From Roseivivax sp. GX 12232 (GTDB lineage Bacteria > Pseudomonadota > Alphaproteobacteria > Rhodobacterales > Rhodobacteraceae), in the NCBI RefSeq assembly GCF_021272185.1, contig NZ_JAJSEC010000004.1, forward strand, positions 124,001-188,000: a stretch of 64,000 nucleotides of DNA. Direction: 5' to 3'. Position 1 is the first letter of the stretch. Each line of letters opens with the position of its first letter. This document shows positions 1 through 64,000 of this stretch, piece by piece. Both the position numbers and the translations under genes were made by a program. Under the pieces are notes generated by a model. That model had not been told where the DNA came from. It did not search any database and saw nothing but the letters and a program-made list of their open reading frames with translations.

Positions 1-615
1 CAGGGCGAGCGCGAGATGGCCTCCGACAACAAGATGCTCGGCCAGTTCAACCTCGAGGACATCCCGCCGGCACCGCGCGGCATGCCCCAGATCGAGGTGA
101 CCTTCGACATCGACGCGAACGGCATCGTCTCCGTTGCGGCGAAGGACAAGGGCACGAACAAGGAGCAGAAGATCACCATCCAGGCCTCGGGCGGCCTCTC
201 GGACGACGAGATCAACAACATGGTCAAGGACGCCGAGGAGAACGCCGAGGCGGACAAGAAGCGCCGCGACCTCGTGGATGCGCGGAACCAGGCGGAAAGC
301 CTGATCCACGCGACCGAGAAGTCGATCGAGGAACACGGCGACAAGGTCGACCCCTCGACCGTGGAAGCGATCGAACTGGCGGTGGCCGCGCTCAAGGACG
401 AGCTCGAGAACGACGATGCCGAGAAGATCAAGTCGGGCATCCAGAACGTGACCGAGGCCTCGATGAAACTGGGCGAGGCGATCTACAAGGCGCAGTCCGA
501 AAGCTCCGAGGACAGCACCCCGGAGGCCGACAGCTCCGAGAACGGCAACTCGAGCGATGAAGACATCGTCGACGCCGATTTCGAGGATCTCGGCGAAGAT
601 CGGAAGCAGGGCTGA
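1..615 (+). CDS. dnaK: Chaperone DnaK (Hsp70), 3' part only
   Basis: The gene enters from the left edge; 204 codons are present and the reading frame is open from base 1. DnaK is the cytosolic ATP-dependent Hsp70 that binds exposed hydrophobic segments of unfolded proteins. What is visible is the end of the beta-sandwich substrate-binding domain ([19 protein letters not shown], then [11 protein letters not shown]) and the helical lid. The lid ends in an acidic, Ser/Asp/Glu-rich tail ([13 protein letters not shown]), typical of bacterial DnaK. dnaJ follows 83 bp downstream on the same strand, the usual dnaK-dnaJ pair. The internal ATG at base 16 is not the start. Confidence 0.97.
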
Positions 616-637
616 GCCCGGTGCGAAACGCATGATC

Positions 638-668
638 GGGGGCCGGTCCGGATGCCGGGCCGGCCCTT
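638..668 (+). other. Hairpin in the dnaK-dnaJ spacer
   Basis: GGGCCGG (640-646) pairs with CCGGCCC (660-666), and the loop contains further CCGG complementarity. There is no T-run after it, so it looks more like a processing or attenuation element between the two chaperone genes than a full terminator. Only sequence pairing supports it. Confidence 0.4.
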
Positions 669-698
669 GGCGTTTTACACCGCGTGAAGGAGGCGTGT

Positions 699-1850
699 AT
701 GTCCAAACGCGATTACTACGACGTGCTCGGCCTGGCCCGGGATGCGTCGGGGGACGAGATCAAGAAAGCCTACCGCCGCAAGGCGAAGGAGCTGCACCCC
801 GACCGCAACGCCGACAATCCCGAGGCGGAGTCGCAGTTCAAGGAAGCCAACGAGGCCTATGACGTCCTCAAGGACGCCGAGAAAAAGGCCGCCTACGACC
901 GCTTCGGCCACGCGGCCTTCGAAGGCGGCATGGGTGGCGGCGGCGGCCGGCCCGGCGGCGGCTTCGGCGGCGGCCAGGGCGATTTCGCCAGCGCCTTCTC
1001 GGATGTCTTCGACGACCTCTTCGGCGACTTCATGGGCGGCGCGCGCGGCGGCCGGGCCCGCGCGGCGCGCGGGGCGGACCTGCGCTACAACCTGCGCATC
1101 ACGCTCGAGGAAGCCTTCCAGGGGCTGCACAAGTCGATCCAGGTGCCGACCTCGGTGCAATGCGGCTCCTGCAGCGGCACCGGCGCCGAGGGCGGCGCCG
1201 AGCCCACCACCTGTCCGACCTGCTCGGGCATGGGCAAGGTCCGCGCGACCCAGGGCTTCTTCACGGTGGAGCGCAGCTGCCCGACCTGTTCGGGGCTCGG
1301 CCAGACGGTCAAGAACCCCTGCGGCACCTGCCACGGCGCCGGCCGCGTCGAGAAGGAGCGCGCGCTCTCGGTGACCATCCCCAAGGGCGTCGAGACCGGC
1401 ACCCGCATCCGGCTCGCCGGTGAAGGCGAGGCGGGGATGCGCGGCGGCCCGCCGGGCGACCTCTATATCTTCATCGAGGTCACCGCCCATCCGATCTTCG
1501 ACCGCGACGGGGTGAACCTGCAGTGCCGCGTGCCGGTCTCCATGGCCACGGCGGCCCTGGGCGGCGACATCGAGGTGCCGACCATCGACGGCGGCCGCAG
1601 CCGGGTGAAGATCCCCGGCGGCTCGCAGTCCGGCCGGCAGATGCGCCTGCGCGGCAAGGGCATGCCGGCGCTGCGCGGCGGCGGCTCGGGCGACATGTTC
1701 ATCGAGCTGGCGGTCGAGACCCCGGTCAACCTCACCTCGCGCCAGAAGGAGATTCTGCGCGAGTTCGAGGAGATGAGCGAGGACAACAACCCCGAATCCA
1801 AGAGCTTCTTCAAATCGGTGAAGAGCTTCTGGGACAGCATGAAAAGCTGA
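699..1850 (+). CDS. dnaJ: Chaperone protein DnaJ (Hsp40)
   Basis: Type I J-protein of 383 residues that stimulates DnaK ATP hydrolysis and delivers substrates. The order of domains is complete: J domain with the HPD motif (HPDRN, about residues 33-37), a Gly/Phe-rich linker ([14 protein letters not shown]), and a zinc-binding region with four CxxCxGxG repeats ([32 protein letters not shown]). The C-terminal substrate-binding domains follow. The start at 699 was chosen because AAGGAGG lies at 687-693 and the protein then begins [11 protein letters not shown]; the in-frame start at 684 would add five residues and bury this ribosome-binding site. Confidence 0.97.
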
Positions 1851-1935
1851 CACTGCTTGCGGGCGAGGGGGCGCAGATGCGCGCCTTCGCCCGTGACGCC
1901 ACGTTGGGGCTGACAGGCTCCGCCCGGTCATGTGA

Positions 1936-3987
<2,052 letters not shown>

Positions 3988-4078
3988 GGCTGGGGGCGCG
4001 CGCGGCTGGCTGCGCGGCTTTGGGGCCGGGCAAACGGCTGGCCAGCGTGCTGTTGGCCCGCCCGCTTTGGTTCCTCTG

Positions 4079-4147
4079 ACTTCGAGGTCATGCGCCGAAG
4101 CGCGTGCCTGCGGCACGCGCGGGCGATGGGGCCAGCCCCCTCGCGCT
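4079..4147 (+). repeat. Intergenic hairpin preceding the AGGTATTTTTGCC element
   Basis: The fadH-aminotransferase gap contains a strong hairpin: GCGCGTGCC, loop TGC, GGCACGCGC (around 4099-4119). A short GGGG/CCCC hairpin follows. It sits directly before the short repeat at 4148. It probably ends fadH transcription in at least some messages, though no T-run follows immediately. Confidence 0.4.
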
Positions 4148-4179
4148 CCCCCGAGGTATTTTTGCCAAGATGAAGGGGG
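4148..4179 (+). repeat. Short dispersed repeat, copy A (AGGTATTTTTGCCAAG core)
   Basis: The core AGGTATTTTTGCCAAG is framed by a C-run (CCCCCG) and a G-run (GGGGG) that can pair. A second copy with the same framing is at 56586-56615. Both copies follow short hairpins in intergenic DNA. From memory this element recurs in Rhodobacteraceae intergenic regions; that was not checked here. Confidence 0.6.
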
Positions 4180-4251
4180 AAAGGAATCTCTTTTGGCCGG
4201 ACCCGTGGCGCGCTAGGATTTGATCAAATTCCAGCAGCGGAGGGCCCCGCC

Positions 4252-5601
4252 GTGAAAGACCTCAACTACCTCAAGGAAGAGAACGCCCGCCACCTCTGGC
4301 ACCCGATGGGCCATCCCGGCGCCCTGCGCGAGAGCCCGCCGCGCATCGTGCGCAGCGCCTCGGGCGTCTCGATCACCGATGTCGACGGGCATTCCGCCAT
4401 CGACGCGGTGGGCGGGCTCTGGTGCGTGAACCTGGGCTATTCCAACGACCGGGTGAAAGCCGCCATCGCCGACCAGCTGGGCGAGCTGCCCTATTACTCG
4501 GCCTTCGCGGGCACCACCAATCCCGCCGCCATCGAGGCCAGCCAGGCGGTCTGCGACTTCTTCGCCGAGGACGGCATGGCGCGGGCCTTCTTTACCTCGG
4601 GCGGGTCGGATTCGGTCGACACCGCGCTGCGGCTCGCGCGGCAGTATCACCGCCTGAAGGGCGCGCCCGGGCGGACCAAGTTCCTGTCCTTGAAGAAGGG
4701 CTACCACGGCACCCATTGGGGCGGCGCCTCGGTCAATGGCAACAACCGCTTCCGCATCGGCTACGAGCCGCTGATGCCCGGCTGTTTCCACTTGCCGAGC
4801 CCCTATAGCTACCGCAACCCCTTCGACGAGCGCGACCCCGAGGAACTGGCCCGCAAGATCGCCGCCATGGCCGAGGACGAGATCGTCTTCCAGGGCCCCG
4901 AGACCATCGCCGCCTTCATCATGGAGCCGATCCAGGGCGCGGGCGGGGTGATCGTGCCGGGCGAGAGCTTCATGCGGCGCATGCGCGAGGTCTGCGATCG
5001 GCACGGCATCCTGATGATCTCGGACGAGGTGATCACCGGCTTCGGGCGCACGGGCCACGGCTCGGGCGCGCGGCACTGGGGGGTGAAGCCCGACATGATG
5101 TGCACCGCCAAGGGCATCACCTCGGGCTATTTCCCGGTCGGCGCGACGCTGGTCTCCGCCGGCATGGCCGAGGTCTTCGAAAGCGCCGGCGCCGAGGGGG
5201 CGATCTGGCACGGCTACACCTATTCCGCCCATCCCGTCGGCGCGGCGGCGGTGGTCGCCACCCTGGACGAAACCCGCCGGCTGGGCGTCGAGGCCAATGC
5301 CGCCGCGCGCGGGCGCCAGCTCTACGAGGGCGTGCAGGCCCTGGCACAGCGCCACGAGATCATCGGCGACGTGCGCGGCGGCCACGGGCTGATGACCGGG
5401 GTGGAGCTGGTTTCGGACCGGAAGGCGAAGACGCCGCTCGATGCCGCCAGCATGGCGCGCATCCACCAGGCCACCTACGAGGCAGGCGCCATGGTGCGGC
5501 TCGGCATGCACAACATCCTGATGTCGCCGCCCCTGGTGATCACCGAGGGCGAGGTCGAGGGCATCCTCGCGGCGCTCGACACCGGGCTCGCAGCGGTCTG
5601 A
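4252..5601 (+). CDS. Class III (omega) aminotransferase, PLP-dependent
   Basis: A 449-residue fold-type I aminotransferase of the class III group, which includes beta-alanine/taurine:pyruvate and adenosylmethionine-8-amino-7-oxononanoate aminotransferases. Signatures: GGSDSVDTALRLAR near residue 120, ISDEVITGFGRTG (Asp contacting the PLP ring nitrogen) near 258, and the Schiff-base lysine Lys287 in TAKGITSGYFPVG. A substrate cannot be read from sequence; an omega-amino acid:pyruvate enzyme is most likely. Translation starts at GTG 4252 with GGAGG-like bases at 4239-4243. No neighbouring pathway gene narrows the role. Confidence 0.85.
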   Translation: MKDLNYLKEENARHLWHPMGHPGALRESPPRIVRSASGVSITDVDGHSAIDAVGGLWCVNLGYSNDRVKAAIADQLGELPYYSAFAGTTNPAAIEASQAVCDFFAEDGMARAFFTSGGSDSVDTALRLARQYHRLKGAPGRTKFLSLKKGYHGTHWGGASVNGNNRFRIGYEPLMPGCFHLPSPYSYRNPFDERDPEELARKIAAMAEDEIVFQGPETIAAFIMEPIQGAGGVIVPGESFMRRMREVCDRHGILMISDEVITGFGRTGHGSGARHWGVKPDMMCTAKGITSGYFPVGATLVSAGMAEVFESAGAEGAIWHGYTYSAHPVGAAAVVATLDETRRLGVEANAAARGRQLYEGVQALAQRHEIIGDVRGGHGLMTGVELVSDRKAKTPLDAASMARIHQATYEAGAMVRLGMHNILMSPPLVITEGEVEGILAALDTGLAAV

Positions 5602-6096
5602 TCAGACGCGCTTTTTCGCCCGGCGCAACAGCATGTCGCGCCGGGTCTTCGACAGAAGGTCAAAATACATCCGCCCGTTCAGGTGGTCGATCTGGTGCTG
5701 CACCGAGGTCGCCCAGAGGCCGACGAAGTCCTTTTCCTCGGTCTCGCCCTCGGCGTTGAGGAAGCGCACCGTCACCGCCCGGGGCCGGGAGACCTTGGCC
5801 GAGACGCCGGGCAGGCAGGGGCTGGCTTCCTCGTGTTCGCGCGGGGTGACGCTGGCGTGCAGGACCTCGGGGTTGGCCATGCGGATGGCCTCGCCCCGGG
5901 CCTCGGAGGCATCGACGACGGCCAGCCGCAGCATGACGCCGATCTGCACCGCCGCCAGCCCGACGCCGGGCATGGCCTCCATTGTGTCGATCATGTCGTC
6001 CCAATGGCCGCGGATCTCGTCGGTGATCCCGGCGACCGGCGCGGCGGATGTCTTCAGCCGTCGGTCGGGCCAGCGCAGGATCGGCCGGGCGGTCAC
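5602..6096 (-). CDS. Peptide deformylase-like protein lacking the catalytic glutamate
   Basis: A 164-residue PDF-fold protein, paralogue of the upstream gene. Motif 1 is intact (GVGLAAVQIG). Motif 2 keeps the metal-binding cysteine but in the context SPCLPG instead of EGCLS. Motif 3 reads HQIDH instead of HExxH: codon 135 (5692-5694) is CAG, glutamine. In characterised deformylases this glutamate is the general base and its replacement by Gln abolishes turnover. All three metal ligands (Cys, His134, His138) remain, so it may still bind metal and N-terminal peptides. It overlaps the active def gene by 4 bp (6093-6096), implying coupled translation. It may have another hydrolytic role or act as a binding protein. 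Confidence 0.88.
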   Translation of the reverse strand: MTARPILRWPDRRLKTSAAPVAGITDEIRGHWDDMIDTMEAMPGVGLAAVQIGVMLRLAVVDASEARGEAIRMANPEVLHASVTPREHEEASPCLPGVSAKVSRPRAVTVRFLNAEGETEEKDFVGLWATSVQHQIDHLNGRMYFDLLSKTRRDMLLRRAKKRV

Positions 6097-6614
6097 GCGC
6101 GGGCCTTCTCGCGCTTCAGCTTCTGCATCTTGCGGGTGATCATCTGGCGCTTCATCGGGCCGAGGTAGTCGATGAAGAGCTTGCCGTTCAGATGGTCGAT
6201 CTCGTGCTGCACGCAGGTCGCCCAGAGGCCGTCGAAATGTTCCTCCTGGCGCGCGCCGTCGCGGTCGAGCCAGGTCACGGTGACCTCGGTCGGACGTTCG
6301 ACCTCGGCGAATTGCTCGGGGATCGAGAGGCAGCCTTCTTCGTAGGTGCCGGTCTCTTCCGAGGCCGAGAGGATCTCGGGGTTGAACATGACAATCGGGC
6401 GCGGCTCGGCGTCCTCGTCCTTGACGCAGTCGAGCACGATCAGCCGGAGCATCTGCCCGATCTGCGGCGCCGCGAGGCCGATGCCGGGCGCGTCATACAT
6501 GGTCTCGAGCATGTCGTCGGCGAGCGCGCGCAGCTCGTCGGTGACCGCCTCGACGGGCGGGCAGACCTTCTTCAGGCGCGGGTCGGGGTGCAGGATGATC
6601 GGTCTCAGTGCCAT
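6093..6614 (-). CDS. def: Peptide deformylase
   Basis: Removes the N-formyl group from nascent polypeptides at the ribosome exit. The 173-residue protein has all three canonical motifs: GIGLAAPQIG, EEGCLSIPE (metal Cys) and QHEIDHLNG (HExxH with metal histidines and catalytic Glu). The start at 6614 (MALRPIILHPDP) was chosen over the longer frame from 6650 because bacterial deformylases begin with this segment. It is first in a two-gene unit with the PDF-like gene. fmt, often adjacent, is not in the window. Confidence 0.96.
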   Translation of the reverse strand: MALRPIILHPDPRLKKVCPPVEAVTDELRALADDMLETMYDAPGIGLAAPQIGQMLRLIVLDCVKDEDAEPRPIVMFNPEILSASEETGTYEEGCLSIPEQFAEVERPTEVTVTWLDRDGARQEEHFDGLWATCVQHEIDHLNGKLFIDYLGPMKRQMITRKMQKLKREKARA

Positions 6615-7030
6615 GAGCCGCGATGTAAGCATCTCGCCGGGCGGGCGCAACTGAAAGCGGGGAGGGGGGAGGCGGTGAGCGGGGATGATGGCGTTTGGGG
6701 GGTGTTGGGCTATTTGAGGGGTCGTGGCCGGATTGCTTGTGAGCGTGCTTGGGACGGTCTGTCGGTTGCCGAGGGAAGGTGATTGCGGAATGGCAGGCCC
6801 GCGAGCTTCGCAAGCCCCGGCGAGGGGATGCGCTCAAGCCGCTCTCCTGCGCCGCTCTCGCCCCCCTTAACCACGTTCACCACTCACGCCTTTCCAAAGC
6901 CGCTCGCACCCAATTTTCACCGCGCTCGCCACCGCGACACCGGGCCTAACGCGCACCGATTCCAATGCCGCCCCGCAACCAACCTCACCGCACGCACCCA
7001 CCATCTGCCCGATGCGCCACGTCGCACTCC
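6615..7030. other. Long divergent intergenic region, left part
   Basis: The def-malY gap spans 6615-7442. No frame shows the G/C-rich third-position bias or a recognisable protein. The stretch 6830-7020 is C-rich with poor coding character. Promoters for def (minus) and the C-S lyase (plus) must lie within the gap but no clear -35/-10 pair stands out. The only defined structure is the repeat copy that follows at 7031. Confidence 0.5.
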
Positions 7031-7193
7031 TGCGCCCGAATAGCACCGAAGGTGCCGGGCGCGCGCCGGACCGGCCCGATGGGCCGGCGCTCCCTGGGGT
7101 GGCGTGCGCAGATCGCCGCTAGTCCTGACCTTGTTGGGATAAAGTGCGCCGATCGACTGGCAGTAGCGCCGGCCCCCGGTCCGGCGCGCGCCC
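7031..7193 (-). repeat. Dispersed structured repeat, copy 1 (reverse orientation)
   Basis: About 160 bp. Read on the minus strand, a GGGCGCGCGCCGGACCGGGG arm leads into the core CACTTTATCCC then CAAGGTCAGGACTA. The inverted arm and the terminal nested hairpin follow. The inner stem is GCACC/GGTGC with a 3-base loop (7043-7055 region). It lies in the divergent def-malY gap; the other copies start at 8991, 19857, 26468, 50814 and 55214. Confidence 0.85.
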
Positions 7194-7442
7194 TTGCTTG
7201 GGCGTTGGGCTTGTCTCGCGGCGCGGCGTTGGACGCGGGTATCCTCGGGATGGCACCTTCCGGGCTGGTGGCACGCCACTTCTCGCCACAACTGGGCGCA
7301 CGGCCTCGGGGCCCGCGGCCCGACGCGCGTCCCTCGACCCCACAGCCCACGCCCACCCCCCACCCCCCACCCCCCCCTCTTTCGCCTTGAGCCCGCCGCG
7401 CGTTCTGGCAGTCTCGCGCGGGACGCCAGCAAGGAGAACCGC

Positions 7443-8615
7443 ATGAGCTTCGACGAGATCATCGACCGGGTCGGGACCGGCTGCATGAAGTGGGACGGGA
7501 TGGAGAAGCTCTACGGCGTGTCGCCCGAGACCGGCATCGCCATGTGGGTGGCCGACATGGACTTCCGCCCGCCCGAGGGGGTGACCCGCGCGCTCCGGGG
7601 GCTCGCCGATCACGGCATCTACGGCTACCCGGGCCCCGATGAGGCCTATCGCGAGGCGATCTGCTGGTGGATGCAGACCCGCCACGGCTGGTCGATCGAG
7701 GCCGACTGGATCTTCTCGACCCACGGGCTGGTCAACGGCACCGCCATGTGCGTCGACACCTGGACCGAGCCGGGCGACGGCGTGGTGCTCTTTACCCCGG
7801 TCTACCATGCCTTCGCCAAGGTGATCCGCGCCGCGGGCCGGGAGGTGGTGGAATGCCCGCTGACCTCCGAGAACGGCCGCTACGAGATGGATTTCGACGC
7901 CTATGACGCCCAGATGACCGGGCGCGAGAAGATGGTGATCCTCTGCTCGCCGCACAATCCCGGCGGCCGCGTCTGGTCCGAGGCGGAGCTGCGCGGCGTC
8001 GCCGATTTCGCCCGGCGCCACAACCTGATCCTGGTCTCCGACGAGATCCACATGGACCTGGTGATGCCCGGCCAGCGCCACCGCGCCTTCGACACCATCG
8101 ACCACGGCATCCGCGACCGGCTGGTGATGATGACCGCGGCGACCAAGACCTTCAACATCGCCGGGGCCCATATCGGCAATGTCATCATCCCCGATCCGGC
8201 GCTGCGCTCGGCCTTCGGGGCGCGGATGGCGGCGCTCGGCATGTCGCCGGGGCTCTTCGGGCTGGAGATGGTCAAGGCCGCCTACAGCCCCGAGGGCGCG
8301 GAGTGGGTCGACGGGCTCTGCGCCTATCTCGAGGGCAACCGGCGGGTCTTCGACGCGGCGGTGGCGGAGATCCCGGGGCTCGCCTCGATGCCGCTCGAGG
8401 CGACCTACCTGGCCTGGGTGGATTTCGCCGGCACCGGCATGGCGCCGCGCGAGTTCCGCGCCCGGGTCGAGCAGGAGGCCGGGATCGCGGTGAACCACGG
8501 CGAGACCTTCGGCAGCGGCGGCGAGAGCTTCCTGCGGTTCAACCTCGCCACCCCCCGCGCGCGGGTCGAGGAGGCCGCCGAGCGGTTGGCGAAGGCCTTT
8601 GCGGACCTGCAGTAG
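7443..8615 (+). CDS. MalY/PatB-type PLP-dependent C-S lyase (cystathionine beta-lyase-like)
   Basis: A 390-residue fold-type I PLP enzyme. The N-terminal motif MWVADMDFRPP is diagnostic of the MalY/PatB branch, which cleaves the C-S bond of cystathionine or cysteine conjugates to give pyruvate, ammonia and a thiol. Other landmarks are CSPHNPGGRVW, SDEIHMDL (PLP-ring Asp) and the Schiff-base lysine Lys235 in AATKTFNIAG. The C-terminal substrate arginine region is RFNLATPR. The start at 7443 has AAGGAG at 7431-7436. It stands alone between two repeat copies, so context gives no pathway. Confidence 0.87.
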   Translation: MSFDEIIDRVGTGCMKWDGMEKLYGVSPETGIAMWVADMDFRPPEGVTRALRGLADHGIYGYPGPDEAYREAICWWMQTRHGWSIEADWIFSTHGLVNGTAMCVDTWTEPGDGVVLFTPVYHAFAKVIRAAGREVVECPLTSENGRYEMDFDAYDAQMTGREKMVILCSPHNPGGRVWSEAELRGVADFARRHNLILVSDEIHMDLVMPGQRHRAFDTIDHGIRDRLVMMTAATKTFNIAGAHIGNVIIPDPALRSAFGARMAALGMSPGLFGLEMVKAAYSPEGAEWVDGLCAYLEGNRRVFDAAVAEIPGLASMPLEATYLAWVDFAGTGMAPREFRARVEQEAGIAVNHGETFGSGGESFLRFNLATPRARVEEAAERLAKAFADLQ

Positions 8616-8990
8616 GGCGCGCGCGGAGCGGCGGTTGGCTGGAGGGCGTCGGGCGCTTAGGCGCTTCCCGGGCGCTGAGCAATGACGCGGCGCGGTCGCG
8701 CCGCGCTGAGCGGCGGTTCGGTTTGGCGCGGTCGTGTGGCCATTGCGCGGGTTTCCTGCGCAGTCGCATGGCCGCTGAGCTGGCTTCCGGCGCGGACGCG
8801 TGGCTGCCAAGCGGGGTTGCTGCGCAGTTGCCTGCCCGCCGAGGCCGAGCGTGGTTCCGACGCGGCGATCGGCGGTCCCGCGCTGTGCCCCAACCCGAGT
8901 ACCAAGAAGCGCCCCGGCCAACACCGGCGTGCCCAAGGCACCCACACGCCCATCCCGCCCTCTCAAAACGCCCCACCAGAGGGCGTGCGC
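8616..8990. other. Intergenic region with degenerate GC-rich repeats
   Basis: No credible gene. Between about 8680 and 8880 there are imperfect repetitions of segments such as GCGCAGTCGCATGGCCGC and GCGCAGTTGCC, and many short GCGC-centred inverted repeats. This looks like decayed repetitive DNA next to repeat copy 2. Confidence 0.45.
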
Positions 8991-9144
8991 CGGACCGGGG
9001 GCCGGCGCTGCTGAGGTTTGAGCGAGGCGCTTTATCCCTAAAAGGTCAGGGCTAGAGGCAAGCTAAGCGCACCACCCCAAGGAGCGCCGGCCCAAGGGGC
9101 CGGTCCGGCGCGCGCCCGGCATCTTTGATGCTATTCGGGCGCAA
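8991..9144 (+). repeat. Dispersed structured repeat, copy 2
   Basis: Left arm GGGCGTGCGCCGGACCGGGG, core GGCGCTTTATCCCTAAAAGG, right arm AGCGCCGGCCCAAGGGGCC, then the terminal hairpin with inner stem GCATC-TTT-GATGC enclosed by GCGCCCG/CGGGCGC (ends at 9144). It lies between the co-oriented C-S lyase and heparinase-like genes. Confidence 0.87.
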
Positions 9145-9402
9145 GGAGGGGCGCTTCGGGGGCAGGTGGCGCGCTATGCCAGCGCGTGCACAGGCCATCT
9201 CCGCCACTCACTTTCCTGCATCGACCGCACGGGAGCACCCACTGCGCCCCATTCACGACGCAAGCTTTCGCCCAACCCCGCACCACCAAAACCCCACCCA
9301 CGCACCACCCCCCATCCCCACCCCTTTCCCGGGTGACTTGCCCTCTCCGCGCAAGTATCACTGTCCCAACGATGCGCCGGAACGGCCGCGAGGGGCAGGA
9401 CC

Positions 9403-11175
9403 ATGTCGATGCTAGGGCCTTGGAGAACCCGGGCCACGAGCCTTCTCAACCGATACCACGCGCGGCGGGCGGCGGGCGCCCGGGGGGCGGCGGGCTTCGT
9501 CTCGCGGCCCGAGCCGCGCACCGTGGGCAGCCTGGCGCGCGGGCGGCAGCTCGCCGCCGGCAACCTGTTGTTCGCGGGCCACCTCGTCGAGGCGCCGGGC
9601 CATCTGCCCTGGGACCTGCGTGCGCCTGACGCGGCCTTCTCCGAGGAATTGCACGGCTTCGGCTGGCTCGACGATCTCGCCGCGGTGGGCGACGCCAAGG
9701 CGCGGCGCGCGGCGCAGGACTGGGTCTGGGGCTGGCAGGCGCGCTACGGGCGCGGCAGCGGGCCGGGCTGGACGCCGGACCTCGCCGGGCGGCGGATCAT
9801 TCGGCTGGTGCACCACGCGCTCTTCCTTCTTTCGGGGCGCACGCCCGAGCAAAGCGCCGCCTTCTACCGGATGCTCTCGGCCCAGGCGCGCTTCCTGTCG
9901 CGGCGCTGGCGGGCGACCGGCCCCGGCCTCGCGCGGATCGAGGCGCTGACGGGGTTTCTTTACGCCGGGCTCTCGATCGAGGGCATGGAGGCCGAGGCCG
10001 AAACCGCCCGCGCCGCACTTGCCAGGGAATGCGACACCCAGGTCGATGCGCAGGGCGGCATCGCCACCCGCAGCCCCGAGGAGCTGCTCGAGGTGCTGAC
10101 CCTGCTGACCTGGGCGCAGAGCGCGCTCTACGAGGCCGACCGCCGCGCCGGTCCCGAGATCGCCGCCGCCATCGACCGCATCGCGCCGACGCTCCGGGCG
10201 CTGCGCCATGCCGACGGCGGGCTCGCGCGCTTCCACGGTGGCGGGCGCGGGCTAGAAGGGCGGCTCGACCAGGCGCTGGCCTCGAGCGGCAGCCGCAAGC
10301 GGCGGCCCGAGGGGCTGGCCATGGGCTTCGCGCGGCTCTCGGCGGGGCGCACCAGCCTGATCCTCGACGCCGCGCCGCCGCCCGGCGGGAGGGCCTCGCT
10401 CAACGCCCATGCCTCGACACTGGCGTTCGAGCTGACCTCGGGACGGCGCCCGCTGGTGGTCAACTGCGGCTCGGGCGCGGTCTTCGGCGATGCCTGGCGC
10501 AAGGCGGGCCGTGCGACGCCCTCGCATTCGGCGCTTTGTCTCGACGGCTATTCCTCGGCCCGGCTGGGCGCGCCGGGACAGATCGGCGCGGCACAGCGCG
10601 AAAGGCTGACCGACCTGCCGCGCGAGGTCCCCGCCGAGATCAGCCGCGCGCCGGACGGGCTGAGCGTCCAGGCCGGCCACGACGGCTATGTCGCGACCCA
10701 CGGGCTGACCCATGCCAGGACGCTGGAGCTGACCTTCGACGGGCGGGCGCTGGCGGGCGAGGACATGCTTTTTGCCATCGAGCCCGCCCACAAGGCGCTT
10801 TTCGACCGGCGCATGGACGCGGTCTCGCTGGCCGGGCTGCCCTTCCAGATCCGCTTCCACCTGCACCCCGAGGTCGACGCCGAGGTCGACCTCGGCGGCA
10901 CGGCAGTCTCCATGGCGCTGCGCTCGGGCGAAATCTGGATCTTCCGCCACGACGGCAGCGCCGAGATGTCGCTCGATCCCTCGGTCTACCTGGAAAAAGG
11001 CCGTCTCAGGCCGCGTGGGGCGCAACAGATCGTTTTATCCGGCCGCGCGATGGAGTATGCGACCCGCGTCCGCTGGTCGCTGGCCAAGGCGCAGGAGACG
11101 GCAACCGCCATCCGCGACCTGGTGCGCGACGATGAGGACGACGCATCGACCGATCCAAACCAGGACTCCTCATGA
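9403..11175 (+). CDS. Heparinase II/III family protein
   Basis: A 590-residue protein of the bacterial heparinase II/III-like group: an N-terminal alpha-helical (alpha/alpha toroid-like) half, then the heparinase C-terminal beta-sheet domain. The C-terminal half includes the stretch [17 protein letters not shown] and a late conserved segment ending [20 protein letters not shown]. Characterised relatives are polysaccharide lyases, but many alphaproteobacterial members next to purH have no known substrate. There is no clear signal peptide, only a basic Arg/Ala-rich N-terminus. The stop overlaps the purH start (11172-11175), so the two are co-translated. ATG 9409 is an equally possible start. 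Confidence 0.85.
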
Positions 11176-12761
11176 CCGATCTTCATCCCGTCCGCCGCGC
11201 GCTGCTTTCCGTTTCCGACAAGACCGGCCTGATCGAGCTGGCCCAGGCGCTGGACGCGCGCGGGGTCGAGCTGGTCTCGACCGGCGGCACGGCCAGGGCG
11301 ATGCGCGAGGCCGGGCTGACGGTGCGCGACGTCTCCGAGCTGACCGGCTTCCCCGAGATGATGGACGGCCGGGTCAAGACGCTGCACCCGGCGGTGCACG
11401 GCGGGCTCCTGGCGCTGCGCGACGAGGCCAGCCACACCGACGCCATGGAGGAACACGGCATCGCCGCGATCGACCTTTTGGTGGTGAACCTCTACCCCTT
11501 CGAGGAGACCGTGGCGAAAGGCGCCGATTACGCCGAGGCGATCGAGAACATCGACATCGGCGGCCCGGCGATGATCCGCGCGGCGGCCAAGAACCACGGC
11601 TTCGTCAATGTCGTCGTCGACACCGAGGATTACCCCGCCCTGCTCGAGGAGCTGGAAGCCAATGGCGGGCAGACCTCCTATGCCTTCCGCCAGCGGCTGG
11701 CGCTGACCGCCTATGCGCGCACCGGGGCCTATGACGCCGCCGTCTCGGGCTGGATGGCGCAGGCGCTCGGCGAAAGCGCGCCGCGCCGCCGCGTGGTCGC
11801 GGGCAAGCTCGCCCAGACCCTGCGCTACGGCGAGAACCCGCACCAGTCGGCGGCCTTCTACACCGACGGCAGCGCGGCCAGCGGCGTGGCCACCGCCCGC
11901 CAGCACCAGGGCAAGGAGCTGTCCTACAACAACATCAACGACACCGACGCGGCCTTCGAGCTGGTCAGCGAGTTCGCCCCCGAGGACGGCCCGGCCTGCG
12001 CGATCATCAAGCACGCCAACCCCTGCGGCGTGGCCCGCGGCGCCAGCCTGAAGGACGCCTATGCCCGCGCCTTCGACTGCGACCGGACCTCGGCCTTCGG
12101 CGGCATCGTGGCGCTGAACCAGCCGCTCGACGGCGAGACCGCCCGCGCCATCGCCGAGATCTTCACCGAGGTGGTGATCGCTCCCGGCGCCGACGAGGCC
12201 GCCCGCGAGGTCTTCGCGGCCAAGAAGAACCTGCGGCTCCTGACCACCGACGGGCTGTCGGACCCCGAGGCCGTGGGCCTCACCCTGCGGCAGGTCGCCG
12301 GCGGCTTCCTCGTACAGGACCGCGACAACGGCCGCCTCGGCGAATGGGAGCTGAAATGCGTGACCAAGCGCCAGCCCACCGCCGACGAGATGCGCGACAT
12401 GCTCTTTGCCTGGCAGGTCGCCAAGCACGTGAAGTCCAACGCCATCGTCTACGTCAAGGACGGCGCCACCGTGGGCGTCGGCGCGGGCCAGATGAGCCGG
12501 GTCGATTCGACCCGCATCGCCGCGCGCAAGAGCCAGGACATGGCCGAGGCGCTGGGCCTCTCGGCGCCGTTGACGCAAGGCTCCGTGGTGGCCTCGGACG
12601 CCTTCTTCCCCTTCCCCGACGGCCTTCTGAGCGCCGCCGAGGCGGGCGCGACCGCGGTGATCCAGCCCGGCGGCTCGATGCGCGACGACAAGGTCATCGA
12701 GGCCGCCGACGAGGCCGGGCTCGCCATGGTCTTCACCGGCATGCGGCACTTCCGGCATTGA
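11172..12761 (+). CDS. purH: Bifunctional AICAR formyltransferase / IMP cyclohydrolase
   Basis: Catalyses the last two steps of de novo IMP synthesis. The 529 residues contain the N-terminal methylglyoxal-synthase-like cyclohydrolase domain ([42 protein letters not shown]). The C-terminal transformylase domain follows, with the catalytic Lys-His in [11 protein letters not shown] and the conserved [10 protein letters not shown] and [14 protein letters not shown] segments. Length matches the family. It overlaps the heparinase-like gene by 4 bp and is followed 25 bp later by lspA. Confidence 0.98.
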
Positions 12762-12786
12762 GCCGGAAAGCACGGAGGCAGGCGCG

Positions 12787-13305
12787 ATGAAACTCCTGGG
12801 ACTCGTGGCGACGCTGACGCTGATCCTCGACCAGCTGTCGAAATGGCTGGTCGTGCACGTGATGAGCCTGGCGCAGAAGGGCGAGATCGCGGTCTTCCCG
12901 CCGTTCCTGCAGTTCCGCATGGCCTGGAACTACGGCATCAACTTCGGGCTCCTGTCGGGCGAACGCGACGCCACGCGCTGGGTGCTGATCGCCGTGGCGG
13001 TGGGCATCGTGCTCCTGGTGCTGGGCTGGCTCCGGCGCGACCCGCCGGGGCGGCTGGGATTCGTCTCGGCGGGGCTTCTGATCGGCGGCGCGGTCGGCAA
13101 TGTGATCGACCGCATCCTCTACGGGGCGGTCGCGGACTTCCTGAACATGTCCTGCTGCGGCATCGACAATCCCTTCGCCTTCAACGTCGCCGACATCGCG
13201 ATCTTCGCGGGCGCCATCGGGCTCGTGCTCTTCTCGGGGCAGGGCGAGGACGCCAAGAGCGCGGAAGACGGCGGCTCCGGGAGCAGTGGGAAAAACGGCT
13301 CGTGA
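12787..13305 (+). CDS. lspA: Lipoprotein signal peptidase (signal peptidase II)
   Basis: An inner-membrane aspartyl protease that cleaves the signal peptide of diacylglyceryl-modified prolipoproteins. It has 172 residues, four predicted membrane segments and the catalytic Asp pair in [18 protein letters not shown] and FNVADIAIF. The C-terminus is a short Gly/Ser/Glu-rich tail. A GGAGG ribosome-binding site is at 12774-12778. The next gene is itself a lipoprotein, a substrate for this enzyme. Confidence 0.97.
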
Positions 13306-13355
13306 CCTTGCCCTCCTCTTGGGCTAATCAGGGGCGAGTGAGACGGAGGTGGTCC

Positions 13356-13871
13356 ATGCGCCGCGCGCATTTCGCAATGCTGTTCACCGCTCTGACGCTG
13401 GCTGCGTGCGGAGACGGGACCCTGCGCAATCTCAACGACAGCTCCGGCAGCCCCGAGGAGTTCGACATCGTGCCGAACCGGCCGCTGGAAAGCCCGGCGA
13501 ATTTCGCCGAGCTGCCCGCGCCGACGCCGGGCGGGGCGAACCGCGCCGACCAGCAGCCCCTGGGCGACGCCGTGGCGGCGCTGGGCGGCAATCCCGCCGC
13601 GCTGAGCGCCGGCAGCGTGCCGGGCTCCGAGGCCGCGCTGGTCAATGCCGCAAGCCGCTTCGGCCGCTCGGACGGCATCCGCCAGACCCTGGCCCAGGAG
13701 GACGCGGCCTTCCGCGCCCGCAAGAGCCTGTTCAACTGGCGGCTGGTGCCGGACAACGAATACAACCGTGCCTACAGCGCCCAGAGCCTGGACCCCTACC
13801 TCTGGCTGGACCGCGTGCGGCGGCCGGGCAGCGACGTGGCCACGCCCTCGGCCCGTCCCGACGGGAGCTGA
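13356..13871 (+). CDS. DUF3035-type lipoprotein
   Basis: A 171-residue predicted outer-membrane lipoprotein. The signal peptide MRRAHFAMLFTALTLAAC ends in the lipobox LAAC (lipidated Cys about residue 18). The mature part starts low-complexity and contains FDIVPNRPLESP and the C-terminal ASRFGRSDGIRQTLAQEDAA segment. The position between lspA and the M16 peptidase pair and the FxIVPNRPLxxP motif fit the DUF3035 family of alphaproteobacteria; no function is known. The start at 13356 has ACGGAGGTGG upstream; an in-frame region before it is not coding. Confidence 0.85.
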   Translation: MRRAHFAMLFTALTLAACGDGTLRNLNDSSGSPEEFDIVPNRPLESPANFAELPAPTPGGANRADQQPLGDAVAALGGNPAALSAGSVPGSEAALVNAASRFGRSDGIRQTLAQEDAAFRARKSLFNWRLVPDNEYNRAYSAQSLDPYLWLDRVRRPGSDVATPSARPDGS

Positions 13872-13964
13872 CCCGGACACGGGCGATTACATTTCCGCAA
13901 GTTTCATTGATCTCGCCGGGGAAGGCCGTAGCTTGCCCCAATGTCGATCCGAGGAGGCCAGGAC

Positions 13965-15338
13965 ATGAGATCATTCGCGGCGCTCTGCGTGGCGGCCGCC
14001 CTTTGGGCGTTGCCCGGACAGGCCCAGACCATCGACGACGCGGTCACCACCTTCACGCTGGACAACGGCATGGATGTGGTCGTGGTCGAGGATCACCGCG
14101 CCCCGGTGGTCACCCATATGGTCTGGTATCGCGCCGGCGCGGCCGACGAGCAGCCCGGTGTCTCGGGCGTTGCACATTTTCTTGAGCATCTGTTGTTCAA
14201 GGGCACCGAGACGCTGGAGCCCGGCGAGTTCTCGGAAACCGTCGCGGCCAACGGCGGCGACGACAACGCCTTCACCAGCTACGATTACACCGGCTATTTC
14301 CAGCGCGTCGCCGCCGACCGGCTTGGCCTGATGATGCAGATGGAAGCCGACCGCATGGTCAATCTGCAGCTCGACCAGGAGGACATCCTGACCGAGCGCG
14401 ACGTGATCATCGAAGAGCGCAACCAGCGGGTCGAGAACAACCCCTCGGCGCTGTTCTCCGAGGAGCGCAACGCCGCGCAGTTCCTCAACCACCCCTACGG
14501 CACGCCGATCATCGGCTGGAAGCACGAGGCGGAGAACCTCACGCTGGACGATGCGCTGGCCTTCTACGACCGCTTCTACGCGCCGAACAACGCGATCCTG
14601 GTGGTCGCGGGCGATGTGACCCCCGACGAGGTCCGCAGCCTGGCCGAGGAAAACTACGGCCCGCTGCCCGCCAACCCCGAGCTTGGCCCCCGCGAGCGCC
14701 CGCAGGAGCCGCCGCAGAACGCCCCGCGCCGGCTGACCTATGCCGATCCGCGGGTCTCGCAGCCCTATGTGATCCGCAGCTACCTCGCGCCCGAACGCGA
14801 CCCCGGCGCGCAGGAGCGCGCGGCGGCGCTGACGCTCCTGGCCGAGGTGCTGGGCGGCGGGCAGACCTCGGTGCTGACCCGCGACCTGCAGTTCGACGAG
14901 CAGATCGCCGTCTACAGCTCGGCCTTCTACTCGGGCACCTCCTACGACGACACCAGCTTCGGTCTGATCGTGGTGCCCCGCGACGGCGTGAGCCTCGACG
15001 AGGCCGAGGCCGCCATGGACGCCAGCATCGCGCGATTCCTCGAAGAGGGCGTCGATGCCGAGCAGCTCGAACGCATCAAGTTCCAGCTCAAGGCCAGCCA
15101 GATCTACGAGCTCGACAATTCCAACGGCATCGCGCGGCGCTACGGCGCGGCGCTGGCCTCGGGGCTGACGGTCGAGGACGTGCGCGCCTGGCCGGGCCTC
15201 CTGCAATCGGTGGGCGAGGCCGAGATCCTCGAGGCCGCCCGCGCGATCTTCGACAAACGCCGCTCGGTGACCGGCTACCTGGTTGCCCCTGAAGAGCCCG
15301 CCGCCGCGGCGGAAGGTGACAGCGAGGTGACGCAATGA
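13965..15338 (+). CDS. M16 family zinc metallopeptidase, catalytic subunit
   Basis: A 457-residue pitrilysin-family (M16) protease with a Sec signal peptide (MRSFAALCVAAALWALPGQAQ), so periplasmic. It has the inverted zinc motif HxxEH as His71-Phe-Leu-Glu74-His75 (GVAHFLEHLLFKG), and the distal Glu ligand lies in the DVIIEERNQRVENNP region. The start at 13965 is set by GAGGAGG at 13951-13957 and the signal peptide; the ATG at 13941 lies before the ribosome-binding site. It overlaps the second M16 gene by 4 bp. Likely a two-subunit peptidase, as in mitochondrial processing peptidase-like pairs. Confidence 0.94.
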   Translation: MRSFAALCVAAALWALPGQAQTIDDAVTTFTLDNGMDVVVVEDHRAPVVTHMVWYRAGAADEQPGVSGVAHFLEHLLFKGTETLEPGEFSETVAANGGDDNAFTSYDYTGYFQRVAADRLGLMMQMEADRMVNLQLDQEDILTERDVIIEERNQRVENNPSALFSEERNAAQFLNHPYGTPIIGWKHEAENLTLDDALAFYDRFYAPNNAILVVAGDVTPDEVRSLAEENYGPLPANPELGPRERPQEPPQNAPRRLTYADPRVSQPYVIRSYLAPERDPGAQERAAALTLLAEVLGGGQTSVLTRDLQFDEQIAVYSSAFYSGTSYDDTSFGLIVVPRDGVSLDEAEAAMDASIARFLEEGVDAEQLERIKFQLKASQIYELDNSNGIARRYGAALASGLTVEDVRAWPGLLQSVGEAEILEAARAIFDKRRSVTGYLVAPEEPAAAAEGDSEVTQ

Positions 15339-16651
15339 TCCGGGCCATTCTGACCGCCACAGCCTGCCTCTGGGCGGGCATCGCCTCGGCGGCGGTCGAC
15401 ATCCAGGAGGTGACGAGCGAGGCCGGCCACGCAGCCTGGCTGGTCGAGGAACCCTCGATCCCCTTCGTCTCGCTGGAGCTGCGCTTCGAAGGTGGCGCCT
15501 CGCTCGATCCCGAGGGCAAGCGCGGCGCGATCAACCTGATGACCGGCCTTCTCGAAGAGGGCGCGGGCGAGATGGACGCGCGCGCCTTCACCGCCGCCCA
15601 GGAAGGGTTGGCGGCGCGCTTCTCCTACGACGTGGGCGATGATTCGCTCTCCGTCTCGGCGCGCTTCCTGACCGAGAACATGGACGAGGCGGTGGCGCTT
15701 CTGCGCAAGAGCCTGGTTGATCCGCGCTTCGACGAGGACGCCATCGAACGGGTCAAGGCGCAGGTCCTGGCCTCGATCCAGTCCGACAAGACCGACCCCG
15801 ACGTGATCGCCGGCGAGACCTTCTCCAGGCAGGTCTTCGGCGAGCATCCCTATGGCTCCTCGATCGAGGGCACGCCCGAGAGCCTGGCCGGGATCACCCG
15901 CGAGGATCTCTTTGCCGCCCGCGACGCGGCGCTGGCCACCGAGCGCGCCTTCATCGGCGCGGCGGGCGATATCTCGGCCGAGGAGCTGGGCGCGCTGATC
16001 GACCGGCTCTTCGCCGATCTGCCGAAGGAAGGCCCGGCGCTGCCCGAGGACATCACCGTGCAGACCGAGGGCAAGACCGAGGTCGTATCCTTCGCCACGC
16101 CGCAGTCGGTCGCGCTTTTCGGGCACAGCGGCATCGACCGCGATGACCCGGATTTCTTCGCGGCCTTCGTGATGAACCAGATCCTCGGCGGCGGCGGCTT
16201 CGAGGCCCGGCTGATGACCGAGGTGCGGGAAAAGCGCGGGCTGACCTACGGCGTCTATTCCTACCTCGCCGACAAGAACCACGCCGAGCTGATGATGGGG
16301 CGCGTCTCCTCCTCCAATGACCGCATCGCCGAGGCGATCTCGGTCATCCGCGACGAATGGCGCCGCATGGCCGAAGAGGGCGTGACCGCCGAAGAACTGG
16401 AGGCCGCCCAGACCTATCTGACCGGCGCTTATCCGCTGCGCTTCGACGGCAACGGGCCGATTGCGGACATCCTCGTGGGGATGCAGATGCAGGGGCTCTC
16501 GGCGGATTACGTCGAGACCCGCAACGACAAGGTCGAGGCGGTCACCCTGGAGGACATCCGCCGCGTGGCGGGAAGGCTTCTGAAGCCCGAAGAACTCTAT
16601 TTCGTGGTGGTCGGCGAGCCCGAGGGGCTGGAAGCCACGGTCACCCAGTAG
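15335..16651 (+). CDS. M16 family peptidase homologue, non-catalytic partner
   Basis: 438 residues with a signal peptide (MIRAILTATACLWAGIASAA) and two M16 half-domains. The zinc motif is absent: the equivalent helix reads RGAINLMTGLLEEG. It keeps the C-terminal-type Arg-Tyr pair (EVREKRGLTYGVYSY) that contacts substrate in M16 heterodimers. Translation is coupled to the catalytic gene through the ATGA overlap at 15335. The pair therefore resembles known bacterial M16B dimers with one active and one substrate-gripping subunit. Confidence 0.93.
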   Translation: MIRAILTATACLWAGIASAAVDIQEVTSEAGHAAWLVEEPSIPFVSLELRFEGGASLDPEGKRGAINLMTGLLEEGAGEMDARAFTAAQEGLAARFSYDVGDDSLSVSARFLTENMDEAVALLRKSLVDPRFDEDAIERVKAQVLASIQSDKTDPDVIAGETFSRQVFGEHPYGSSIEGTPESLAGITREDLFAARDAALATERAFIGAAGDISAEELGALIDRLFADLPKEGPALPEDITVQTEGKTEVVSFATPQSVALFGHSGIDRDDPDFFAAFVMNQILGGGGFEARLMTEVREKRGLTYGVYSYLADKNHAELMMGRVSSSNDRIAEAISVIRDEWRRMAEEGVTAEELEAAQTYLTGAYPLRFDGNGPIADILVGMQMQGLSADYVETRNDKVEAVTLEDIRRVAGRLLKPEELYFVVVGEPEGLEATVTQ

Positions 16652-16670
16652 GGCCGCAGTCCAGACATGA

Positions 16671-16710
16671 AAAACCCGCGCCGGGGCAGCCTGGCGCGGG
16701 TTTTCCTTTT
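16671..16710. terminator. Bidirectional intrinsic terminator between M16 operon and dapA
   Basis: A perfect 12-bp stem, AAAACCCGCGCC (16671-16682) with GGCGCGGGTTTT (16693-16704), is followed by TTTTCCTTTT on the plus strand; the A-run on the other side gives a U-tract for the minus strand. It separates two convergent genes. Confidence 0.88.
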
Positions 16711-16732
16711 CAGACCGTCGCCTGTCGCGGGA

Positions 16733-17608
16733 TCAGTTCAAGAGCCCCGCGAAGCGCAGCGCGTGATCCACCTTGGCGCGGGTCTCGGGCGTGATCGGCA
16801 CCAGCGGCGCGCGCACCTCGTCGTCGCAGAGGCCGAGCTGCTTCATGGCGTATTTCGCCCCGCAGAGCCCCGGCTCGGTGAAGATCGCGTGGTGCAGCGG
16901 CATCAGCCGGTCCTGCAGCTGCAGCGCATGGGCGTAATCGCCGGCGGCGCAGGCGTCCTGCAGCTCGGCGCAGATTTTCGGCGCGACATTGGCCGTGACC
17001 GAGATGCAGCCGACGCCGCCCTGGGCGTTGAACCCATGCGCGGTCGCATCCTCGCCCGAGATCTGCAGGAAGTCCGGCCCGCAGGTGATCCGCTGGGCGC
17101 AGACCCGCGCGAGATCCGCGGTGGCATCCTTCACGCCGACGATGCGCGGCAGCTTGGCCAGCTCGCCCATGGTCACCGCCGACATGTCCACCGCCGAGCG
17201 GCCGGGGATGTTGTAGATGATGATCGGCAGGTCGGTCTCGTCGTGCAGCATCTTGAAATGCGCATAGAGCCCGGCCTGCGTGGGCTTGTTGTAATAGGGC
17301 GTGACCACCAGCGCGGCATCGGCGCCGACCTCCTGGGCATGGCGCATGAAACGCAGCGCCTCGACGGTGTTGTTCGACCCCGCGCCCGCGATCACCGGCA
17401 GCCGGCCCGCGGATTGGGTCACCACCGTCTCGACCACGGCCTCGTGTTCCTCGTGGCTGAGCGTCGGGCTCTCGCCGGTGGTGCCGACCGGCACCAGCGC
17501 GTCGGTGCCCTGCTCGACGTGCCAGTCGACCAGGCGTTTCAGCGTGTCGAAATCCACCGCGCCGTCCTTGAACGGCGTGACGAGGGCAACCATAGACCCC
17601 TTGAACAT
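16733..17608 (-). CDS. dapA: 4-hydroxy-tetrahydrodipicolinate synthase
   Basis: Condenses pyruvate with aspartate semialdehyde, the first committed step of lysine/diaminopimelate synthesis. It is a 291-residue TIM barrel. Landmarks: [14 protein letters not shown] (Thr/Ser relay), [14 protein letters not shown] (active-site Tyr), and the Schiff-base Lys in [14 protein letters not shown]. The start at 17608 ([13 protein letters not shown]) has AAAGGAG just upstream on the minus strand; the frame runs open further 5' but without homology. It is divergent from the lytic transglycosylase, so two peptidoglycan-related genes share a promoter region. Confidence 0.97.
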
Positions 17609-17751
17609 GACACGCTCCTTTCGTTTCGATGCGGGCTCCGGGCCCAATTCGGCGAGGCAGGCGAAATCCCGCGAAAGTGAGTTGCGAGTGCTGTCGCGGG
17701 CCATATCCTCGGAGCGTGTCTATCGTGTCTCAGCGCGGAAATTGCAAGACG

Positions 17752-19701
17752 ATGCTCGGACGGATCGTGACGGCCTGCGCGGCCTTCTGCTTTCTCTCAC
17801 TGCCCCTCGATGCCCGCGCCCAGGAGGCGCTGGAGCGGGCCATGGGCCTTCTGCGCGACGGCAACTGGGCCGCCGCGATGATCGAGGCGCGGGCCGACGG
17901 CCAGGCGGCGGTGGACGTGGTGCTTTGGCATTACCTGCGCGACGGCCAGGGCGATGCCGCCCAGGTCCGCGACTTCGTGGCCCGCAACGCCGACTGGCCG
18001 GGCATGCCTTACCTGCGCGAAAAGAGCGAAGAGGCGATCACCGCGGCAAGCCACGAGGATGTCCGGGATTTCTTTGCCGATCAGCGTCCCCAGACCGGCG
18101 CCGGGGCGCTGTCGCTGTCGCGCGCCTACCGCCATTTCGGCGAGGGTGGCGCGGCGGACGCCGAGATCGTCCTGGCCTGGCGCACGCTCTCGATGTCCGA
18201 CGAGGAGCACGCGGCCTTCACCGTGAACCACGCCGAGCTTCTGAAGCCGCATAACGCCGCGCGGCTCGACATGGCGCTCTGGCAGGGCTGGACGATCAAC
18301 GCGAGCCGCCTTCTGCCCATGGTGGAGCAGGGCCAGCGTGCGCTCGCCGAGGCGCGGATCGCGCTTTACGACGGCGCGCCGGGGGTCGATGCGCTGATCG
18401 AGAAGGTGCCCGCGGCGCTGCAGGACGACCCGGGCCTTGCTCATGCGCGATTCGTCTGGCGCGCCCGCAAGGGCCGGGACGCCGATGCCATCGCCATGCT
18501 GCTCGAGCGCTCCGACAGCGCCGTCGACCTGGGCGAGCCCGCCGCCTGGGCCGACCGCCGCGAGACCTTCGCCCGCACCCGGATGTATGACGGCGCTCAC
18601 CGCGAGGCCTATGAGATCGCCTCCTCGCATCACCTTTTGGGTGGCAGCGATTTCGCCCAGCTCGAATGGCTCGCGGGCTATATCGCGCTGACCTTCCTCG
18701 ACGACCCCGAGGCCGCGAGCCGGCATTTCACCGCCTTCCGCGGCGCGGTGGACACGCCGATCTCGCTCGGCCGGGCGGGCTACTGGCTGGGCCGCGCCCG
18801 CGAGGCGGCCGGCGATGTCACCGGCGCGGATGACGCCTATGCCTTCGGTGCGCAGTATCAGACCAGCTTCTACGGCCTCCTGGCCGCCGAACGCGCGGGC
18901 CTGCCGCCCGAGCCCCGGCTCGACGGGCAGGAGGAGTTTCCCGACTGGCGCGGTGCCTCCTGGACCGAGACCTCGGTCTATGACGCGGCGATGCTGCTCA
19001 TGGCGGCGGGCGAGGACTGGCTGGCCGAGCGCTTCCTGACGCATCTGGCCGAACGGCTCGACCGCGAGGCGATCGGCTCGATGGGCGACATGCTGGCCGA
19101 GCTTGACCGTCCGCATATCCAGGTGATGCTGGGCAAGCGCGCCGCCCAGGCCGGGCACGAGGTCTACGGGCCCTATTACCCGCTGCATCCCCTGGCCGAG
19201 GTCGACCACCCGGTGCCGACCGAGCTGGTCCTGGCCATCGCCCGGCGCGAATCGGAGTTCGACCCGGTGGTGGTCTCGGGCGCCGGGGCACGCGGGTTGA
19301 TGCAGCTCATGCCGGGCACCGCCGAGGAGGTCTCGGGCTGGCTCGGTCTCAATTATTCCCGCGCCGGGCTGACCGCCGATCCGGTCTACAACGCCCGACT
19401 GGGCGCGGCCTATCTCGCGGACCTGGTCGAGACCTTCGACGGCAATGTCGTGATGGTCTCGGCGGGTTACAACGCCGGGCCCTCGCGCCCCGAGCGCTGG
19501 ATGCGCGAGCGCGGCGACCCGCGGGCGGGGGAGATGGACGTGATCGACTGGATCGAGCACATCCCCTTTGCCGAGACCCGGAACTACGTGATGCGCGTGG
19601 CCGAGAGCCTGCCGGTCTACCGCGCCCGGCTTGGCCGCGATCCGCATCCGGTGCCGTTTTCCGAGGAGCTTGCGGGCGCGACGCTGGGGTCGGGGTCGTA
19701 A
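17752..19701 (+). CDS. slt: Soluble lytic murein transglycosylase (Slt70 type)
   Basis: A 649-residue periplasmic enzyme that cleaves the MurNAc-GlcNAc bond to form 1,6-anhydro ends. A signal peptide (MLGRIVTACAAFCFLSLPLDARAQ) leads into a long superhelical alpha-domain built of TPR-like helices. The C-terminal catalytic domain has Glu in ARRESEFDPVVVSG, then ARGLMQLMPGTAEEV and the closing YNAGPSRPERW. Length matches Slt70 (645 mature plus signal). The ATG at 17752 begins the signal peptide; GTG codons at 17716 and 17725 are in-frame alternatives, the latter with GGAG at 17711-17714. Confidence 0.93.
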   Translation: MLGRIVTACAAFCFLSLPLDARAQEALERAMGLLRDGNWAAAMIEARADGQAAVDVVLWHYLRDGQGDAAQVRDFVARNADWPGMPYLREKSEEAITAASHEDVRDFFADQRPQTGAGALSLSRAYRHFGEGGAADAEIVLAWRTLSMSDEEHAAFTVNHAELLKPHNAARLDMALWQGWTINASRLLPMVEQGQRALAEARIALYDGAPGVDALIEKVPAALQDDPGLAHARFVWRARKGRDADAIAMLLERSDSAVDLGEPAAWADRRETFARTRMYDGAHREAYEIASSHHLLGGSDFAQLEWLAGYIALTFLDDPEAASRHFTAFRGAVDTPISLGRAGYWLGRAREAAGDVTGADDAYAFGAQYQTSFYGLLAAERAGLPPEPRLDGQEEFPDWRGASWTETSVYDAAMLLMAAGEDWLAERFLTHLAERLDREAIGSMGDMLAELDRPHIQVMLGKRAAQAGHEVYGPYYPLHPLAEVDHPVPTELVLAIARRESEFDPVVVSGAGARGLMQLMPGTAEEVSGWLGLNYSRAGLTADPVYNARLGAAYLADLVETFDGNVVMVSAGYNAGPSRPERWMRERGDPRAGEMDVIDWIEHIPFAETRNYVMRVAESLPVYRARLGRDPHPVPFSEELAGATLGSGS

Positions 19702-19856
19702 GGGAGGCGGTTCGGCTTTGGGGTCGGAGGGCGTAGGGGGCGGTCGGCTTTGCGCTGATTGTGGGCCCACGCGAACGGCGCAAACGCGCGACCCATCCGG
19801 CATCATCCCCGAAGCGCGGGACGCGCCCCCGCCACCCTCTCACCCCTTGCAACAGA

Positions 19857-20020
19857 GGGGGCGCGCCGGACCGGGGGCCGGCGCTGCTGCCCTCTGGGCG
19901 GGGCGCTTTATCCCGGCAAGGTCATTGCTCACTGTGAGCTACGCGCGCCATCCCAAGGAGCGCCGGCCCAAGGGGCCGGTCCGGCGCGCGCCCGGCATCT
20001 TCGATGCTGTTCGGGCGCAA
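19857..20020 (+). repeat. Dispersed structured repeat, copy 3
   Basis: Left arm GGGGGCGCGCCGGACCGGGG, core GGCGCTTTATCCCGGCAAGG, right arm AGCGCCGGCCCAAGGGGCC, terminal hairpin with inner stem GCATC-TTC-GATGC inside GCGCCCG/CGGGCGC. It fills most of the 350-bp gap between the convergent slt and DMT exporter genes. The remaining gap (19702-19856, 20021-20051) shows no gene. Confidence 0.88.
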
Positions 20021-20051
20021 GAGGGGGCGTGGGTGACTTACGCCAAACCCC

Positions 20052-20921
20052 TCACCCCGACGCCTTCCGCGCCCGGGCCAGCGTGAAGAGCCCCGCGCCC
20101 ACGATGATCGCCGCGCCGATCGCGACATTGGTCCGCAGCGTCTCTCCGAAGACGAAGATCCCCAGCGCCGAGGCGAAGGGCAGCTGCAGGTAGGCGAAGG
20201 GCTGCACCGCGCTGGCCTCGGCGGCCTCATAGGCCTTGATCAGCGTCCAATGCGCGAAGGAGGCCGTCAGGCAGAGGCAGCCCATCCAGGCCCAGTCGGT
20301 GCCGCTCATCGGCTCCCAGCGCCAGATCCCGAGCGCGGTGGTGACCACCGCGCCGACCACGCCGGTCCAGAAGAAGGTGGTCGCCGCGCTGTCGCGCCGG
20401 GCGACATAGCGGTTCAATAGCCCGTAGAGCGCGAACATGAAGGCGGCGAGCAGCGGGATCGCCGCATAGGGCGAGAAGACCCCGCCCGAGGGCTGCAGGA
20501 TGATCAGCACGCCCACGAAGCCCACCGCGATGGCCAGCGCCCGGCGCCAGCCGACGTATTCGCCCAGGACCGGCCCGGCCATGAGCGCGATCAGCAGCGG
20601 GTAGACGGCGAAGACCGCGTGGCTCTCCACCAGCCCGAGGTAGACGAAGCCCTGCACCATCACCAGGACCTCGAGCGCCAGGAGCGCGCTGCGGAAGATC
20701 TGCACCAAGGGCTGGGCGCTGCGTGCCGCCACCCGGATCGAGCCCGCCTGCACCCGCGCCAGCCCGATCACGAAGGCGGCGAAGAACCAGTAGCGGATCA
20801 TGATGACCATGTAGACGTTGTAGGTCTCGGCCAGGTGCCGCGAGATGCCGTCCTGCATGGCGAAGACGAAGGTCGTCACCACCATCAGCATGACGCCCCG
20901 CCGCGTGTCGTTCTGGGTCAT
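20052..20921 (-). CDS. DMT superfamily (EamA) transporter
   Basis: A 289-residue inner-membrane protein with ten hydrophobic segments in two five-helix EamA repeats (first beginning GVMLMVVTTFVFAMQDGISR, second at PLLAAFMFALYGLLNRY). Such proteins export or import small metabolites; the substrate is not predictable. The start at 20921 (MTQNDTRRG) overlaps the mnmD stop by 4 bp (20918-20921), so the two are likely co-translated. The longer open frame upstream is the wrong frame of mnmD. Confidence 0.9.
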   Translation of the reverse strand: MTQNDTRRGVMLMVVTTFVFAMQDGISRHLAETYNVYMVIMIRYWFFAAFVIGLARVQAGSIRVAARSAQPLVQIFRSALLALEVLVMVQGFVYLGLVESHAVFAVYPLLIALMAGPVLGEYVGWRRALAIAVGFVGVLIILQPSGGVFSPYAAIPLLAAFMFALYGLLNRYVARRDSAATTFFWTGVVGAVVTTALGIWRWEPMSGTDWAWMGCLCLTASFAHWTLIKAYEAAEASAVQPFAYLQLPFASALGIFVFGETLRTNVAIGAAIIVGAGLFTLARARKASG

Positions 20922-21592
20922 GCGTCGTCCTTCCGCGCGGTGGTCATATGGCGCTTGCGCCCGTAGCCGGGGCTGCGGGTCACGGTGAAGCCGGCCTCGG
21001 CCAGCGCGCGGCGGACCGCGCCCGCCGCCGAATAGGTGGCGGCGCTGCCGCCCGGGGTCGTATGGGCGGCCACCTGGGCCAGAAGCGCGGGATCCCAAAG
21101 CTCCGGGTTCTTGGCCGGCGAGAAGCCGTCGAGGAACCAGGCATCGGCGCGCTGGTCCCAGGCGGGCAGGGTCTCGCGGGCGTCGCCGGTCACCTGGGTG
21201 AACGCGAGATCCCGCGTCGTGAAGGCGGTCTCGCCCGCGCGCCAGAAGGGCGCCAGCTCCTCGGCGATGGCGGCCAGCTCGGGAAAGGCGGCCTGGGCGC
21301 GGATCATGTCCTCGGCGGCCATGGGGAAGGCCTCGAAGGTGGTGAAACGCAGCCGCCCGGCCGCACCCGAGGCCCGCCAGGCCGCAAGCGCGGCCAGGAG
21401 GTTCAGCCCGCTGCCGAAGCCCAGTTCCGCGATATGGAAGCCGTCGCGGAAGCGCCCGGGCAGCCCGTTGCCCGCGAGGAAGACGTGGCGCGTCTCGGCC
21501 AGCCCGTCCTCGATCGAGAAATACGGGTCGTCGAATCGGGTGGAGACCGGCACGCGGCCGTCGCGCCAGTCCAGGAGGGCCGTCTTGTGCAT
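20918..21592 (-). CDS. mnmD: tRNA 5-aminomethyl-2-thiouridine methyltransferase, MnmD-type
   Basis: A 224-residue SAM-dependent methyltransferase of the DUF752/MnmD family, equivalent to the N-terminal half of E. coli MnmC. It converts nm5s2U to mnm5s2U at the wobble position. Motifs: HIAELGFGSGLNLLAAL (SAM binding) and the family signature WFLDGFSPAKNPELW. Unlike E. coli it is a free-standing protein; the oxidase half appears to be the divergently transcribed gene at 21646. Confidence 0.9.
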   Translation of the reverse strand: MHKTALLDWRDGRVPVSTRFDDPYFSIEDGLAETRHVFLAGNGLPGRFRDGFHIAELGFGSGLNLLAALAAWRASGAAGRLRFTTFEAFPMAAEDMIRAQAAFPELAAIAEELAPFWRAGETAFTTRDLAFTQVTGDARETLPAWDQRADAWFLDGFSPAKNPELWDPALLAQVAAHTTPGGSAATYSAAGAVRRALAEAGFTVTRSPGYGRKRHMTTARKDDA

Positions 21593-21645
21593 GTCCCGGG
21601 GCCTCGGTTAGCTGAGCGGCGCGAGACTGCGACGGGGACTTCGGA

Positions 21646-22683
21646 ATGACAAGGGACGCCACCATCATGGGCGCGGGGATCTTCGGGCTGAGCCTGGCCT
21701 GGGCGCTGGTCACGCGCGGGGCGCGGGTCGCCGTGGTCGATCCCGCCGGGCCCGCGGCGGGCGCCTCGGGCGGCATCGTCGGCGCGCTGGCGCCGCATGT
21801 GCCCGAGAACTGGAATCCCAAGAAGGCCTTCCAGCTCGAGAGCCTGCTGATGGCCGAGGTGTTCTGGGCCGAGGTGCAGGCCGCGGGCGGGCGCGATCCG
21901 GGCTATCGTCGGAGCGGCCGGCTGCAGCCCCTGCCCGATGCCCCGGCGATCGAGCGCGCGCGGGAGCGGGGCGCGGGTGCCGAGGCGCTCTGGCAGGGCC
22001 GCGCGCGCTGGGAGGTGATCTCTTCCGAGGCAGCGGGCGACTTCGCGCCGGAAAGCCCCACCGGATACCTCATCCACGACACGCTCAGCGCCCGCATCCA
22101 TCCCGCCGAGGCCTGCGCCGCGCTGGTCGCGGCGCTTGCCGCGCGCGGCTGCCCGGTCCTGCCCGAGGCCGCGCCCGAGGGGGCGGTGATCTGGGCCACC
22201 GGCTGGCAGGGGCTCGGCGCCTTGAGCGAGGCGCTGGGCAAGCGCGTCGGCACCGGGATCAAGGGGCAGGCGCTCTTGCTCGACCGCGCCGCCCCCGAGG
22301 CGCCGCAGCTTTTTGCCGACGGGCTGCACATCGTGCCGCATCGCAACGGCACCACGGCCATCGGCTCGACCACCGAGCGCGAGTTCGACCTGCCCGACCA
22401 GCCCGACGCGGCCGCCGAGGCGCTCCTGCCGCGCGCGCTTGCGGCGGTGCCGGCGCTCTCGGGCGCCAAGGTCATCGCCCGCTGGGCCGGGGTGCGCCCG
22501 CGGGCCAAGAGCCGCGCGCCGATGCTCGGGCCCTGGCCTGACCGGCCGGGGCATTTCATCGCCAACGGCGGTTTCAAGATCGGCTTCGGCATGGCGCCCA
22601 AGTCCGGGGCGGTCATGGCCGACCTGGTGCTCGAGGGCCGCGACGCGATCCCCGAAGGCTTCCGGGTGGAGGACAACCTTTAG
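21646..22683 (+). CDS. FAD-dependent oxidoreductase, MnmC oxidase-domain-like
   Basis: A 345-residue DAO-family flavoprotein. The N-terminal FAD-binding Rossmann motif is TIMGAGIFGLSLAWAL, and a C-terminal FAD segment is FIANGGFKIGFGMAPKSG. In E. coli the C-terminal half of MnmC is such an oxidase, removing the carboxymethyl group of cmnm5s2U to give nm5s2U, the substrate of MnmD. The 53-bp divergent spacing from mnmD supports that role here. This is inference; it could be another amine oxidase such as a glycine or sarcosine oxidase relative. Confidence 0.78.
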   Translation: MTRDATIMGAGIFGLSLAWALVTRGARVAVVDPAGPAAGASGGIVGALAPHVPENWNPKKAFQLESLLMAEVFWAEVQAAGGRDPGYRRSGRLQPLPDAPAIERARERGAGAEALWQGRARWEVISSEAAGDFAPESPTGYLIHDTLSARIHPAEACAALVAALAARGCPVLPEAAPEGAVIWATGWQGLGALSEALGKRVGTGIKGQALLLDRAAPEAPQLFADGLHIVPHRNGTTAIGSTTEREFDLPDQPDAAAEALLPRALAAVPALSGAKVIARWAGVRPRAKSRAPMLGPWPDRPGHFIANGGFKIGFGMAPKSGAVMADLVLEGRDAIPEGFRVEDNL

Positions 22684-22739
22684 GCTCCGGGTGGAGGGCA
22701 ACAACTAGGGCAGGTGAGCGGCGGGAGGTCGAGGGCACT

Positions 22740-22935
22740 GGGCGTGCCGGGGGCCTTCGCCGGGTGTGCGGCGGCCAAGGTCGGCCCCGGACCATGCCGC
22801 ACCCCGCTAGAAGCGCCGAGGCGCCGCACCGACCGCCGGGGCGCCGAGTCCCCACGCCGACCCGCGGAGCACCAAGGCCCCGCACCGATCCCCGGAGCAC
22901 CGAGAGCCCCAAGAGAGGCCCCCACGCGCCCAATC
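22740..22935. repeat. Imperfect tandem GC-rich repeats in intergenic DNA
   Basis: Between the oxidoreductase and kpsE there are about three decayed copies of a roughly 30-bp unit, recognisable by CCGCACCGACC/CCGCACCGATC and GGRGCRCCGAG/GGAGCACCAAG at about 22820, 22853 and 22880. No coding frame is credible in this 255-bp gap. Confidence 0.45.
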
Positions 22936-22938
22936 CCC

Positions 22939-24756
22939 CTAGCTCGACACCTGTTCGCGCAGGATCGAGGCGGTCAGCGAGATCATCAGGTAGATCCCCG
23001 CGAAGACCAGGAAGGCCAGGATCGTGTTCTCGAAGCTGCGCGGGTAGCTCGGATCCTCCGAGGGCACCGGCAGCACCGAGGTGGTCAGGTAGCGCGCCTG
23101 GCTGTCGGCCTCGCGGCGGGCGCTTTCGAGCCGTTCCATCGCCGATTGCAGCATCAGGTCGCGGGTCGCGAGGTCGGCCTGCGCGAGCTGCGTCTGGATC
23201 GCCACCTCGGCCAAGCTGTCTTCGCCCGAGACCTCGGTGGTCATGCGCTGGTTCAGCGTGTCGAGCAGGTTGTTCAGGCGCCGGATGTCGCCCTCCACGC
23301 CTTCGACGCGGCTCTGGTTCGGGCGGGCGTTGTCGAGCAGCGCCTGGCGCTGCAGCTCCTTCTCCTGGAGCTGCACCTCGATGTTGTTGATCTGCCCGCG
23401 CAGCGCGGCGATCTTCGCCTCGGGGTCGAGCAGCGCGTTCTCCTGCTGGAGCCGCACCAGCCGTTCCTGGGCCTCGACGCGCTGGGCCTCGGCCTCGGCC
23501 AGCCCCTCCTCGGCGTCGAGCACGGCGTTCTCGCGCTTGCGCTGGGTGAGGTTGTCGACCCGCTCCTCGGCGTAGTCGATCAGCGCCTCGGAATAGCTGG
23601 TGGCGGTCATCGGATCGGCGGCGCGGACCTCCATGCGGATCACGCCCTCGGTCGGGTCGTAGCCGATCTCGACGTTGCGCTGGTAGACCTTGTAGGTGTC
23701 CTCGATCGAGGCGTTGGGCTCGAGCCGCTGGATCGGGTCGATCTCGTCCTGCGAGAAATGCGACAGGAAGCCCACGTCCTTGTCGAGCCGCAGCATGGCG
23801 TCCTTGGAGGACAGGTAGGACTGCACCGCGATGGCGTCCTGGTTGGTGGCAAACTGTGTGCCCGAGAACAGCCCGCCCATGCCGCCGCCGCCTCCGCCGC
23901 CGTCGTTCTTGAGGATCAGGAACTCGGAGTTGGTGGCATACATCGGCGTCGCCACGGCGTAGAAGTAATAGCCCGCGATGGCGGTGGGCATCATCACGAA
24001 GAAGGCCAGCCGCGCCAGGAGCAGCCCGAAGCGGCGGCGGCGGCGGCGCGCGAGGTCCTTCTGCACCTTGGCGACCTCGATGGCGCGGCGCTCGGCCGGG
24101 CTCATGGTCTGGGTCGAGGGCACCTGCGGCTTCTTCATCTGGATGGTCTGGGGCAGCTTCACCCCGTCGCCGGTGGTGGCCGGATCGACCGGGTTGGCCC
24201 GGGCGGGCACACCGGCGGCGCCGGTGGTCTGGCCCTCGCCCTCGTCGCGGCCGACGACCAGCTCGAGCATATTGGCGCGCTGGAAGGGGTCGATGCCCTT
24301 CGACCGCAGAAGCCGCACCGCGTCGAAATCCGAGGTCGGCGCCAGCCCGTGTTTCTGCGCCATGCGCCGGGCCATGCGGAGCTGCCGGCCGGTCAGCCCT
24401 TCCTGGCGGATCTTCTGGATGTCGGTTTCGCCGGCGACCTGGGCGGCGCTCGAGACCTCTCCCGCGCGGGGTCCGCTGCCGGCGCTGCCGCCGGGCGTCG
24501 CGCCCGAGCCCGCAGCCGAGCCCGCCGTACCGCCCGAGGCGGCGGCCTCGGCGGCGCTGCGCTGTTCCTCGGCCACGGCGCGCAGGCGGCGCTGTTCGGG
24601 AGAGGGGGCCTCGGCGGGGGTCGAGGCGCTGCGTGAGGCGGCGCCCGACGAAGAAGACGCGGACGAAGACGCGGAGCCGGGCGCGGCGCCCTCGCCGGAC
24701 CCCGCGCTGTCGCTGCGACGGATGCGAAACTTCTTAGCCTTGGGTTTCGTAGTCAT
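22939..24756 (-). CDS. kpsE: Capsule polysaccharide export inner-membrane protein, KpsE/BexC/CtrB type
   Basis: A 605-residue polysaccharide co-polymerase-family protein. It has a membrane segment near residues 245-270 (LLLARLAFFVMMPTAIAGYY), a large periplasmic part with extended coiled coil (about 400-540, rich in Glu/Gln/Leu/Arg) and a C-terminal membrane segment (ILAFLVFAGIYLMISLTASI). Such proteins link the ABC exporter to the outer-membrane channel. E. coli KpsE is about 380 residues; here a Ser/Ala/Gly/Pro-rich cytosolic extension of about 240 residues precedes the first membrane segment. A poly-glycine loop (GGGGGGGMGG) follows ILKND after the first membrane helix. The start overlaps the kpsT end by 23 bp. 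Confidence 0.87.
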   Translation of the reverse strand: MTTKPKAKKFRIRRSDSAGSGEGAAPGSASSSASSSSGAASRSASTPAEAPSPEQRRLRAVAEEQRSAAEAAASGGTAGSAAGSGATPGGSAGSGPRAGEVSSAAQVAGETDIQKIRQEGLTGRQLRMARRMAQKHGLAPTSDFDAVRLLRSKGIDPFQRANMLELVVGRDEGEGQTTGAAGVPARANPVDPATTGDGVKLPQTIQMKKPQVPSTQTMSPAERRAIEVAKVQKDLARRRRRRFGLLLARLAFFVMMPTAIAGYYFYAVATPMYATNSEFLILKNDGGGGGGGMGGLFSGTQFATNQDAIAVQSYLSSKDAMLRLDKDVGFLSHFSQDEIDPIQRLEPNASIEDTYKVYQRNVEIGYDPTEGVIRMEVRAADPMTATSYSEALIDYAEERVDNLTQRKRENAVLDAEEGLAEAEAQRVEAQERLVRLQQENALLDPEAKIAALRGQINNIEVQLQEKELQRQALLDNARPNQSRVEGVEGDIRRLNNLLDTLNQRMTTEVSGEDSLAEVAIQTQLAQADLATRDLMLQSAMERLESARREADSQARYLTTSVLPVPSEDPSYPRSFENTILAFLVFAGIYLMISLTASILREQVSS

Positions 24757-25393
24757 ACAGCCGCTTGGCCTCTTCCAGAGTGTCGAACATATGCAGGTGC
24801 CCGTTCATCAGGACCCCTGCCTTCCGGGCGAATTTCTCCAGCAGCGCGGGCTGGTGCGAGACGATCACCAAGGTCGAGCGCTGCAACCGTTCGGCCAGAA
24901 GATCCCCCGCCTTCTTGTTGAATTCCACATCGGTGGAATTCGGCATCCCCTCGTCAATGAGATACATGTCGAAATCCAGCGCGAGAAGCAGCGAAAACGT
25001 GAAGCGCGCCTTCATCCCCGAGGAATAGGTGCCGAGCGGCTGGTCGTAATATTCCCCGAGCCCGCAGACCCAGCGCGAAAACGCCTCGGTGTAATCGGGA
25101 TCGAGGCCGTAGATCTTGGCGATGAAGCGGGCGTTCTCGGCGGCCGAGATCCGGTTCACCACGCCGCCCATGTAGCCCAGCGGGAAGGAGATCCGGCCCT
25201 CACGGCGGATCGCGCCCTCGTCGGGTTTCTCGAGCCCGGCCATCATGTTCACCAGCGTCGTCTTGCCGGTGCCGTTCGGGGCGAGAATGCCGATGCTCTC
25301 GCCCATTTCCACGCGGAACGAGGCCTGGTTCAGGATCACCTTGTGGTGCGACCCGGTCCAGAAGGACTTACTGACGTTCTCGAATTCCAGCAT
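24734..25393 (-). CDS. kpsT: Capsule polysaccharide ABC exporter ATPase (KpsT type)
   Basis: A 219-residue ATPase of the ABC-2 polysaccharide exporters. Walker A reads APNGTGKTT, the signature is YSSGMKARF and Walker B is FDMYLIDEGMP, all as in KpsT/BexA/CtrD. It powers export of group 2-type capsular polysaccharide through a KpsM permease. Only kpsT and kpsE are here: no kpsM, kpsD or kpsC/S lies in the window. It is divergent from the Tat-exported hydrolase. Confidence 0.93.
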   Translation of the reverse strand: MLEFENVSKSFWTGSHHKVILNQASFRVEMGESIGILAPNGTGKTTLVNMMAGLEKPDEGAIRREGRISFPLGYMGGVVNRISAAENARFIAKIYGLDPDYTEAFSRWVCGLGEYYDQPLGTYSSGMKARFTFSLLLALDFDMYLIDEGMPNSTDVEFNKKAGDLLAERLQRSTLVIVSHQPALLEKFARKAGVLMNGHLHMFDTLEEAKRLYDYETQG

Positions 25394-25617
25394 GGCTTAC
25401 CCGAGATGACTCATCACCCGCCTTCGGCCACTCGGGGCCGCAGTGAGCGTGAACTAGGCGCGAATTTTGGTGATATTATGGCTCATTATGGAAACAAAAG
25501 ACAAACGCCGTGGCACTGTGGCCGGCGGGTCGTGAGGGGAATTGAAGCGGCTGGGTCACGGGCTACCTGCCGGAACGAGGAGAGATCCCGCAATTGATCG
25601 CCCAGGAGAAACGATCC
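25394..25617. promoter_or_regulatory. Divergent kpsT / metallo-hydrolase control region
   Basis: A 224-bp gap that is locally AT-richer than its surroundings around 25460-25505 (AATTTTGGTGATATTATGGC and following). This is the likely promoter area for one or both genes. No consensus -35/-10 pair or palindrome was identified with confidence. Confidence 0.4.
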
Positions 25618-26400
25618 ATGACCCAGAGCCGCCGCAGATTCCTTGTCACCGCCGCCGCCGGCGCGGCGGGCACCGCCGTCATGCCCTTCGCCGCCATGGC
25701 CGCCGCGCATATGTCCAACACCTTCGAGACCGAGGCCGGTGCGATCACCGTGCACCCGGTGGAACATGCCTCCTTCGTGCTCGAGACGCCCTCGGGGGTG
25801 ATCTATGTCGACACCGTGGGCGACGCCGAGCGCTACGGCGATTTCCCCGCCCCCGACCTCGTGCTGATCACCCATGAGCACGGCGACCATTACAACGCCG
25901 AGACGCTCTCGGCGCTGGTTGGCGAGGGCACCCAGATCGTCGCCAACCCCGCGGTCTTCGACATGCTGCCCGAGGAGCTGGCCGCCAAGGCGACCTCCAT
26001 GGCCAATGGCGACAGCGGCGAGATGCTGGGCATCGCGATCTCGGCGGTGCCCGCGCATAACACCACCGAGGAGCGGATGAACTTCCACCCCGAGGGCCGC
26101 GACAACGGCTATGTCCTCGATTGGGACGGCTTCCGGATGTATATCTCGGGGGATACCGAGGTGACCGACGAGATGCGCGCGCTCGAGAACATCGACGTGG
26201 CCTTCGTCTGCATGAACCTGCCCTTCACCATGGGCGCCGAGGCCGCCGCCGAGGGCGTGAACGCCTTCCAGCCGGCGGTGGTCTATCCCTACCACTACCG
26301 CGGCCGCGACGGCGGCACGCAGGACCCCGAGGCCTTCGCCGAACTGGTGGAGAGCAGCGAGGTCCGCATGGGCGAGTGGTATCCCAACGGGCTGGGCTGA
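25618..26400 (+). CDS. Tat-exported metallo-beta-lactamase-fold hydrolase (UlaG-like)
   Basis: 260 residues. The N-terminus MTQSRRRFLVTAAAGAAGTAV is a twin-arginine signal peptide (SRRRFLV), so the protein folds in the cytosol and is exported to the periplasm. The metal site includes THEHGDHYN near residue 90, a later SGDTEVTDE Asp and a C-terminal His in VVYPYHYRG, the layout of UlaG/YtkL-type MBL hydrolases. The substrate is unknown. The start at 25618 follows CAGGAGAAACG; a TTG at 25594 would precede this ribosome-binding site and place extra residues before the Tat signal. Confidence 0.87.
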   Translation: MTQSRRRFLVTAAAGAAGTAVMPFAAMAAAHMSNTFETEAGAITVHPVEHASFVLETPSGVIYVDTVGDAERYGDFPAPDLVLITHEHGDHYNAETLSALVGEGTQIVANPAVFDMLPEELAAKATSMANGDSGEMLGIAISAVPAHNTTEERMNFHPEGRDNGYVLDWDGFRMYISGDTEVTDEMRALENIDVAFVCMNLPFTMGAEAAAEGVNAFQPAVVYPYHYRGRDGGTQDPEAFAELVESSEVRMGEWYPNGLG

Positions 26401-26467
26401 CGCTGGCTGGGGGCGGGCGCCTTGGCGCTGCCACCCCGACACCTCCCCCTCGGATAAGCGGGGCCAA

Positions 26468-26627
26468 GGCGCGCGGCGGACCGGGGGCCGGCGCTGCCCG
26501 GTTTGAGCGGCGGCGCTTTATCGTGGTCGCATGCCTCCAACAGATGGGCGGCGCGCGCCGGTGACGGAGCGCCGGACCGCCGGGCCGGTCCGTCGCGCGC
26601 CCTGCGCCTGCGGCGCGTACCGGGCGC
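26468..26627 (+). repeat. Dispersed structured repeat, copy 4 (divergent)
   Basis: A decayed or divergent copy: left arm GCGCGCGGCGGACCGGGGGC, core GGCGGCGCTTTATCGTGG, right arm GAGCGCCGGACCGCCGGGCC. The terminal hairpin has outer stem GCGCCC/GGGCGC and inner stem GCGCC-TGC-GGCGC. The primary sequence differs from the other copies but the pairing is kept. It lies between convergent genes; the rest of the 366-bp gap (26401-26766) shows nothing else. Confidence 0.72.
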
Positions 26628-26766
26628 CTGGGGTGTTTTTAGGCGGTCGCGGTTGAGTGAGACGGTGTTGCGCTTTTGGCGCTCGGGCGGTTCCAAGCCC
26701 ACCGACAGACTGTCCGTCCCGCCCGCCTTAATCCAATCGACGACTTCCGCCCGCGCCACAGCGCCT

Positions 26767-27438
26767 CTAGCCGCCCGCTGCCTCCGCCGCCCCCTCGGCC
26801 CCCTTCAACCGCGTGAAGCTCATCGAGACATGCGCGCGGCGCACCAGCGCGGCGGCCATGACGTCGCCGGCCTCGAGCGCCGCCAGCGTCTCGCGGATCT
26901 CGGCGACGAAGCTCTCGCATTCCCGCGACAGGTCCAGCGCGCCGATCCGCGCGAGCCAGATCCGGGCGGTCTGGAAATAGAGCCGCTCGGCGGTCTCGGC
27001 GAGCGGGGTGTTCCCGGTCAGCGCCAGGCTCTCGTCGAAGAAGGCGGCGTTCAGCTCGGCGAAGGCGCGGGCCTCGGGGTTGCGGGCCAGGGCCTCGGCG
27101 CGGGTCAGCATGGCGCGGATGCGCTCCAGCATCTCGGGCTCGGGCGGGCAGGGCGACAGCCGGCCCACCAGCTCGGCCAGCTCCATGCGCAGCGCGTAGA
27201 CATGGGCCAGCTCGGCGGGCTCGACGTCGGTGACGATGGTGCCGATGCCGTGCCGGGTCTCGACCAGCCCTTCGTCAGAGAGCCGCGCCAGCACCCGGCG
27301 GACCGGCGTGCGCGAGACCCCGAACTCCGCGGCCAGCGCCTCTTCGCCGAGCTTGGTGCCCGGCGGATAGTCGAGCAGGCAGATCCGCGCCCGGAGCGCG
27401 TCGTAGAGCCGGTGGTGCCGTGTCTCGACCTCGCTCAT
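26767..27438 (-). CDS. GntR-family regulator, FCD subfamily
   Basis: A 223-residue transcription factor: N-terminal winged helix (RLYDALRARICLLDYPPGTKLGEEALAAEFGVSR, region 10-45, ending TPVRRVLARL) and an all-helical FCD ligand-binding domain with metal/ligand-type Asp/His positions (ELNAAFFDESLALTGN; RRAHVSMS near the end). Such regulators usually repress adjacent catabolic genes until the substrate or an intermediate binds. It is the third gene of the doeA-argE-gntR unit, starting 17 bp after the argE stop. Likely operators lie at 29858 and 29963. The start at 27438 (MSEVETRHH) was preferred to the open frame from 27501, which overlaps argE. Confidence 0.88.
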   Translation of the reverse strand: MSEVETRHHRLYDALRARICLLDYPPGTKLGEEALAAEFGVSRTPVRRVLARLSDEGLVETRHGIGTIVTDVEPAELAHVYALRMELAELVGRLSPCPPEPEMLERIRAMLTRAEALARNPEARAFAELNAAFFDESLALTGNTPLAETAERLYFQTARIWLARIGALDLSRECESFVAEIRETLAALEAGDVMAAALVRRAHVSMSFTRLKGAEGAAEAAGG

Positions 27439-27455
27439 GGGCTCATCCGCATCCC

Positions 27456-28616
27456 TCAGGCCGCCAGCTGCGCGCCCAGCCCCCTGAGCATGTCGAGACA
27501 TTGCGACAGCTGGTCCCTGCTGACGAATTCATCCGGCTTGTGCGCCTGGGCGATGGAGCCCGGCCCGCAGACCACCACCGACATGCCCAGATCCTGCAAT
27601 AGCCCGGCTTCGGTGTTGAAGGGCACGAGATCCGCGCCGTTGGCCCCGGTCAGCTTGGCCACCAGGTCGCGGGCGGCGTTCTCGGGCAGGGGCTCGAGGC
27701 CGGTCACCTCGCCGATCACCTCGGTCACCACGTCGGCGTCGGGATGCACCGCGCGCATCTGCGGCAGCAGCTCCTCCTCGACATAGGCGCGGATGTTGTC
27801 CTTCACGTAGCGGGCATCGGCGGGCTGCACCGGGCGCATCTCCCATTGCACCTCGGCGAAGCCGGGGATGACGTTATGCGCGTGCCCGCCGGCGAGCTTG
27901 CCGATGTTGATGGTCGACCAGGGCGGATCGAAGCGCGAGCCCTCGGGTGCGCCGGACTTCAGCCGGTCGGCCAGCAGCAGGAGCCGCGTGACGTAGAGCA
28001 CCGCGTAGGAGACCGCGTTCACGCCCAGGTCCGGGGCCGAGCCGTGGCCCTCGAGCCCGGTAAAGGTCGCGGTGTATTCGCAGCAGCCCTTGTGGCCCTC
28101 GATCAGGCGCATCTCGGTCGGCTCGCCGACGATGGCCATGGCGGGTTTGACCGCGCGGGCCTCGAGCTCGGGCACCAGCGCCTGGGCGCCGAGGCAGCCG
28201 ACTTCCTCGTCGTGGGTGAAGCAGAAATGCACCGGGCGGCGCAGCCGCAGCTCGGCGTAATGCCGCGCCATGGCGAGGCTCGCGGCGATGAACCCCTTCA
28301 TGTCGCAGGCGCCGCGGCCATATAGCGCATCCTCCCAGGCCGACATGCGGAAGGGGTCGGTGGTCCAGTTCTGATCGGTCACCGGCACCACGTCGGAATG
28401 GCCCGAGAGCACCACCCCGCCCGAACGCTCGGGCCCGAGCGTGGCGAAGAGGTTGGCCTTGCCGCCGCCGGGGTCGGCGAAGACCTCGACCCGCGCGCCG
28501 GCGTCCTCGAGGAGGTTGGCCATGAAGTCGATCAGCGCCCGGTTCGGCTCGGACGAGACCGTCGGATGCGCGATCAGGTCGGCCAGCAGGGTCTCGGTGG
28601 TCCAGAGGTCACTCAT
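27456..28616 (-). CDS. argE: ArgE-type M20 deacetylase (acetylornithine or N-acetyl-diaminobutyrate)
   Basis: A 386-residue M20 zinc amidohydrolase that fits acetylornithine deacetylase. Metal ligands: HSDVVPV, GRGACDMKG, the Glu-Glu pair in THDEEVGCLGA, and GEPTEMR. The dimerisation/catalytic histidine is in GLEGHGSAPDLG. Classical ArgE frees ornithine for arginine synthesis. Here it is translationally coupled (4-bp overlap at 28613-28616) to an ectoine hydrolase-like gene and followed by a catabolic-type regulator. A role deacetylating N2-acetyl-2,4-diaminobutyrate, one methylene shorter than acetylornithine, is plausible. That is inference from context. Confidence 0.85.
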   Translation of the reverse strand: MSDLWTTETLLADLIAHPTVSSEPNRALIDFMANLLEDAGARVEVFADPGGGKANLFATLGPERSGGVVLSGHSDVVPVTDQNWTTDPFRMSAWEDALYGRGACDMKGFIAASLAMARHYAELRLRRPVHFCFTHDEEVGCLGAQALVPELEARAVKPAMAIVGEPTEMRLIEGHKGCCEYTATFTGLEGHGSAPDLGVNAVSYAVLYVTRLLLLADRLKSGAPEGSRFDPPWSTINIGKLAGGHAHNVIPGFAEVQWEMRPVQPADARYVKDNIRAYVEEELLPQMRAVHPDADVVTEVIGEVTGLEPLPENAARDLVAKLTGANGADLVPFNTEAGLLQDLGMSVVVCGPGSIAQAHKPDEFVSRDQLSQCLDMLRGLGAQLAA

Positions 28617-29809
28617 GATTTCACATACATCTTGCGGGGGCGGTTGCAGAAGGTCTCGGCCGGGCCGTCCTCCTTGATGAGGATCGATTCGGTGATCTCG
28701 AGGCCCCAGTCGGACATCCAGAGGCCGGGCATGAAGTGGAAGGTCATGCCGGGCTCCAGCACGGTCTCGTCCTCGGAGCGCAGGGAGATGGTGCGCTCGC
28801 CCCAGTCGGGCGGATAGCTCAGGCCGATCGGGTAGCCGCAGCGCGCGCCGCGCTCGATGCCGGCGCTTTCGAGCGGCGCGGCCAGCGCATTGGCGATGTC
28901 GCAGGCGCGGTTGCCGGCGCGGGCGGCCTCGAGCCCGGCCTCCAGCCCCTCGACCAGCGCCGCCTCGGCGCGTTTGAAGATGTCCGAGGGCTCGCCCAGG
29001 AAGATCGTCCGGCAGAAGGGCGCGTGGTAGCGGCGGTAACAGCCGGCGATCTCGAAGAAGGTGGCCTCGCCTTCGCGGAAGGGCTCGCCGTCCCAGGTCA
29101 GATGCGGCGCGGCGGCATTGGAGCCCGAGGGCAGGAGCGGCACCAGTGCCGCGTAATCGCCCCAGAAGTCGCCGACCCCGTTGATCGCGTCGCGGTAAAC
29201 CTCGGCCACCACCTCGTTCTTGCGCACGCCCGGCTCGACCCGTTCCAGCAGGCCGTCGACGATCTTCTCGGAGATCATCGCCGCGCGGCGCATGAAGATC
29301 AGCTCTTCCTCGCTTTTCACCGTGCGCTGCCAGTTCACCAGCCCGGTGGCGTCGATCAGCGTCGCCTCGGGCAGCTCTTCCATGAGCGTCTGATGCGCCT
29401 TGGCCGAGTAGTAGTAATTGTCGAGCTCGACCCCGATCCGCGCCTTGCCGAGCCCCATGCCGATGATCCGGCTGGCGAGGTCCTGCATCGGATGGCGCTC
29501 GGTCGACTGCACGTAGTTGTCGGCGTAGCCGATCACCCGGTCGTCGCCCATCCAGACGGTGCGCACCGCGCCGTTGGCGTCCTGGTTGCGGCCCCACCAG
29601 ATCGGGTCGGCGTCGGGAAAGACCAGGAGGCCCTGGTGCACGTAGAAGGACCAGCCGTCGTAGCTCGAGAGCCATCCGATGTTCGAAGGGTCGGTGACAA
29701 AGAGCAGATCGACGCCGGCGCGGTCCATGGCCTTGCGGGTCTTGTCGAGGCGGCGATTATACTCGGCCTCGGAGAACGGCAGGTCCTTGGTAAAACGGTG
29801 AAACACCAT
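28613..29809 (-). CDS. doeA: Ectoine hydrolase-like M24 (creatinase/aminopeptidase P fold) protein
   Basis: A 398-residue protein with an N-terminal creatinase domain (LLFVTDPSNIGWLSSYDGWS) and a C-terminal pita-bread domain. The TDPSNxxWLxxYDGWSFYVHQ and HPMQDLA segments match ectoine hydrolases (DoeA/EutD), which open ectoine to N-acetyl-diaminobutyrate. The usual M24 metal motif (Asp...Asp before TRT) is replaced by FFEIAGCYRRYHAPFCRTI, as in creatinase-like members. The start at 29809 has GGAGGG just upstream on the minus strand. It is first gene of the unit with argE and gntR and divergent from a polyamine-type transporter. Another creatinase-like amidohydrolase remains possible. Confidence 0.8.
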   Translation of the reverse strand: MVFHRFTKDLPFSEAEYNRRLDKTRKAMDRAGVDLLFVTDPSNIGWLSSYDGWSFYVHQGLLVFPDADPIWWGRNQDANGAVRTVWMGDDRVIGYADNYVQSTERHPMQDLASRIIGMGLGKARIGVELDNYYYSAKAHQTLMEELPEATLIDATGLVNWQRTVKSEEELIFMRRAAMISEKIVDGLLERVEPGVRKNEVVAEVYRDAINGVGDFWGDYAALVPLLPSGSNAAAPHLTWDGEPFREGEATFFEIAGCYRRYHAPFCRTIFLGEPSDIFKRAEAALVEGLEAGLEAARAGNRACDIANALAAPLESAGIERGARCGYPIGLSYPPDWGERTISLRSEDETVLEPGMTFHFMPGLWMSDWGLEITESILIKEDGPAETFCNRPRKMYVKS

Positions 29810-29857
29810 CGGCGCGCCCTCCTGCAGAATTGCGACTGACCTCAGTGTCCTGCCCGA

Positions 29858-29867
29858 TTGTGTACAT
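29858..29867 (+). promoter_or_regulatory. GntR/FCD-like operator, box 1
   Basis: TTGTGTACAT, 48 bp upstream of the doeA start codon. It matches box 2 (read on the minus strand TTGTGTACAA) at nine of ten positions and the TTGT..ACAA layout typical of FCD-type GntR operators. The candidate regulator is encoded in the same operon. Confidence 0.5.
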
Positions 29868-30234
29868 CCGGGCCGTTCGAAAAGCGACATCTGATGTCGA
29901 AATCCAGCTAAGGCCCGAATTTCATGCGGGTCAATCCGGGGGTCTGCGCGGAATTTGTGCGAGTTGTACACAACCACCCCGCCCGCCCCGGCCCGCGAGA
30001 ATCGCGCCGGCGCCGTTACGCAATGGCAGGCGGCGGGCGATTTTCCCGAATGACGCCAAATGCCGGGCCAAACGCATCGAATGCCTAGCGATAAGGGCGG
30101 AAAGCGACTTCATCGCGCAAAACTGACCTGGGGGGCGTCCAAGAATGTTGCAACGACAGTCCTCACCCTATTTAGTTTGCTCAATACGCGCGGAACCATA
30201 ATCCGCGGAGATACGCACAGGGGGAGCCGGAGAT
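29868..30234. promoter_or_regulatory. Divergent control region, doeA unit / transporter operon
   Basis: Part of a 425-bp gap that is less GC-rich than its neighbours and contains no gene. Besides box 2, a possible plus-strand promoter for the transporter is TTGCAA (30148-30153) with TTTAGT (30171-30176) at 17-bp spacing, about 60 bp upstream of the first gene. The promoter call is weak. Confidence 0.4.
29963..29974 (-). promoter_or_regulatory. GntR/FCD-like operator, box 2
   Basis: GTTGTACACAAC on the plus strand, with perfect 5-bp half-sites GTTGT/ACAAC around AC. The centre-to-centre distance to box 1 is 106 bp, close to ten helical turns, which would suit looping by one regulator. Confidence 0.5.
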
Positions 30235-31335
30235 TTGGCGCAGACGGCCGCTAGCGACGCATTCGTCGCCTTTGAACGAGTGCAAAAGAGCTACGACGGG
30301 GAAACGCTCGTCGTGAAAGACCTCAACCTCGCGATGCCCAAGGGCGAGTTCCTGACGATGCTCGGGCCCTCGGGATCGGGGAAAACCACCTGCCTGATGA
30401 TGCTTGCGGGCTTCGAGACCGCCACCCACGGCGAGATCAAGCTGGACGGCAAGCCGATCAACAACATCCCGCCGCACAAGCGCGGGATCGGCATGGTGTT
30501 CCAGAACTATGCGCTGTTCCCGCATATGTCGGTGGCCGAGAACCTGGCCTTCCCGCTCGAGGTGCGCGGCATGTCGAAAAGCGAGCGCGAGGAGAAGATC
30601 AACCGCGCCCTCGACATGGTGCAGATGCGCGCCTTCGCGAGCCGCCGTCCGGCGCAGCTTTCGGGCGGTCAGCAGCAGCGGATCGCGCTCGCCCGGGCGC
30701 TGGTCTTCGAGCCCGAGCTGGTCCTGATGGACGAGCCGCTCGGCGCGCTCGACAAACAGCTGCGCGAGAACCTGCAGTTCGAGATCACCAACCTCGCGCA
30801 CCAGCTCGGCATCACCGTGGTCTATGTGACCCACGACCAGACCGAGGCGCTGACCATGTCGGACCGCGTGGCGGTCTTCGACGACGGCCGCATCCAGCAG
30901 CTGGCGCCGCCGGACGAGCTCTACGAGAAGCCGCAGAACAGCTTCGTCGCGCAGTTCATCGGCGAGAACAACACGCTCGAGGGCGTGATCGAGGAGATCA
31001 GCGGCAACAACTGCACGATCAAGCTCGACAGCGGCGAGATCATCGACGCGCTGCCGGTCAACGTCTCGGCCAAGGGCGAGCGCACCAAGGTCTCGATCCG
31101 GCCCGAGCGCGTGGAATTCAACAAGGAGCGCCTGCAGGAGGGCGCCCACCTGCTGAAGGCCACGGTCAAGGAATTCATCTACATGGGTGACATCTTCCGC
31201 ACCCGCGTCTCGGTCGCGGGCAACGAGGATTTCATCATCAAGACCCGGAACGCCCCCGACCAGCGGCGCCTGATCCCCGGCGAGGAGCTCGAGATCGGCT
31301 GGCTGGCCGAGGATTGCCGCGCGCTCGACGCGTGA
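30235..31335 (+). CDS. PotA-like ABC transporter ATPase
   Basis: A 366-residue ATPase of the spermidine/putrescine importer family. It has Walker A GPSGSGKTT, signature LSGGQQQRIALARAL, Walker B LVLMDEPLGALD, and a C-terminal TOBE domain (about 275-355). Translation appears to begin at TTG 30235, with GGGGGAG at 30220-30225; no ATG or GTG in frame lies early enough to keep the ABC domain intact. It is the first gene of an operon with binding protein, DUF1330, two permeases and an App1-like gene. Confidence 0.93.
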   Translation: MAQTAASDAFVAFERVQKSYDGETLVVKDLNLAMPKGEFLTMLGPSGSGKTTCLMMLAGFETATHGEIKLDGKPINNIPPHKRGIGMVFQNYALFPHMSVAENLAFPLEVRGMSKSEREEKINRALDMVQMRAFASRRPAQLSGGQQQRIALARALVFEPELVLMDEPLGALDKQLRENLQFEITNLAHQLGITVVYVTHDQTEALTMSDRVAVFDDGRIQQLAPPDELYEKPQNSFVAQFIGENNTLEGVIEEISGNNCTIKLDSGEIIDALPVNVSAKGERTKVSIRPERVEFNKERLQEGAHLLKATVKEFIYMGDIFRTRVSVAGNEDFIIKTRNAPDQRRLIPGEELEIGWLAEDCRALDA

Positions 31336-31344
31336 TGCGGAATA

Positions 31345-31394
31345 CCCCGCCGCGCCGCCCGCACCGCCCTCGGGCGCCGGGCGGCGCGGCGGGG
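31345..31394 (+). other. 17-bp perfect hairpin between ATPase and binding-protein genes
   Basis: CCCCGCCGCGCCGCCCG (31345-31361) pairs exactly with CGGGCGGCGCGGCGGGG (31378-31394) around a 16-base loop. There is no T-run, so it is unlikely to be a complete intrinsic terminator. It would suit partial termination or protection of the downstream binding-protein message from nucleases. Confidence 0.75.
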
Positions 31395-31471
31395 ATGCAA
31401 TGAGGGTCCGAACGTCCGACCCGTGACGCGGGCCCCTCGAAACCCAAAAACGGGCAACTAGGGAGATCGTA

Positions 31472-32596
31472 ATGAAGTTCTCGAAGACATTGATGGCAAC
31501 GACGGCGCTGACCGTCGCTGCGGCGGGCACGGTCTACGCCGCTGCACATGCCGAGATGGCGGATTCGATGACGCTCGTGAGCTGGGGCGGCGCCTATCAG
31601 GCCTCGCAGCAGAAGGCGTATGTCGAGCCCTATCTCGAAAACAACTCCGACGTCTCGATCAGCTGGGACGAAAGCTCGGCCGAGGCCGTGGCCAAGCTGC
31701 GCGCCATGAACGAAGCCGGCAACGTGACCTGGGACCTCGTGGACGTGGTGGCCGCCGACGCCATCCGTCTGTGCGACGAGGGCCTGGCGATGGAGATCGA
31801 CCACGACGAGTCGCTGGCCGCCGCGCCCGACGGCACCGAGGCTTCGGATGACTTCGGCGACCTGATCGTCTCCGACTGCTTCATCCCGCAGATCGTCTAT
31901 TCGACCACCTTCGGCTACCGCACCGACATGGTGCCGGAAGGCGCCGAGGCACCGAACGACATCTGCGACGTCTGGGACCTCGAGACCTACCCGGGCAAGC
32001 GCGCGCTCGAGAAGCGTCCGATCAACAACATGGAATGGGCCCTGCTCTGCGACGGCGTCGCCAAGGAAGAGGTCTATGACGTGCTGGCCACCGAAGAAGG
32101 CCAGGATCAGGCGCTCGCCAAGCTCGGCGAGATCAAGGACGAGGTGATCTGGTGGTCGGCCGGCGCGGACACGCCGCAGCTGCTGGCGGACGGCGAGATC
32201 TTCATGGGCTCGACCTACAACGGCCGTCTCTTCTCGGTCATCGAGGAGCAGGACCAGCCGGTCGGCATGATGTGGGACGCACAGGTCTTCGACCTGGACG
32301 GCTGGATCGTGCCCGCGGATCTGCCCGAGGATCGTCTGGCCCGCGTGATGGACTTCCTGAGCTTCGCCACCGACACCCAGCGTCTGGCGGATCAGGCCAA
32401 GTACATCTCCTACGGCCCGGCACGTGAGAGCTCGGCACCGCTGGTCGGCCAGCACGCCGAACTCGGCATCGAGATGGCGCCGCACATGCCGACCGATCCG
32501 AACAACGCTCAGAACACCTTCCTCTACAACTACGAGTTCTGGGCCGACTACCGCGACGACATCGACGCCAAGTTCCAGGCGTGGCTCGCGCAATAA
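31472..32596 (+). CDS. PotD/PotF-like periplasmic solute-binding protein
   Basis: 374 residues with a Sec signal peptide (MKFSKTLMATTALTVAAAGTVYAAAHA) and the class II binding-protein fold of polyamine-type receptors (MTLVSWGGAYQASQQKAY at the mature N-terminus, then WDLVDVVAADAIRLCDEG). It delivers a solute to the PotB/PotC-like permeases. Polyamines are the family default, but sequence does not fix the ligand. GGGAG lies at 31461-31465. Both flanks carry strong hairpins, consistent with higher expression than the rest of the operon. Confidence 0.93.
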   Translation: MKFSKTLMATTALTVAAAGTVYAAAHAEMADSMTLVSWGGAYQASQQKAYVEPYLENNSDVSISWDESSAEAVAKLRAMNEAGNVTWDLVDVVAADAIRLCDEGLAMEIDHDESLAAAPDGTEASDDFGDLIVSDCFIPQIVYSTTFGYRTDMVPEGAEAPNDICDVWDLETYPGKRALEKRPINNMEWALLCDGVAKEEVYDVLATEEGQDQALAKLGEIKDEVIWWSAGADTPQLLADGEIFMGSTYNGRLFSVIEEQDQPVGMMWDAQVFDLDGWIVPADLPEDRLARVMDFLSFATDTQRLADQAKYISYGPARESSAPLVGQHAELGIEMAPHMPTDPNNAQNTFLYNYEFWADYRDDIDAKFQAWLAQ

Positions 32597-32617
32597 GGCC
32601 TGAGGCCTGACATCTTG

Positions 32618-32643
32618 CACCGGGGCGGTCCTCCGCCCCGGTG
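32618..32643 (+). other. 11-bp perfect hairpin after the binding-protein gene
   Basis: CACCGGGGCGG (32618-32628), loop TCCT, CCGCCCCGGTG (32633-32643). There is no following T-run. It is probably a 3'-end stabiliser or partial terminator between the abundant binding protein and the membrane components. Confidence 0.75.
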
Positions 32644-32701
32644 TCCTCCAAAGAACAAAGACAAGCGGCGCAACCTGCCGCGACAGGGACGGATAGCGAC
32701 G

Positions 32702-32989
32702 ATGCCCAAGGGCTATATCATCGCGCATATCACGGTGGAGGACCCCGAGGCCTACCGTGAATACGTGGAGCGCGACACACCCATCCTCGAGGGGCTCGGC
32801 GGACGCTTCGTGGTCCGCGGCGGCACCGGAGAGGTGGTCGAGGGCGCCGCCCATGACCGCCACGTGGTGGTCGAGTTCGACGATTTCGCCGCCGCCCGGC
32901 GGGCCTATCACGATCCCGCCTACCAGGAGGTGGCCGAAATCCGTCGGCGCACCGCCCAAAGCACGATCATCCTCGCAGAAGGGGTCTGA
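32702..32989 (+). CDS. DUF1330 family small protein
   Basis: A 95-residue protein of the dimeric alpha+beta-barrel DUF1330 family (MPKGYIIAHITVEDPEAYREY at the N-terminus; central GGRFVVRGG; a late VVVEFDDFAAARRAY segment). The function is unknown; the fold is shared with small dimeric enzymes and ligand-binding proteins. It sits inside the transporter operon with only a 3-bp gap to the permease gene, so it is co-transcribed. The ribosome-binding site is weak (AGGGACGG at 32690 region). Confidence 0.85.
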   Translation: MPKGYIIAHITVEDPEAYREYVERDTPILEGLGGRFVVRGGTGEVVEGAAHDRHVVVEFDDFAAARRAYHDPAYQEVAEIRRRTAQSTIILAEGV

Positions 32990-32992
32990 GCC

Positions 32993-34699
32993 ATGAGCGA
33001 CGCCAGCACCGATCCGGACAAGATCGAGGGCCCGACGCCCGACAACGCCATGCGTGCGGCCGCCGCCGCCGACCGCGACGACGGCCCGATGCTGGCCGCC
33101 GACGGCACGCCGTTGAAGCGATCGCTCGCGCGGTCGCTCCGGGTGCAGAAGATGCGCGCGCTGATGCTGATCGCGCCCTTGCTGATCTTCGTCCTGGTGA
33201 CCTTCATCGCGCCGATCGGCGACATGCTGTTCCGCTCGGTCGAGAACCAGATCGTCTCGGAGACGCTGCCGCGCACCACCCGCGCGCTGGCCGACTGGGA
33301 CAGCACCTCGGGCGATCTGCCCGAGGAGCGGGTCTACGAGGGGCTTTTCTACGACCTCTTCATCGCCGAGGCCCGCAAGGAACACACCCGGCTCGGCACC
33401 CGCCTCAACTACGAGCAGACCGGCATGTCCTCGCTGTTCCGCCGCTCGGGCCGCAGCCTCGACGATGTCTCCGACATCTACCTCGACCAGTTCGAGGACC
33501 TGGACGAGGCCTGGGACGAGGGCCGGCCCTGGGCCGAGTTGATGGGCGATCCCGAGTGGATCGCCGAGCAGGAAGCCTTCGACGCCGCCGAGGACGAGGG
33601 CCAGATGCCGCGCTTCCAGCTTCGCGATGGCATCGAGGACGTGCTGCCGCGCGCCGCCTCCACCTATGAGACTTTCGCGCGTTTCGCCCAGGTCGAGGAC
33701 GAGGACAGCCCGCTCGACGAGGAACCCTGGGGGCTGGTGCATACCGCGCTCTACTACGACCTGATGGAGGCCGACGTCGCGAGCTACGACGGCCCGCAGG
33801 CGGACCTTCTCCAGGCCGCCGATGCGGCGGTCGGCGGTTTCGAGAGCGTCACCTTCAAGGAGGGCCTGCTCGAGATCGACGAGGACTGGGGCAGCACCGA
33901 GACCTGGACGACCCTGCAGATGTATTCGCCCGATTACACCTCGGGCTACTTCCTGAACGCCGTCGACATGCAGAAGACCGCCGACGGCCCGGCGCTGCGC
34001 GACGCGGACGAGCGGATCTACGGGCTCCTGTTCCAGCGCACGCTCTTCATGTCACTGGTCATCACCTTCAGCTGCATCATGCTGGGCTACCCGGTGGCCT
34101 ACCTCCTGTCGACCTTGCCGGCGCGCAGCGCGAACCTCCTGATGATCCTGGTGCTCCTGCCGTTCTGGACCTCGCTCCTGGTGCGCACCTCGGCCTGGAA
34201 AGTCATGCTGCAGCAGCAGGGCGTGATTAACGACGTGCTCGTGTGGCTGGGCCTCGTCGGCGACGGCTCGCGGCTGGTGATGATCAACAACCAGTTCGGC
34301 ACGATCGTGGCGATGACCCACATCCTGCTGCCCTTCATGATCCTGCCGATGTATTCGGTGATGTCGACGATCCCGCCGTCCTACGTGCGGGCGGCGAAAT
34401 CGCTCGGCGCCACCAATATCACCGCCTTCCGAAGGGTCTACTTCCCGCAGTCGGTGCCGGGCATCGGGGCGGGGTCGATCCTCGTCTTCATCCTGGCCAT
34501 CGGCTACTACATCACCCCCGAGATCGTCGGCGGCACCACCGGCACATTCATCTCGAACCGGATCGCCTACCACATCTCGTCCTCGCTCAACTGGGGCCTG
34601 GCCGCGGCGCTTGGTTCGATCCTCCTGGTGGTCGTGCTGGTGCTCTACTGGGCCTACGACCGGATCGTGGGCATCGACAACGTGAAGCTCGGAGGCTGA
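32993..34699 (+). CDS. PotB-like ABC permease with large extracytoplasmic insertion
   Basis: 568 residues, twice the usual length of PotB permeases. The first membrane helix is at about residues 53-77 (ALMLIAPLLIFVLVTFIAPIG). It is followed by a soluble, strongly acidic segment of about 265 residues (80-345), which by topology lies in the periplasm. The ordinary permease core follows, with the EAA-like cytoplasmic loop RAAKSLGATNITAFRRVYFPQ. The insert has many Asp/Glu/Tyr/Trp residues and no motif I recognise. The frame is continuous with uniform codon use, so it is not an annotation artefact. A 4-bp gap separates it from the next permease gene. Confidence 0.9.
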   Translation: MSDASTDPDKIEGPTPDNAMRAAAAADRDDGPMLAADGTPLKRSLARSLRVQKMRALMLIAPLLIFVLVTFIAPIGDMLFRSVENQIVSETLPRTTRALADWDSTSGDLPEERVYEGLFYDLFIAEARKEHTRLGTRLNYEQTGMSSLFRRSGRSLDDVSDIYLDQFEDLDEAWDEGRPWAELMGDPEWIAEQEAFDAAEDEGQMPRFQLRDGIEDVLPRAASTYETFARFAQVEDEDSPLDEEPWGLVHTALYYDLMEADVASYDGPQADLLQAADAAVGGFESVTFKEGLLEIDEDWGSTETWTTLQMYSPDYTSGYFLNAVDMQKTADGPALRDADERIYGLLFQRTLFMSLVITFSCIMLGYPVAYLLSTLPARSANLLMILVLLPFWTSLLVRTSAWKVMLQQQGVINDVLVWLGLVGDGSRLVMINNQFGTIVAMTHILLPFMILPMYSVMSTIPPSYVRAAKSLGATNITAFRRVYFPQSVPGIGAGSILVFILAIGYYITPEIVGGTTGTFISNRIAYHISSSLNWGLAAALGSILLVVVLVLYWAYDRIVGIDNVKLGG

Positions 34700-34703
34700 C
34701 GCC

Positions 34704-35894
34704 ATGAACGATGTTGTTCTGACCGACGCGAAAACCCAGCCTCTGGGATTCACCACCGGCGTGATCGCCGCCGCGGGGGCCCTCTTCGGGCTCTTCGTCG
34801 GCACCGCCCAGGGCTCGGGCCTGCTGGGCGTGGTCGCCGGCGGGGTGATCTGCGGCGCCCTGGCGGTGCTGGCCATGAAGGTGCTCGGCAACGAGATGGA
34901 GCGCGGCTTCAAATGGGGGCTGATCGTCCTCTTCCTGGTCGCGGGCTACCTCTTCGGCGGGCTCGCCGGGCTGATCGTGCTGGGTCTCTTCGCCTGGTTC
35001 CTGGGCTGGTTCGTCTACTGGATCGGCCGGCGCCGCTACCGCGAGTTCCTGCCGCCCTATCTGACCGGCGGGCAGATCCTCTGGCACTACAGCTTCCGGG
35101 TGATCTGCGGGGCGATCCTGGTCTTCCTGATCACGCCGATCCTCGTGGTGATGCCCTTGTCCTTCAACGCCGAGGACTTCTTCACCTTCACCCCCGAGAT
35201 GCTGCGCCTCGACCCCGAGGGCTACAGCCTCAAGCACTACCGCGACTTCCTGACCAACACCGAATGGACCAACGCGGTCTGGAACTCGGTGACGGTGGCG
35301 CCGGTGGCGACGCTCCTGTCGGTGACCCTGGGCACGCTGGCGGCCATCGGCCTCAGCCAGAGCCATGTGCCCGGGCGGCAGGCGATCATGGCGATCCTGA
35401 TCTCGCCGATGATCGTGCCGCTGATCATCTCGGCCACGGGGATGTATTTCTTCTACTCGAAGATCGGCATCGTCGGGACCTACTGGGGCGTGGTGCTGGC
35501 GCATGCGGTGCTGGGCATTCCCTTCGTGATCATCACCGTGACCGCGACGCTCGTCGGTTTCGACAAGAGCCTGGTGCGGGCCTCGGCCAACCTCGGGGCG
35601 AACCCGGTGCGGACCTTCTTCAAGGTGCAGATGCCGCTGATCCTGCCCGGCGTGATCTCGGGCGGCCTGTTCGCCTTCATCACCTCTTTCGACGAGGTGG
35701 TCGTGGTGATCTTCATCGGCTCGGCCGAGCTGCAGACGCTGCCCTGGCAGATGTTCACCGGCCTGCGCGAGCAGATCTCGCCGACCATCCTGGCGGCGGC
35801 GACGATCCTGGTCTGCATCTCCATCGCGCTGCTCTCGACGGTCGAGGTGCTGCGCCGCCGGTCGGAGCGCCTGCGCGGCCTCAGCCCGAGCTGA
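34704..35894 (+). CDS. PotC-like ABC permease with N-terminal membrane extension
   Basis: A 396-residue permease; PotC proteins are usually near 265. The core starts near residue 125 (HYSFRVICGAILVFLITPIL) and includes the EAA loop RASANLGANPVRTFFKVQMP. The first ~120 residues add about four hydrophobic segments (VIAAAGALFGLFVG, GLLGVVAGGVICGALAVLAM, WGLIVLFLVAGYLFGG, LIVLGLFAWFLGWFVYW). This matches the oversized partner permease: both subunits of the importer are modified. Confidence 0.9.
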   Translation: MNDVVLTDAKTQPLGFTTGVIAAAGALFGLFVGTAQGSGLLGVVAGGVICGALAVLAMKVLGNEMERGFKWGLIVLFLVAGYLFGGLAGLIVLGLFAWFLGWFVYWIGRRRYREFLPPYLTGGQILWHYSFRVICGAILVFLITPILVVMPLSFNAEDFFTFTPEMLRLDPEGYSLKHYRDFLTNTEWTNAVWNSVTVAPVATLLSVTLGTLAAIGLSQSHVPGRQAIMAILISPMIVPLIISATGMYFFYSKIGIVGTYWGVVLAHAVLGIPFVIITVTATLVGFDKSLVRASANLGANPVRTFFKVQMPLILPGVISGGLFAFITSFDEVVVVIFIGSAELQTLPWQMFTGLREQISPTILAAATILVCISIALLSTVEVLRRRSERLRGLSPS

Positions 35895-35898
35895 TCCC

Positions 35899-36870
35899 GT
35901 GAAGGCGGCGCTCGCACGGGTCCTGCACCCGGTCGAGCGCGGGCTCGACCGGCTCCGCCCGAAGCGGCGGACCGAGGGGCTCGTGATCGATCCCTATCTT
36001 GGCTATGCGACCCCGGAGGAAATCATCTTCCGGGGCCGCGTTCTGACCGCGCTGCGGCGCACCGCGCCCTCCCCCGAGGGCTCCTGGTGGACCAACCTGC
36101 GGCAGATGGTGTCGCTGTTCCTCACCCGCGAGGTCGCCGACGTGCGGGTCTCCGCGGGCGCCGCCGAGGCGCAGACCGACGAAGAGGGCTATTTCGACCT
36201 GCACCTGCCGCGCGACGGCAGCGAGGCGCCGGGCTGGTGCAGGATCACCGCCCAGGTCGAGGCGGGCGAGAGCCAGGAGCTCGAGGCGCTGATCGCCGCG
36301 CCGGAGACGCCGCTGGCGGTGATCTCGGACATCGACGACACGGTGCTGGAGACCGGGGCCTATTCGCTGCTGCGCAACCTCTGGACCTCGCTCACCGGCA
36401 ATGCGCTGACCCGGCATGTCTTCCCCGACGCCGTGGCGCTGATGCGGGGCTTCGAGGCGGCGGGGGCGCCGATCTTCTTCGTCTCCTCCTCGCCGTGGAA
36501 CCTGCATTTCTTCCTGCGCCGGATCTTCCAGCGGCACGACCTGCCCAAGGCGCCGGTCTTCCTGCGCGACCTGGGGCTGTCGCGCACGCAGTTCATCTCG
36601 GGCACCCATGGCGACCACAAGGGCGCCTCGATCGACGTGCTGATGGCGGCCCTGCCCGAGACGCGCTTCGTGCTGGTGGGCGACACCGGCCAGCACGACC
36701 CGCAGGTCTACCGCGCCGCCGCCGAGCGCCACCCCGGGCGCGTCGCGCGGGTGATCCTGCGCGAGCCCGGCAAGGGGCCGGGCCCCAAGGCCGCGGCGGC
36801 CATGGCGGCGCTGCGCGAGATGGGGGTCACGGTGGAGAGCGGACGGGACTACCGGGAGATCGCGGCCTGA
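35899..36870 (+). CDS. App1-family (DUF2183) HAD-like phosphatase
   Basis: 323 residues. The C-terminal part carries the DxDxT-type motif VISDIDDTVLETG near residue 140, a second HAD motif FFVSSSPWNLHFF near 195 and GDHKG with VLVGDTGQHDP near 255. These are characteristic of the App1 phosphatidate phosphatase-like catalytic domain. The bacterial substrate is unknown. It starts with GTG at 35899, only 4 bp after the permease stop, so it belongs to the transporter operon by position. Confidence 0.85.
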   Translation: MKAALARVLHPVERGLDRLRPKRRTEGLVIDPYLGYATPEEIIFRGRVLTALRRTAPSPEGSWWTNLRQMVSLFLTREVADVRVSAGAAEAQTDEEGYFDLHLPRDGSEAPGWCRITAQVEAGESQELEALIAAPETPLAVISDIDDTVLETGAYSLLRNLWTSLTGNALTRHVFPDAVALMRGFEAAGAPIFFVSSSPWNLHFFLRRIFQRHDLPKAPVFLRDLGLSRTQFISGTHGDHKGASIDVLMAALPETRFVLVGDTGQHDPQVYRAAAERHPGRVARVILREPGKGPGPKAAAAMAALREMGVTVESGRDYREIAA

Positions 36871-36887
36871 GGCGCGGGCCTTAGAGT

Positions 36888-37000
36888 GCCGCGCGGCCCC
36901 GCGTCAGAGCCGAGCCCGGCCCCGCTTCAACAGGTGCGCCGCGCGGCCCGGCGTCAGGCGAGGGCACCGCCCCACTCCAACAGGTGAGCCGCCCGGCAGG
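36888..37000. repeat. Imperfect tandem repeat, ~50-bp unit
   Basis: Two and a partial copy of a unit recognised by GCGCGGCCC.GCGTCAG and the later CAACAGGTG.GCC (at about 36891-36940 and 36941-36991), with scattered mismatches. It lies between the convergent App1-like and TauE genes. Confidence 0.5.
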
Positions 37001-37006
37001 GGCCCC

Positions 37007-37846
37007 TCAGCCCAGGCCCGCCACCAGGTCCGAGCCCATGCGCAGCGCGGTCGCCAGGAGGAACAGCCCGAAGGCCAGCCGCAGCGCCCGGCGCGGGATG
37101 GCATGGGCGATCATCACCCCGACCCGCGCGAAGCTGGTCGAGAGCGGGATGATCACCGCCGCCAGGAACAGGTTCACGAAGCCCAGCGAAAAGGGCGGCA
37201 GCCCCTCGGCGCCGAAGCCGGTGACCATGTAGATCAGCGCCCCGGGCAGGCCGATGATGAAGCCGATCGCCGCAGAGGTGCCCACCGCCTTGCGGATGTC
37301 GTAGCCCAGGAAGTTCAGAAGCGGCACGCAGACCGTGCCGCCGCCGATGCCCATCATCGCCGAGACCGCGCCTGCGACCACGCCGAGCCCGGCCCAGACC
37401 GGCTTGGAGAAGCTGCGCGGGTTGGGATCGGCGCTGGGTTTGCGCAGGATCATGTCGGCGGCCACCAGAAGCGCCACCACCGTGAAGACCGCGATCAGCG
37501 CGTAGCCCGAGACCAGCCCGCCGAGGATACCGCCGGCGAAGACGCCCACGAGGATCGCCGGGGCCCAGAGCTTCAGCACCGCGAAGTCGATCGAGCCCTT
37601 GCGGTAATGCCCCCAGCCCGAGGAGAGCGAGGTGAAGACGATGGTCGCCAGCGAGGTGCCCACCGCGACCTGCATGGTCAGCGCCGGGTCCATCTCGGTC
37701 AGCGACAGCGCCACATAGAGCGCCGGGACGATCACGATGCCGCCGCCGACCCCCAAAAGCCCCGCCAGAACGCCGCCGACCACACCGGCCGCCGCGGCGA
37801 CGCCTGCCAGCGTCAGAAGCGTTTGAAGATCGAGCGTCTCGAGCAT
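37007..37846 (-). CDS. TauE/SafE family sulfite/sulfonate-type exporter
   Basis: A 279-residue inner-membrane protein with about eight hydrophobic helices and the two family glycine motifs GLLGVGGGIVIVP and MGIGGGTVCVPLL in the inverted repeats. Family members export sulfite, sulfoacetate or related anions; the substrate here is unproven. The start at 37846 has AAAGGGGACAG upstream. It is downstream of ilvE but separated by a terminator. Confidence 0.9.
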   Translation of the reverse strand: MLETLDLQTLLTLAGVAAAAGVVGGVLAGLLGVGGGIVIVPALYVALSLTEMDPALTMQVAVGTSLATIVFTSLSSGWGHYRKGSIDFAVLKLWAPAILVGVFAGGILGGLVSGYALIAVFTVVALLVAADMILRKPSADPNPRSFSKPVWAGLGVVAGAVSAMMGIGGGTVCVPLLNFLGYDIRKAVGTSAAIGFIIGLPGALIYMVTGFGAEGLPPFSLGFVNLFLAAVIIPLSTSFARVGVMIAHAIPRRALRLAFGLFLLATALRMGSDLVAGLG

Positions 37847-37869
37847 GGCTGTCCCCTTTGGCCTGTCAC

Positions 37870-37899
37870 GCAAAACGCCCGCACGCGGGGGTGCGGGCG
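37870..37899 (-). terminator. Intrinsic terminator of ilvE
   Basis: On the minus strand CGCCCGCAC, loop CCCCGC, GTGCGGGCG is followed by TTTTG. The stem is 37876-37884 with 37891-37899. Confidence 0.75.
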
Positions 37900-37954
37900 C
37901 AATCCGCGCGACCCTAGGCCGGGGGCGCGCGGAAAGACAAGACGATCAGGCCGA

Positions 37955-38824
37955 TCAGGCCCGGACCTTGTCCTCGTAGGCCTGGGCGATCTCGCGGGCC
38001 AGCGCGCCGACCTCAAAGGTGTACTCGCCGATCTGGCCGACCGGGGTGACCTCGGCGGCGGTGCCGGTCAGCCAGCACTGCTCGAAGCTTTCCAGCTCCT
38101 CGGGCAGGATGTGGCGCTCGTGGACCTTGACGTTGCGCTCCTCGAGCATCGAGATCACCGTCTGCCGGGTCAGCCCGTTGAGGAAGCAGTCGGGCAGGGG
38201 CGTGTGCACCTCGCCGTCCTTGACGAAGAAGATGTTGGCGCCGGTCGCCTCGGCCACATAGCCGCGGTAATCCATGAAGAGCGCGTCGGAACAGCCCTTG
38301 TTCTCGGCCTCGTGCTTCGAGGTGGTGCAGATCATGTAGAGCCCCGCGGCCTTGGCGTGCACCGGGATCGTCTCGGGCGAGGGGCGCTTCCACTTGGAGA
38401 TGTCGAGCTTGGCGCCCTTCATCTTGGCGTCGCCGTAGTAGCTGCCCCATTCCCAGGCCGCGATGGCCAGCCGCACGGGGTTCTTGCGCGAGGCGACACC
38501 CATGTCCTCGCCGACGCCGCGCCAGGCCAGCGCGCGGACATAGGCGTCGGTCAGCCCGTTGACCTCGAGCACCTTGGCCTTGGCCTCCTCGATCTCGTCG
38601 ACGGAATAGGGGATCTCGAAGTCGAGGCAATTGGCCGAGTAATGCAGCCGCTCGGAATGCTGGCGGCTGAGGAAGATCTTGCCGTTGTAGGCGCGTTCGC
38701 CCTCGAAGACGGAGCTTGCATAGTGCAGGCCGTGGGTCAGCACATGCACGTTGGCCGACCGCCAATCGACGATTTGACCGTCCAACCAGATCTTTCCGTC
38801 GCGGTCGTCATAAGCTCCGGTCAT
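37955..38824 (-). CDS. ilvE: Branched-chain amino acid aminotransferase (class IV)
   Basis: A 289-residue fold-type IV PLP enzyme that transaminates Leu, Ile and Val with 2-oxoglutarate. Landmarks: THGLHYASSVFEGERAY near the N-terminus, the PLP-lysine region ICTTSKHEAENKG, GYVAEATGANIFFV, and the phosphate-binding LTGTAAEVTPVGQIG. The start at 38824 (MTGAYDDRDG) has GAGGAGG on the minus strand; the frame is open further upstream without support. It is divergent from petP. Confidence 0.95.
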   Translation of the reverse strand: MTGAYDDRDGKIWLDGQIVDWRSANVHVLTHGLHYASSVFEGERAYNGKIFLSRQHSERLHYSANCLDFEIPYSVDEIEEAKAKVLEVNGLTDAYVRALAWRGVGEDMGVASRKNPVRLAIAAWEWGSYYGDAKMKGAKLDISKWKRPSPETIPVHAKAAGLYMICTTSKHEAENKGCSDALFMDYRGYVAEATGANIFFVKDGEVHTPLPDCFLNGLTRQTVISMLEERNVKVHERHILPEELESFEQCWLTGTAAEVTPVGQIGEYTFEVGALAREIAQAYEDKVRA

Positions 38825-38973
38825 CGCGAACCTCCTCTCGCTTTTGCATTTGTTGCGCGGATTACGTCCGATGCGGACATAAAGCATCCCAAAAACTGCG
38901 AGTCGCTAACAGTTCATGGTTGGAATGTCAACAAGACTGACTTAAACTCGGGCAAAAGACGATAGGGACAGGC
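38825..38973. promoter_or_regulatory. ilvE / petP divergent promoter region
   Basis: A 149-bp AT-richer gap. On the minus strand a consensus -35 TTGACA (38926-38931) is followed at ordinary spacing only by a weak -10 (TAGCGA or TTAGCG, 38903-38909), acceptable for this group. It probably drives ilvE. Confidence 0.45.
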
Positions 38974-39483
38974 ATGGCCGAACAGGACCACGGCGCCGGC
39001 GGCGGGGAGACGCTGCTGTTTCTGACCGACGAGCAGCTTCGCCAGGGCATCGAGGCGATGTTCTTCGCCTATCGCGGCTTCACCGCCGATCCCGACCGCA
39101 TCCTGGCCGATTACGCCTATGGCCGCGCGCATCACCGGGCGCTGCATTTCATCAACGGCGCGCCCGGGACCAACGTCAACAATCTCCTGTCAATTCTGGG
39201 TGTTACAAAGCAATCGCTGAACCGTGTCTTGCGCACCTTGATCGGGGACGGTCTTGTGGAGAGCCGGGTGGGGCGGTCGGACAAGCGCGAGCGGCACCTC
39301 TACCTGACCGAAAAGGGAGAGGCGCTGGAACGGGCCCTGTCGGACGCGCAGCGGGCGCGGATGCGCAAGGCTTATCGCGATGCCGGTCCCGAAGCCGTCG
39401 CCGGGTTCAAGCGCGTGCTCGAAGCGATGATGGACCCGGAGATGCGCCGGCAATACAACGCGCTGAGGGAGGGAAGAGGATGA
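38974..39483 (+). CDS. petP: MarR-family regulator PetP
   Basis: A 169-residue MarR-type winged-helix protein: helical N-terminus (LRQGIEAMFFAYRGF), DNA-binding helices NNLLSILGVTKQSLNRVLRTLIGDGLV, and wing ESRVGRSDKRERHLYLTEKG. It overlaps by 4 bp the response regulator PetR (39480-39483). The petP-petR pair next to ilvE corresponds to the Rhodobacter capsulatus petPR locus, first linked to cytochrome bc1 expression. Assignment rests on family and arrangement. Confidence 0.86.
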   Translation: MAEQDHGAGGGETLLFLTDEQLRQGIEAMFFAYRGFTADPDRILADYAYGRAHHRALHFINGAPGTNVNNLLSILGVTKQSLNRVLRTLIGDGLVESRVGRSDKRERHLYLTEKGEALERALSDAQRARMRKAYRDAGPEAVAGFKRVLEAMMDPEMRRQYNALREGRG

Positions 39484-40181
39484 GCGACCCGGACGCCCAT
39501 CTGCTGATCGTCGACGACGATGAACGGATCCGCGGCCTGTTGCAGAAGTTCCTGATGCGCAACGGCTTTCTGGTCAGCGCCGCCCGCGACGCGGGCCATG
39601 CGCGGCGCATCCTGACGGGGCTCGACTTCGACCTGATCGTGCTGGACGTGATGATGCCGGGCGAGGACGGGGTGAGCCTGACGCGCTTCATCCGCGAGGG
39701 CGCGCAGACGCCGATCCTCCTGCTCACCGCCCGCTCCGAGACCGAGGACCGCATCCGCGGGCTCGAGGCCGGGGCCGACGACTACCTCGCCAAGCCCTTC
39801 GAGCCCAAGGAGCTGCTGCTGCGGATCAACGCGATCCTGCGGCGGATGCCCGAGCCGGAGCCCGACCAGTCGAAGCCCAAGGTGATCTCGCTCGGGCCGA
39901 TCCGCTACGACGTGGAGCGCGGCGAGATGTGGCGCGGCGAAGAGGCCGTGCGGCTGACCGCCACCGAAAGCCAGCTCATGCGGATCTTCGCCAAGACGCC
40001 CGGAGAGGCGCTGTCGCGCAGCCAGCTTGTCGAGGACCTGGGCCGCGACAAGGGCCAGGCCCAGGAGCGTGCGGTGGACGTGCAGATCACGCGTCTGCGC
40101 CGCAAGATCGAGGTCAACCCGAAGGAGCCGCGCTACCTGCAGACGGTGCGCGGCGCGGGCTACATGCTCTCGCCGGACTGA
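39480..40181 (+). CDS. petR: OmpR-type response regulator PetR
   Basis: A 233-residue two-domain regulator. The receiver domain has the acidic pair in LLIVDDDERIRG, phosphoacceptor Asp in LIVLDVMMPG, Thr in LLLTARSETED and Lys in DDYLAKPFEPKE. The OmpR-type winged helix follows, with DVQITRLRRKIE and YLQTVRGAGYML. No sensor kinase is encoded beside it; the partner is PetP. Translation is coupled to petP. Confidence 0.93.
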   Translation: MSDPDAHLLIVDDDERIRGLLQKFLMRNGFLVSAARDAGHARRILTGLDFDLIVLDVMMPGEDGVSLTRFIREGAQTPILLLTARSETEDRIRGLEAGADDYLAKPFEPKELLLRINAILRRMPEPEPDQSKPKVISLGPIRYDVERGEMWRGEEAVRLTATESQLMRIFAKTPGEALSRSQLVEDLGRDKGQAQERAVDVQITRLRRKIEVNPKEPRYLQTVRGAGYMLSPD

Positions 40182-40317
40182 GCGGCGGGATTTGCGGGGA
40201 CGGTGACGAGCGCCGGAGTTTGCCCGCGGGCAGGTCGGGCCAAGCGGTCTCAGTCAAACAGGCGACCTAGTCGAACCCGTCAGTCAGATTTTCCAACGGT
40301 GCGACCGCCTCCAAGCG

Positions 40318-40386
40318 GTCCGGGCGCGCTCCCCTAGGCGCGCGCCCAAACAGCACCGGCCCCGGGCAGGATCCGCCCCGGGCCGG
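40318..40386. terminator. Two hairpins between convergent petR and phhB
   Basis: The first hairpin is GGGCGCGC (40322-40329) with GCGCGCCC (about 40339-40346). The second is CCGGCCCCGGGC with GCCCCGGGCCGG (40356-40386), with one mismatch. There are no long T-runs. The placement between convergent genes suggests a bidirectional termination or insulation role. Confidence 0.5.
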
Positions 40387-40398
40387 CACCGGCTAACC

Positions 40399-40689
40399 TC
40401 ACAGCGCGTCCAGCTTCCGCGCGAGCTTGGCGTCGAGCGCCGACAACCCGTCGACGTCATGGGTCGTCAGCGTCACCGTCACGCTGTTGTAGACGTTCGA
40501 CCACTCCGGGTGGTGATCCCATTTCTCGGCCCAGAAGGCGGCGCGGGTCATCCAGCCGAAGGCGGCGACGAAATCGTCGAACTTGAAGGTCTTGGTGATC
40601 GCGTCGCGTCCCTCGGCCATCTGCCAGCCGGTCTCGAACAGCGGGTCGAGCACGGTCTTGCGGCCGGTATCGCTCAGTTTCTCGGTCAT
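40399..40689 (-). CDS. phhB: Pterin-4a-carbinolamine dehydratase
   Basis: A 96-residue PCD/DCoH protein that recycles the oxidised tetrahydrobiopterin cofactor after aromatic hydroxylation. The signature [20 protein letters not shown] contains the catalytic histidines, and [13 protein letters not shown] follows. No phenylalanine hydroxylase gene is in the window. It is coupled (4-bp overlap) to the upstream DUF482 gene. The start at 40689 (MTEKLSDT) was taken from this overlap and family length. Confidence 0.93.
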
Positions 40690-41885
40690 TCCTGCTCCTC
40701 TGGTTGTGCTTTGCGGAACGGGCCGTAGGCGGTGAGGACCTCGATGTCCTCCTCCACGGCGCGGCGCTCGGCGGCGAGGTAGTTCGCGATGGCCTCCGAA
40801 AAACCCTCGTCGGCGATCCAGTGCAGCGAATGGGTCTCGGTCGGCATGTAGCCGCGCGCGAGCTTGTGTTCGCCCTGGGCGCCGGCCTCGACCGAAGCAA
40901 GGCCATGGGCAATCGCGAAGTCGATGGCCTGATAATAACACGCCTCGAAATGCAGGCAGGGGTGATGTTCGGTGCAGCCCCAGTAGCGCCCGAAGAGCGC
41001 CTCGCGCCCGATCACGTTCAGCGCGCCCGCCACATAGGCGCCGTCGCGCTCGGCCATGACCAGCAGGATGTCGTCGCGCAGGGTCTCATGGGCGATCTCG
41101 AAGAAGGCGCGGGTCAGATAGGGCGAGCCCCATTTCCGCGCGCCGGTGTCCTGGTAGAAGGTCCAGAAAGCCTCCCAGTGCTCGGGGCGGATCGCCGCGC
41201 CGGTGAGCTGGTGGATCCTGCCGCCGAAGTCCTGGGCCTGCCGCCGCTCCTTGCGCAGGGTCTTGCGCTTGCGCGACGACAGCGAGGCCAGGAACTCCTC
41301 GAAGCTCGCGTAGCCGCGGTTCTTCCAGTGGTATTGCTGGGTGATCCGGTGGTGCAGGCCGATCTCGGCGCCCGCGCGGGCCTCGGCCTCGGTGCAGAAG
41401 GTCACATGCAGCGAGGAGAGCTGGTTCTCGGCGCCCAGTTGCACGGCCCCCTGCAGAAGCGCGCCAAAGGCGGTGGTCTCGAAGCCGGGGCGGCAGAGCA
41501 GCCGCCGCCCGGTCGCCGGCGTGAAGGGCACGGCGATCTGCAGCTTGGGGTAATAGCGCCCGCCCGCGCGCTCGTAGGCATGGGCCCAGTTGTGGTCGAA
41601 GATATATTCGCCCTGGCTGTGGCCCTTGGCGTAAAGCGGCGCGACCCCGATCAGCATGCCGTCGATCTCGGCGGCGAGGTAGCGCGGGTCCCAGCCGGTG
41701 CCCGGCCCGACCGAGCCCGACTGCTCCAGCGCATAGAGGAAGCGGTGGGTGGTGAAGGGGTCGTGCGGGCGCCCGCCGTCGGCGGCCTCGGGGCAGGCGC
41801 AGGCATCCCAGGCCTCGGGCGCGATGTCGCCCAGGCTCTGGTACATGGTGATGGAAATCGTGCGGTCGGCCCGGCCGTCGTCCAT
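40686..41885 (-). CDS. DUF482 / GNAT-like (peptidogalycan biosynthesis-recognition) protein
   Basis: A 399-residue protein of the PF04339-type family: GNAT/FemAB-like acyltransferase fold with conserved [30 protein letters not shown] and the [17 protein letters not shown] motif, and a polybasic [14 protein letters not shown]. The family is named for a proposed role in glycan-peptide metabolism but has no firm function. The start at 41885 (MDDGRADRT) has GAAGGGA upstream; the longer frame from 41912 is less likely. Confidence 0.82.
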
Positions 41886-41934
41886 GACTGCGCTTCCCTT
41901 CTCGCCCCTCAATCTGGGCCCGAAGGCGGGGCGA

Positions 41935-42690
41935 TCAAGCGGGATATCCCTCGAAGGTGATATTGTCCGCGCCGCGCCGGGCCTCGGCCTCTTCCTCGGG
42001 GCTGCGCACGGTCCAGCAGAGGACCGGCAGGCCCGCCGCGCGGATCTCGCGCACCCGGTCGGAGGTCAGGTCCAGGCGGTCGTGGCTGATGAAGCAAGCG
42101 CCGGTGCGCTCGAGGTCGGGGATGCCCGCCAGCCGGTCGCGCACCGGGGCCGGCAGCATCGGCCAGTCGGCCTGCCGGAAGGCCGAGGTGGTCAGCCCGC
42201 GCGGGATCTCGGGCGCCAGTTCGGCGCAGCGGGCGACGCTGTGGGGGTTGAAGGACATCAGCGCCACCGGCCCGTCGTAGCCCCGGAGCGCCGCGGCGGC
42301 GGCCTCTTCCAGGGCGCCCACGTCCGGGCCCATGGCGCCGTCCTGGTCCTTCAGTTCAATCAGCAGCGGCACCTGGCCCCCCACCGTCTCGAGGATCTCC
42401 GAGAGCCGCGGGATCGTCTCCTTGCCGTGGGCCAGCGGGATCTCGGCCAGCTCCGTGGCGCTGTGCTGGCGGACGGCGCCGGACATGCCGGTCAGCCGCC
42501 CCAGGTCGTAGTCGTGAAAGACCATGGCCTCGCCGTCGCGCGAGAGCTGCAGGTCGATCTCGATGCCGTAGCCCTTGGCCATGGCGGCGATGCAGGCGGC
42601 GCGGCTGTTCTCGGGGCGCGAGAGCCGGCGCGCGTGGTAGCCGCGATGCGCCAGGGGGGCGGCGAGAAAGGCGGGAGGCAGCGCCGGCAT
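41935..42690 (-). CDS. Glycerophosphodiester phosphodiesterase
   Basis: A 251-residue GDPD-family TIM barrel that hydrolyses glycerophosphodiesters to glycerol-3-phosphate and an alcohol. The catalytic and metal residues are visible: AHRGYHARRLSRPENS (HRG...PEN), IEIDLQLSRDGEAMVFHDYDLGR (ExD...HD) and LLIELKDQ. There is no signal peptide, so cytosolic (UgpQ-like). The short 4-bp gap to ridA suggests a shared transcript. Confidence 0.92.
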   Translation of the reverse strand: MPALPPAFLAAPLAHRGYHARRLSRPENSRAACIAAMAKGYGIEIDLQLSRDGEAMVFHDYDLGRLTGMSGAVRQHSATELAEIPLAHGKETIPRLSEILETVGGQVPLLIELKDQDGAMGPDVGALEEAAAAALRGYDGPVALMSFNPHSVARCAELAPEIPRGLTTSAFRQADWPMLPAPVRDRLAGIPDLERTGACFISHDRLDLTSDRVREIRAAGLPVLCWTVRSPEEEAEARRGADNITFEGYPA

Positions 42691-42694
42691 GGGG

Positions 42695-43159
42695 TCAGCC
42701 GATTTCGAAGATGCCTTCGATCTCGACCGCGACGCCCAGGGGCAGGGCGGCGGCCGAGACCGCCGAGCGCGCGTGCCGCCCGGCCTCGCCGAGAAGCGCG
42801 ACCATGAGGTCGGAGGCGCCGTTCACCACCTTCGGCTGGTCGGTGAACTCGGGCGTGGAATTGACGAAACCGGTCAGCTTCACCACCCGCTTAAGGCGGG
42901 TCATGTCGCCGCCGCAGGCCGCGCGGACCTGCGCCAGGAGCGAGAGCGCGCAATGCTCGGCGGCCCGGGCGCCGTCGGCGACCTCGAGGTCGGCGCCGAG
43001 CTTGCCGGTGATCAGCCCCGAGGCGTCCTGGCTGATCTGCCCCGAGACATAAAGCGTTGTGCCGCTTTGCACGTAGGGCACGTAGTTCGCCGCGGGGGCG
43101 GGGGCCTCGGGCAGGGCGAGGCCCTTGTCGGCCAGGCGGTCCTCGAAGGTCTGGGTCAT
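42695..43159 (-). CDS. RidA family enamine/imine deaminase
   Basis: A 154-residue YjgF/RidA-like trimeric protein of the longer subgroup. It contains YVSGQISQDASG, VVKLTGFVNSTPEF and the C-terminal GEAGRHARSAVSAAALPLG with the Arg that binds the substrate carboxylate in RidA. RidA hydrolyses reactive 2-aminoacrylate-type intermediates from PLP enzymes. The longer subgroup is less well studied, so the exact substrate is open. Confidence 0.88.
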   Translation of the reverse strand: MTQTFEDRLADKGLALPEAPAPAANYVPYVQSGTTLYVSGQISQDASGLITGKLGADLEVADGARAAEHCALSLLAQVRAACGGDMTRLKRVVKLTGFVNSTPEFTDQPKVVNGASDLMVALLGEAGRHARSAVSAAALPLGVAVEIEGIFEIG

Positions 43160-43229
43160 GGTCGTCTCCGGTGTCGTTTCCGAGGACGCTAGACCGGGGC
43201 GCGGCGCGGCGAAAGGGGCAATGCCCGGC

Positions 43230-44522
43230 TCAGGCCTCGCGAAAGGCGCGGGTCATGTAGTCGGTGAGCGGCTTGAGCAGATAGGCCAGCGGCGTGCGCG
43301 CGCCGGTGCGCAGGAAGGCCTCGACCGGCATGCCGGGCACCAGGCCGGTGCCCGCGGGCAGGCCGCCCTCGGCAAAGCCGATCTCGGCGCGGTAATAGGC
43401 GCGGCCGCTGCCCGGGTCGACCAGCGCATCGGCCGAGACCCAGCGCACCTCGCCTTCGATCCGCGGGGTGCGGCGCTGGTCGAGCGCGGTCAGCCGCAGG
43501 GTCACCGGCTGGCCGGGCCAGACCCGGTCGATCTGGGAGGGGTCGACCTGGGCCATGACGCGGAAGGCCTGGTCCTGGGGGATCAGCGTCATCACCGGGT
43601 CGCGCGGGCCGATCACCGCGCGGGCGGCGGTGACGCGCAGGTCATGCACTACGCCGCCGATCGGGGCGACGATCTCGAGCCGGCGGCGGTCCTCGGTCAG
43701 CGCGGCGCGGCGCGCGGCGAGGACCCGCGCCTCGGCCCGGATGTCGCGCAGGGCGCCGATCACGTCGGCGCGGCGCTCGCCGTCCTGCCGGGCAGCCTGG
43801 GCGGCGATCTCCTGGCCCCGGAGCCGGGTGGCGCTGGTCCGCGCCGAGAGCGTCTCGAGCCGCGCGTCGAGCTGGGCGGCGGTGCGCTGCAGGGCGCGCA
43901 CCCGGGTCATCTGCACCAGCCCCTGGTCGAGCAGGCTTTGCTGGTCGGCCAGTTCCTCGCGCAGGATCCCGCGTTCGGCGCGGACGCCCTGGGCCTCGGT
44001 CTCGAGCGCGCGCAGCTCGTCGGCGAGCCGGGCCTGGAGGAGGCGGCGCTCCTCGGCCTCGCGGGCGCGGGTCTCGCGGTGGGCCGCGAAAAGCCGGGCC
44101 TGGCCGTCCATCAGCTCGGCGATGTCGGGGTCGGCGGTCGCGCGGGCGGTAAGCGCCGGGGCGAAGACCGGCGCCGCGGCGCCGTCGCGTTCGCCCTCGA
44201 GCCGGGCGCGGCGGGCGAGCAGTTCGAAATACTGGCTGTCGGCCTCGGCGATCTCGGCATCGAGGCGGGTTGGGTCGAGCTGCAGGAGGCGCTGCCCGGC
44301 GCGCACCCGGTCGCCTTCGCTGACCGGGACGGCGGCGACGACGCCGCCTTCGGGGTGCTGGATGACAATCTCGTCGGTGGCCACCTCGATCACCGCGGGG
44401 GCCACGACCGCGCCGTCGATCTGCGCCGTGGCGGCCCAGCCGAAGAGCCCCGCGGTGAGCCCCGCCAGCACCAGGAGCCCGCCGAGGATCGGGCCGCGCA
44501 GGGAATAGCGGCGGGAGGTCAT
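43230..44522 (-). CDS. prtE: Type I secretion periplasmic adaptor (HlyD/PrtE type)
   Basis: A 430-residue membrane-fusion protein. It has one N-terminal membrane helix (ILGGLLVLAGLTAGLFGWAA), lipoyl-like halves (VIEVATDEIVIQHPEGGVV and IVAPIGGVVHDL), a long coiled coil between them (about 120-290, Glu/Arg/Leu/Ala-rich), and a C-terminal beta-barrel ending GTGLVPGMPVEAFL. It connects the ABC exporter to TolC. The start overlaps the prtD stop by 4 bp. No outer-membrane factor or substrate gene is adjacent. Confidence 0.92.
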   Translation of the reverse strand: MTSRRYSLRGPILGGLLVLAGLTAGLFGWAATAQIDGAVVAPAVIEVATDEIVIQHPEGGVVAAVPVSEGDRVRAGQRLLQLDPTRLDAEIAEADSQYFELLARRARLEGERDGAAAPVFAPALTARATADPDIAELMDGQARLFAAHRETRAREAEERRLLQARLADELRALETEAQGVRAERGILREELADQQSLLDQGLVQMTRVRALQRTAAQLDARLETLSARTSATRLRGQEIAAQAARQDGERRADVIGALRDIRAEARVLAARRAALTEDRRRLEIVAPIGGVVHDLRVTAARAVIGPRDPVMTLIPQDQAFRVMAQVDPSQIDRVWPGQPVTLRLTALDQRRTPRIEGEVRWVSADALVDPGSGRAYYRAEIGFAEGGLPAGTGLVPGMPVEAFLRTGARTPLAYLLKPLTDYMTRAFREA

Positions 44523-46252
44523 GGCGCGCCTCCGGGTTCGCCTGCGGGCGCGCCGGTGATGCTGCGGTGGTTGGCGACGCGGGCGCGCAGCACATCCTCG
44601 CGCGGGCCATAGGCGGCGCGCTGGCCGTTCTCGAGCATGAGCAGGTGGTCGCATTCGGCGATGGCGGCGGGGCGATGCGCCATGACCACGGCCGCGCCGC
44701 CCATGGCCTTGACCGCGCGGATCGCGGTGTTGAGCGCCGCGCCGCCGGGGTGATCGAGATGCGCGTCGGGCTCGTCGAGGATCAGGAGCACCGGGTCGCC
44801 GTAGAGCGCCCGGGCCAGGCCCACCCGCTGGATCTGCCCGCCCGAGAGCGGCGCGCCCGGGGCGGTGACGTGGGTGTCATAGCCCTCGGGCAGGGCCAGG
44901 ATCATCTCGTGCACCCCGGCGGCCTGGGCGGCGCGCAGCACCGCCTCGGGGTCTGGGTCGGGCTCCATCCGGGCGATGTTCTCGGCCAGTGTGCCGTCGA
45001 AGAGCGCCACCCGCTGCGGCAGGTAACCCAAGAGCCGCCCCAGCCGCTCGGGCGGGTAGCGGTCGAGCTTGGCCGCGCCCAGGCGGATCTCGCCCAGCCG
45101 CGCGGGCCAGAGCCCGGTCAGCGCCCGCGCGAGGCTGCTTTTGCCCGCGCCCGAGGGGCCGATGATGCCCAGGGCCTCGCCCGGGGCGAGGGAGAAGCTG
45201 ACGCCGCGCAGGGCGGGCACCGCCTGGCCCGGGGGCAGGACGGTCAGGCCCTGCACCTCGAGCCGGCCTTCGGGGCGGGGCAGGGCCAGCAGTTCGGGCG
45301 GCTCGGCGCTGTGCTCTAGCGCGCCCGCGAGGGATTTCCAGGCGGTGAGCGCGCCGGCCAGGAGCCGCCACTGGCCGATCACCGTCTCGATCGGGGCCAG
45401 CGCGCGGCCCAGGAGGATCGAGGCGGCGATCATCGCGCCGGGGCTGACAAGGCCCGCGATGGCGAGATAGGCGCCGAGGCCCAGCATCGCCGATTGCAGG
45501 AGGAGCCGGATCGCCCGGGCGAGCGCGGTGAAGCCGCCGACCCGGTCGGCCAGGCGCACGTGATCGTCGAGGCCCGCCTCCCGCAGCGCCTGCCAGCGCG
45601 CCGCGAGGCCCGCGCGCATGCCGAGGGCGGAGAGCGCCTCGGCCTCCATCCGGGATTGCTGTTCGATGCGCTGCGCGCGGGCCTGGAGGCCGGCCACCGC
45701 TTCCTCGCGGCGGAGCGTCAGGAGCCGCTGCGCCAGCGCGATCAGGATCAGCGCGGCGCCGCCCGCCAGCGCCAGGAGCCCGAGCGCGGGATGGAACAGC
45801 GCGATGACCAGGAGGAAAAACGGCGTCCAGGGAATGTCGAAGACCGAGGCCGCGGCGGTGGAGGACAGCCCGCGGGTCAGGGCCGAGAGCGCCTCGGGCC
45901 CCGGGGGCGCGCCCGGGCCGCGCGGGGCGCCGGGGGTCAGCGAGATGTCGAAGGCATGCGGGTCGAGCCGGGCCTGGAAGCTGGCGGCGATGCGCGCCAG
46001 CGCCCGGGCGCGCAGCGCGTCGATCAGCCCCATGGCACCGTAGAGAAACAGCGCCAGCGCCGAGAGCGCGACCAGCGTCTCCACCGAGCCCGAGCCCAGC
46101 ACCCGGTCGTAGACCTGTAGCATGTAGAGGGGACCGGTGAACATCAGCAGGTTCACCACGGCGCTGAAGATCGCCACGGCGAGAAGGCCGCGCATCACGC
46201 CCCGGCGTGCGCGCCCCAGGTCCGCCCGTGCCGAAGTCCGCGCCAGCGCCAT
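44519..46252 (-). CDS. prtD: Type I secretion ABC transporter (PrtD type)
   Basis: A 577-residue fused membrane-ATPase half transporter of the PrtD/HasD branch. The N-terminal six-helix domain includes GPLYMLQVYDRVLGSGS and FDIPWTPFFLLVIALFHP, both typical of this branch. The ATPase has GPSGAGKSS, LSGGQIQRVGLARAL and LLILDEPDAHLD. There is no N-terminal C39-like domain. It exports RTX-type or other C-terminal-signal proteins; the substrate is not in the window. Confidence 0.94.
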   Translation of the reverse strand: MALARTSARADLGRARRGVMRGLLAVAIFSAVVNLLMFTGPLYMLQVYDRVLGSGSVETLVALSALALFLYGAMGLIDALRARALARIAASFQARLDPHAFDISLTPGAPRGPGAPPGPEALSALTRGLSSTAAASVFDIPWTPFFLLVIALFHPALGLLALAGGAALILIALAQRLLTLRREEAVAGLQARAQRIEQQSRMEAEALSALGMRAGLAARWQALREAGLDDHVRLADRVGGFTALARAIRLLLQSAMLGLGAYLAIAGLVSPGAMIAASILLGRALAPIETVIGQWRLLAGALTAWKSLAGALEHSAEPPELLALPRPEGRLEVQGLTVLPPGQAVPALRGVSFSLAPGEALGIIGPSGAGKSSLARALTGLWPARLGEIRLGAAKLDRYPPERLGRLLGYLPQRVALFDGTLAENIARMEPDPDPEAVLRAAQAAGVHEMILALPEGYDTHVTAPGAPLSGGQIQRVGLARALYGDPVLLILDEPDAHLDHPGGAALNTAIRAVKAMGGAAVVMAHRPAAIAECDHLLMLENGQRAAYGPREDVLRARVANHRSITGAPAGEPGGAP

Positions 46253-46360
46253 GCCCGTGATCCCGTTGTGCCGGAAAAGATTAGGCGAGGGCGGGTTACC
46301 TGTCCATTTACGCGCGGCGGGTTTGCGGCGGGGGAGTTGCGGAAAAACCGCCCTCGCGGG

Positions 46361-46396
46361 GGCCGCGAGGGCCGCGAGGGCCGCGAGGGCCGCGGG
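46361..46396. repeat. Tandem repeat, 9-bp unit GGCCGCGAG, four copies
   Basis: Three exact copies and a fourth ending GGG, in the 178-bp gap between the prtD start and the PBP1A stop. It is not coding. Confidence 0.8.
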
Positions 46397-46430
46397 CGCA
46401 GCAGAGGCAGCGCCACCCGCCGCCGCCCGC

Positions 46431-48590
46431 TCAGTTCCCGAAGAGGTCGCGCAGCACCTGGTTGATCACCGCGCCCACCGGGTCCTGCGGACGCTGGCGT
46501 TGCGGCTGCTGCTGGCGCTGGGGCTGCTGCTGCACCTGCGGCTCGGGTCGGTCGGGCACCGTCATCGGCAGCTCGCGCACCGGCAGGCCCTCGTGCACGC
46601 GGGCCATGGTCTCCTGCCAGATCTCCGCCGGCAGACCGCCGCCGGTCACCCCGGTCAGCGGCGTGTTGTCGTCATAGCCCATCCAGACGCCGGCCACGTA
46701 GTCGGCGCTGAAGCCCACGAACCAGGCGTCGCGCTGCTCGTTCGAGGTGCCGGTCTTACCCGCCGCGGGCCGGCCGATCTGCGCCCGTCCGCCGGTGCCT
46801 TCGGAGATCACCTTCTCCATCATGAAGACCAGCTGCTGCGCCGCCTCCTTCTGGATCACCCGCTCGCCGATGCCGCCCTGGCTGTCGAGCAGCGCCTCGT
46901 CGTCGCCCTGGTAGCGCAGCTGGCTGACGCCATAGGGCTTCACCGAGGAGCCGCCGTTCAGGATGCCCGCATAGGCGCCGGTCATCTCCAGAAGCGAGGC
47001 CTCGGAGACGCCAAGCGCCAGCGAGGGCGTGTCGATCAAGCGCGAATCGATGCCGAAGTCGCTGGCCACCTGGCGCACCAGGTCGCGGCCGACGCTTTCG
47101 GAGATCTTGATCGCCGGGATGTTGCGCGACTGTTTCAGCGCCTCGGCCAGGGTCATCCGCCCGGCGTAGTCGCGGCTGTAGTTCTTCGGGCACCATTCCC
47201 CGGAGCCGGGGATGTTCATGCAGAAGGGCTCGTCGACCACGGTGTCATAAGGCGAATAGCCCAGTTCGAGCGCGGTGGCATAGACGAAGGGCTTGAAGGC
47301 CGAGCCGGTCTGCCGCTTGGCCTGGGTGGCGCGGTTGAAGACGCCCGAGACGCCGGTCTTGCGGCCGCCGACCATGGCGCGCACCGCCCCGTCCGAGGAC
47401 ATGACCACGATCGCCGCCTGGGCGTCCGAACCCTCGCGGACCTTCTCCTCGAAGATCTTGTTCATCGCCGCCTCTGCGGCGTTCTGCAGCCGCGGGTCGA
47501 GCGTTGTGGTGATCTCCACGTCCTCACGCGAGGAGACATCGGCGAAGGGCGGCAGCGTGTCCATGATCCAGTCGGCGAAATAGCCGCCGTCGCGGCGCTC
47601 GGCCGCCTGCGACAGGGTGGCGGGATTGGCCCGCGCGCTTTTGGCCTCGGCGGAGGTCAGGTAGCCCTGTTCCTCCATCAGCCCGATGACCACCTCGGCG
47701 CGGTTCTGGCTCCGCGCCAGGTCGTTGGTCGGCGCCAGCACCGAGGGCGCGGTCAGCAGCCCCGCGAGCATGGCCGCCTCGGAGGGTTCGACCAGCGCGG
47801 CGGGCTTGGAGAAATAGCGCTGCGAGGCGGCCTCGGCGCCATAGGCGCCGCCGCCCATGTAGGCGCGGTTGAGGTAGATCGAGAGGATCTCGTCCTTGCT
47901 GTACTTGGCCTCCATGGCGAGCGCGTAGATCGCCTCACGGGCCTTCCGCGCGATCGAGGTCTCGCGGCAGTCGTCGATGTAATCGGCCTCGGTCTCCCAG
48001 ACCGACTTGTCGTAGGTCACCCCGAGGCAGAGCAGCTTGGCGGTCTGCTGGGTGATGGTCGAGCCGCCGTGGCCCTGCAGCGGCCCGCGCCCCTCGCGCA
48101 GGTTGATGCGGATCGCCGAAGCGATGCCGCGCGGCGAGACGCCGAGGTGCCAGTAGAAGCGCTTGTCCTCGGTGGCGATGACCGCGTGCTTGAGATGGCG
48201 CGAGACGCTCTCGGCGGTGACCACGCCGCCGAACTGGTCGCCGCGCCAGGCGTAGACGTCGCCGTTGCGGTCATAAAGCGTCACCGAGCCCTTGGCGCGC
48301 CCGTCGAGCAGCGTCTCGGCGGCGGGCAGGGTGGTATAGGTGTAGCCGACCCAGGCCGCGACCAGGATGCCCGCGACCAGCGCCACCCGCGAGGTGACCA
48401 GCCAGATTACCCGCAGGACCATGCGAACGAGGCCCGAGACCAGCGCAACGATCGGGTTGCGGCGGCGTCGCGGCGCCGCTCGGCGCCGCTTCTGCGGTTG
48501 GGGTTTGCGCGACTGGGGCTTCTTGGCCTTTGCCGCCGAATACCGACGGTCCGCGACCAGCCGGTTCTTACCTTTTCGTGAATCGCTCAT
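46431..48590 (-). CDS. Penicillin-binding protein 1A family (bifunctional class A PBP)
   Basis: A 719-residue inner-membrane peptidoglycan synthase. A highly basic cytosolic N-terminus (KKPQSRKPQPQKRRRAAPRRR) precedes one membrane helix. The GT51 glycosyltransferase domain has ATEDKRFYWHLGVSPRG and GGSTITQQTAKLL. The transpeptidase domain has SxxK as TGSAFKPF, SxN as SRN and KTG as GKTGTS. The C-terminus is a Gln/Pro/Arg-rich tail (QVQQQPQRQQQPQRQRPQD), unusual in being so repetitive. The start at 48590 (MSDSRKGKN) was chosen as the first Met before the basic region. Confidence 0.93.
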   Translation of the reverse strand: MSDSRKGKNRLVADRRYSAAKAKKPQSRKPQPQKRRRAAPRRRRNPIVALVSGLVRMVLRVIWLVTSRVALVAGILVAAWVGYTYTTLPAAETLLDGRAKGSVTLYDRNGDVYAWRGDQFGGVVTAESVSRHLKHAVIATEDKRFYWHLGVSPRGIASAIRINLREGRGPLQGHGGSTITQQTAKLLCLGVTYDKSVWETEADYIDDCRETSIARKAREAIYALAMEAKYSKDEILSIYLNRAYMGGGAYGAEAASQRYFSKPAALVEPSEAAMLAGLLTAPSVLAPTNDLARSQNRAEVVIGLMEEQGYLTSAEAKSARANPATLSQAAERRDGGYFADWIMDTLPPFADVSSREDVEITTTLDPRLQNAAEAAMNKIFEEKVREGSDAQAAIVVMSSDGAVRAMVGGRKTGVSGVFNRATQAKRQTGSAFKPFVYATALELGYSPYDTVVDEPFCMNIPGSGEWCPKNYSRDYAGRMTLAEALKQSRNIPAIKISESVGRDLVRQVASDFGIDSRLIDTPSLALGVSEASLLEMTGAYAGILNGGSSVKPYGVSQLRYQGDDEALLDSQGGIGERVIQKEAAQQLVFMMEKVISEGTGGRAQIGRPAAGKTGTSNEQRDAWFVGFSADYVAGVWMGYDDNTPLTGVTGGGLPAEIWQETMARVHEGLPVRELPMTVPDRPEPQVQQQPQRQQQPQRQRPQDPVGAVINQVLRDLFGN

Positions 48591-48844
48591 CCGTCCTGCC
48601 CGGCGCCTCGGGTGTTTTGCGAGACAATAGTCATTCGCGGCCCGGATGTGCACCAAGCCGCGCGCAAATCCGCGTATTCTTTCCGATCAAAAAACAGGCA
48701 AAAATCCCCTACCGCCTAATTATTGTGCATATAGCCCGCGGAATCCGCCTCCCGCCCGGCGCAAACCTTCCCCAAAGGGCCTCCGGCTTTCTTTGTTTTC
48801 CCTGCGAATTGCAGGTCCGGCCTGCCAAACCGAAAGGGACCAAG
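48591..48844. promoter_or_regulatory. PBP1A / glnK divergent control region
   Basis: A 254-bp AT-rich gap (for example AAAAAACAGGCAAAAATCC and CCTAATTATTGTGCATATAG). An imperfect half-site GTGCACCAA near 48647 resembles the left half of an NtrC site, but no convincing right half or sigma-54 -24/-12 element was found. The nitrogen control expected for glnK-amtB is therefore not demonstrated. Confidence 0.4.
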
Positions 48845-49183
48845 GTGAAACTCATCATTGCGACGATCAAGCCGTTCAAGCTCGAGGAGGTGCGCGAGGC
48901 GCTCACCTCCATCGGCGTGCGCGGCATGATGGTGACCGAGATCAAGGGCTTCGGATCGCAGTCCGGGCACACCGAAATCTACCGCGGTGCGGAATACGCC
49001 GTGAACTTCGTGCCGAAAATCAAACTCGAGATCGTTGTGGCCGAATCCATGGCCGAACAGGTCATCGACACGATCGGTTCCACCGCAAAGACCGGGAAAA
49101 TCGGCGACGGCAAGATTTTTGTCCTCGACGTGGGCCAGGCGATCCGCGTGCGGACCGGCGAGACCGACGCGGACGCCCTTTAA
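48845..49183 (+). CDS. glnK: Nitrogen regulatory protein PII (GlnK)
   Basis: A 112-residue trimeric PII signal protein that senses 2-oxoglutarate and ATP/ADP and gates the ammonium channel. The T-loop includes the uridylylation residue Tyr51 in YRGAEY; TGKIGDGKIFV and the C-terminal RVRTGETDADAL complete the signature. It starts with GTG at 48845, with AAAGGG upstream. It is called glnK rather than glnB because amtB follows 43 bp downstream. Confidence 0.95.
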   Translation: MKLIIATIKPFKLEEVREALTSIGVRGMMVTEIKGFGSQSGHTEIYRGAEYAVNFVPKIKLEIVVAESMAEQVIDTIGSTAKTGKIGDGKIFVLDVGQAIRVRTGETDADAL

Positions 49184-49226
49184 GGGCGCGCGGACCGAGA
49201 ACAAGATCACAAAGGGAAACGGATAC

Positions 49227-50546
49227 ATGAAACTTCTCAAGACACTTGCCCCGGCTGTCGCGCTTGCCGCGCTGCCGTCGCTGGGTCTGGCCCAGGAGGC
49301 CGAGGCGGCCCCGGACGTGAACCCCTATATCTTCACCACCCTGCTGTTCCTGATCGGCGGCTTCCTGGTGTTCTGGATGGCGGCGGGCTTCGCCATGCTC
49401 GAGGCCGGCCTTGTGCGCTCCAAGAACGTCACCATGCAGCTGACCAAGAACATCTCGCTCTTCTCGATCGCGGCGATCATGTACTGGCTGGTGGGCTTCA
49501 ACCTGATGTATCCGGGCGACGGCTGGACCATCCCGGGCTACCTCGGGATCCTGATCTCGCCGACCTCGCTCGAGCCCGTGGGCCTCGCGGCCGGGGATGC
49601 GGCGCTGGATTACGCTTCGGTCGGATCGGACTTCTTCTTCCAGCTGATGTTCTGCGCCACCACCGCCTCGATCGTCTCGGGCACCCTGGCCGAGCGCATC
49701 AAGCTCTGGCCCTTCCTGATCTTCGTGGTCGTGCTGACCGGCTTCATCTACCCGATCGAGGCCTCCTGGCAGTGGGGCGGCGGCTGGCTCTCCGAGATGG
49801 GCTTTGCCGATTTCGCCGGCTCGACCCTGGTGCATGCCGCGGGCGGCTGGGCTGCTCTGGCGGGCGCGCTGATCCTCGGGCCGCGCATCGGCAAGTACAA
49901 GGATGGCCGCACCGTGCCGATGCCGGGTTCGAACCTGGCGCTGGCGACGCTCGGCACCTTCATCCTTTGGCTCGGCTGGTTCGGCTTCAACGGCGGCTCG
50001 CAGCTGGCCATGGGCACCGTGGGTGACGTGACCGACGTGAGCCGGATCTTCGCCAACACCAACATGGCGGCGGCGGCCGGCGCGGTTGCGGCGCTGCTGC
50101 TCAGCCAGGCGCTCTACAAGAAGCCGGACCTCACCATGACGCTGAACGGCGCGCTCGCGGGCCTGGTGTCGATCACCGCGGAGCCGCTGGCGCCGACGCT
50201 CTTCGGCGCGCTCTGGATCGGCGCGATCGGCGGCATCATCGTGGTCGTGACCGTCCCGCTGCTCGACAAGCTGAAGATCGACGACGTGGTCGGCGCCATC
50301 CCGGTGCACCTCGTGGCCGGTATCTGGGGCACGCTGGCGGTGCCGTTCTACAACGGCGACGCCTCGTTCGGCACGCAGATCGTCGGCATCGTGGCGATCG
50401 GCCTCTTCACTTTCGTGGTCTCGGCCGTGGTCTGGATGGTGCTCAAGGCGCTCTTCGGGATCCGCGTCTCCGAGGAGGACGAGATCAACGGTCTCGACAT
50501 GGCCGAGCTCGGCATGGAGGCCTACCCGGAGTTCTCCAAGGGCTGA
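49227..50546 (+). CDS. amtB: Ammonium transporter
   Basis: A 439-residue inner-membrane channel with a cleavable signal peptide (MKLLKTLAPAVALAALPSLGLAQ) and eleven membrane helices. The twin pore histidines lie in STLVHAAGGWAAL and AIPVHLVAGIWGT; the FFFQLMFCATTASIVSG segment lines the outer vestibule. GlnK docks on its cytosolic face. The two genes form a canonical glnK-amtB operon closed by a strong terminator. Confidence 0.97.
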   Translation: MKLLKTLAPAVALAALPSLGLAQEAEAAPDVNPYIFTTLLFLIGGFLVFWMAAGFAMLEAGLVRSKNVTMQLTKNISLFSIAAIMYWLVGFNLMYPGDGWTIPGYLGILISPTSLEPVGLAAGDAALDYASVGSDFFFQLMFCATTASIVSGTLAERIKLWPFLIFVVVLTGFIYPIEASWQWGGGWLSEMGFADFAGSTLVHAAGGWAALAGALILGPRIGKYKDGRTVPMPGSNLALATLGTFILWLGWFGFNGGSQLAMGTVGDVTDVSRIFANTNMAAAAGAVAALLLSQALYKKPDLTMTLNGALAGLVSITAEPLAPTLFGALWIGAIGGIIVVVTVPLLDKLKIDDVVGAIPVHLVAGIWGTLAVPFYNGDASFGTQIVGIVAIGLFTFVVSAVVWMVLKALFGIRVSEEDEINGLDMAELGMEAYPEFSKG

Positions 50547-50572
50547 CCGGAGGGGCTACGGCTTGACGGAAG

Positions 50573-50605
50573 AAACCCGGGCGATGCGTCGCCCGGGTTT
50601 TTTTG
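50573..50605 (+). terminator. Intrinsic terminator of glnK-amtB
   Basis: A perfect 12-bp stem AAACCCGGGCGA (50573-50584) with TCGCCCGGGTTT (50589-50600), loop TGCG, followed by further T residues. Confidence 0.93.
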
Positions 50606-50813
50606 TGTGTGGGGGTGTTGTGGCGGGTTTCGGGTGAGGTTGGCTTCAGGTGGGATTGCGGTGAACGAGGCCTCGGGTCGGTCAGTGCCCTGCACCGCAG
50701 TGCAACGCAGGCCAAAGCAGGCAGGATGCCGGTTTGGTTCGGGAGATCAAACCTCGGAGCGGCGCGGGGACGAGGTGCCCCGCCAAATGGCGGACCCCGA
50801 CGGCCTGAAGCGA
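50606..50813. other. Intergenic DNA between amtB terminator and repeat copy 5
   Basis: A stretch of about 200 bp with no credible gene and no recognised motif, beginning with a GT-rich run after the terminator. Together with the repeat copy it makes up the 495-bp convergent amtB-rlmN gap. Confidence 0.4.
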
Positions 50814-50977
50814 GGGCGCGCGCCGGACCGGGGGCCGGCGCTGCTGACCTCGGAGCGAGGCGCTTTATCCCGGCAAGGTCAGGACTAACGACGATCTATG
50901 CGCTTCGCCCACAAGAGCGCCGGCCCAAGGGGCCGGTCCGGCGCGCGCCCGGCACCTTCGGTGCTATTCGGGCGCAA
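50814..50977 (+). repeat. Dispersed structured repeat, copy 5
   Basis: Left arm GGGCGCGCGCCGGACCGGGG, core GGCGCTTTATCCCGGCAAGG, right arm AGCGCCGGCCCAAGGGGCC, terminal hairpin with inner stem GCACC-TTC-GGTGC inside GCGCCCG/CGGGCGC. It lies between convergent amtB and rlmN. Confidence 0.88.
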
Positions 50978-51041
50978 GTCAGGCGTGGCAGTAAGATGAC
51001 GGTGCGCACAACCCGCGCACCAACCTCACACCCCAGCACCC

Positions 51042-52220
51042 TCACCCGCGCGCCGCTTCCGCCTCGATCTCGCGGCGCGACTTGCGCGCGCGCTCCGTCG
51101 CGGACTTCAGCTGCCCGCAGGCGGCCATGATGTCCTCGCCGCGCGGGGTGCGGATCGGGGAGGCGTAGCCGGCCTTGTAGATGATGTCCGCGAAGGCCTG
51201 GATCCGGCTCCAGTCGGAGCGCTCGTAGGGCGCGCCGGGCCATTCGTTGAAGGGGATCAGGTTGATCTTCGCGGGGATCCCCGAGATCAGCTTCACCAGC
51301 CGCCGCGCGTCGGCGTCGCTGTCGTTCACATCCTTCAGCATCACGTATTCGAAGGTGATCCGCTCGGAGTTCGACAGCCGCGGATATTCCTTCAGCGCCG
51401 CCAGCAGCGTCTCGATGTTCCAGCGCTTGTTGATCGGCACCAGCTTGTCGCGCACCTCGTCGGTGGTGGCGTGGAAGGACACCGCCATCTGGCAGCCGAT
51501 CTCCTCGGCGCAGCGGGCGATCTCGGGCACCACGCCCGAGGTCGAGAGCGTGATCCGCCGGCGCGAGAGCGCGATGCCCTCGCCGTCCATGGCGATCTTC
51601 ATCGCGTCGCGCACATTGTCGAAGTTGTAGAGCGGCTCGCCCATGCCCATCAGCACGATGTTCGACAGCAGCCGCGTCTCGTTCCGGGGCGCGCGCTGCT
51701 CGGGCCATTCGCCAAGGTCGTCGCGGGCCACCATGACCTGGCCGATGATCTCGCCGGCGGTCAGGTTGCGCACCAGCTTCTGGGTGCCGGTGTGGCAGAA
51801 GGAGCAGGTCAGCGTGCAGCCCACCTGGCTCGAGACACAGAGCGTGCCGCGGTCCTCCTCGGGGATGTAGACCACCTCGACCTCGTGGCCGCCGGCGATC
51901 TTCACCAGGTATTTCCGGGTGCCGTCCATGGAGACGTTCTTCGAGACGACCTCGGGCAGGCGGATGACGAAATGCTCCGCGAGCAGGCGGCGGTAGTCCT
52001 TCGACAGGTTGGTCATCGCGTCGAAGTCGCGCACGCCCCAGTGATAGAGCCAGGCCCAGACCTGGTTGACGCGCATCTTGGCCTGTTTCTCGGGCGTGCC
52101 GATGGCCAGGAGCGCCTCGCGCAGCGCGTCCCGGGTCAGCCCGATGATATTGGTCGGCCCGTCCTCCGCCTTGCGGGGGATGGTCACAAGATCCTGCGTG
52201 ATCGGTGCGTTGGCGGTCAT
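51042..52220 (-). CDS. rlmN: 23S rRNA (A2503-C2) / tRNA (A37-C2) methyltransferase RlmN
   Basis: A 392-residue radical-SAM methyltransferase. The 4Fe-4S cluster cysteines are in [27 protein letters not shown] is the SAM-contacting motif; the C-terminal methyl-carrier Cys is in IMAACGQL. It methylates the peptidyl-transferase centre A2503 and tRNA A37. The start at 52220 (MTANAPITQ) fits family length; the frame is open to 52517 without coding support. Confidence 0.97.
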
Positions 52221-52580
52221 CTCACTCGGCTCTTCGTCGGAAAGTGGGTCCCATATAGGGATTCGGCGGCAAATCCAAAACATTTCCCGCGGGAGATTCG
52301 ATCCGCGCGGGCGGAAGGGCGCAGGCGGGAGAGGGGTCTTGGCGGGCCGCGCCGGGGCGTTCGGGCAGAGGGCGCGGGGCGAAGCAGGGCAGGCCCTTCG
52401 GCGCGGTTGTCGCAGAAACGGACCTGTATACCGGACTGAGTGAACCATGGCGGGGGCGGCTATCCTTAACCATGATGGACGCGTGGATTGAGCGGCGGCG
52501 GTATTCGCCGGGACCAAGGGCGCCGCTTCGGCCTACGCCTCACAGCGGCTCGCCACTCACCCGCCTCACGCCCTCCAAAA
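52221..52580. other. rlmN upstream region
   Basis: 360 bp without a gene. It contains CCTGTATACCGG at 52423-52434, sharing the 10-base core ACCTGTATAC with the perfect palindrome at 53099. Otherwise it is GC-rich with no identified promoter. Confidence 0.45.
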
Positions 52581-52612
52581 ATCAAAAAAAAATGCGCTCC
52601 GAAGAGCGCATT
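52581..52612 (-). terminator. Intrinsic terminator of the orphan 119-residue gene
   Basis: On the minus strand, AATGCGCTC, loop TTCG, GAGCGCATT and then nine T in total. The UUCG-type tetraloop and long U-tract make this the clearest terminator of its strand in the window. Confidence 0.93.
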
Positions 52613-52666
52613 GGGCAGTCATCCCATAGGCAGAAAACAAGAGTGTTGAATAGGGCAAGAATGGTG

Positions 52667-53026
52667 TCAGGCAGTGGCGCGGCGTCCTCCTCTTTCGGCG
52701 CGATGCATCAGCGTCGCGAGGTTCAGCGTGGTGACGATCAGCTTCTTGCGAAGCTCGCCGGGGCGAAGGCTGGTGGGCGCGGGCACGCCGACCAGGAGGC
52801 GCGTGGTGCGCGGGGGCAGGCAGGGGGCATATTGCACCACGATGGTGACCCAGGCCTCGACGCGGCCGAAGTCGCGTTCGCGATGGACGTTGGTGATCCA
52901 GCTGCGGATCACGCGGGGGCCGTCCTGGCGGGCCTGGTAGCGACCGTCGCGCAGCCGCGCGCCGGGTTGCGGAAGCCGGACGATGGCGGGTCGTGCATTC
53001 AGAAACGCGTCATGCTGCTCGATCAT
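52667..53026 (-). CDS. Hypothetical protein, 119 residues
   Basis: I do not recognise this protein. Codons are strongly G/C-ending across the whole frame, a GAGGCG-like ribosome-binding site precedes ATG 53026, and a strong terminator follows 55 bp after the stop, so it is a real gene. It is soluble and basic, without membrane segment or signal peptide. The middle contains SWITNVHRERDFGRVEAWVTI and the end LRKKLIVTTLNLATLMHRAERGG. It is a single-gene unit between ialB and rlmN, with a 16-bp perfect palindrome 73 bp upstream. A mobile or regulatory origin is possible but unproven. Confidence 0.7.
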   Translation of the reverse strand: MIEQHDAFLNARPAIVRLPQPGARLRDGRYQARQDGPRVIRSWITNVHRERDFGRVEAWVTIVVQYAPCLPPRTTRLLVGVPAPTSLRPGELRKKLIVTTLNLATLMHRAERGGRRATA

Positions 53027-53098
53027 GATGGTCGCCTCATTTACGGTGTCGCGGTGTCTTCTGCGCGCCGGCGGGAGGGTGCGCCCGCCTTTGCTCTG

Positions 53099-53114
53099 CA
53101 CCTGTATACAGGTG
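53099..53114. promoter_or_regulatory. 16-bp perfect palindrome upstream of the orphan gene
   Basis: CACCTGTATACAGGTG is a perfect palindrome in an AT-richer patch. The inner TGTATACA resembles FCD-type GntR operators, and it also contains a -10-like TATACA. It is probably the operator or promoter of the gene at 52667-53026. No regulator gene is adjacent. Confidence 0.6.
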
Positions 53115-53278
53115 TTTTGCAGTCGAATTGTGGCAGGAATAAGGCAGGCGACCAGAATTTGTCACAAACGCCGCTTTTCTCCGCGGCCCGCGAACAAGGC
53201 GGGGCGGAGCACAGGGGGCCGGAAGCGGCGGGAAAGGCCCCGGGCGGCGCGCTCAGGCGCGGGCCCGGGCGACAGGGA

Positions 53279-53806
53279 TCAGCTCGTGCAGCGGCGCTCG
53301 GCGTCCTCCACGGCAGCGGTGAAGCCCAGGAGCGAGAAGGTGTCCTTGGTGGTGGTGCCCCGGCTCGAGCGCGCGGTCAGCACCGCGTCGGCGCCGCGCT
53401 TCATCGCGGTCACGATCTTGGCGTCGTCCTGCGGCGTCGCCGGCCAGGCCCATTCGCCCTCGGTGAAAAGCTCGAACTCGGTGCCGCTGATGTTCACGTT
53501 GACCGTGGAGCCGTCCGCGAAGGGATAGCCGCCGGTGAAGGCGACCTGGCCCGCGACATTGGCGCCGGGGCGGAAGAAGACCATCAGGAGGATCTCGCCG
53601 CGGGTCACCGCCACGACGCGGCCGTCGCGGGTGTTCACGCTTTCCTTGTAGGTCGTCACCGCCCAGCACTCCCGCGGGTCGGATCCTTCGAAGACCGACC
53701 AGTCGGTCATCGCATCGACGCGGTTTGTGCTTTCGTCCTGTGCGAGCGCAGCGCCGCCCCATGCCAGGAAAAGTGCCGCGAGCCCGCTCCCGATCACCGC
53801 TTTCAT
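53279..53806 (-). CDS. Invasion-associated locus B (IalB) family protein
   Basis: A 175-residue exported protein with signal peptide MKAVIGSGLAALFLAWGGAALA. The mature part matches the IalB family: TDWSVFEGSDPRECWAVTTYKE, then MVFFRPGANVAGQVAFTGGYPF and a closing FSLLGFTAAVEDAERRC with a C-terminal Cys pairing partner for Cys in RECW. IalB was named for erythrocyte invasion in Bartonella but is widespread in free-living alphaproteobacteria, where its role is unknown. The usual Rhodobacterales order places it close to rlmN. Confidence 0.85.
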   Translation of the reverse strand: MKAVIGSGLAALFLAWGGAALAQDESTNRVDAMTDWSVFEGSDPRECWAVTTYKESVNTRDGRVVAVTRGEILLMVFFRPGANVAGQVAFTGGYPFADGSTVNVNISGTEFELFTEGEWAWPATPQDDAKIVTAMKRGADAVLTARSSRGTTTKDTFSLLGFTAAVEDAERRCTS

Positions 53807-53973
53807 TGCCTGAGCCTCCAGTGAACCTGACCCTCAAAAGCTCGGGTTGCGTTGTCTCCGCCCCGGTTTATCTTGCCGGCTGAGACCCGAGTTCGGACCG
53901 GACATTAGCCCGAAGTCGCGGCTGCCGAAAAGCCCTCTCGGCAGAATATCGCCAATACGTGAGGAGCCTTTGT

Positions 53974-54975
53974 ATGTGCGCCCAACCTGCCCGCCTGTGT
54001 GAAGTCTGGCGAGGACCGATCGCCGAATCCGTGCACCTCGGACATATCGCCGTCGCGGGCCCCGACGGGGCTGTCGAGGCGGCCTGGGGCGACCCCGAGG
54101 CGATGATTCTGCCGCGCTCCTCGGCGAAGATGATCCAGGCCCTGCCGCTGGTCGCCTCGGGCGCCGCCGAAGCCCATGGGCTGACCGACCGGCACCTGGC
54201 GCTGGCCTGCGCCAGCCACCAGGGCGCGGCCCTGCACGTCGAGGCGGTCGGCGCCTGGCTCGAGGCGCTGGGGCTCGGCGACGCGGCGCTGCGCTGTGGG
54301 CCGCAGCCCTCGCGCGACAAGGCGCTCCGCCACGAGATGCTCTGCGCCGGGACGGCGCCCGGGCAGGTGCACAACAACTGCTCGGGCAAGCACGCGGGTT
54401 TCCTTACGCTGAACGCGCAGTTAGGCGGAAGCCCCGAGTATCACGAGCCTGACCACCCGGTGCAGGCCGCCGCGCGCGAGGCCTTCGAGCTGGTCACCGA
54501 CCGGGTGAGCCCGGGCTACGGCATCGACGGCTGTTCGGCGCCGAACCATGCGACCACCATGGGCGCCATGGCCCGCGCGATGTCCTGGTTCGCCACCGCC
54601 GAGCGCCGCGAGGACACGCTGTCGCGCGCCGCCGCCCGGCTGACCCGGGCGATGATCGCTCATCCCGAGCTGGTCGCGGGCGAGGGCCGGGCCTGCACGC
54701 TCCTGATGCGCGCGGCCAAGGAGCCGGTGGCGCTGAAGACCGGGGCCGAGGGCTATTTCGTCGCGATCCTGCCCGCCCGCGGCAAGGGCATTGCGGTCAA
54801 GGCGCTGGACGGCGCGACGCGGGCCGCGGAATGCGCCGTGGCGGCGGTGCTGGCGCGGATGGACGTGCTCGACACCGCGCATCCCGACGTGGCGCGCTTC
54901 CTGACGCCCGAGATCACCAACTGGCGCGGCGTGAAGACCGGCGCGATCCGCCCCGCCGCGCCGCTGGCGGTGTGA
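53974..54975 (+). CDS. Rhizobium-type (class 3, ReAV-like) L-asparaginase
   Basis: A 333-residue asparaginase II family protein (PF06089 type), unrelated to E. coli AnsA/AnsB. The residues described for Rhizobium etli ReAV are present: the Ser-Lys tandem in PRSSAKMIQ (Ser49, Lys52), Ser in ACASHQGAA, and the zinc ligands Cys and Lys in NNCSGKHAGF and Cys in GIDGCSAPNHA. It hydrolyses asparagine to aspartate and ammonia. The start at 53974 follows GAGGAG at 53961-53966; the GTG at 53959 precedes it and is unlikely. Confidence 0.92.
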   Translation: MCAQPARLCEVWRGPIAESVHLGHIAVAGPDGAVEAAWGDPEAMILPRSSAKMIQALPLVASGAAEAHGLTDRHLALACASHQGAALHVEAVGAWLEALGLGDAALRCGPQPSRDKALRHEMLCAGTAPGQVHNNCSGKHAGFLTLNAQLGGSPEYHEPDHPVQAAAREAFELVTDRVSPGYGIDGCSAPNHATTMGAMARAMSWFATAERREDTLSRAAARLTRAMIAHPELVAGEGRACTLLMRAAKEPVALKTGAEGYFVAILPARGKGIAVKALDGATRAAECAVAAVLARMDVLDTAHPDVARFLTPEITNWRGVKTGAIRPAAPLAV

Positions 54976-55213
54976 GGGGGACTTGGGTTTGGGCTTGGGC
55001 TTGGGCGTTTTCCGCCGGTGGTGTGAGTGGCTTGGGCGTTTGAGCGGGCTTTGCGAGGGCTTGGAGGGCGCGGTGAGGACTTGAGCTCAGCGGCTCGAAT
55101 TGACGTCACCGGGTAGACCTTGGCGCCCCTTGCCCTGCGCGCATCCAACACGCGCCAACCAAAATGCAAAACGCGCCAATCGATATGTGCACCCAGACAA
55201 ACCAAAACGCTCC
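54976..55213. other. Intergenic DNA downstream of the asparaginase gene
   Basis: No gene. The first 80 bases are G/T-rich with several TTGGGCTTGGGC-like short direct repeats; the rest is lower in GC than usual. It leads into repeat copy 6. Confidence 0.45.
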
Positions 55214-55377
55214 TTGCGCCCGAATAGCATCGAAGATGCCGGGCGCGCGCCGGACCGGCCCCTTGGGCCGGCGCTCCTTGGGATGGCGCGCTCAGCATGC
55301 CCCTAGCCCTGACCTTGCTGCCATAAAGCGCCTCGCTCAGAGGGCAGCAGCGCCGGCCCCCGGTCCGGCGCGCGCCC
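55214..55377 (-). repeat. Dispersed structured repeat, copy 6 (reverse orientation)
   Basis: On the minus strand: GGGCGCGCGCCGGACCGGGG arm, core GAGGCGCTTTATGGCAGC then CAAGGTCAGGGCTAG, inverted arm, and terminal hairpin with inner stem GCATC-TTC-GATGC. It lies between convergent asparaginase and serB. Confidence 0.87.
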
Positions 55378-55482
55378 TCTGGTGCGTGGGGTGAGAGGGC
55401 GGTGGGGTGTGCTTCTGAGAGCGAACGGCTCCGTTCACCCCGAGCGCTAAATTTGAGTGGATGAAGCACCCATCCCTGACGT

Positions 55483-55547
55483 CAGCAGCGCCGCCCCAGT
55501 CCGACGCACGCCCTCTCGGAAACCGCCTCGCCCTCTCGGAAACCGCC
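55483..55547. repeat. Half copy of the structured repeat plus an 18-bp direct repeat
   Basis: At 55483-55515 a degenerate single arm (CAGCAGCGCCGCCCCAGTCC and following) resembles one arm of the repeat family. The 18-mer GCCCTCTCGGAAACCGCC occurs at 55510-55527 and again at 55530-55547. No gene lies between 55378 and 55572. Confidence 0.6.
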
Positions 55548-55572
55548 ACGCACCCAATCCCCAGAGCCCTCG

Positions 55573-56463
55573 TCAGCCCCCCACGAACTCCGCCTTCTCA
55601 TACCCCTGCAGATACAAAAGCGCCGTCAGATCCCCGAAGTTCACCCGCAGCTGCGCCTCGGCCTGCACCGAGGGCTTGGCGTGCAGCGCCACGCCCGCGC
55701 CTGCGCGGCCCAACATGCCGAGGTCGTTGGCGCCGTCGCCGACCGCCATGACCTCACGCTCGGAGATGCCGAGCCGGGCGGTGATCTCTTCGAGCGCCGC
55801 GACCTTGGCCTCGCGGCCGAGGATCGGGCGGGCGACCTCGCCGGTCAGCACGCCGCCTTCCGCCAGCAGCCGGTTGGCACGGTGCTCGTCGAAGCCAAGC
55901 GCCTCTGCCACCACCGAGGTGAAGGCGGTGAAGCCGCCCGAGACCAGCGCCGCATGGCCGCCCGCGGCCTTCATCGTGGCCAGCAGCACCGCGCCGCCGG
56001 GCATGTAGCTGATGCGCTCGGCCAGGACCTTGTCGATCACGCGCTCGGAGAGCCCCTTCAACAGGCCCACCCGCTCGGTCAGGGCGCCCTCGAAATCCAG
56101 CTCGCCGTTCATCGCCCGCGCGGTGATGCCCCGGACCTCGGCGCCGACACCGGCCTCCTCGGCCAGCTCGTCGATGCACTCCTGCTCGATCATGGTCGAA
56201 TCCATGTCGGCAAGCAGCATCCGCTTGCGCCGCCCGGCGCTGGGCTGCAGCGCCAGGTCGATGCCGAGCGTCTGGAACTCGCGCCAGACCTCCTCGGCGT
56301 TGGCGGGCCGTGCCGGCAGATCGAACTCGCAGGCCTCGTCCGGGGCGAGCCAGCGCAGGGTGCCGCCGCCCCAGGCGTTGCGCAGCGCCTCGGCGGCGGC
56401 GGGATCGAGCCGCGGGGCGCGCGGGTCGGAAAGCAGCGTGGCGGTCTGGGGCGTCTGGGTCAT
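55573..56463 (-). CDS. serB: Phosphoserine phosphatase
   Basis: A 296-residue HAD phosphatase catalysing the last step of serine synthesis. The catalytic motif is LLADMDSTMIEQE (nucleophile and acid Asp), followed by ALVSGGFTAF, GREAKVAALEE (Lys) and AVGDGANDLGML. The N-terminal ~80 residues are a small ACT-like or divergent domain as in E. coli SerB. It lies 2.6 kb from serC-serA but in the opposite direction, with minCDE between. Confidence 0.95.
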   Translation of the reverse strand: MTQTPQTATLLSDPRAPRLDPAAAEALRNAWGGGTLRWLAPDEACEFDLPARPANAEEVWREFQTLGIDLALQPSAGRRKRMLLADMDSTMIEQECIDELAEEAGVGAEVRGITARAMNGELDFEGALTERVGLLKGLSERVIDKVLAERISYMPGGAVLLATMKAAGGHAALVSGGFTAFTSVVAEALGFDEHRANRLLAEGGVLTGEVARPILGREAKVAALEEITARLGISEREVMAVGDGANDLGMLGRAGAGVALHAKPSVQAEAQLRVNFGDLTALLYLQGYEKAEFVGG

Positions 56464-56807
56464 GGAGGGCTCCGCTGTGGCGTCGCGCGGGTCATAGACC
56501 GGGGAGGGGCGGCGGGAAAGCGGGGTGCTGGTTTGTGGGGAGGATTAGGGGCTCTGCCCCTCTTGGCGGCGGGGCCGCCAATTCACCCCGAGGTATTTTT
56601 GCCAAGCTGAAGGGGTAAGAGGGGCGCGGCTTTGGGGGTGTTGCGCCGAGGGGGCTGCGCCGTGGCGCTGGGGGAGGGCGGCGGCCTATTGGGGCGCTTC
56701 GGGGTGGGCGCGCGCGGGCCGGGCGTAGCGGGCGCGGGGCCCTCTCGCCAATAAAAAACCGGCGGCCGCGCGTGGTGGCGGCCGCCGGTGGGGATCATCT
56801 CGGAAGC
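56464..56807. other. serB upstream / minE downstream intergenic DNA
   Basis: No credible gene. It contains hairpins AGGGGC-TCT-GCCCCT (about 56547-56561) and TTGGCGGC-GGG-GCCGCCAA (56563-56581) directly before the short repeat at 56586. A GGCGGCC/GGCCGCC inverted pair with an AATAAAAAAC stretch (about 56750-56790) may serve as a terminator for the minCDE operon on the minus strand. Confidence 0.45.
56586..56615 (+). repeat. Short dispersed repeat, copy B (AGGTATTTTTGCCAAG core)
   Basis: Same core and framing as 4148-4179: CCCCG before and AGGGG after, one base different inside (GCTGAAG against GATGAAG). Confidence 0.6.
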
Positions 56808-56871
56808 GCGAAGCCGCGAAGCCGCGAAGCCGCGAAGCCGCGAAGCCGCGAAGCCGCGAAGCCGCGAAGCC
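56808..56871. repeat. Tandem repeat, 8-bp unit GCGAAGCC, eight perfect copies
   Basis: Eight exact units end 19 bp before the minE stop codon (56891). The unit is not a multiple of three and no gene reads through it. This is a candidate variable-number locus. Confidence 0.92.
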
Positions 56872-56890
56872 GCTCAAGCCGCGCAGGCGC

Positions 56891-57208
56891 TCAGGCCTTT
56901 GCGGCGGCCTTGCTCCCGGATTTCGCGGCCTCGGCTTTGCCGCCGGCCTCGGCCTGCGGCAGGTCGATGTTGATCTCGAGGCTCGACATCTGGTCGCCGC
57001 GTTCCATCCGGACCTCCACGTCGTCGTCGCCGATGGCGACATACTTGCGGATCGCGGCCACGATGTCCTTCTGCAGCTTCGGCAGGTAGCTGGCCTCTCC
57101 TGTCCCGGTGCCGCTGCGCTCATGCGCGAGCAGGATCTGCAGGCGATCCTTGGCGGTGTCGGCGGTCCGGGCGCGGCGGGGTTTGCGGGCGAAGCTGAAC
57201 AGGTTCAT
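56891..57208 (-). CDS. minE: Cell division topological specificity factor MinE
   Basis: A 105-residue partner of MinD that stimulates its ATPase and drives pole-to-pole oscillation. The N-terminal membrane/MinD-contact segment MNLFSFARKPRRARTADTAKDRLQILLAHE is split around residue 15-30; the C-terminal dimer domain includes LQKDIVAAIRKYVAI. The tail is Ala/Lys/Gly-rich (AAKSGSKAAAKA), longer than in E. coli. The start overlaps the minD stop by 4 bp. Confidence 0.95.
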   Translation of the reverse strand: MNLFSFARKPRRARTADTAKDRLQILLAHERSGTGTGEASYLPKLQKDIVAAIRKYVAIGDDDVEVRMERGDQMSSLEINIDLPQAEAGGKAEAAKSGSKAAAKA

Positions 57209-58053
57209 GACGCCCGCCCGAAGAGCCGGTGCAGAAGGTTGGGGCGGCGCTCGCTCTCGATGCGCATCTCGACATCGGTGCCGGTCAGCCGCGAGACCGC
57301 GTCCTCATAGGCCTTGGCCGCCGCCGAGGGTCCGTCGAGCACCACCGGCGTGCCGATGTTCGAGGCCCGCAGGATCGCCTGGCTTTCCGGGATCACGCCC
57401 AGGAGCGGCACGGCGAGGATCTCGAGCACGTCCTCGACGGTCATCATCTCGCCGCTCTCGACGCGGGTCCGGTCGTGACGGGTGATCAGCACCTGCGCCT
57501 TGACCGGCTCGGCGCCCTCGGTCTCGGCCCGCTTGGTCTGGCTGCTGAGCAGCCCCAGCACCCGGTCGCTGTCGCGCACCGAGGAGACCTCGGGGTTGGT
57601 CACCACGACCGCCTCGTCGGCGAAATACATCGCCATCTGGGCGCCGTGCTCGATGCCCGCGGGGCTGTCGCAGACGATGTAGTCGAACTCCTGCTTGAGC
57701 TCGTCCAGCACCTTCTCGACGCCCTCCTTGGTCAGCGCGTCCTTGTCGCGGGTCTGCGAGGTCGGCAGGATCGACAGCGTGTCGAGCCGCTTGTCGCGGA
57801 TCAGCGCCTGCTTCAGCCGCGCGTCGCCCTGGATCACGTTGATGAAGTCGAAGACCACGCGGCGTTCGCAGCCCATGGTCATGTCCAGGTTGCGCAGGCC
57901 CACGTCGAAATCGATCACAACGGTCTTGTGGCCCTGCTTGGCCAGGCCTGCGGACACCGCCGCCGCCGAGGTGGTCTTGCCCACGCCGCCCTTGCCGGAC
58001 GTGATCACGACGACCCGCCCGAGGGGCGGTTTCTCCTTCAGTTCGATCGTCAT
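57205..58053 (-). CDS. minD: Septum site-determining ATPase MinD
   Basis: A 282-residue ParA/MinD ATPase. The deviant Walker A is TSGKGGVGKTTSAA, the catalytic Asp is in VIDFDVGLRNLDMTMG, and VCDSPAGIEHGA is Walker B. The C-terminal amphipathic membrane helix is RRPNLLHRLFGRA. With MinC it blocks division at the poles. It overlaps both neighbours by 4 bp, so minC-minD-minE is one translationally coupled operon. Confidence 0.97.
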   Translation of the reverse strand: MTIELKEKPPLGRVVVITSGKGGVGKTTSAAAVSAGLAKQGHKTVVIDFDVGLRNLDMTMGCERRVVFDFINVIQGDARLKQALIRDKRLDTLSILPTSQTRDKDALTKEGVEKVLDELKQEFDYIVCDSPAGIEHGAQMAMYFADEAVVVTNPEVSSVRDSDRVLGLLSSQTKRAETEGAEPVKAQVLITRHDRTRVESGEMMTVEDVLEILAVPLLGVIPESQAILRASNIGTPVVLDGPSAAAKAYEDAVSRLTGTDVEMRIESERRPNLLHRLFGRAS

Positions 58054-58802
58054 CCAATCGCCTCCATAAGCAATCTCTCGTCTTTGAGGAAAATATGCAT
58101 CGCCCGGCCGCGCTCGGCCTCTTCCTCGAGCGTCTCGCTCGTCTTGTAGAGGCCGGCGATGGCCACCAGCTCGGCCTCGAGGCTCTGGCAGAGGATGCGC
58201 GCGCTCTCGTCGCCATGGGCGCCCGCCATGGCCCGGCCGCGCAGGCGCCCGTAGACATGGATGTTGCCGCTGGCGACCAGTTCGGCGCCCGAGGCGACCG
58301 AACCGATCACCGTCAGGTCGCCGCGCTCGGCGACCACCATCTGGCCCGAGCGCACCGGCTGGCGCACCACCTTGTTCTCGGTGCCGCGGCGCTCTTCGCG
58401 GGCGCGGACCCGGGCGGGTTTCTCGGCGGCGGGCAGGGGGGCGTCGCGGCCGGTGGTGACCTCGATCAGGCCCAGCCGGTCGAGCGTGCCGGCATCGCAG
58501 CCCGGCGCGTTCTGCACGCCGAAGACCTTGAGCTTGCGGGCGCGCAGGTTCTCGACCAGGCCGCTCAGGGCCTCGGGCGCGGCCACGCCGGGGGCATGGC
58601 CGAGATCGAGCACCATCGGGGCGCCGTCGAAGAACTGCGAGGTCTGGCGCAGCTGGTCGTCGAGATGCGCGTAGAAGCCGTCATCCGTCGTCTCGCCGTC
58701 GATGCGCAGCGCGAGCGCGGTCAGGAACCTCCCGCGGATCTGGAAGGGGGCGCGTTGCGCCGGCATGTCACCATGCCGGTCTTGGCCGTATCTGTCTGAC
58801 AC
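58050..58802 (-). CDS. minC: Septum site-determining protein MinC
   Basis: A 250-residue FtsZ-assembly inhibitor with an N-terminal FtsZ-interaction domain (about 18-100) and a C-terminal beta-helix dimer domain with QPVRSGQMVVAERGDLTVIG, GSVASGAELVASGNIHVYG and RLRGRAMAGAHGD. It is first gene of the min operon. A Cys- and Arg-containing linker joins the domains. The start at 58802 is the first Met of the open frame. Confidence 0.95.
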   Translation of the reverse strand: MSDRYGQDRHGDMPAQRAPFQIRGRFLTALALRIDGETTDDGFYAHLDDQLRQTSQFFDGAPMVLDLGHAPGVAAPEALSGLVENLRARKLKVFGVQNAPGCDAGTLDRLGLIEVTTGRDAPLPAAEKPARVRAREERRGTENKVVRQPVRSGQMVVAERGDLTVIGSVASGAELVASGNIHVYGRLRGRAMAGAHGDESARILCQSLEAELVAIAGLYKTSETLEEEAERGRAMHIFLKDERLLMEAIG

Positions 58803-59030
58803 GTCGAATCACTGCTCCTGCTCTCGGGGCGGATCACGACTCGCGTCGCGCCCGCTCTTCTTGGGGGGCCATCCTGCCGCGATCCCGCGGTCCGGCGAAA
58901 GCCAGTGCGGCCGCTATCAGCAATAACCCGCCGTCGGCAAGCCATTGCGCCGATCGGAAACTTCGGCGCGCCGCGAGGCCGGATTTTGCCGCTCGAAAGG
59001 CCCGGCGCGGCAGAATGGTCCCTTGCGCGG
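58803..59030. promoter_or_regulatory. minC / serC divergent control region
   Basis: The 304-bp gap holds promoters for both operons and the serC leader structure at its right end. No strong -35/-10 pair was identified. Confidence 0.4.
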
Positions 59031-59106
59031 CGGGGAGGGGCGCAGTAACTCCGTCGGTGGGACACCCCTCCCCAACGAGGGGCGACTATCTGGAAGGTTA
59101 GCCATT
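59031..59106 (+). promoter_or_regulatory. serC leader with two mutually exclusive hairpins (serC RNA motif candidate)
   Basis: GGGGAGGGG (59032-59040) pairs perfectly with CCCCTCCCC (59065-59073). The same CCCCTC (59065-59070) can instead pair with GAGGGG (59077-59082). The ribosome-binding site GGAAGG (59092-59097) and ATG (59107) follow at once. A cis-regulatory serC motif upstream of serC-serA has been described computationally in alphaproteobacteria. The position and gene order fit; I could not align it to the published model. Confidence 0.65.
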
Positions 59107-60261
59107 ATGACGACGACCAAACCGGCAACGCGGCCGGCCAATCCGCGTTTTTCCTCGGGCCCCTGTGCCAAGATCCCCGGATTCCAGCTCGACATGCTCT
59201 CGGAGGCGGCGCTCGGACGCTCGCACCGGGCCAAGGTCGGCAAGGACAAGCTGGCCGCGGCGATCGAAGGGACCCGCGAGGTTCTGAACATTCCCGCAGA
59301 CTACAAGATCGGCATCGTGCCCGCTTCGGACACCGGCGCGGTGGAGATGGCGATGTGGTCCATGCTGGGCGCCCGCAAGGCCACCATGGTGGCCTGGGAA
59401 AGCTTCGGCGCCGGCTGGGTGACCGATGTCGTCAAGCAGCTCAAGATCGAGGCCGAAATCCGCGAGGCGGACTACGGCGAGATCGTCGACATGGGCGCGC
59501 TGGACTATGACACCGACGTGGTCTTCACCTGGAACGGCACCACCTCGGGCGTGCGCGTGCCCACGGGTGATTCGATCCCCGACGACCGCGGCGGGTTGAC
59601 CATCTGCGACGCCACCTCGGCGGCCTTCGCGCAGGACCTGCCCTGGGACAAGCTCGATGTGACCACCTTCTCCTGGCAGAAGGTGCTGGGCGGCGAGGCC
59701 GCGCATGGCATCCTGATCCTCAGCCCCCGCGCCGTCGAGCGGCTGGAGAGCTACACCCCCGCCTGGCCGCTGCCGAAGATCTTCCGCCTGACCAAGGGCG
59801 GCAAGCTCAACGCGGGCATCTTCGAGGGCGCGACGATCAACACCCCCTCGATGCTGGCGGTCGAGGATTACCTCGTCGCGCTCGACTGGGCGCGTTCGGT
59901 TGGCGGCCTGAAGGGCCTGATGGCCCGCGCCGATGCCAACGCGCAGGCGGTCTGGGACTTCTGCGCGGCGCGCGACTGGATCGCCAACTTGGCGGAAGAC
60001 CCCGCGACCCGCTCGAACACCTCGGTCTGCCTGAAGTTCACCGACGGCGGCATCGCCGACCCGGCGGCCTTCGCCAAGGCGGTGCAGAAGCGGCTCGAGG
60101 CCGAGGGCGTGGCGCTCGACGTGGGCTCCTACCGGGACGCGCCGGCGGGCCTCCGGATCTGGTGCGGCGGCACGGTCGAGACCTCGGACATCGAGGCCAT
60201 GCTGCCCTGGCTCGAATGGGCCTACCACGCCGAGCACGAGGCGCAGGCCCAGGCGGCCTGA
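59107..60261 (+). CDS. serC: Phosphoserine aminotransferase
   Basis: A 384-residue fold-type I PLP enzyme converting 3-phosphohydroxypyruvate to phosphoserine; it also acts in pyridoxal phosphate synthesis. It is the alphaproteobacterial/Methanosarcina-type Ser[15 protein letters not shown] at the N-terminus, [25 protein letters not shown], and the Schiff-base Lys in [14 protein letters not shown]. serA follows 99 bp downstream in the same operon. Confidence 0.97.
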
Positions 60262-60360
60262 GCCGCGGGGCCCCCAGGGCTTCTTCCCCAATCTGATCCC
60301 CCGGGGCGCGCCAAGGCGCGCGCCCTCTCCCGATATATCCAGTCGCAAAGGACCAGACAG

Positions 60361-61956
60361 ATGGCTCCCAAGGTTCTCATTTCCGACAAGCTGTCGGACG
60401 CCGCCGTTCAGATCTTCAAGGATCGTGGCATCGAGGTCGATTTCCGCCCCGAGCTCGGCAAGGACAAGGAAAAGCTCGCCGAGGTGATCGGCGATTACGA
60501 CGGCCTGGCGATCCGCTCGGCCACCAAGGTCACGCCGAACATCCTCGAGAAGGCGACCAACCTGAAGGTCATCGGCCGCGCCGGCATCGGCACCGACAAC
60601 GTCGACAAGGAGGCGGCCTCCAAGAAAGGCGTGATCGTAATGAACACGCCCTTCGGCAACATGATCACCACCGCCGAACACGCCATCGCGATGATGTTCG
60701 CGGTCGCGCGGCAGATCCCCGAGGCCTCGGCCTCGACCCATGCGGGCAAATGGGAGAAGTCGAAGTTCATGGGCGTCGAGCTGACCGGCAAGACGCTGGG
60801 TGTGATCGGCGCGGGCAACATCGGCGGCATCGTCTGCGACCGCGCGCGCGGGCTGAAGATGAAGGTCGCGGCCTACGACCCCTATCTGAGCCAGGAAAAG
60901 GCCGACAAGATGGGCGTCGAGAAGGTCGAGCTCGAGGACCTGCTGGCGCGGGCCGACTTCATCACCCTGCACGTGCCGCTGACCGAGCAGACCAAGAACA
61001 TCCTGTCCAAGGAAAACCTCGAGAAGACCAAGAAGGGCGTGCGGATCATCAACTGCGCGCGCGGCGGCCTGGTCGACGAGGCGGCCCTGGCCGAGCTGCT
61101 GAAGTCCGGCCATGTGGCGGGCGCGGGTTTCGACGTCTTCTCCGAGGAGCCGGCGACCGACAATCCGCTCTTTGCCCTGCCAAACGTGGTCTGCACCCCG
61201 CATCTCGGCGCGGCCACCACCGAGGCGCAGGAGAACGTCGCCCTGCAGGTCGCCGAGCAGATGGCCGACTACCTGCTGACCGGCGCGGTCTCCAACGCGC
61301 TGAACATGCCCTCGGTGACCGCCGAGGAGGCCAAGATCATGGGCCCCTGGATCAAGCTTTCCGACCACCTCGGCAGCTTCATCGGGCAGATGACCGACGA
61401 GCCGATCAAGGCGATCAACATCCTCTATGACGGCTCGGTCTCCGAGATGAACCTCGAGGCGCTGAACTGCAGCCTGGTCGCGGGCATCATGAAGCGCTTC
61501 AACCCCGAGGTGAACATGGTCTCGGCGCCGCTCATCGCGAAGGAGCGCGGGATCAAGCTCTCGACCACCAAGCAGGGCCAGTCGGGCGCCTTCGAGGGCT
61601 ACATCAAGGTCACCGTGGCCACCGACAAGCGCGAGCGCTCGATCGGCGGCACGGTCTTCTCGGACGGCAAGCCGCGCTTCATCCAGATCAAGGGCATCAA
61701 CATCGACGCCGAGATCGGCCGCCACATGGTCTATACCACCAACGAGGACGTGCCGGGCATCATCGGCACGCTCGGCATGACCATGGGCAAGAATGGCGTG
61801 AACATCGCGAACTTCACCCTCGGCCGGTCGGCCGCCAAGGGCGAGGCGATCGCGCTCCTCTACATCGACGACGCGCTGAAGTCCGACGTGGTGCAGGAAC
61901 TGGAGAACACCGGCCTCTTCCGCCAGGTGCGCCCGCTGGAGTTCGACGTGGCCTGA
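60361..61956 (+). CDS. serA: D-3-phosphoglycerate dehydrogenase
   Basis: A 531-residue long-form (type I) enzyme, first step of serine synthesis. The NAD-binding motif is GVIGAGNIGGIV; catalytic residues lie in NCARGGLVDEAAL (Arg), SEEPATDNPLF (Glu) and CTPHLGAATTEAQ (His). The allosteric substrate-binding domain (about 320-450) and C-terminal ACT domain (VPGIIGTLGMTMGKNGVNIA) follow, so serine feedback inhibition is likely. Confidence 0.98.
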   Translation: MAPKVLISDKLSDAAVQIFKDRGIEVDFRPELGKDKEKLAEVIGDYDGLAIRSATKVTPNILEKATNLKVIGRAGIGTDNVDKEAASKKGVIVMNTPFGNMITTAEHAIAMMFAVARQIPEASASTHAGKWEKSKFMGVELTGKTLGVIGAGNIGGIVCDRARGLKMKVAAYDPYLSQEKADKMGVEKVELEDLLARADFITLHVPLTEQTKNILSKENLEKTKKGVRIINCARGGLVDEAALAELLKSGHVAGAGFDVFSEEPATDNPLFALPNVVCTPHLGAATTEAQENVALQVAEQMADYLLTGAVSNALNMPSVTAEEAKIMGPWIKLSDHLGSFIGQMTDEPIKAINILYDGSVSEMNLEALNCSLVAGIMKRFNPEVNMVSAPLIAKERGIKLSTTKQGQSGAFEGYIKVTVATDKRERSIGGTVFSDGKPRFIQIKGINIDAEIGRHMVYTTNEDVPGIIGTLGMTMGKNGVNIANFTLGRSAAKGEAIALLYIDDALKSDVVQELENTGLFRQVRPLEFDVA

Positions 61957-61982
61957 CCGGGGCGACCCGGTTCTGAATAATG

Positions 61983-62018
61983 CGCCCGGCGGGAGGGGTT
62001 CCGCCGGGCGTTTTCTTT
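61983..62018 (+). terminator. Intrinsic terminator of serC-serA
   Basis: A perfect 10-bp stem CGCCCGGCGG (61983-61992) with CCGCCGGGCG (62001-62010), then TTTTCTTT. Confidence 0.9.
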
Positions 62019-62100
62019 GGTGGCTGGGCCTGGTGCGTGGTCTCGGGCCTCAAGCGCTTGGCTTCGGGCTCTGGTCTTTCGGGTGAGGATGCGGTGCTTT

Positions 62101-62163
62101 CTCAGCCCTCAGCCCTCAGCCCTCAGCCCTCAGCCCTCAGCCCTCAGCCCTCAGCCCTCAGCC
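62101..62163. repeat. Tandem repeat, 7-bp unit CTCAGCC, nine perfect copies
   Basis: Nine exact units followed by two decayed ones (CTAAGCCTCAGCCCTCACC) just before the cupin stop codon. The seven-base unit is out of frame with any gene. Confidence 0.92.
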
Positions 62164-62184
62164 CCTAGCTCTAAGCCTCAGCCC

Positions 62185-62637
62185 TCACCCCTCCGCGCCG
62201 AGGGGCGGGCCGGTGAACTCCAGGTTGTAGCGCGCCGCGGTGGCGACGATCTGTTCCATGTCCTCGGGGATGCGCAGGCCCTGGTCGGCCATCTCGGGGA
62301 AGAAATCCTCGAAGCCGCCGGGCGAGAGGATCACCAGGTGCCGCGAGGGCTGTTCGCCCACGACCCGGAAGGTGTGCGAGGTGCCGCGCGGCACGAAGAC
62401 CGTCTCGCCGGGGCCGCGCAGGAGGGTCTCGCCCGCGCTCCAGAACTCGGCCTCGCCGGTTAGCATCACGAAGGTCTCGTCGGCGTCGTGGTGGATGTGG
62501 CGCGGCGGGCCCGAGCCGGGCTGGCCGACGCTGTCGAAGATCGCCATGGCCCCGCCCGTCGCCGCGCGCGGCAGGATTGTGCGATACTGGGTGCCCAGCC
62601 ATTCGACGGTGCCGGGGCCCAGGATGTGGTCCTTCAT
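62185..62637 (-). CDS. Cupin-domain protein
   Basis: A 150-residue single-domain cupin. Motif 1 is PPRHIHHDADETFVMLTGEAEFW (metal His-His-Glu) and motif 2 is VPRGTSHTFRVVG (third His). Such proteins are dioxygenases, isomerases or sensors; nothing fixes the role. The start at 62637 (MKDHILGPG) has GGAGGAG upstream on the minus strand, and the longer frame to 62901 would cross the promoter region. It is divergent from a LysR regulator that probably controls it. Confidence 0.87.
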   Translation of the reverse strand: MKDHILGPGTVEWLGTQYRTILPRAATGGAMAIFDSVGQPGSGPPRHIHHDADETFVMLTGEAEFWSAGETLLRGPGETVFVPRGTSHTFRVVGEQPSRHLVILSPGGFEDFFPEMADQGLRIPEDMEQIVATAARYNLEFTGPPLGAEG

Positions 62638-62812
62638 GTCATCTCCTCCCTCAAGACGACCGCGACGGGACGGGCGCGCCTTGAGGCGCCCGCTGCCGGG
62701 GTCGGTGACGATGTGTGGAGGGCCGGGCGGTCCGCGCGCCGGCCATGCGCGCAGGATACCCGAGTAAGTAGTATTTGTTAAATCGACTTCTCTTATACTA
62801 ACAATTGATGCC
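62638..62812. promoter_or_regulatory. Cupin / LysR divergent promoter region
   Basis: AT-rich near the LysR gene. TTGTTA (62775-62780) and TAACAA (62799-62804) form an inverted repeat with an 18-bp spacer, a possible LysR-type site. A -10-like TATACT (62794-62799) is only 13 bp before the LysR ATG. Confidence 0.5.
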
Positions 62813-63790
62813 ATGAATTTCGCGAGCTTCGACCTGAACCTCCTGCGGGTGCTCGACGCCCTGCTCGAGACCGCCTCGACCACCGCGGCGGGGCGGCGCA
62901 TCGGGCTTTCGCAGCCGGCGGTCTCGGCGGCGCTCTCGCGGCTGCGCCATGCGCTCGACGATCCGCTGTTCCTGCGGCAGGGGCGGCGGCTGGTGCCGAC
63001 CGACTATGCCGAGGGGCTGCGCGCGCCGCTCCGGGCGCTGCTCGAGGAGACCGAGCGCCTGCTGATCCCGCCCGCGGGCTTCGACCCGGCGCGGGCCGAG
63101 GCGAGCTTCAAGATCTCGGGCAGCGACTTCTTCGCCGAGATGCTGATGCCCGAGCTCGCCGATCACATCGCCCGGCAGGCGCCCGGCGTGCGGGTGCAGC
63201 TCGTGGACCTGGTGCCGGAAAGCTATATCGACACCTTCGACCGCTACCAGGTCGACCTCGCGCTGATCCCCGAGATCGCCTTTCCCGACTGGATCGCGCA
63301 TCAGCACCTTTTCCGGTCGGACTTCGTGACCATCGCGCGCCAGGGTCACGCGCGGCTGGCGCGGGCGGGCATCGCGCCGGGGGAGGTGCTGCCGATCGAC
63401 CTTTTCTGCGACCTGCCGCATGTGCTCTTCTCGCCCGAGGGCAACCTGCGGGCCATGGGCGACGCCGCCCTGGCCGAGGTCGGGCGCAGCCGGCGGGTGG
63501 CGATGACCATGCCGGTCTTCTCGGGGGTCTATACCGCCGTCGCGCGCTCCGAGATGATCGCGCTGATCCCGGCGCAGCTCGCCCGGCGGGTGGCGCCGCG
63601 CGTCGGCCTCGAGATCTACCGCCCGCCGATGCCCATCGCCCCGGCGCGGATCTCGATGATCTGGCACCGGCGGGCGACGCTCTCGCCGCCGCACCAATGG
63701 CTGCGCGACCAGATCGCGGGCCTGATGGCGCCGCTCGATCCGGGCGCGGAACTTGGCCCCAAGGCAGGCGAGGGGCCCCCTCAAGCCTGA
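62813..63790 (+). CDS. LysR-type transcriptional regulator
   Basis: 325 residues. The N-terminal winged helix (FDLNLLRVLDALLETAS, then GLSQPAVSAALSRLRHAL and DDPLFLRQGRRLVPT) is followed by a periplasmic-binding-protein-like effector domain of the NodD/NahR-like branch (SGSDFFAEMLMPELADHI). It is divergent from the cupin gene, the usual LysR arrangement for its target. No Shine-Dalgarno sequence is visible before ATG 62813, so the message may be leaderless or nearly so. Confidence 0.92.
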   Translation: MNFASFDLNLLRVLDALLETASTTAAGRRIGLSQPAVSAALSRLRHALDDPLFLRQGRRLVPTDYAEGLRAPLRALLEETERLLIPPAGFDPARAEASFKISGSDFFAEMLMPELADHIARQAPGVRVQLVDLVPESYIDTFDRYQVDLALIPEIAFPDWIAHQHLFRSDFVTIARQGHARLARAGIAPGEVLPIDLFCDLPHVLFSPEGNLRAMGDAALAEVGRSRRVAMTMPVFSGVYTAVARSEMIALIPAQLARRVAPRVGLEIYRPPMPIAPARISMIWHRRATLSPPHQWLRDQIAGLMAPLDPGAELGPKAGEGPPQA

Positions 63791-63880
63791 CCCGACGGCA
63801 AGCTCTTGCCGAGGGTGCTTTGAAACCGGCGCCAGCCGGTCTAGGTCGAGCGTCCCGAACCCTGACCGAGGAGAGCCGAG

Positions 63881-64000
63881 ATGCCGGGCCCCTTCATCGT
63901 CGGATACGACGGCAGCCCCGCCGCGACGCGGGCGCTCGAGTTTGCCGTGACCCAGGCCGCCGCCGCGGGTCTCGGGATCGTGCTGGTGCATGTGCTGGAA
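63881..64000 (+). CDS. Universal stress protein family, 5' part only
   Basis: Forty codons are present before the right edge cuts the gene. The protein begins MPGPFIVGYDGSPAATRALEFA and continues into GIVLVHVLE, the first beta-alpha unit of a UspA domain (VGxDGSxxA...VLVHV). GAGGAG lies at 63869-63874. Whether it has the ATP-binding GxxGxxxxS motif cannot be seen. Confidence 0.88.
   Translation, partial: MPGPFIVGYDGSPAATRALEFAVTQAAAAGLGIVLVHVLE

Follow-up and report, generated by a model that had tools for sequence, protein, structure and literature searches.

An apparently old, dispersed intergenic repeat of the Rhodobacteraceae with maintained pairing and a predicted competition among three strands

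Copies in the window and the predicted unit

The window, a stretch of 64,000 nucleotides from Roseivivax sp. GX 12232, holds six full-length copies of a structured repeat. Copy 1 (7031..7195, minus strand) lies between divergent peptide deformylase and aminotransferase genes, copy 2 (8979..9143, plus strand) between codirectional aminotransferase and heparinase-like genes, and copy 3 (19855..20019, plus strand) between convergent SLT-domain and EamA genes. Copy 4 (26465..26628, plus strand) is flanked by convergent metallo-beta-lactamase-fold and GntR genes, copy 5 (50812..50976, plus strand) by convergent ammonium transporter and RlmN-like genes, and copy 6 (55215..55379, minus strand) lies 3' of the L-asparaginase II gene, in a setting that is convergent by the gene calls. 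The family covariance model R2, whose alignment takes in three of these six copies, scores them at 130.5, 131.4, 124.7, 94.9, 140.9 and 128.5 bits, respectively (E 4e-25 to 2e-16). Upstream of copy 6 is a degenerate partial copy (55400..55518, minus strand; model positions ~21-130), located by nhmmer at 55411-55518 (C33:179411-179518) and by covariance model R1 at 55400-55497 (E=0.005). From these and some other hit lists, palindrome matches of the element on the opposite strand were removed.

An earlier note, made from the letters of the window, had listed six copies with their strands, and all six are present as listed; the copy given as 8991 begins about 12 bases earlier, at 8979. The count itself was too low, as the genome holds 235 matches to one arm at up to three mismatches, compared with 3 for a backwards control. 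Chance origin is out: a 16-base arm core occurs seven times in the window at no more than two mismatches (six exact, one at two) where 1.27 would be expected, and none of 100 shuffled windows reached seven. The core motif CTTTATC described earlier occurs in five of the six copies, the copy at 55215 having CTTTATG, and the shorter CTTTAT is found in all six. The motif said to follow it in most copies does so, with CAAGGTCA exact in four, AAAGGTCA in the copy at 8979, and neither in the copy at 26465, which belongs to a diverged subfamily. The three reported inner-stem states are likewise as described, with GCATC/GATGC in three copies, GCACC/GGTGC in two and GCGCC/GGCGC in one.

The model predicts a unit of about 165 bp, consisting of a 26-pair imperfect long hairpin, whose loop of some 75 bases carries a conserved TTTAT, and a 3' terminal hairpin behind it. 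To form its outer stem, the terminal hairpin would take over a strand that also makes roughly the final four pairs of the long stem, and the two ends are accordingly predicted to be mutually exclusive. In copy 3 (all on the plus strand), the left arm, the 5' strand of the long stem, is at 19857..19884, and its first four bases, GGGG at the GGGC position, are those that compete for the middle strand. The CTTTAT loop motif is at 19906..19911, the right arm, the 3' strand of the long stem, at 19960..19993, ending in the contested GCCC, and the terminal hairpin at 19990..20016, with outer GCCC/GGGC, inner GCATC/GATGC and an asymmetric internal loop. TTTAT, unpaired in the model, is present in 53 of 57 family copies from 51 genomes and in 89 of 96 copies from the Roseivivax genome; it is the invariant part of the longer CTTTAT, found in 42 of the 57. 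An edge profile of the Roseivivax copies, from which one of 74 lacking the anchor was left out, gives a conserved right edge reading GGGCGCAAG. The consensus 3' of the terminal hairpin is GCAAG and then G-rich, with no T-run, and we therefore reject an intrinsic terminator.

Family range and genomic placement

A covariance-model search of relatives, the check that the earlier note had proposed, found homologues to be widespread in the Rhodobacteraceae. At least 114 of 295 genomes of the family have a match (own genome counted, best 9 candidates per genome), and with a better model at least 22 of 41 do (own genome counted, best 70 candidates per genome). In a class-wide sample of 240 genomes, an earlier search matched at least one, the own genome (best 12 candidates per genome); that sample contained at least two more genomes of the family that gave no match, one of which, G218, did match with the better model. 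The better model matched two of 41 genomes in a class-wide sample (best 70 candidates per genome), both inside the Rhodobacteraceae, and none of the 39 from outside that family. Across nine genomes of a single genus the match counts are at least 150, 62, 28, 26, 4, 4, 2, 0 and 0, counts that may include reverse-strand matches to the same palindrome, with at most 150 candidates scored per genome. With relatives across the genus and in at least 114 family genomes, a species-specific repeat is rejected; judged from sequence, the family is ancestral-looking, being apparently old and Rhodobacteraceae-wide in the genomes sampled.

The statement that no named family fits was borne out by Rfam 15, which at the gathering threshold gave nothing at the repeat in the window (only a serC leader elsewhere). 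The element likewise drew no match when seven loci from other genera were searched with E values allowed up to 1. A search of INPHARED phages with a window copy and one of IMG/VR with two exact patterns from the arms of other lineages were both empty, and a phage origin is rejected as far as tested. No plasmid record was matched by the window copy; plasmid matches arose with copies of other genera.

The gene neighbourhoods and flank compositions given here come from a gene caller with a codon-position filter, verified on pyrG and cutA. By these calls the copies evidently lie outside genes, with none of 74 Roseivivax copies inside a gene call. Convergent regions are in excess, 22 of 58 with copies against 104 of 484, and divergent regions in deficit, 9 of 58 against 134 of 484. 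Across genera no flanking gene recurs: among 79 loci, no own protein (from the 29% of the own genome used for this comparison) was matched by more than four. This absence of a shared neighbour argues against a gene-linked cis-regulatory RNA, with one exception within the genus, where pyrG adjoins a copy in five species (confirmed with the pyrG sense protein); long residence or a hotspot fits this better than free movement.

Within 60 bases of the element, and in each of the four gene arrangements, the left flank is rich in C and the right flank in G. Farther out, and again in every arrangement, the top strand is G/T-rich from -120 to -320 and C/A-rich from +120 to +320; the flank skew in other genera is weaker and has no A-T part. 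Copies tend to sit on whichever strand has negative GC skew (57 of 74; 42 of 59 clusters, p=0.0015). On contig C33, however, the strands are balanced, with 10 of 22 clusters on the plus strand, and genome G192 gives 46 of 75 (p=0.064), where the skew was sampled and the rows were hand-picked from the matches listed.

Pairing, variation and exchange among copies

The earlier note would have given way had covariation been missing from a wider alignment. It is present: in the 57 copies from 51 genomes, 21 of 30 pairs are changed on both sides against 12.9 in shuffles, a level of structure covariation reached by none of 500 shuffles, and a slide control was also run. The 5' strand of the long stem vies with the 3' end of the terminal hairpin for a single middle strand, and the three vary jointly, the states (5' strand/middle/3' end) being GGGC/GCCC/GGGC in 29 of the 57 copies, GCGC/GCGC/GCGC in eight and GTGC/GCAC/GTGC in two. 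Pairing has evidently been maintained, along with what appears to be a competition among three strands, and this competition predicts two exclusive folds.

The folds are also clearly kept among the Roseivivax copies. The key inner pair is C-G in 61 of 96 and T-A in 34, with one exception, and 383 of 384 cells of the terminal hairpin are paired, so that unpaired intermediates are nearly absent. In a linkage test on 93 of the 96 (three diverged copies excluded), the hairpin pair has V 0.98, compared with a mean of 0.25 for site pairs 4-8 bases apart, and linkage between variable sites decays over long distances to the value in shuffles (0.15). Two long-range values of 0.71 were also seen, probably single rare alleles. 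Mean pairwise identity is 0.958 in the arms, 0.928 in the terminal hairpin and 0.736 in the loop; as the aligned copies indicate, the arms are strictly conserved and the loops vary freely and reassort. Tandem copies are about as similar to each other as random copies (0.862 vs 0.855), and loop type has no relation to position in a dimer. All 15 tandem clusters have one shared orientation, partial sharing within one dimer resembles a conversion tract, and some copies have lone or tandem hairpins close by. Copy-specific extended stems are rejected in this genome, as flank complementarity over 0-60 bases is 15.1 for own and 15.4 for swapped flanks. A weak positive was seen in G192 (p=0.015) and in other genera (p=0.026).

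Exchange is also visible between plasmids of Pseudosulfitobacter pseudonitzschiae strains, where we compared SM26-46 with SC33-90 or SC1-67. Six element sites are occupied in both strains; four are damaged in one strain, and at the two intact in both the arms are nearly unchanged and the loops diverged. At SM26-46 locus 40243 the flanks match, and two inner-stem pairs have changed, each on both of its strands. The SC33-90 hairpin allele was not found at the other copies searched, so this double change is not evidence for conversion. At locus 15380, one of the two intact sites, the SC33-90 copy bears the left flank and hairpin allele of SM26-46 copy 60329, which points to recombination between places and leaves 40243 as the sole clean orthologous case. 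Two other copies are joined to a fragment, in inverted orientation, of a copy of the second type, and recombination breakpoints evidently lie at copies between plasmids of the two strains. No clean insertion was found between strains; three sites without a counterpart lie where plasmid alignment breaks down or the neighbouring genes are different, and at one of the unmatched sites, SC33-90 47020-47202, homology returns about 20 bases past the element but the genes on its opposite flank differ. Strict arm conservation after insertion could reflect selection at each locus.

The proposal that a folded RNA or single-stranded DNA is selected thus stands in part. Pairing is kept in the Roseivivax copies, in the 57-copy set and at one plasmid locus; selection is one possible cause, beside copy exchange, which is visible, and hairpin-templated mutation. 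The comparison of G.U with A.C pairs does not decide the strand of the folded form, because the two counts disagree: across genera the top strand has 41 G.U to 15 A.C, and the arms of the own genome have 11 to 12. The cross-genus excess may be partly a product of the model-based collection, since the own copies, gathered by sequence alone, have no excess in the arms.

Interpretation and comparison with known systems

We tentatively favor, at a probability of about 0.48, an old non-autonomous dispersed repeat whose working form is a folded single strand, with exchange between copies. An enzyme working in trans on the folded form would have spread the copies, in a MITE- or REP-like manner, and most present copies would now be immobile. 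Ectopic exchange, possibly started by breaks at the palindrome, would keep arms and hairpin uniform inside each genome as they drift between genera. The range from at least 150 matches to none within one genus indicates a dispersed element of lineage-specific copy number and counts for this reading, as do the covariation, the joint three-strand states, arms more alike than loops and the loss of linkage over distance. Against it count the pyrG neighbour in five species, the lack of a clean insertion between strains, arm conservation that could reflect selection at each locus, flanks without copy-specific complementarity in the own genome, and the negative results that follow. A simple MITE with target duplication is rejected: own against swapped flank k-mers (74, 21 and 46 copies, ends approximate) gave no convincing signal of target-site duplication outside the element, the one strong signal being an internal GGGC direct repeat at its two ends. 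The own genome has no match to the Y1 transposase (PF01797), found in five of 14 control genomes, and no widely spaced left and right ends suggestive of a parent transposon were seen among 83 matches in 1.19 of 4.12 Mb.

The convergent excess and divergent deficit could instead mean that the repeat is a host-useful RNA, its folded transcript 3' ends stopping 3' exonucleases, aiding Rho-dependent termination or setting mRNA ends under selection at each locus. The shared plasmid sites with arms barely altered and a diverged loop, the two double-sided hairpin changes at the matching-flank locus, the top-strand G.U excess across genera, and flanks that would present C-rich RNA approaching from either side are all consistent with this. 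We nevertheless think it unlikely, given match counts from 0 to at least 150 within one genus, a terminal hairpin without a T-run, nine of 58 copy regions that are divergent, no G.U excess in the own-genome arms, breakage of four of the six shared plasmid sites in one strain, and the same arm sequence at more than 200 places, more than a fold alone requires. Slightly less probable again is that the repeat has no selected function now and that mutation and repair alone keep the pairing, template switching perfecting hairpins and palindrome breaks being repaired from other copies, in which case the apparent covariation would be concerted change. The recombination junctions between strains, the conversion-like sharing inside a dimer and the double changes nearly without unpaired intermediates suit this explanation, as does the sign of the flank skew if resection from a break at the element exposes 3' single strands. 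The skew, however, has other possible explanations and weakens in other genera, the unpaired TTTAT is retained in nearly all of the 57 family copies, and the triple changes keep both long stem and terminal hairpin pairable, which arm-to-arm correction alone would not predict.

We are more doubtful of a SINE-like element, a bistable structured RNA or single-stranded DNA ancestral to the Rhodobacteraceae and spreading in trans via its folded form, with both partly exclusive folds needed for the cycle and uniformity due to copy exchange; if true, it would be a mobile structured nucleic acid that is neither REP/RAYT, classical MITE nor intron. Membership in a REP/RAYT system, or among its CGTC-tagged alphaproteobacterial relatives, is very improbable. 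The terminal hairpin has the build of a REP, its palindrome being imperfect and its internal loop asymmetric, and there are the lone or tandem hairpins near some copies, but the unit is 165 bp rather than 20-40 bp, the conserved edge has no GTAG or CGTC tag, and the own genome lacks a Y1 transposase. A described REP- or BIME-like family, which the earlier note had allowed might account for the repeat, is not borne out by the REP/RAYT features tested.

Many copies with the same pairing and differing loops in one genome offer a natural experiment on fold selection, copy exchange and hairpin-templated mutation. About half of the sampled genera (22/41) of this largely marine family bear the repeat, and a genome can have it at as many as tens or hundreds of intergenic sites; Rfam 15 does not contain it, nor did it turn up in the literature searched. 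A covariance model would let annotators mark these sites, where promoter, terminator and small-RNA calls need re-checking against the repeat.

Bacterial MITEs of the Correia, ERIC and RUP kind are short, non-coding and intergenic, with long inverted arms and tens to hundreds of copies. The repeat resembles them in being short, non-coding and intergenic, in its terminal inverted repeats, here long pairing arms, and in its uneven copy number between related species. It differs in that no target-site duplication or parent transposon was found, in arms that are near-invariant within one genome around a free loop, and in base-pair covariation across genera with a third strand competing with the arms. 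REP elements are similarly intergenic folding repeats with an imperfect-palindrome hairpin; as far as the consulted part of one account goes, CGTC families are common in alphaproteobacteria, seem to have no dedicated transposase and are mainly head-to-head dimers (PMC3733652), whereas our repeat is far longer, has no GTAG/CGTC tag and has same-oriented tandem copies in 15 of 15 clusters. In Bradyrhizobium, Br-REP1 (~200 intergenic sites) and Br-REP2 (at least 50) were found as 3' UTR stem-loops; by their description in the portion consulted they are short hairpins from another order, with no long stem, TTTAT loop or three-strand switch (PMC5082802). The Br-REP2 consensus in that source, GGCTCTT-CGAGCC, is, once its hyphen is removed, identical to the inner stem plus loop in the terminal hairpin of one Pseudosulfitobacter copy, and these 13 common bases may be chance. 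The RNA motifs HRC-8-4 and uORFC-8-2 (PMC8632094) and SAM/SAH (PMC2864571) are also structured and restricted to Rhodobacterales. According to the parts of these sources consulted, each lies mainly in one gene context (cco, cysS and metK), whereas the repeat described here is dispersed over many loci.

Structure and covariation of the repeat

In the genome of Roseivivax sp. GX 12232, the left arm of this folding intergenic repeat of about 165 bp is GGGCGCGCGCCGGACCGGGGGCCGGCGC in copy orientation. It is followed by a loop of about 75 bases, in which CTTTAT is present and CAAGGTCA is usual, by a right arm carrying a small additional bulge, and by a terminal hairpin in which an asymmetric internal loop accompanies the inner stem and its three-base loop. 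Many copies have a weak CCCTCT...AGAGGG hairpin to their left, and sequence conservation drops on the left at the AGAGGG side and on the right beyond GGGCGCAAG. Beyond the core, an additional inverted repeat resembling TTGGCCTGGAGCGGACGTTGGCA / TGCCAACGTCCGCTCCAGGCCAA is seen in a subfamily (L177-L196) of another copy-rich genome, G192, and in another genus (L152).

Covariation, for which the earlier note proposed a test, was measured in an alignment of 57 copies taken from 51 genomes in 48 genera. In the long stem with the inner hairpin, 94.3% of cells are paired (81.3 when shuffled), both sides change at 21 of 30 pairs (12.9) and the covariation score is 0.315 (0.089), in a sample that favours paired copies because those from other genera were all collected with a structure-aware model. 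None of 500 shuffles reaches any of these three values, and slid partners score at most 0.057. The terminal hairpin with the outer stem scores 0.265 against 0.104 shuffled, again reached by none of 500 shuffles, with slid partners at 0.094 or less. These two structures have one strand in common, as columns 147-150 pair with either 3-6 or 178-181, and all three competing strands change jointly across the copies: GGGC/GCCC/GGGC occurs 29 times, GCGC/GCGC/GCGC 8 times, GTGC/GCAC/GTGC and GTGC/GCGC/GCGC twice each, and a gapped GGGC/GCCC twice, while the remaining 14 copies each show a combination of their own, in several cases with mismatches or misalignment.

The paired change of the inner stem, already described from the six window copies, holds across 96 copies of the same genome collected by sequence alone, where 383 of 384 inner-hairpin cells are paired and the exchanges, C-G/T-A and A-T/G-C, fall at two of its pairs. 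At a plasmid locus of Pseudosulfitobacter pseudonitzschiae (40243 in strain SM26-46) whose flanks match on both sides between strains, the inner stem differs on both sides at two pairs, GGTGC/GCACC versus GGCTC/GAGCC.

Copies and their surroundings in one genome

All six window copies (C33:124001-188000) are present as reported. Within the 4.12-Mb genome, one arm occurs 235 times with up to three mismatches, against 3 for the backwards pattern, and a sequence profile over 1.19 Mb of stretches gave 83 separate matches, 74 of them full length. No two of the 96 copies are identical. Tandem copies are common and share one direction, with no mixed-direction case among 15 multi-copy clusters. In six tandem pairs (C1:485193, 551578, 759460 and 850549; C22:288125 and 339912) the spacers, each about 150 bases long, are homologous; the dimer itself has thus multiplied together with its spacer. 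A diverged subfamily is found at C33:150462, C22:204873 and C22:205207; window copy 26465 is a member, sharing loop-end and right-arm variants with copies of Roseivivax sediminis, a named relative carrying diverged copies. REP-like extra terminal hairpins, alone or in tandem, lie beside copies at L025, C1:673520, C1:850884, C33:262819 and C33:351603.

Mean identity is 0.855 for copies of the three contigs, diverged ones excluded, and 0.862 for tandem pairs; over the 96 copies it is 0.958 in the arms, 0.928 in the terminal hairpin and 0.736 in the loop. Linkage of variable sites falls from 0.45 between neighbours through 0.17-0.18 to 0.15, the shuffled level, beyond 40 bases, with the hairpin pair at 0.98. 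Loops of the homologous-spacer dimers do not match by position (left with left 0.758, right with right 0.719, left with right 0.742, against a background of 0.725). We infer that short segments are exchanged between copies, or that the loops are saturated, the arms being held by exchange or selection.

None of 74 copies lies inside a gene call. The 58 element regions comprise 22 convergent, 27 codirectional and 9 divergent ones, compared with 104, 246 and 134 among 484 intergenic regions longer than 100 bases, a convergent excess (p=0.004) and a divergent deficit (p=0.04); four of the six window copies are in convergent regions. The strand of negative GC skew is preferred in this genome (42 of 59 clusters, p=0.0015), with no such preference on contig C33 and a less clear one in G192 (46 of 75, p=0.064). 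Around the 74 full copies on C33, C22 and C1, the flanks are C-rich on the left and G-rich on the right at 0-60 bases, and G/T-rich on the left and C/A-rich on the right at 120-320, with a C-G skew of about 0.2 either way. This symmetric flip is the same whichever of the four gene arrangements surrounds the copy, and other genera show it in a weaker form lacking the A-T part. Where no element is present, the skew is weaker and follows gene orientation (C-G within 0.09, A-T up to -0.18). The outer skew has the sign that might be expected if breaks at the element were resected, leaving single strands exposed.

A copy stands beside pyrG in five species of the genus (L098, L100, L107, L119, C22:320280), reversed in two of them; where cutA was found (GX 12232, L100 and L107), it lies on the other side. 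These copies may reflect a hotspot, an inversion or long residence.

Range in the Rhodobacteraceae and fate between strains

A covariance model built from 21 copies found the element in seven of nine genomes of the genus and in at least 114 of 295 family genomes (one per genus, nine candidates scored in each); at least one of 240 genomes of the class matched, namely GX 12232 itself. With a model of 57 copies, at least 22 of 41 family genomes carried it; in a class sample of 41 genomes, no match was listed for the 39 that lie outside the family. G192 has at least 105 matches, some being reverse-strand hits of the palindrome. Plasmid hosts include Salipiger, Pacificitalea, Pseudosulfitobacter, Leisingera, Sulfitobacter and Ruegeria, the last three by short partial matches.

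The earlier remark that no named family fits agrees with Rfam 15, which matched the element neither in the window nor, at a lenient threshold, at seven other-genus loci. Elsewhere in the window is a serC leader (RF00517; 59055-59106, plus strand, 72 bits). We found no account of the element by title or abstract in the literature searched, most subscription journals lying outside it, nor in passages of PMC3733652 (including section 6), PMC8632094, PMC2267715, PMC2864571 and PMC5082802.

We compared P. pseudonitzschiae SM26-46 with SC33-90 and, at one locus, with SC1-67. Both strains have an element at six places. The element is undamaged in both at two of these; at the other four, one strain's copy is interrupted, has an internal deletion, or has been cut and joined to an inverted piece from a second-type copy. 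At one of the two undamaged places, SC33-90 has a copy whose left flank and hairpin allele are those of another SM26-46 copy, so that a recombination junction lies at the element. Three further places without counterpart are in rearranged stretches, and no clean insertion was seen between the strains. Decay and recombination at the copies are thus seen. RelBE and HipA toxin-antitoxin modules that differ between strains adjoin element places (L244, L247, L248), and alignment blocks of the plasmids stop at or close to elements.

Possible origins of the repeat

We tentatively favour, at a probability of about 0.48, a non-autonomous mobile or once-mobile element whose working form would be a folded single strand. 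This would explain why the copies are dispersed, uneven in number and often tandem, and why they range across the family. Against it, a search for Y1 transposases found none in this genome, no target duplication was found at the copies, and no insertion was observed. An RNA element that benefits the host at the ends of transcripts, a reading we consider unlikely, would account for arm conservation at fixed places and for the convergent excess, but leaves the swings in copy number unexplained. Somewhat more doubtful still is pairing maintained purely by mutation: it accounts for the concerted hairpin changes and perhaps for the flank composition, but does not explain the TTTAT motif of the loop, present in 53 of 57 copies, or the persistence of the three-strand choice. 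A mobile origin, a host RNA role and mutational pairing can be compatible in part.
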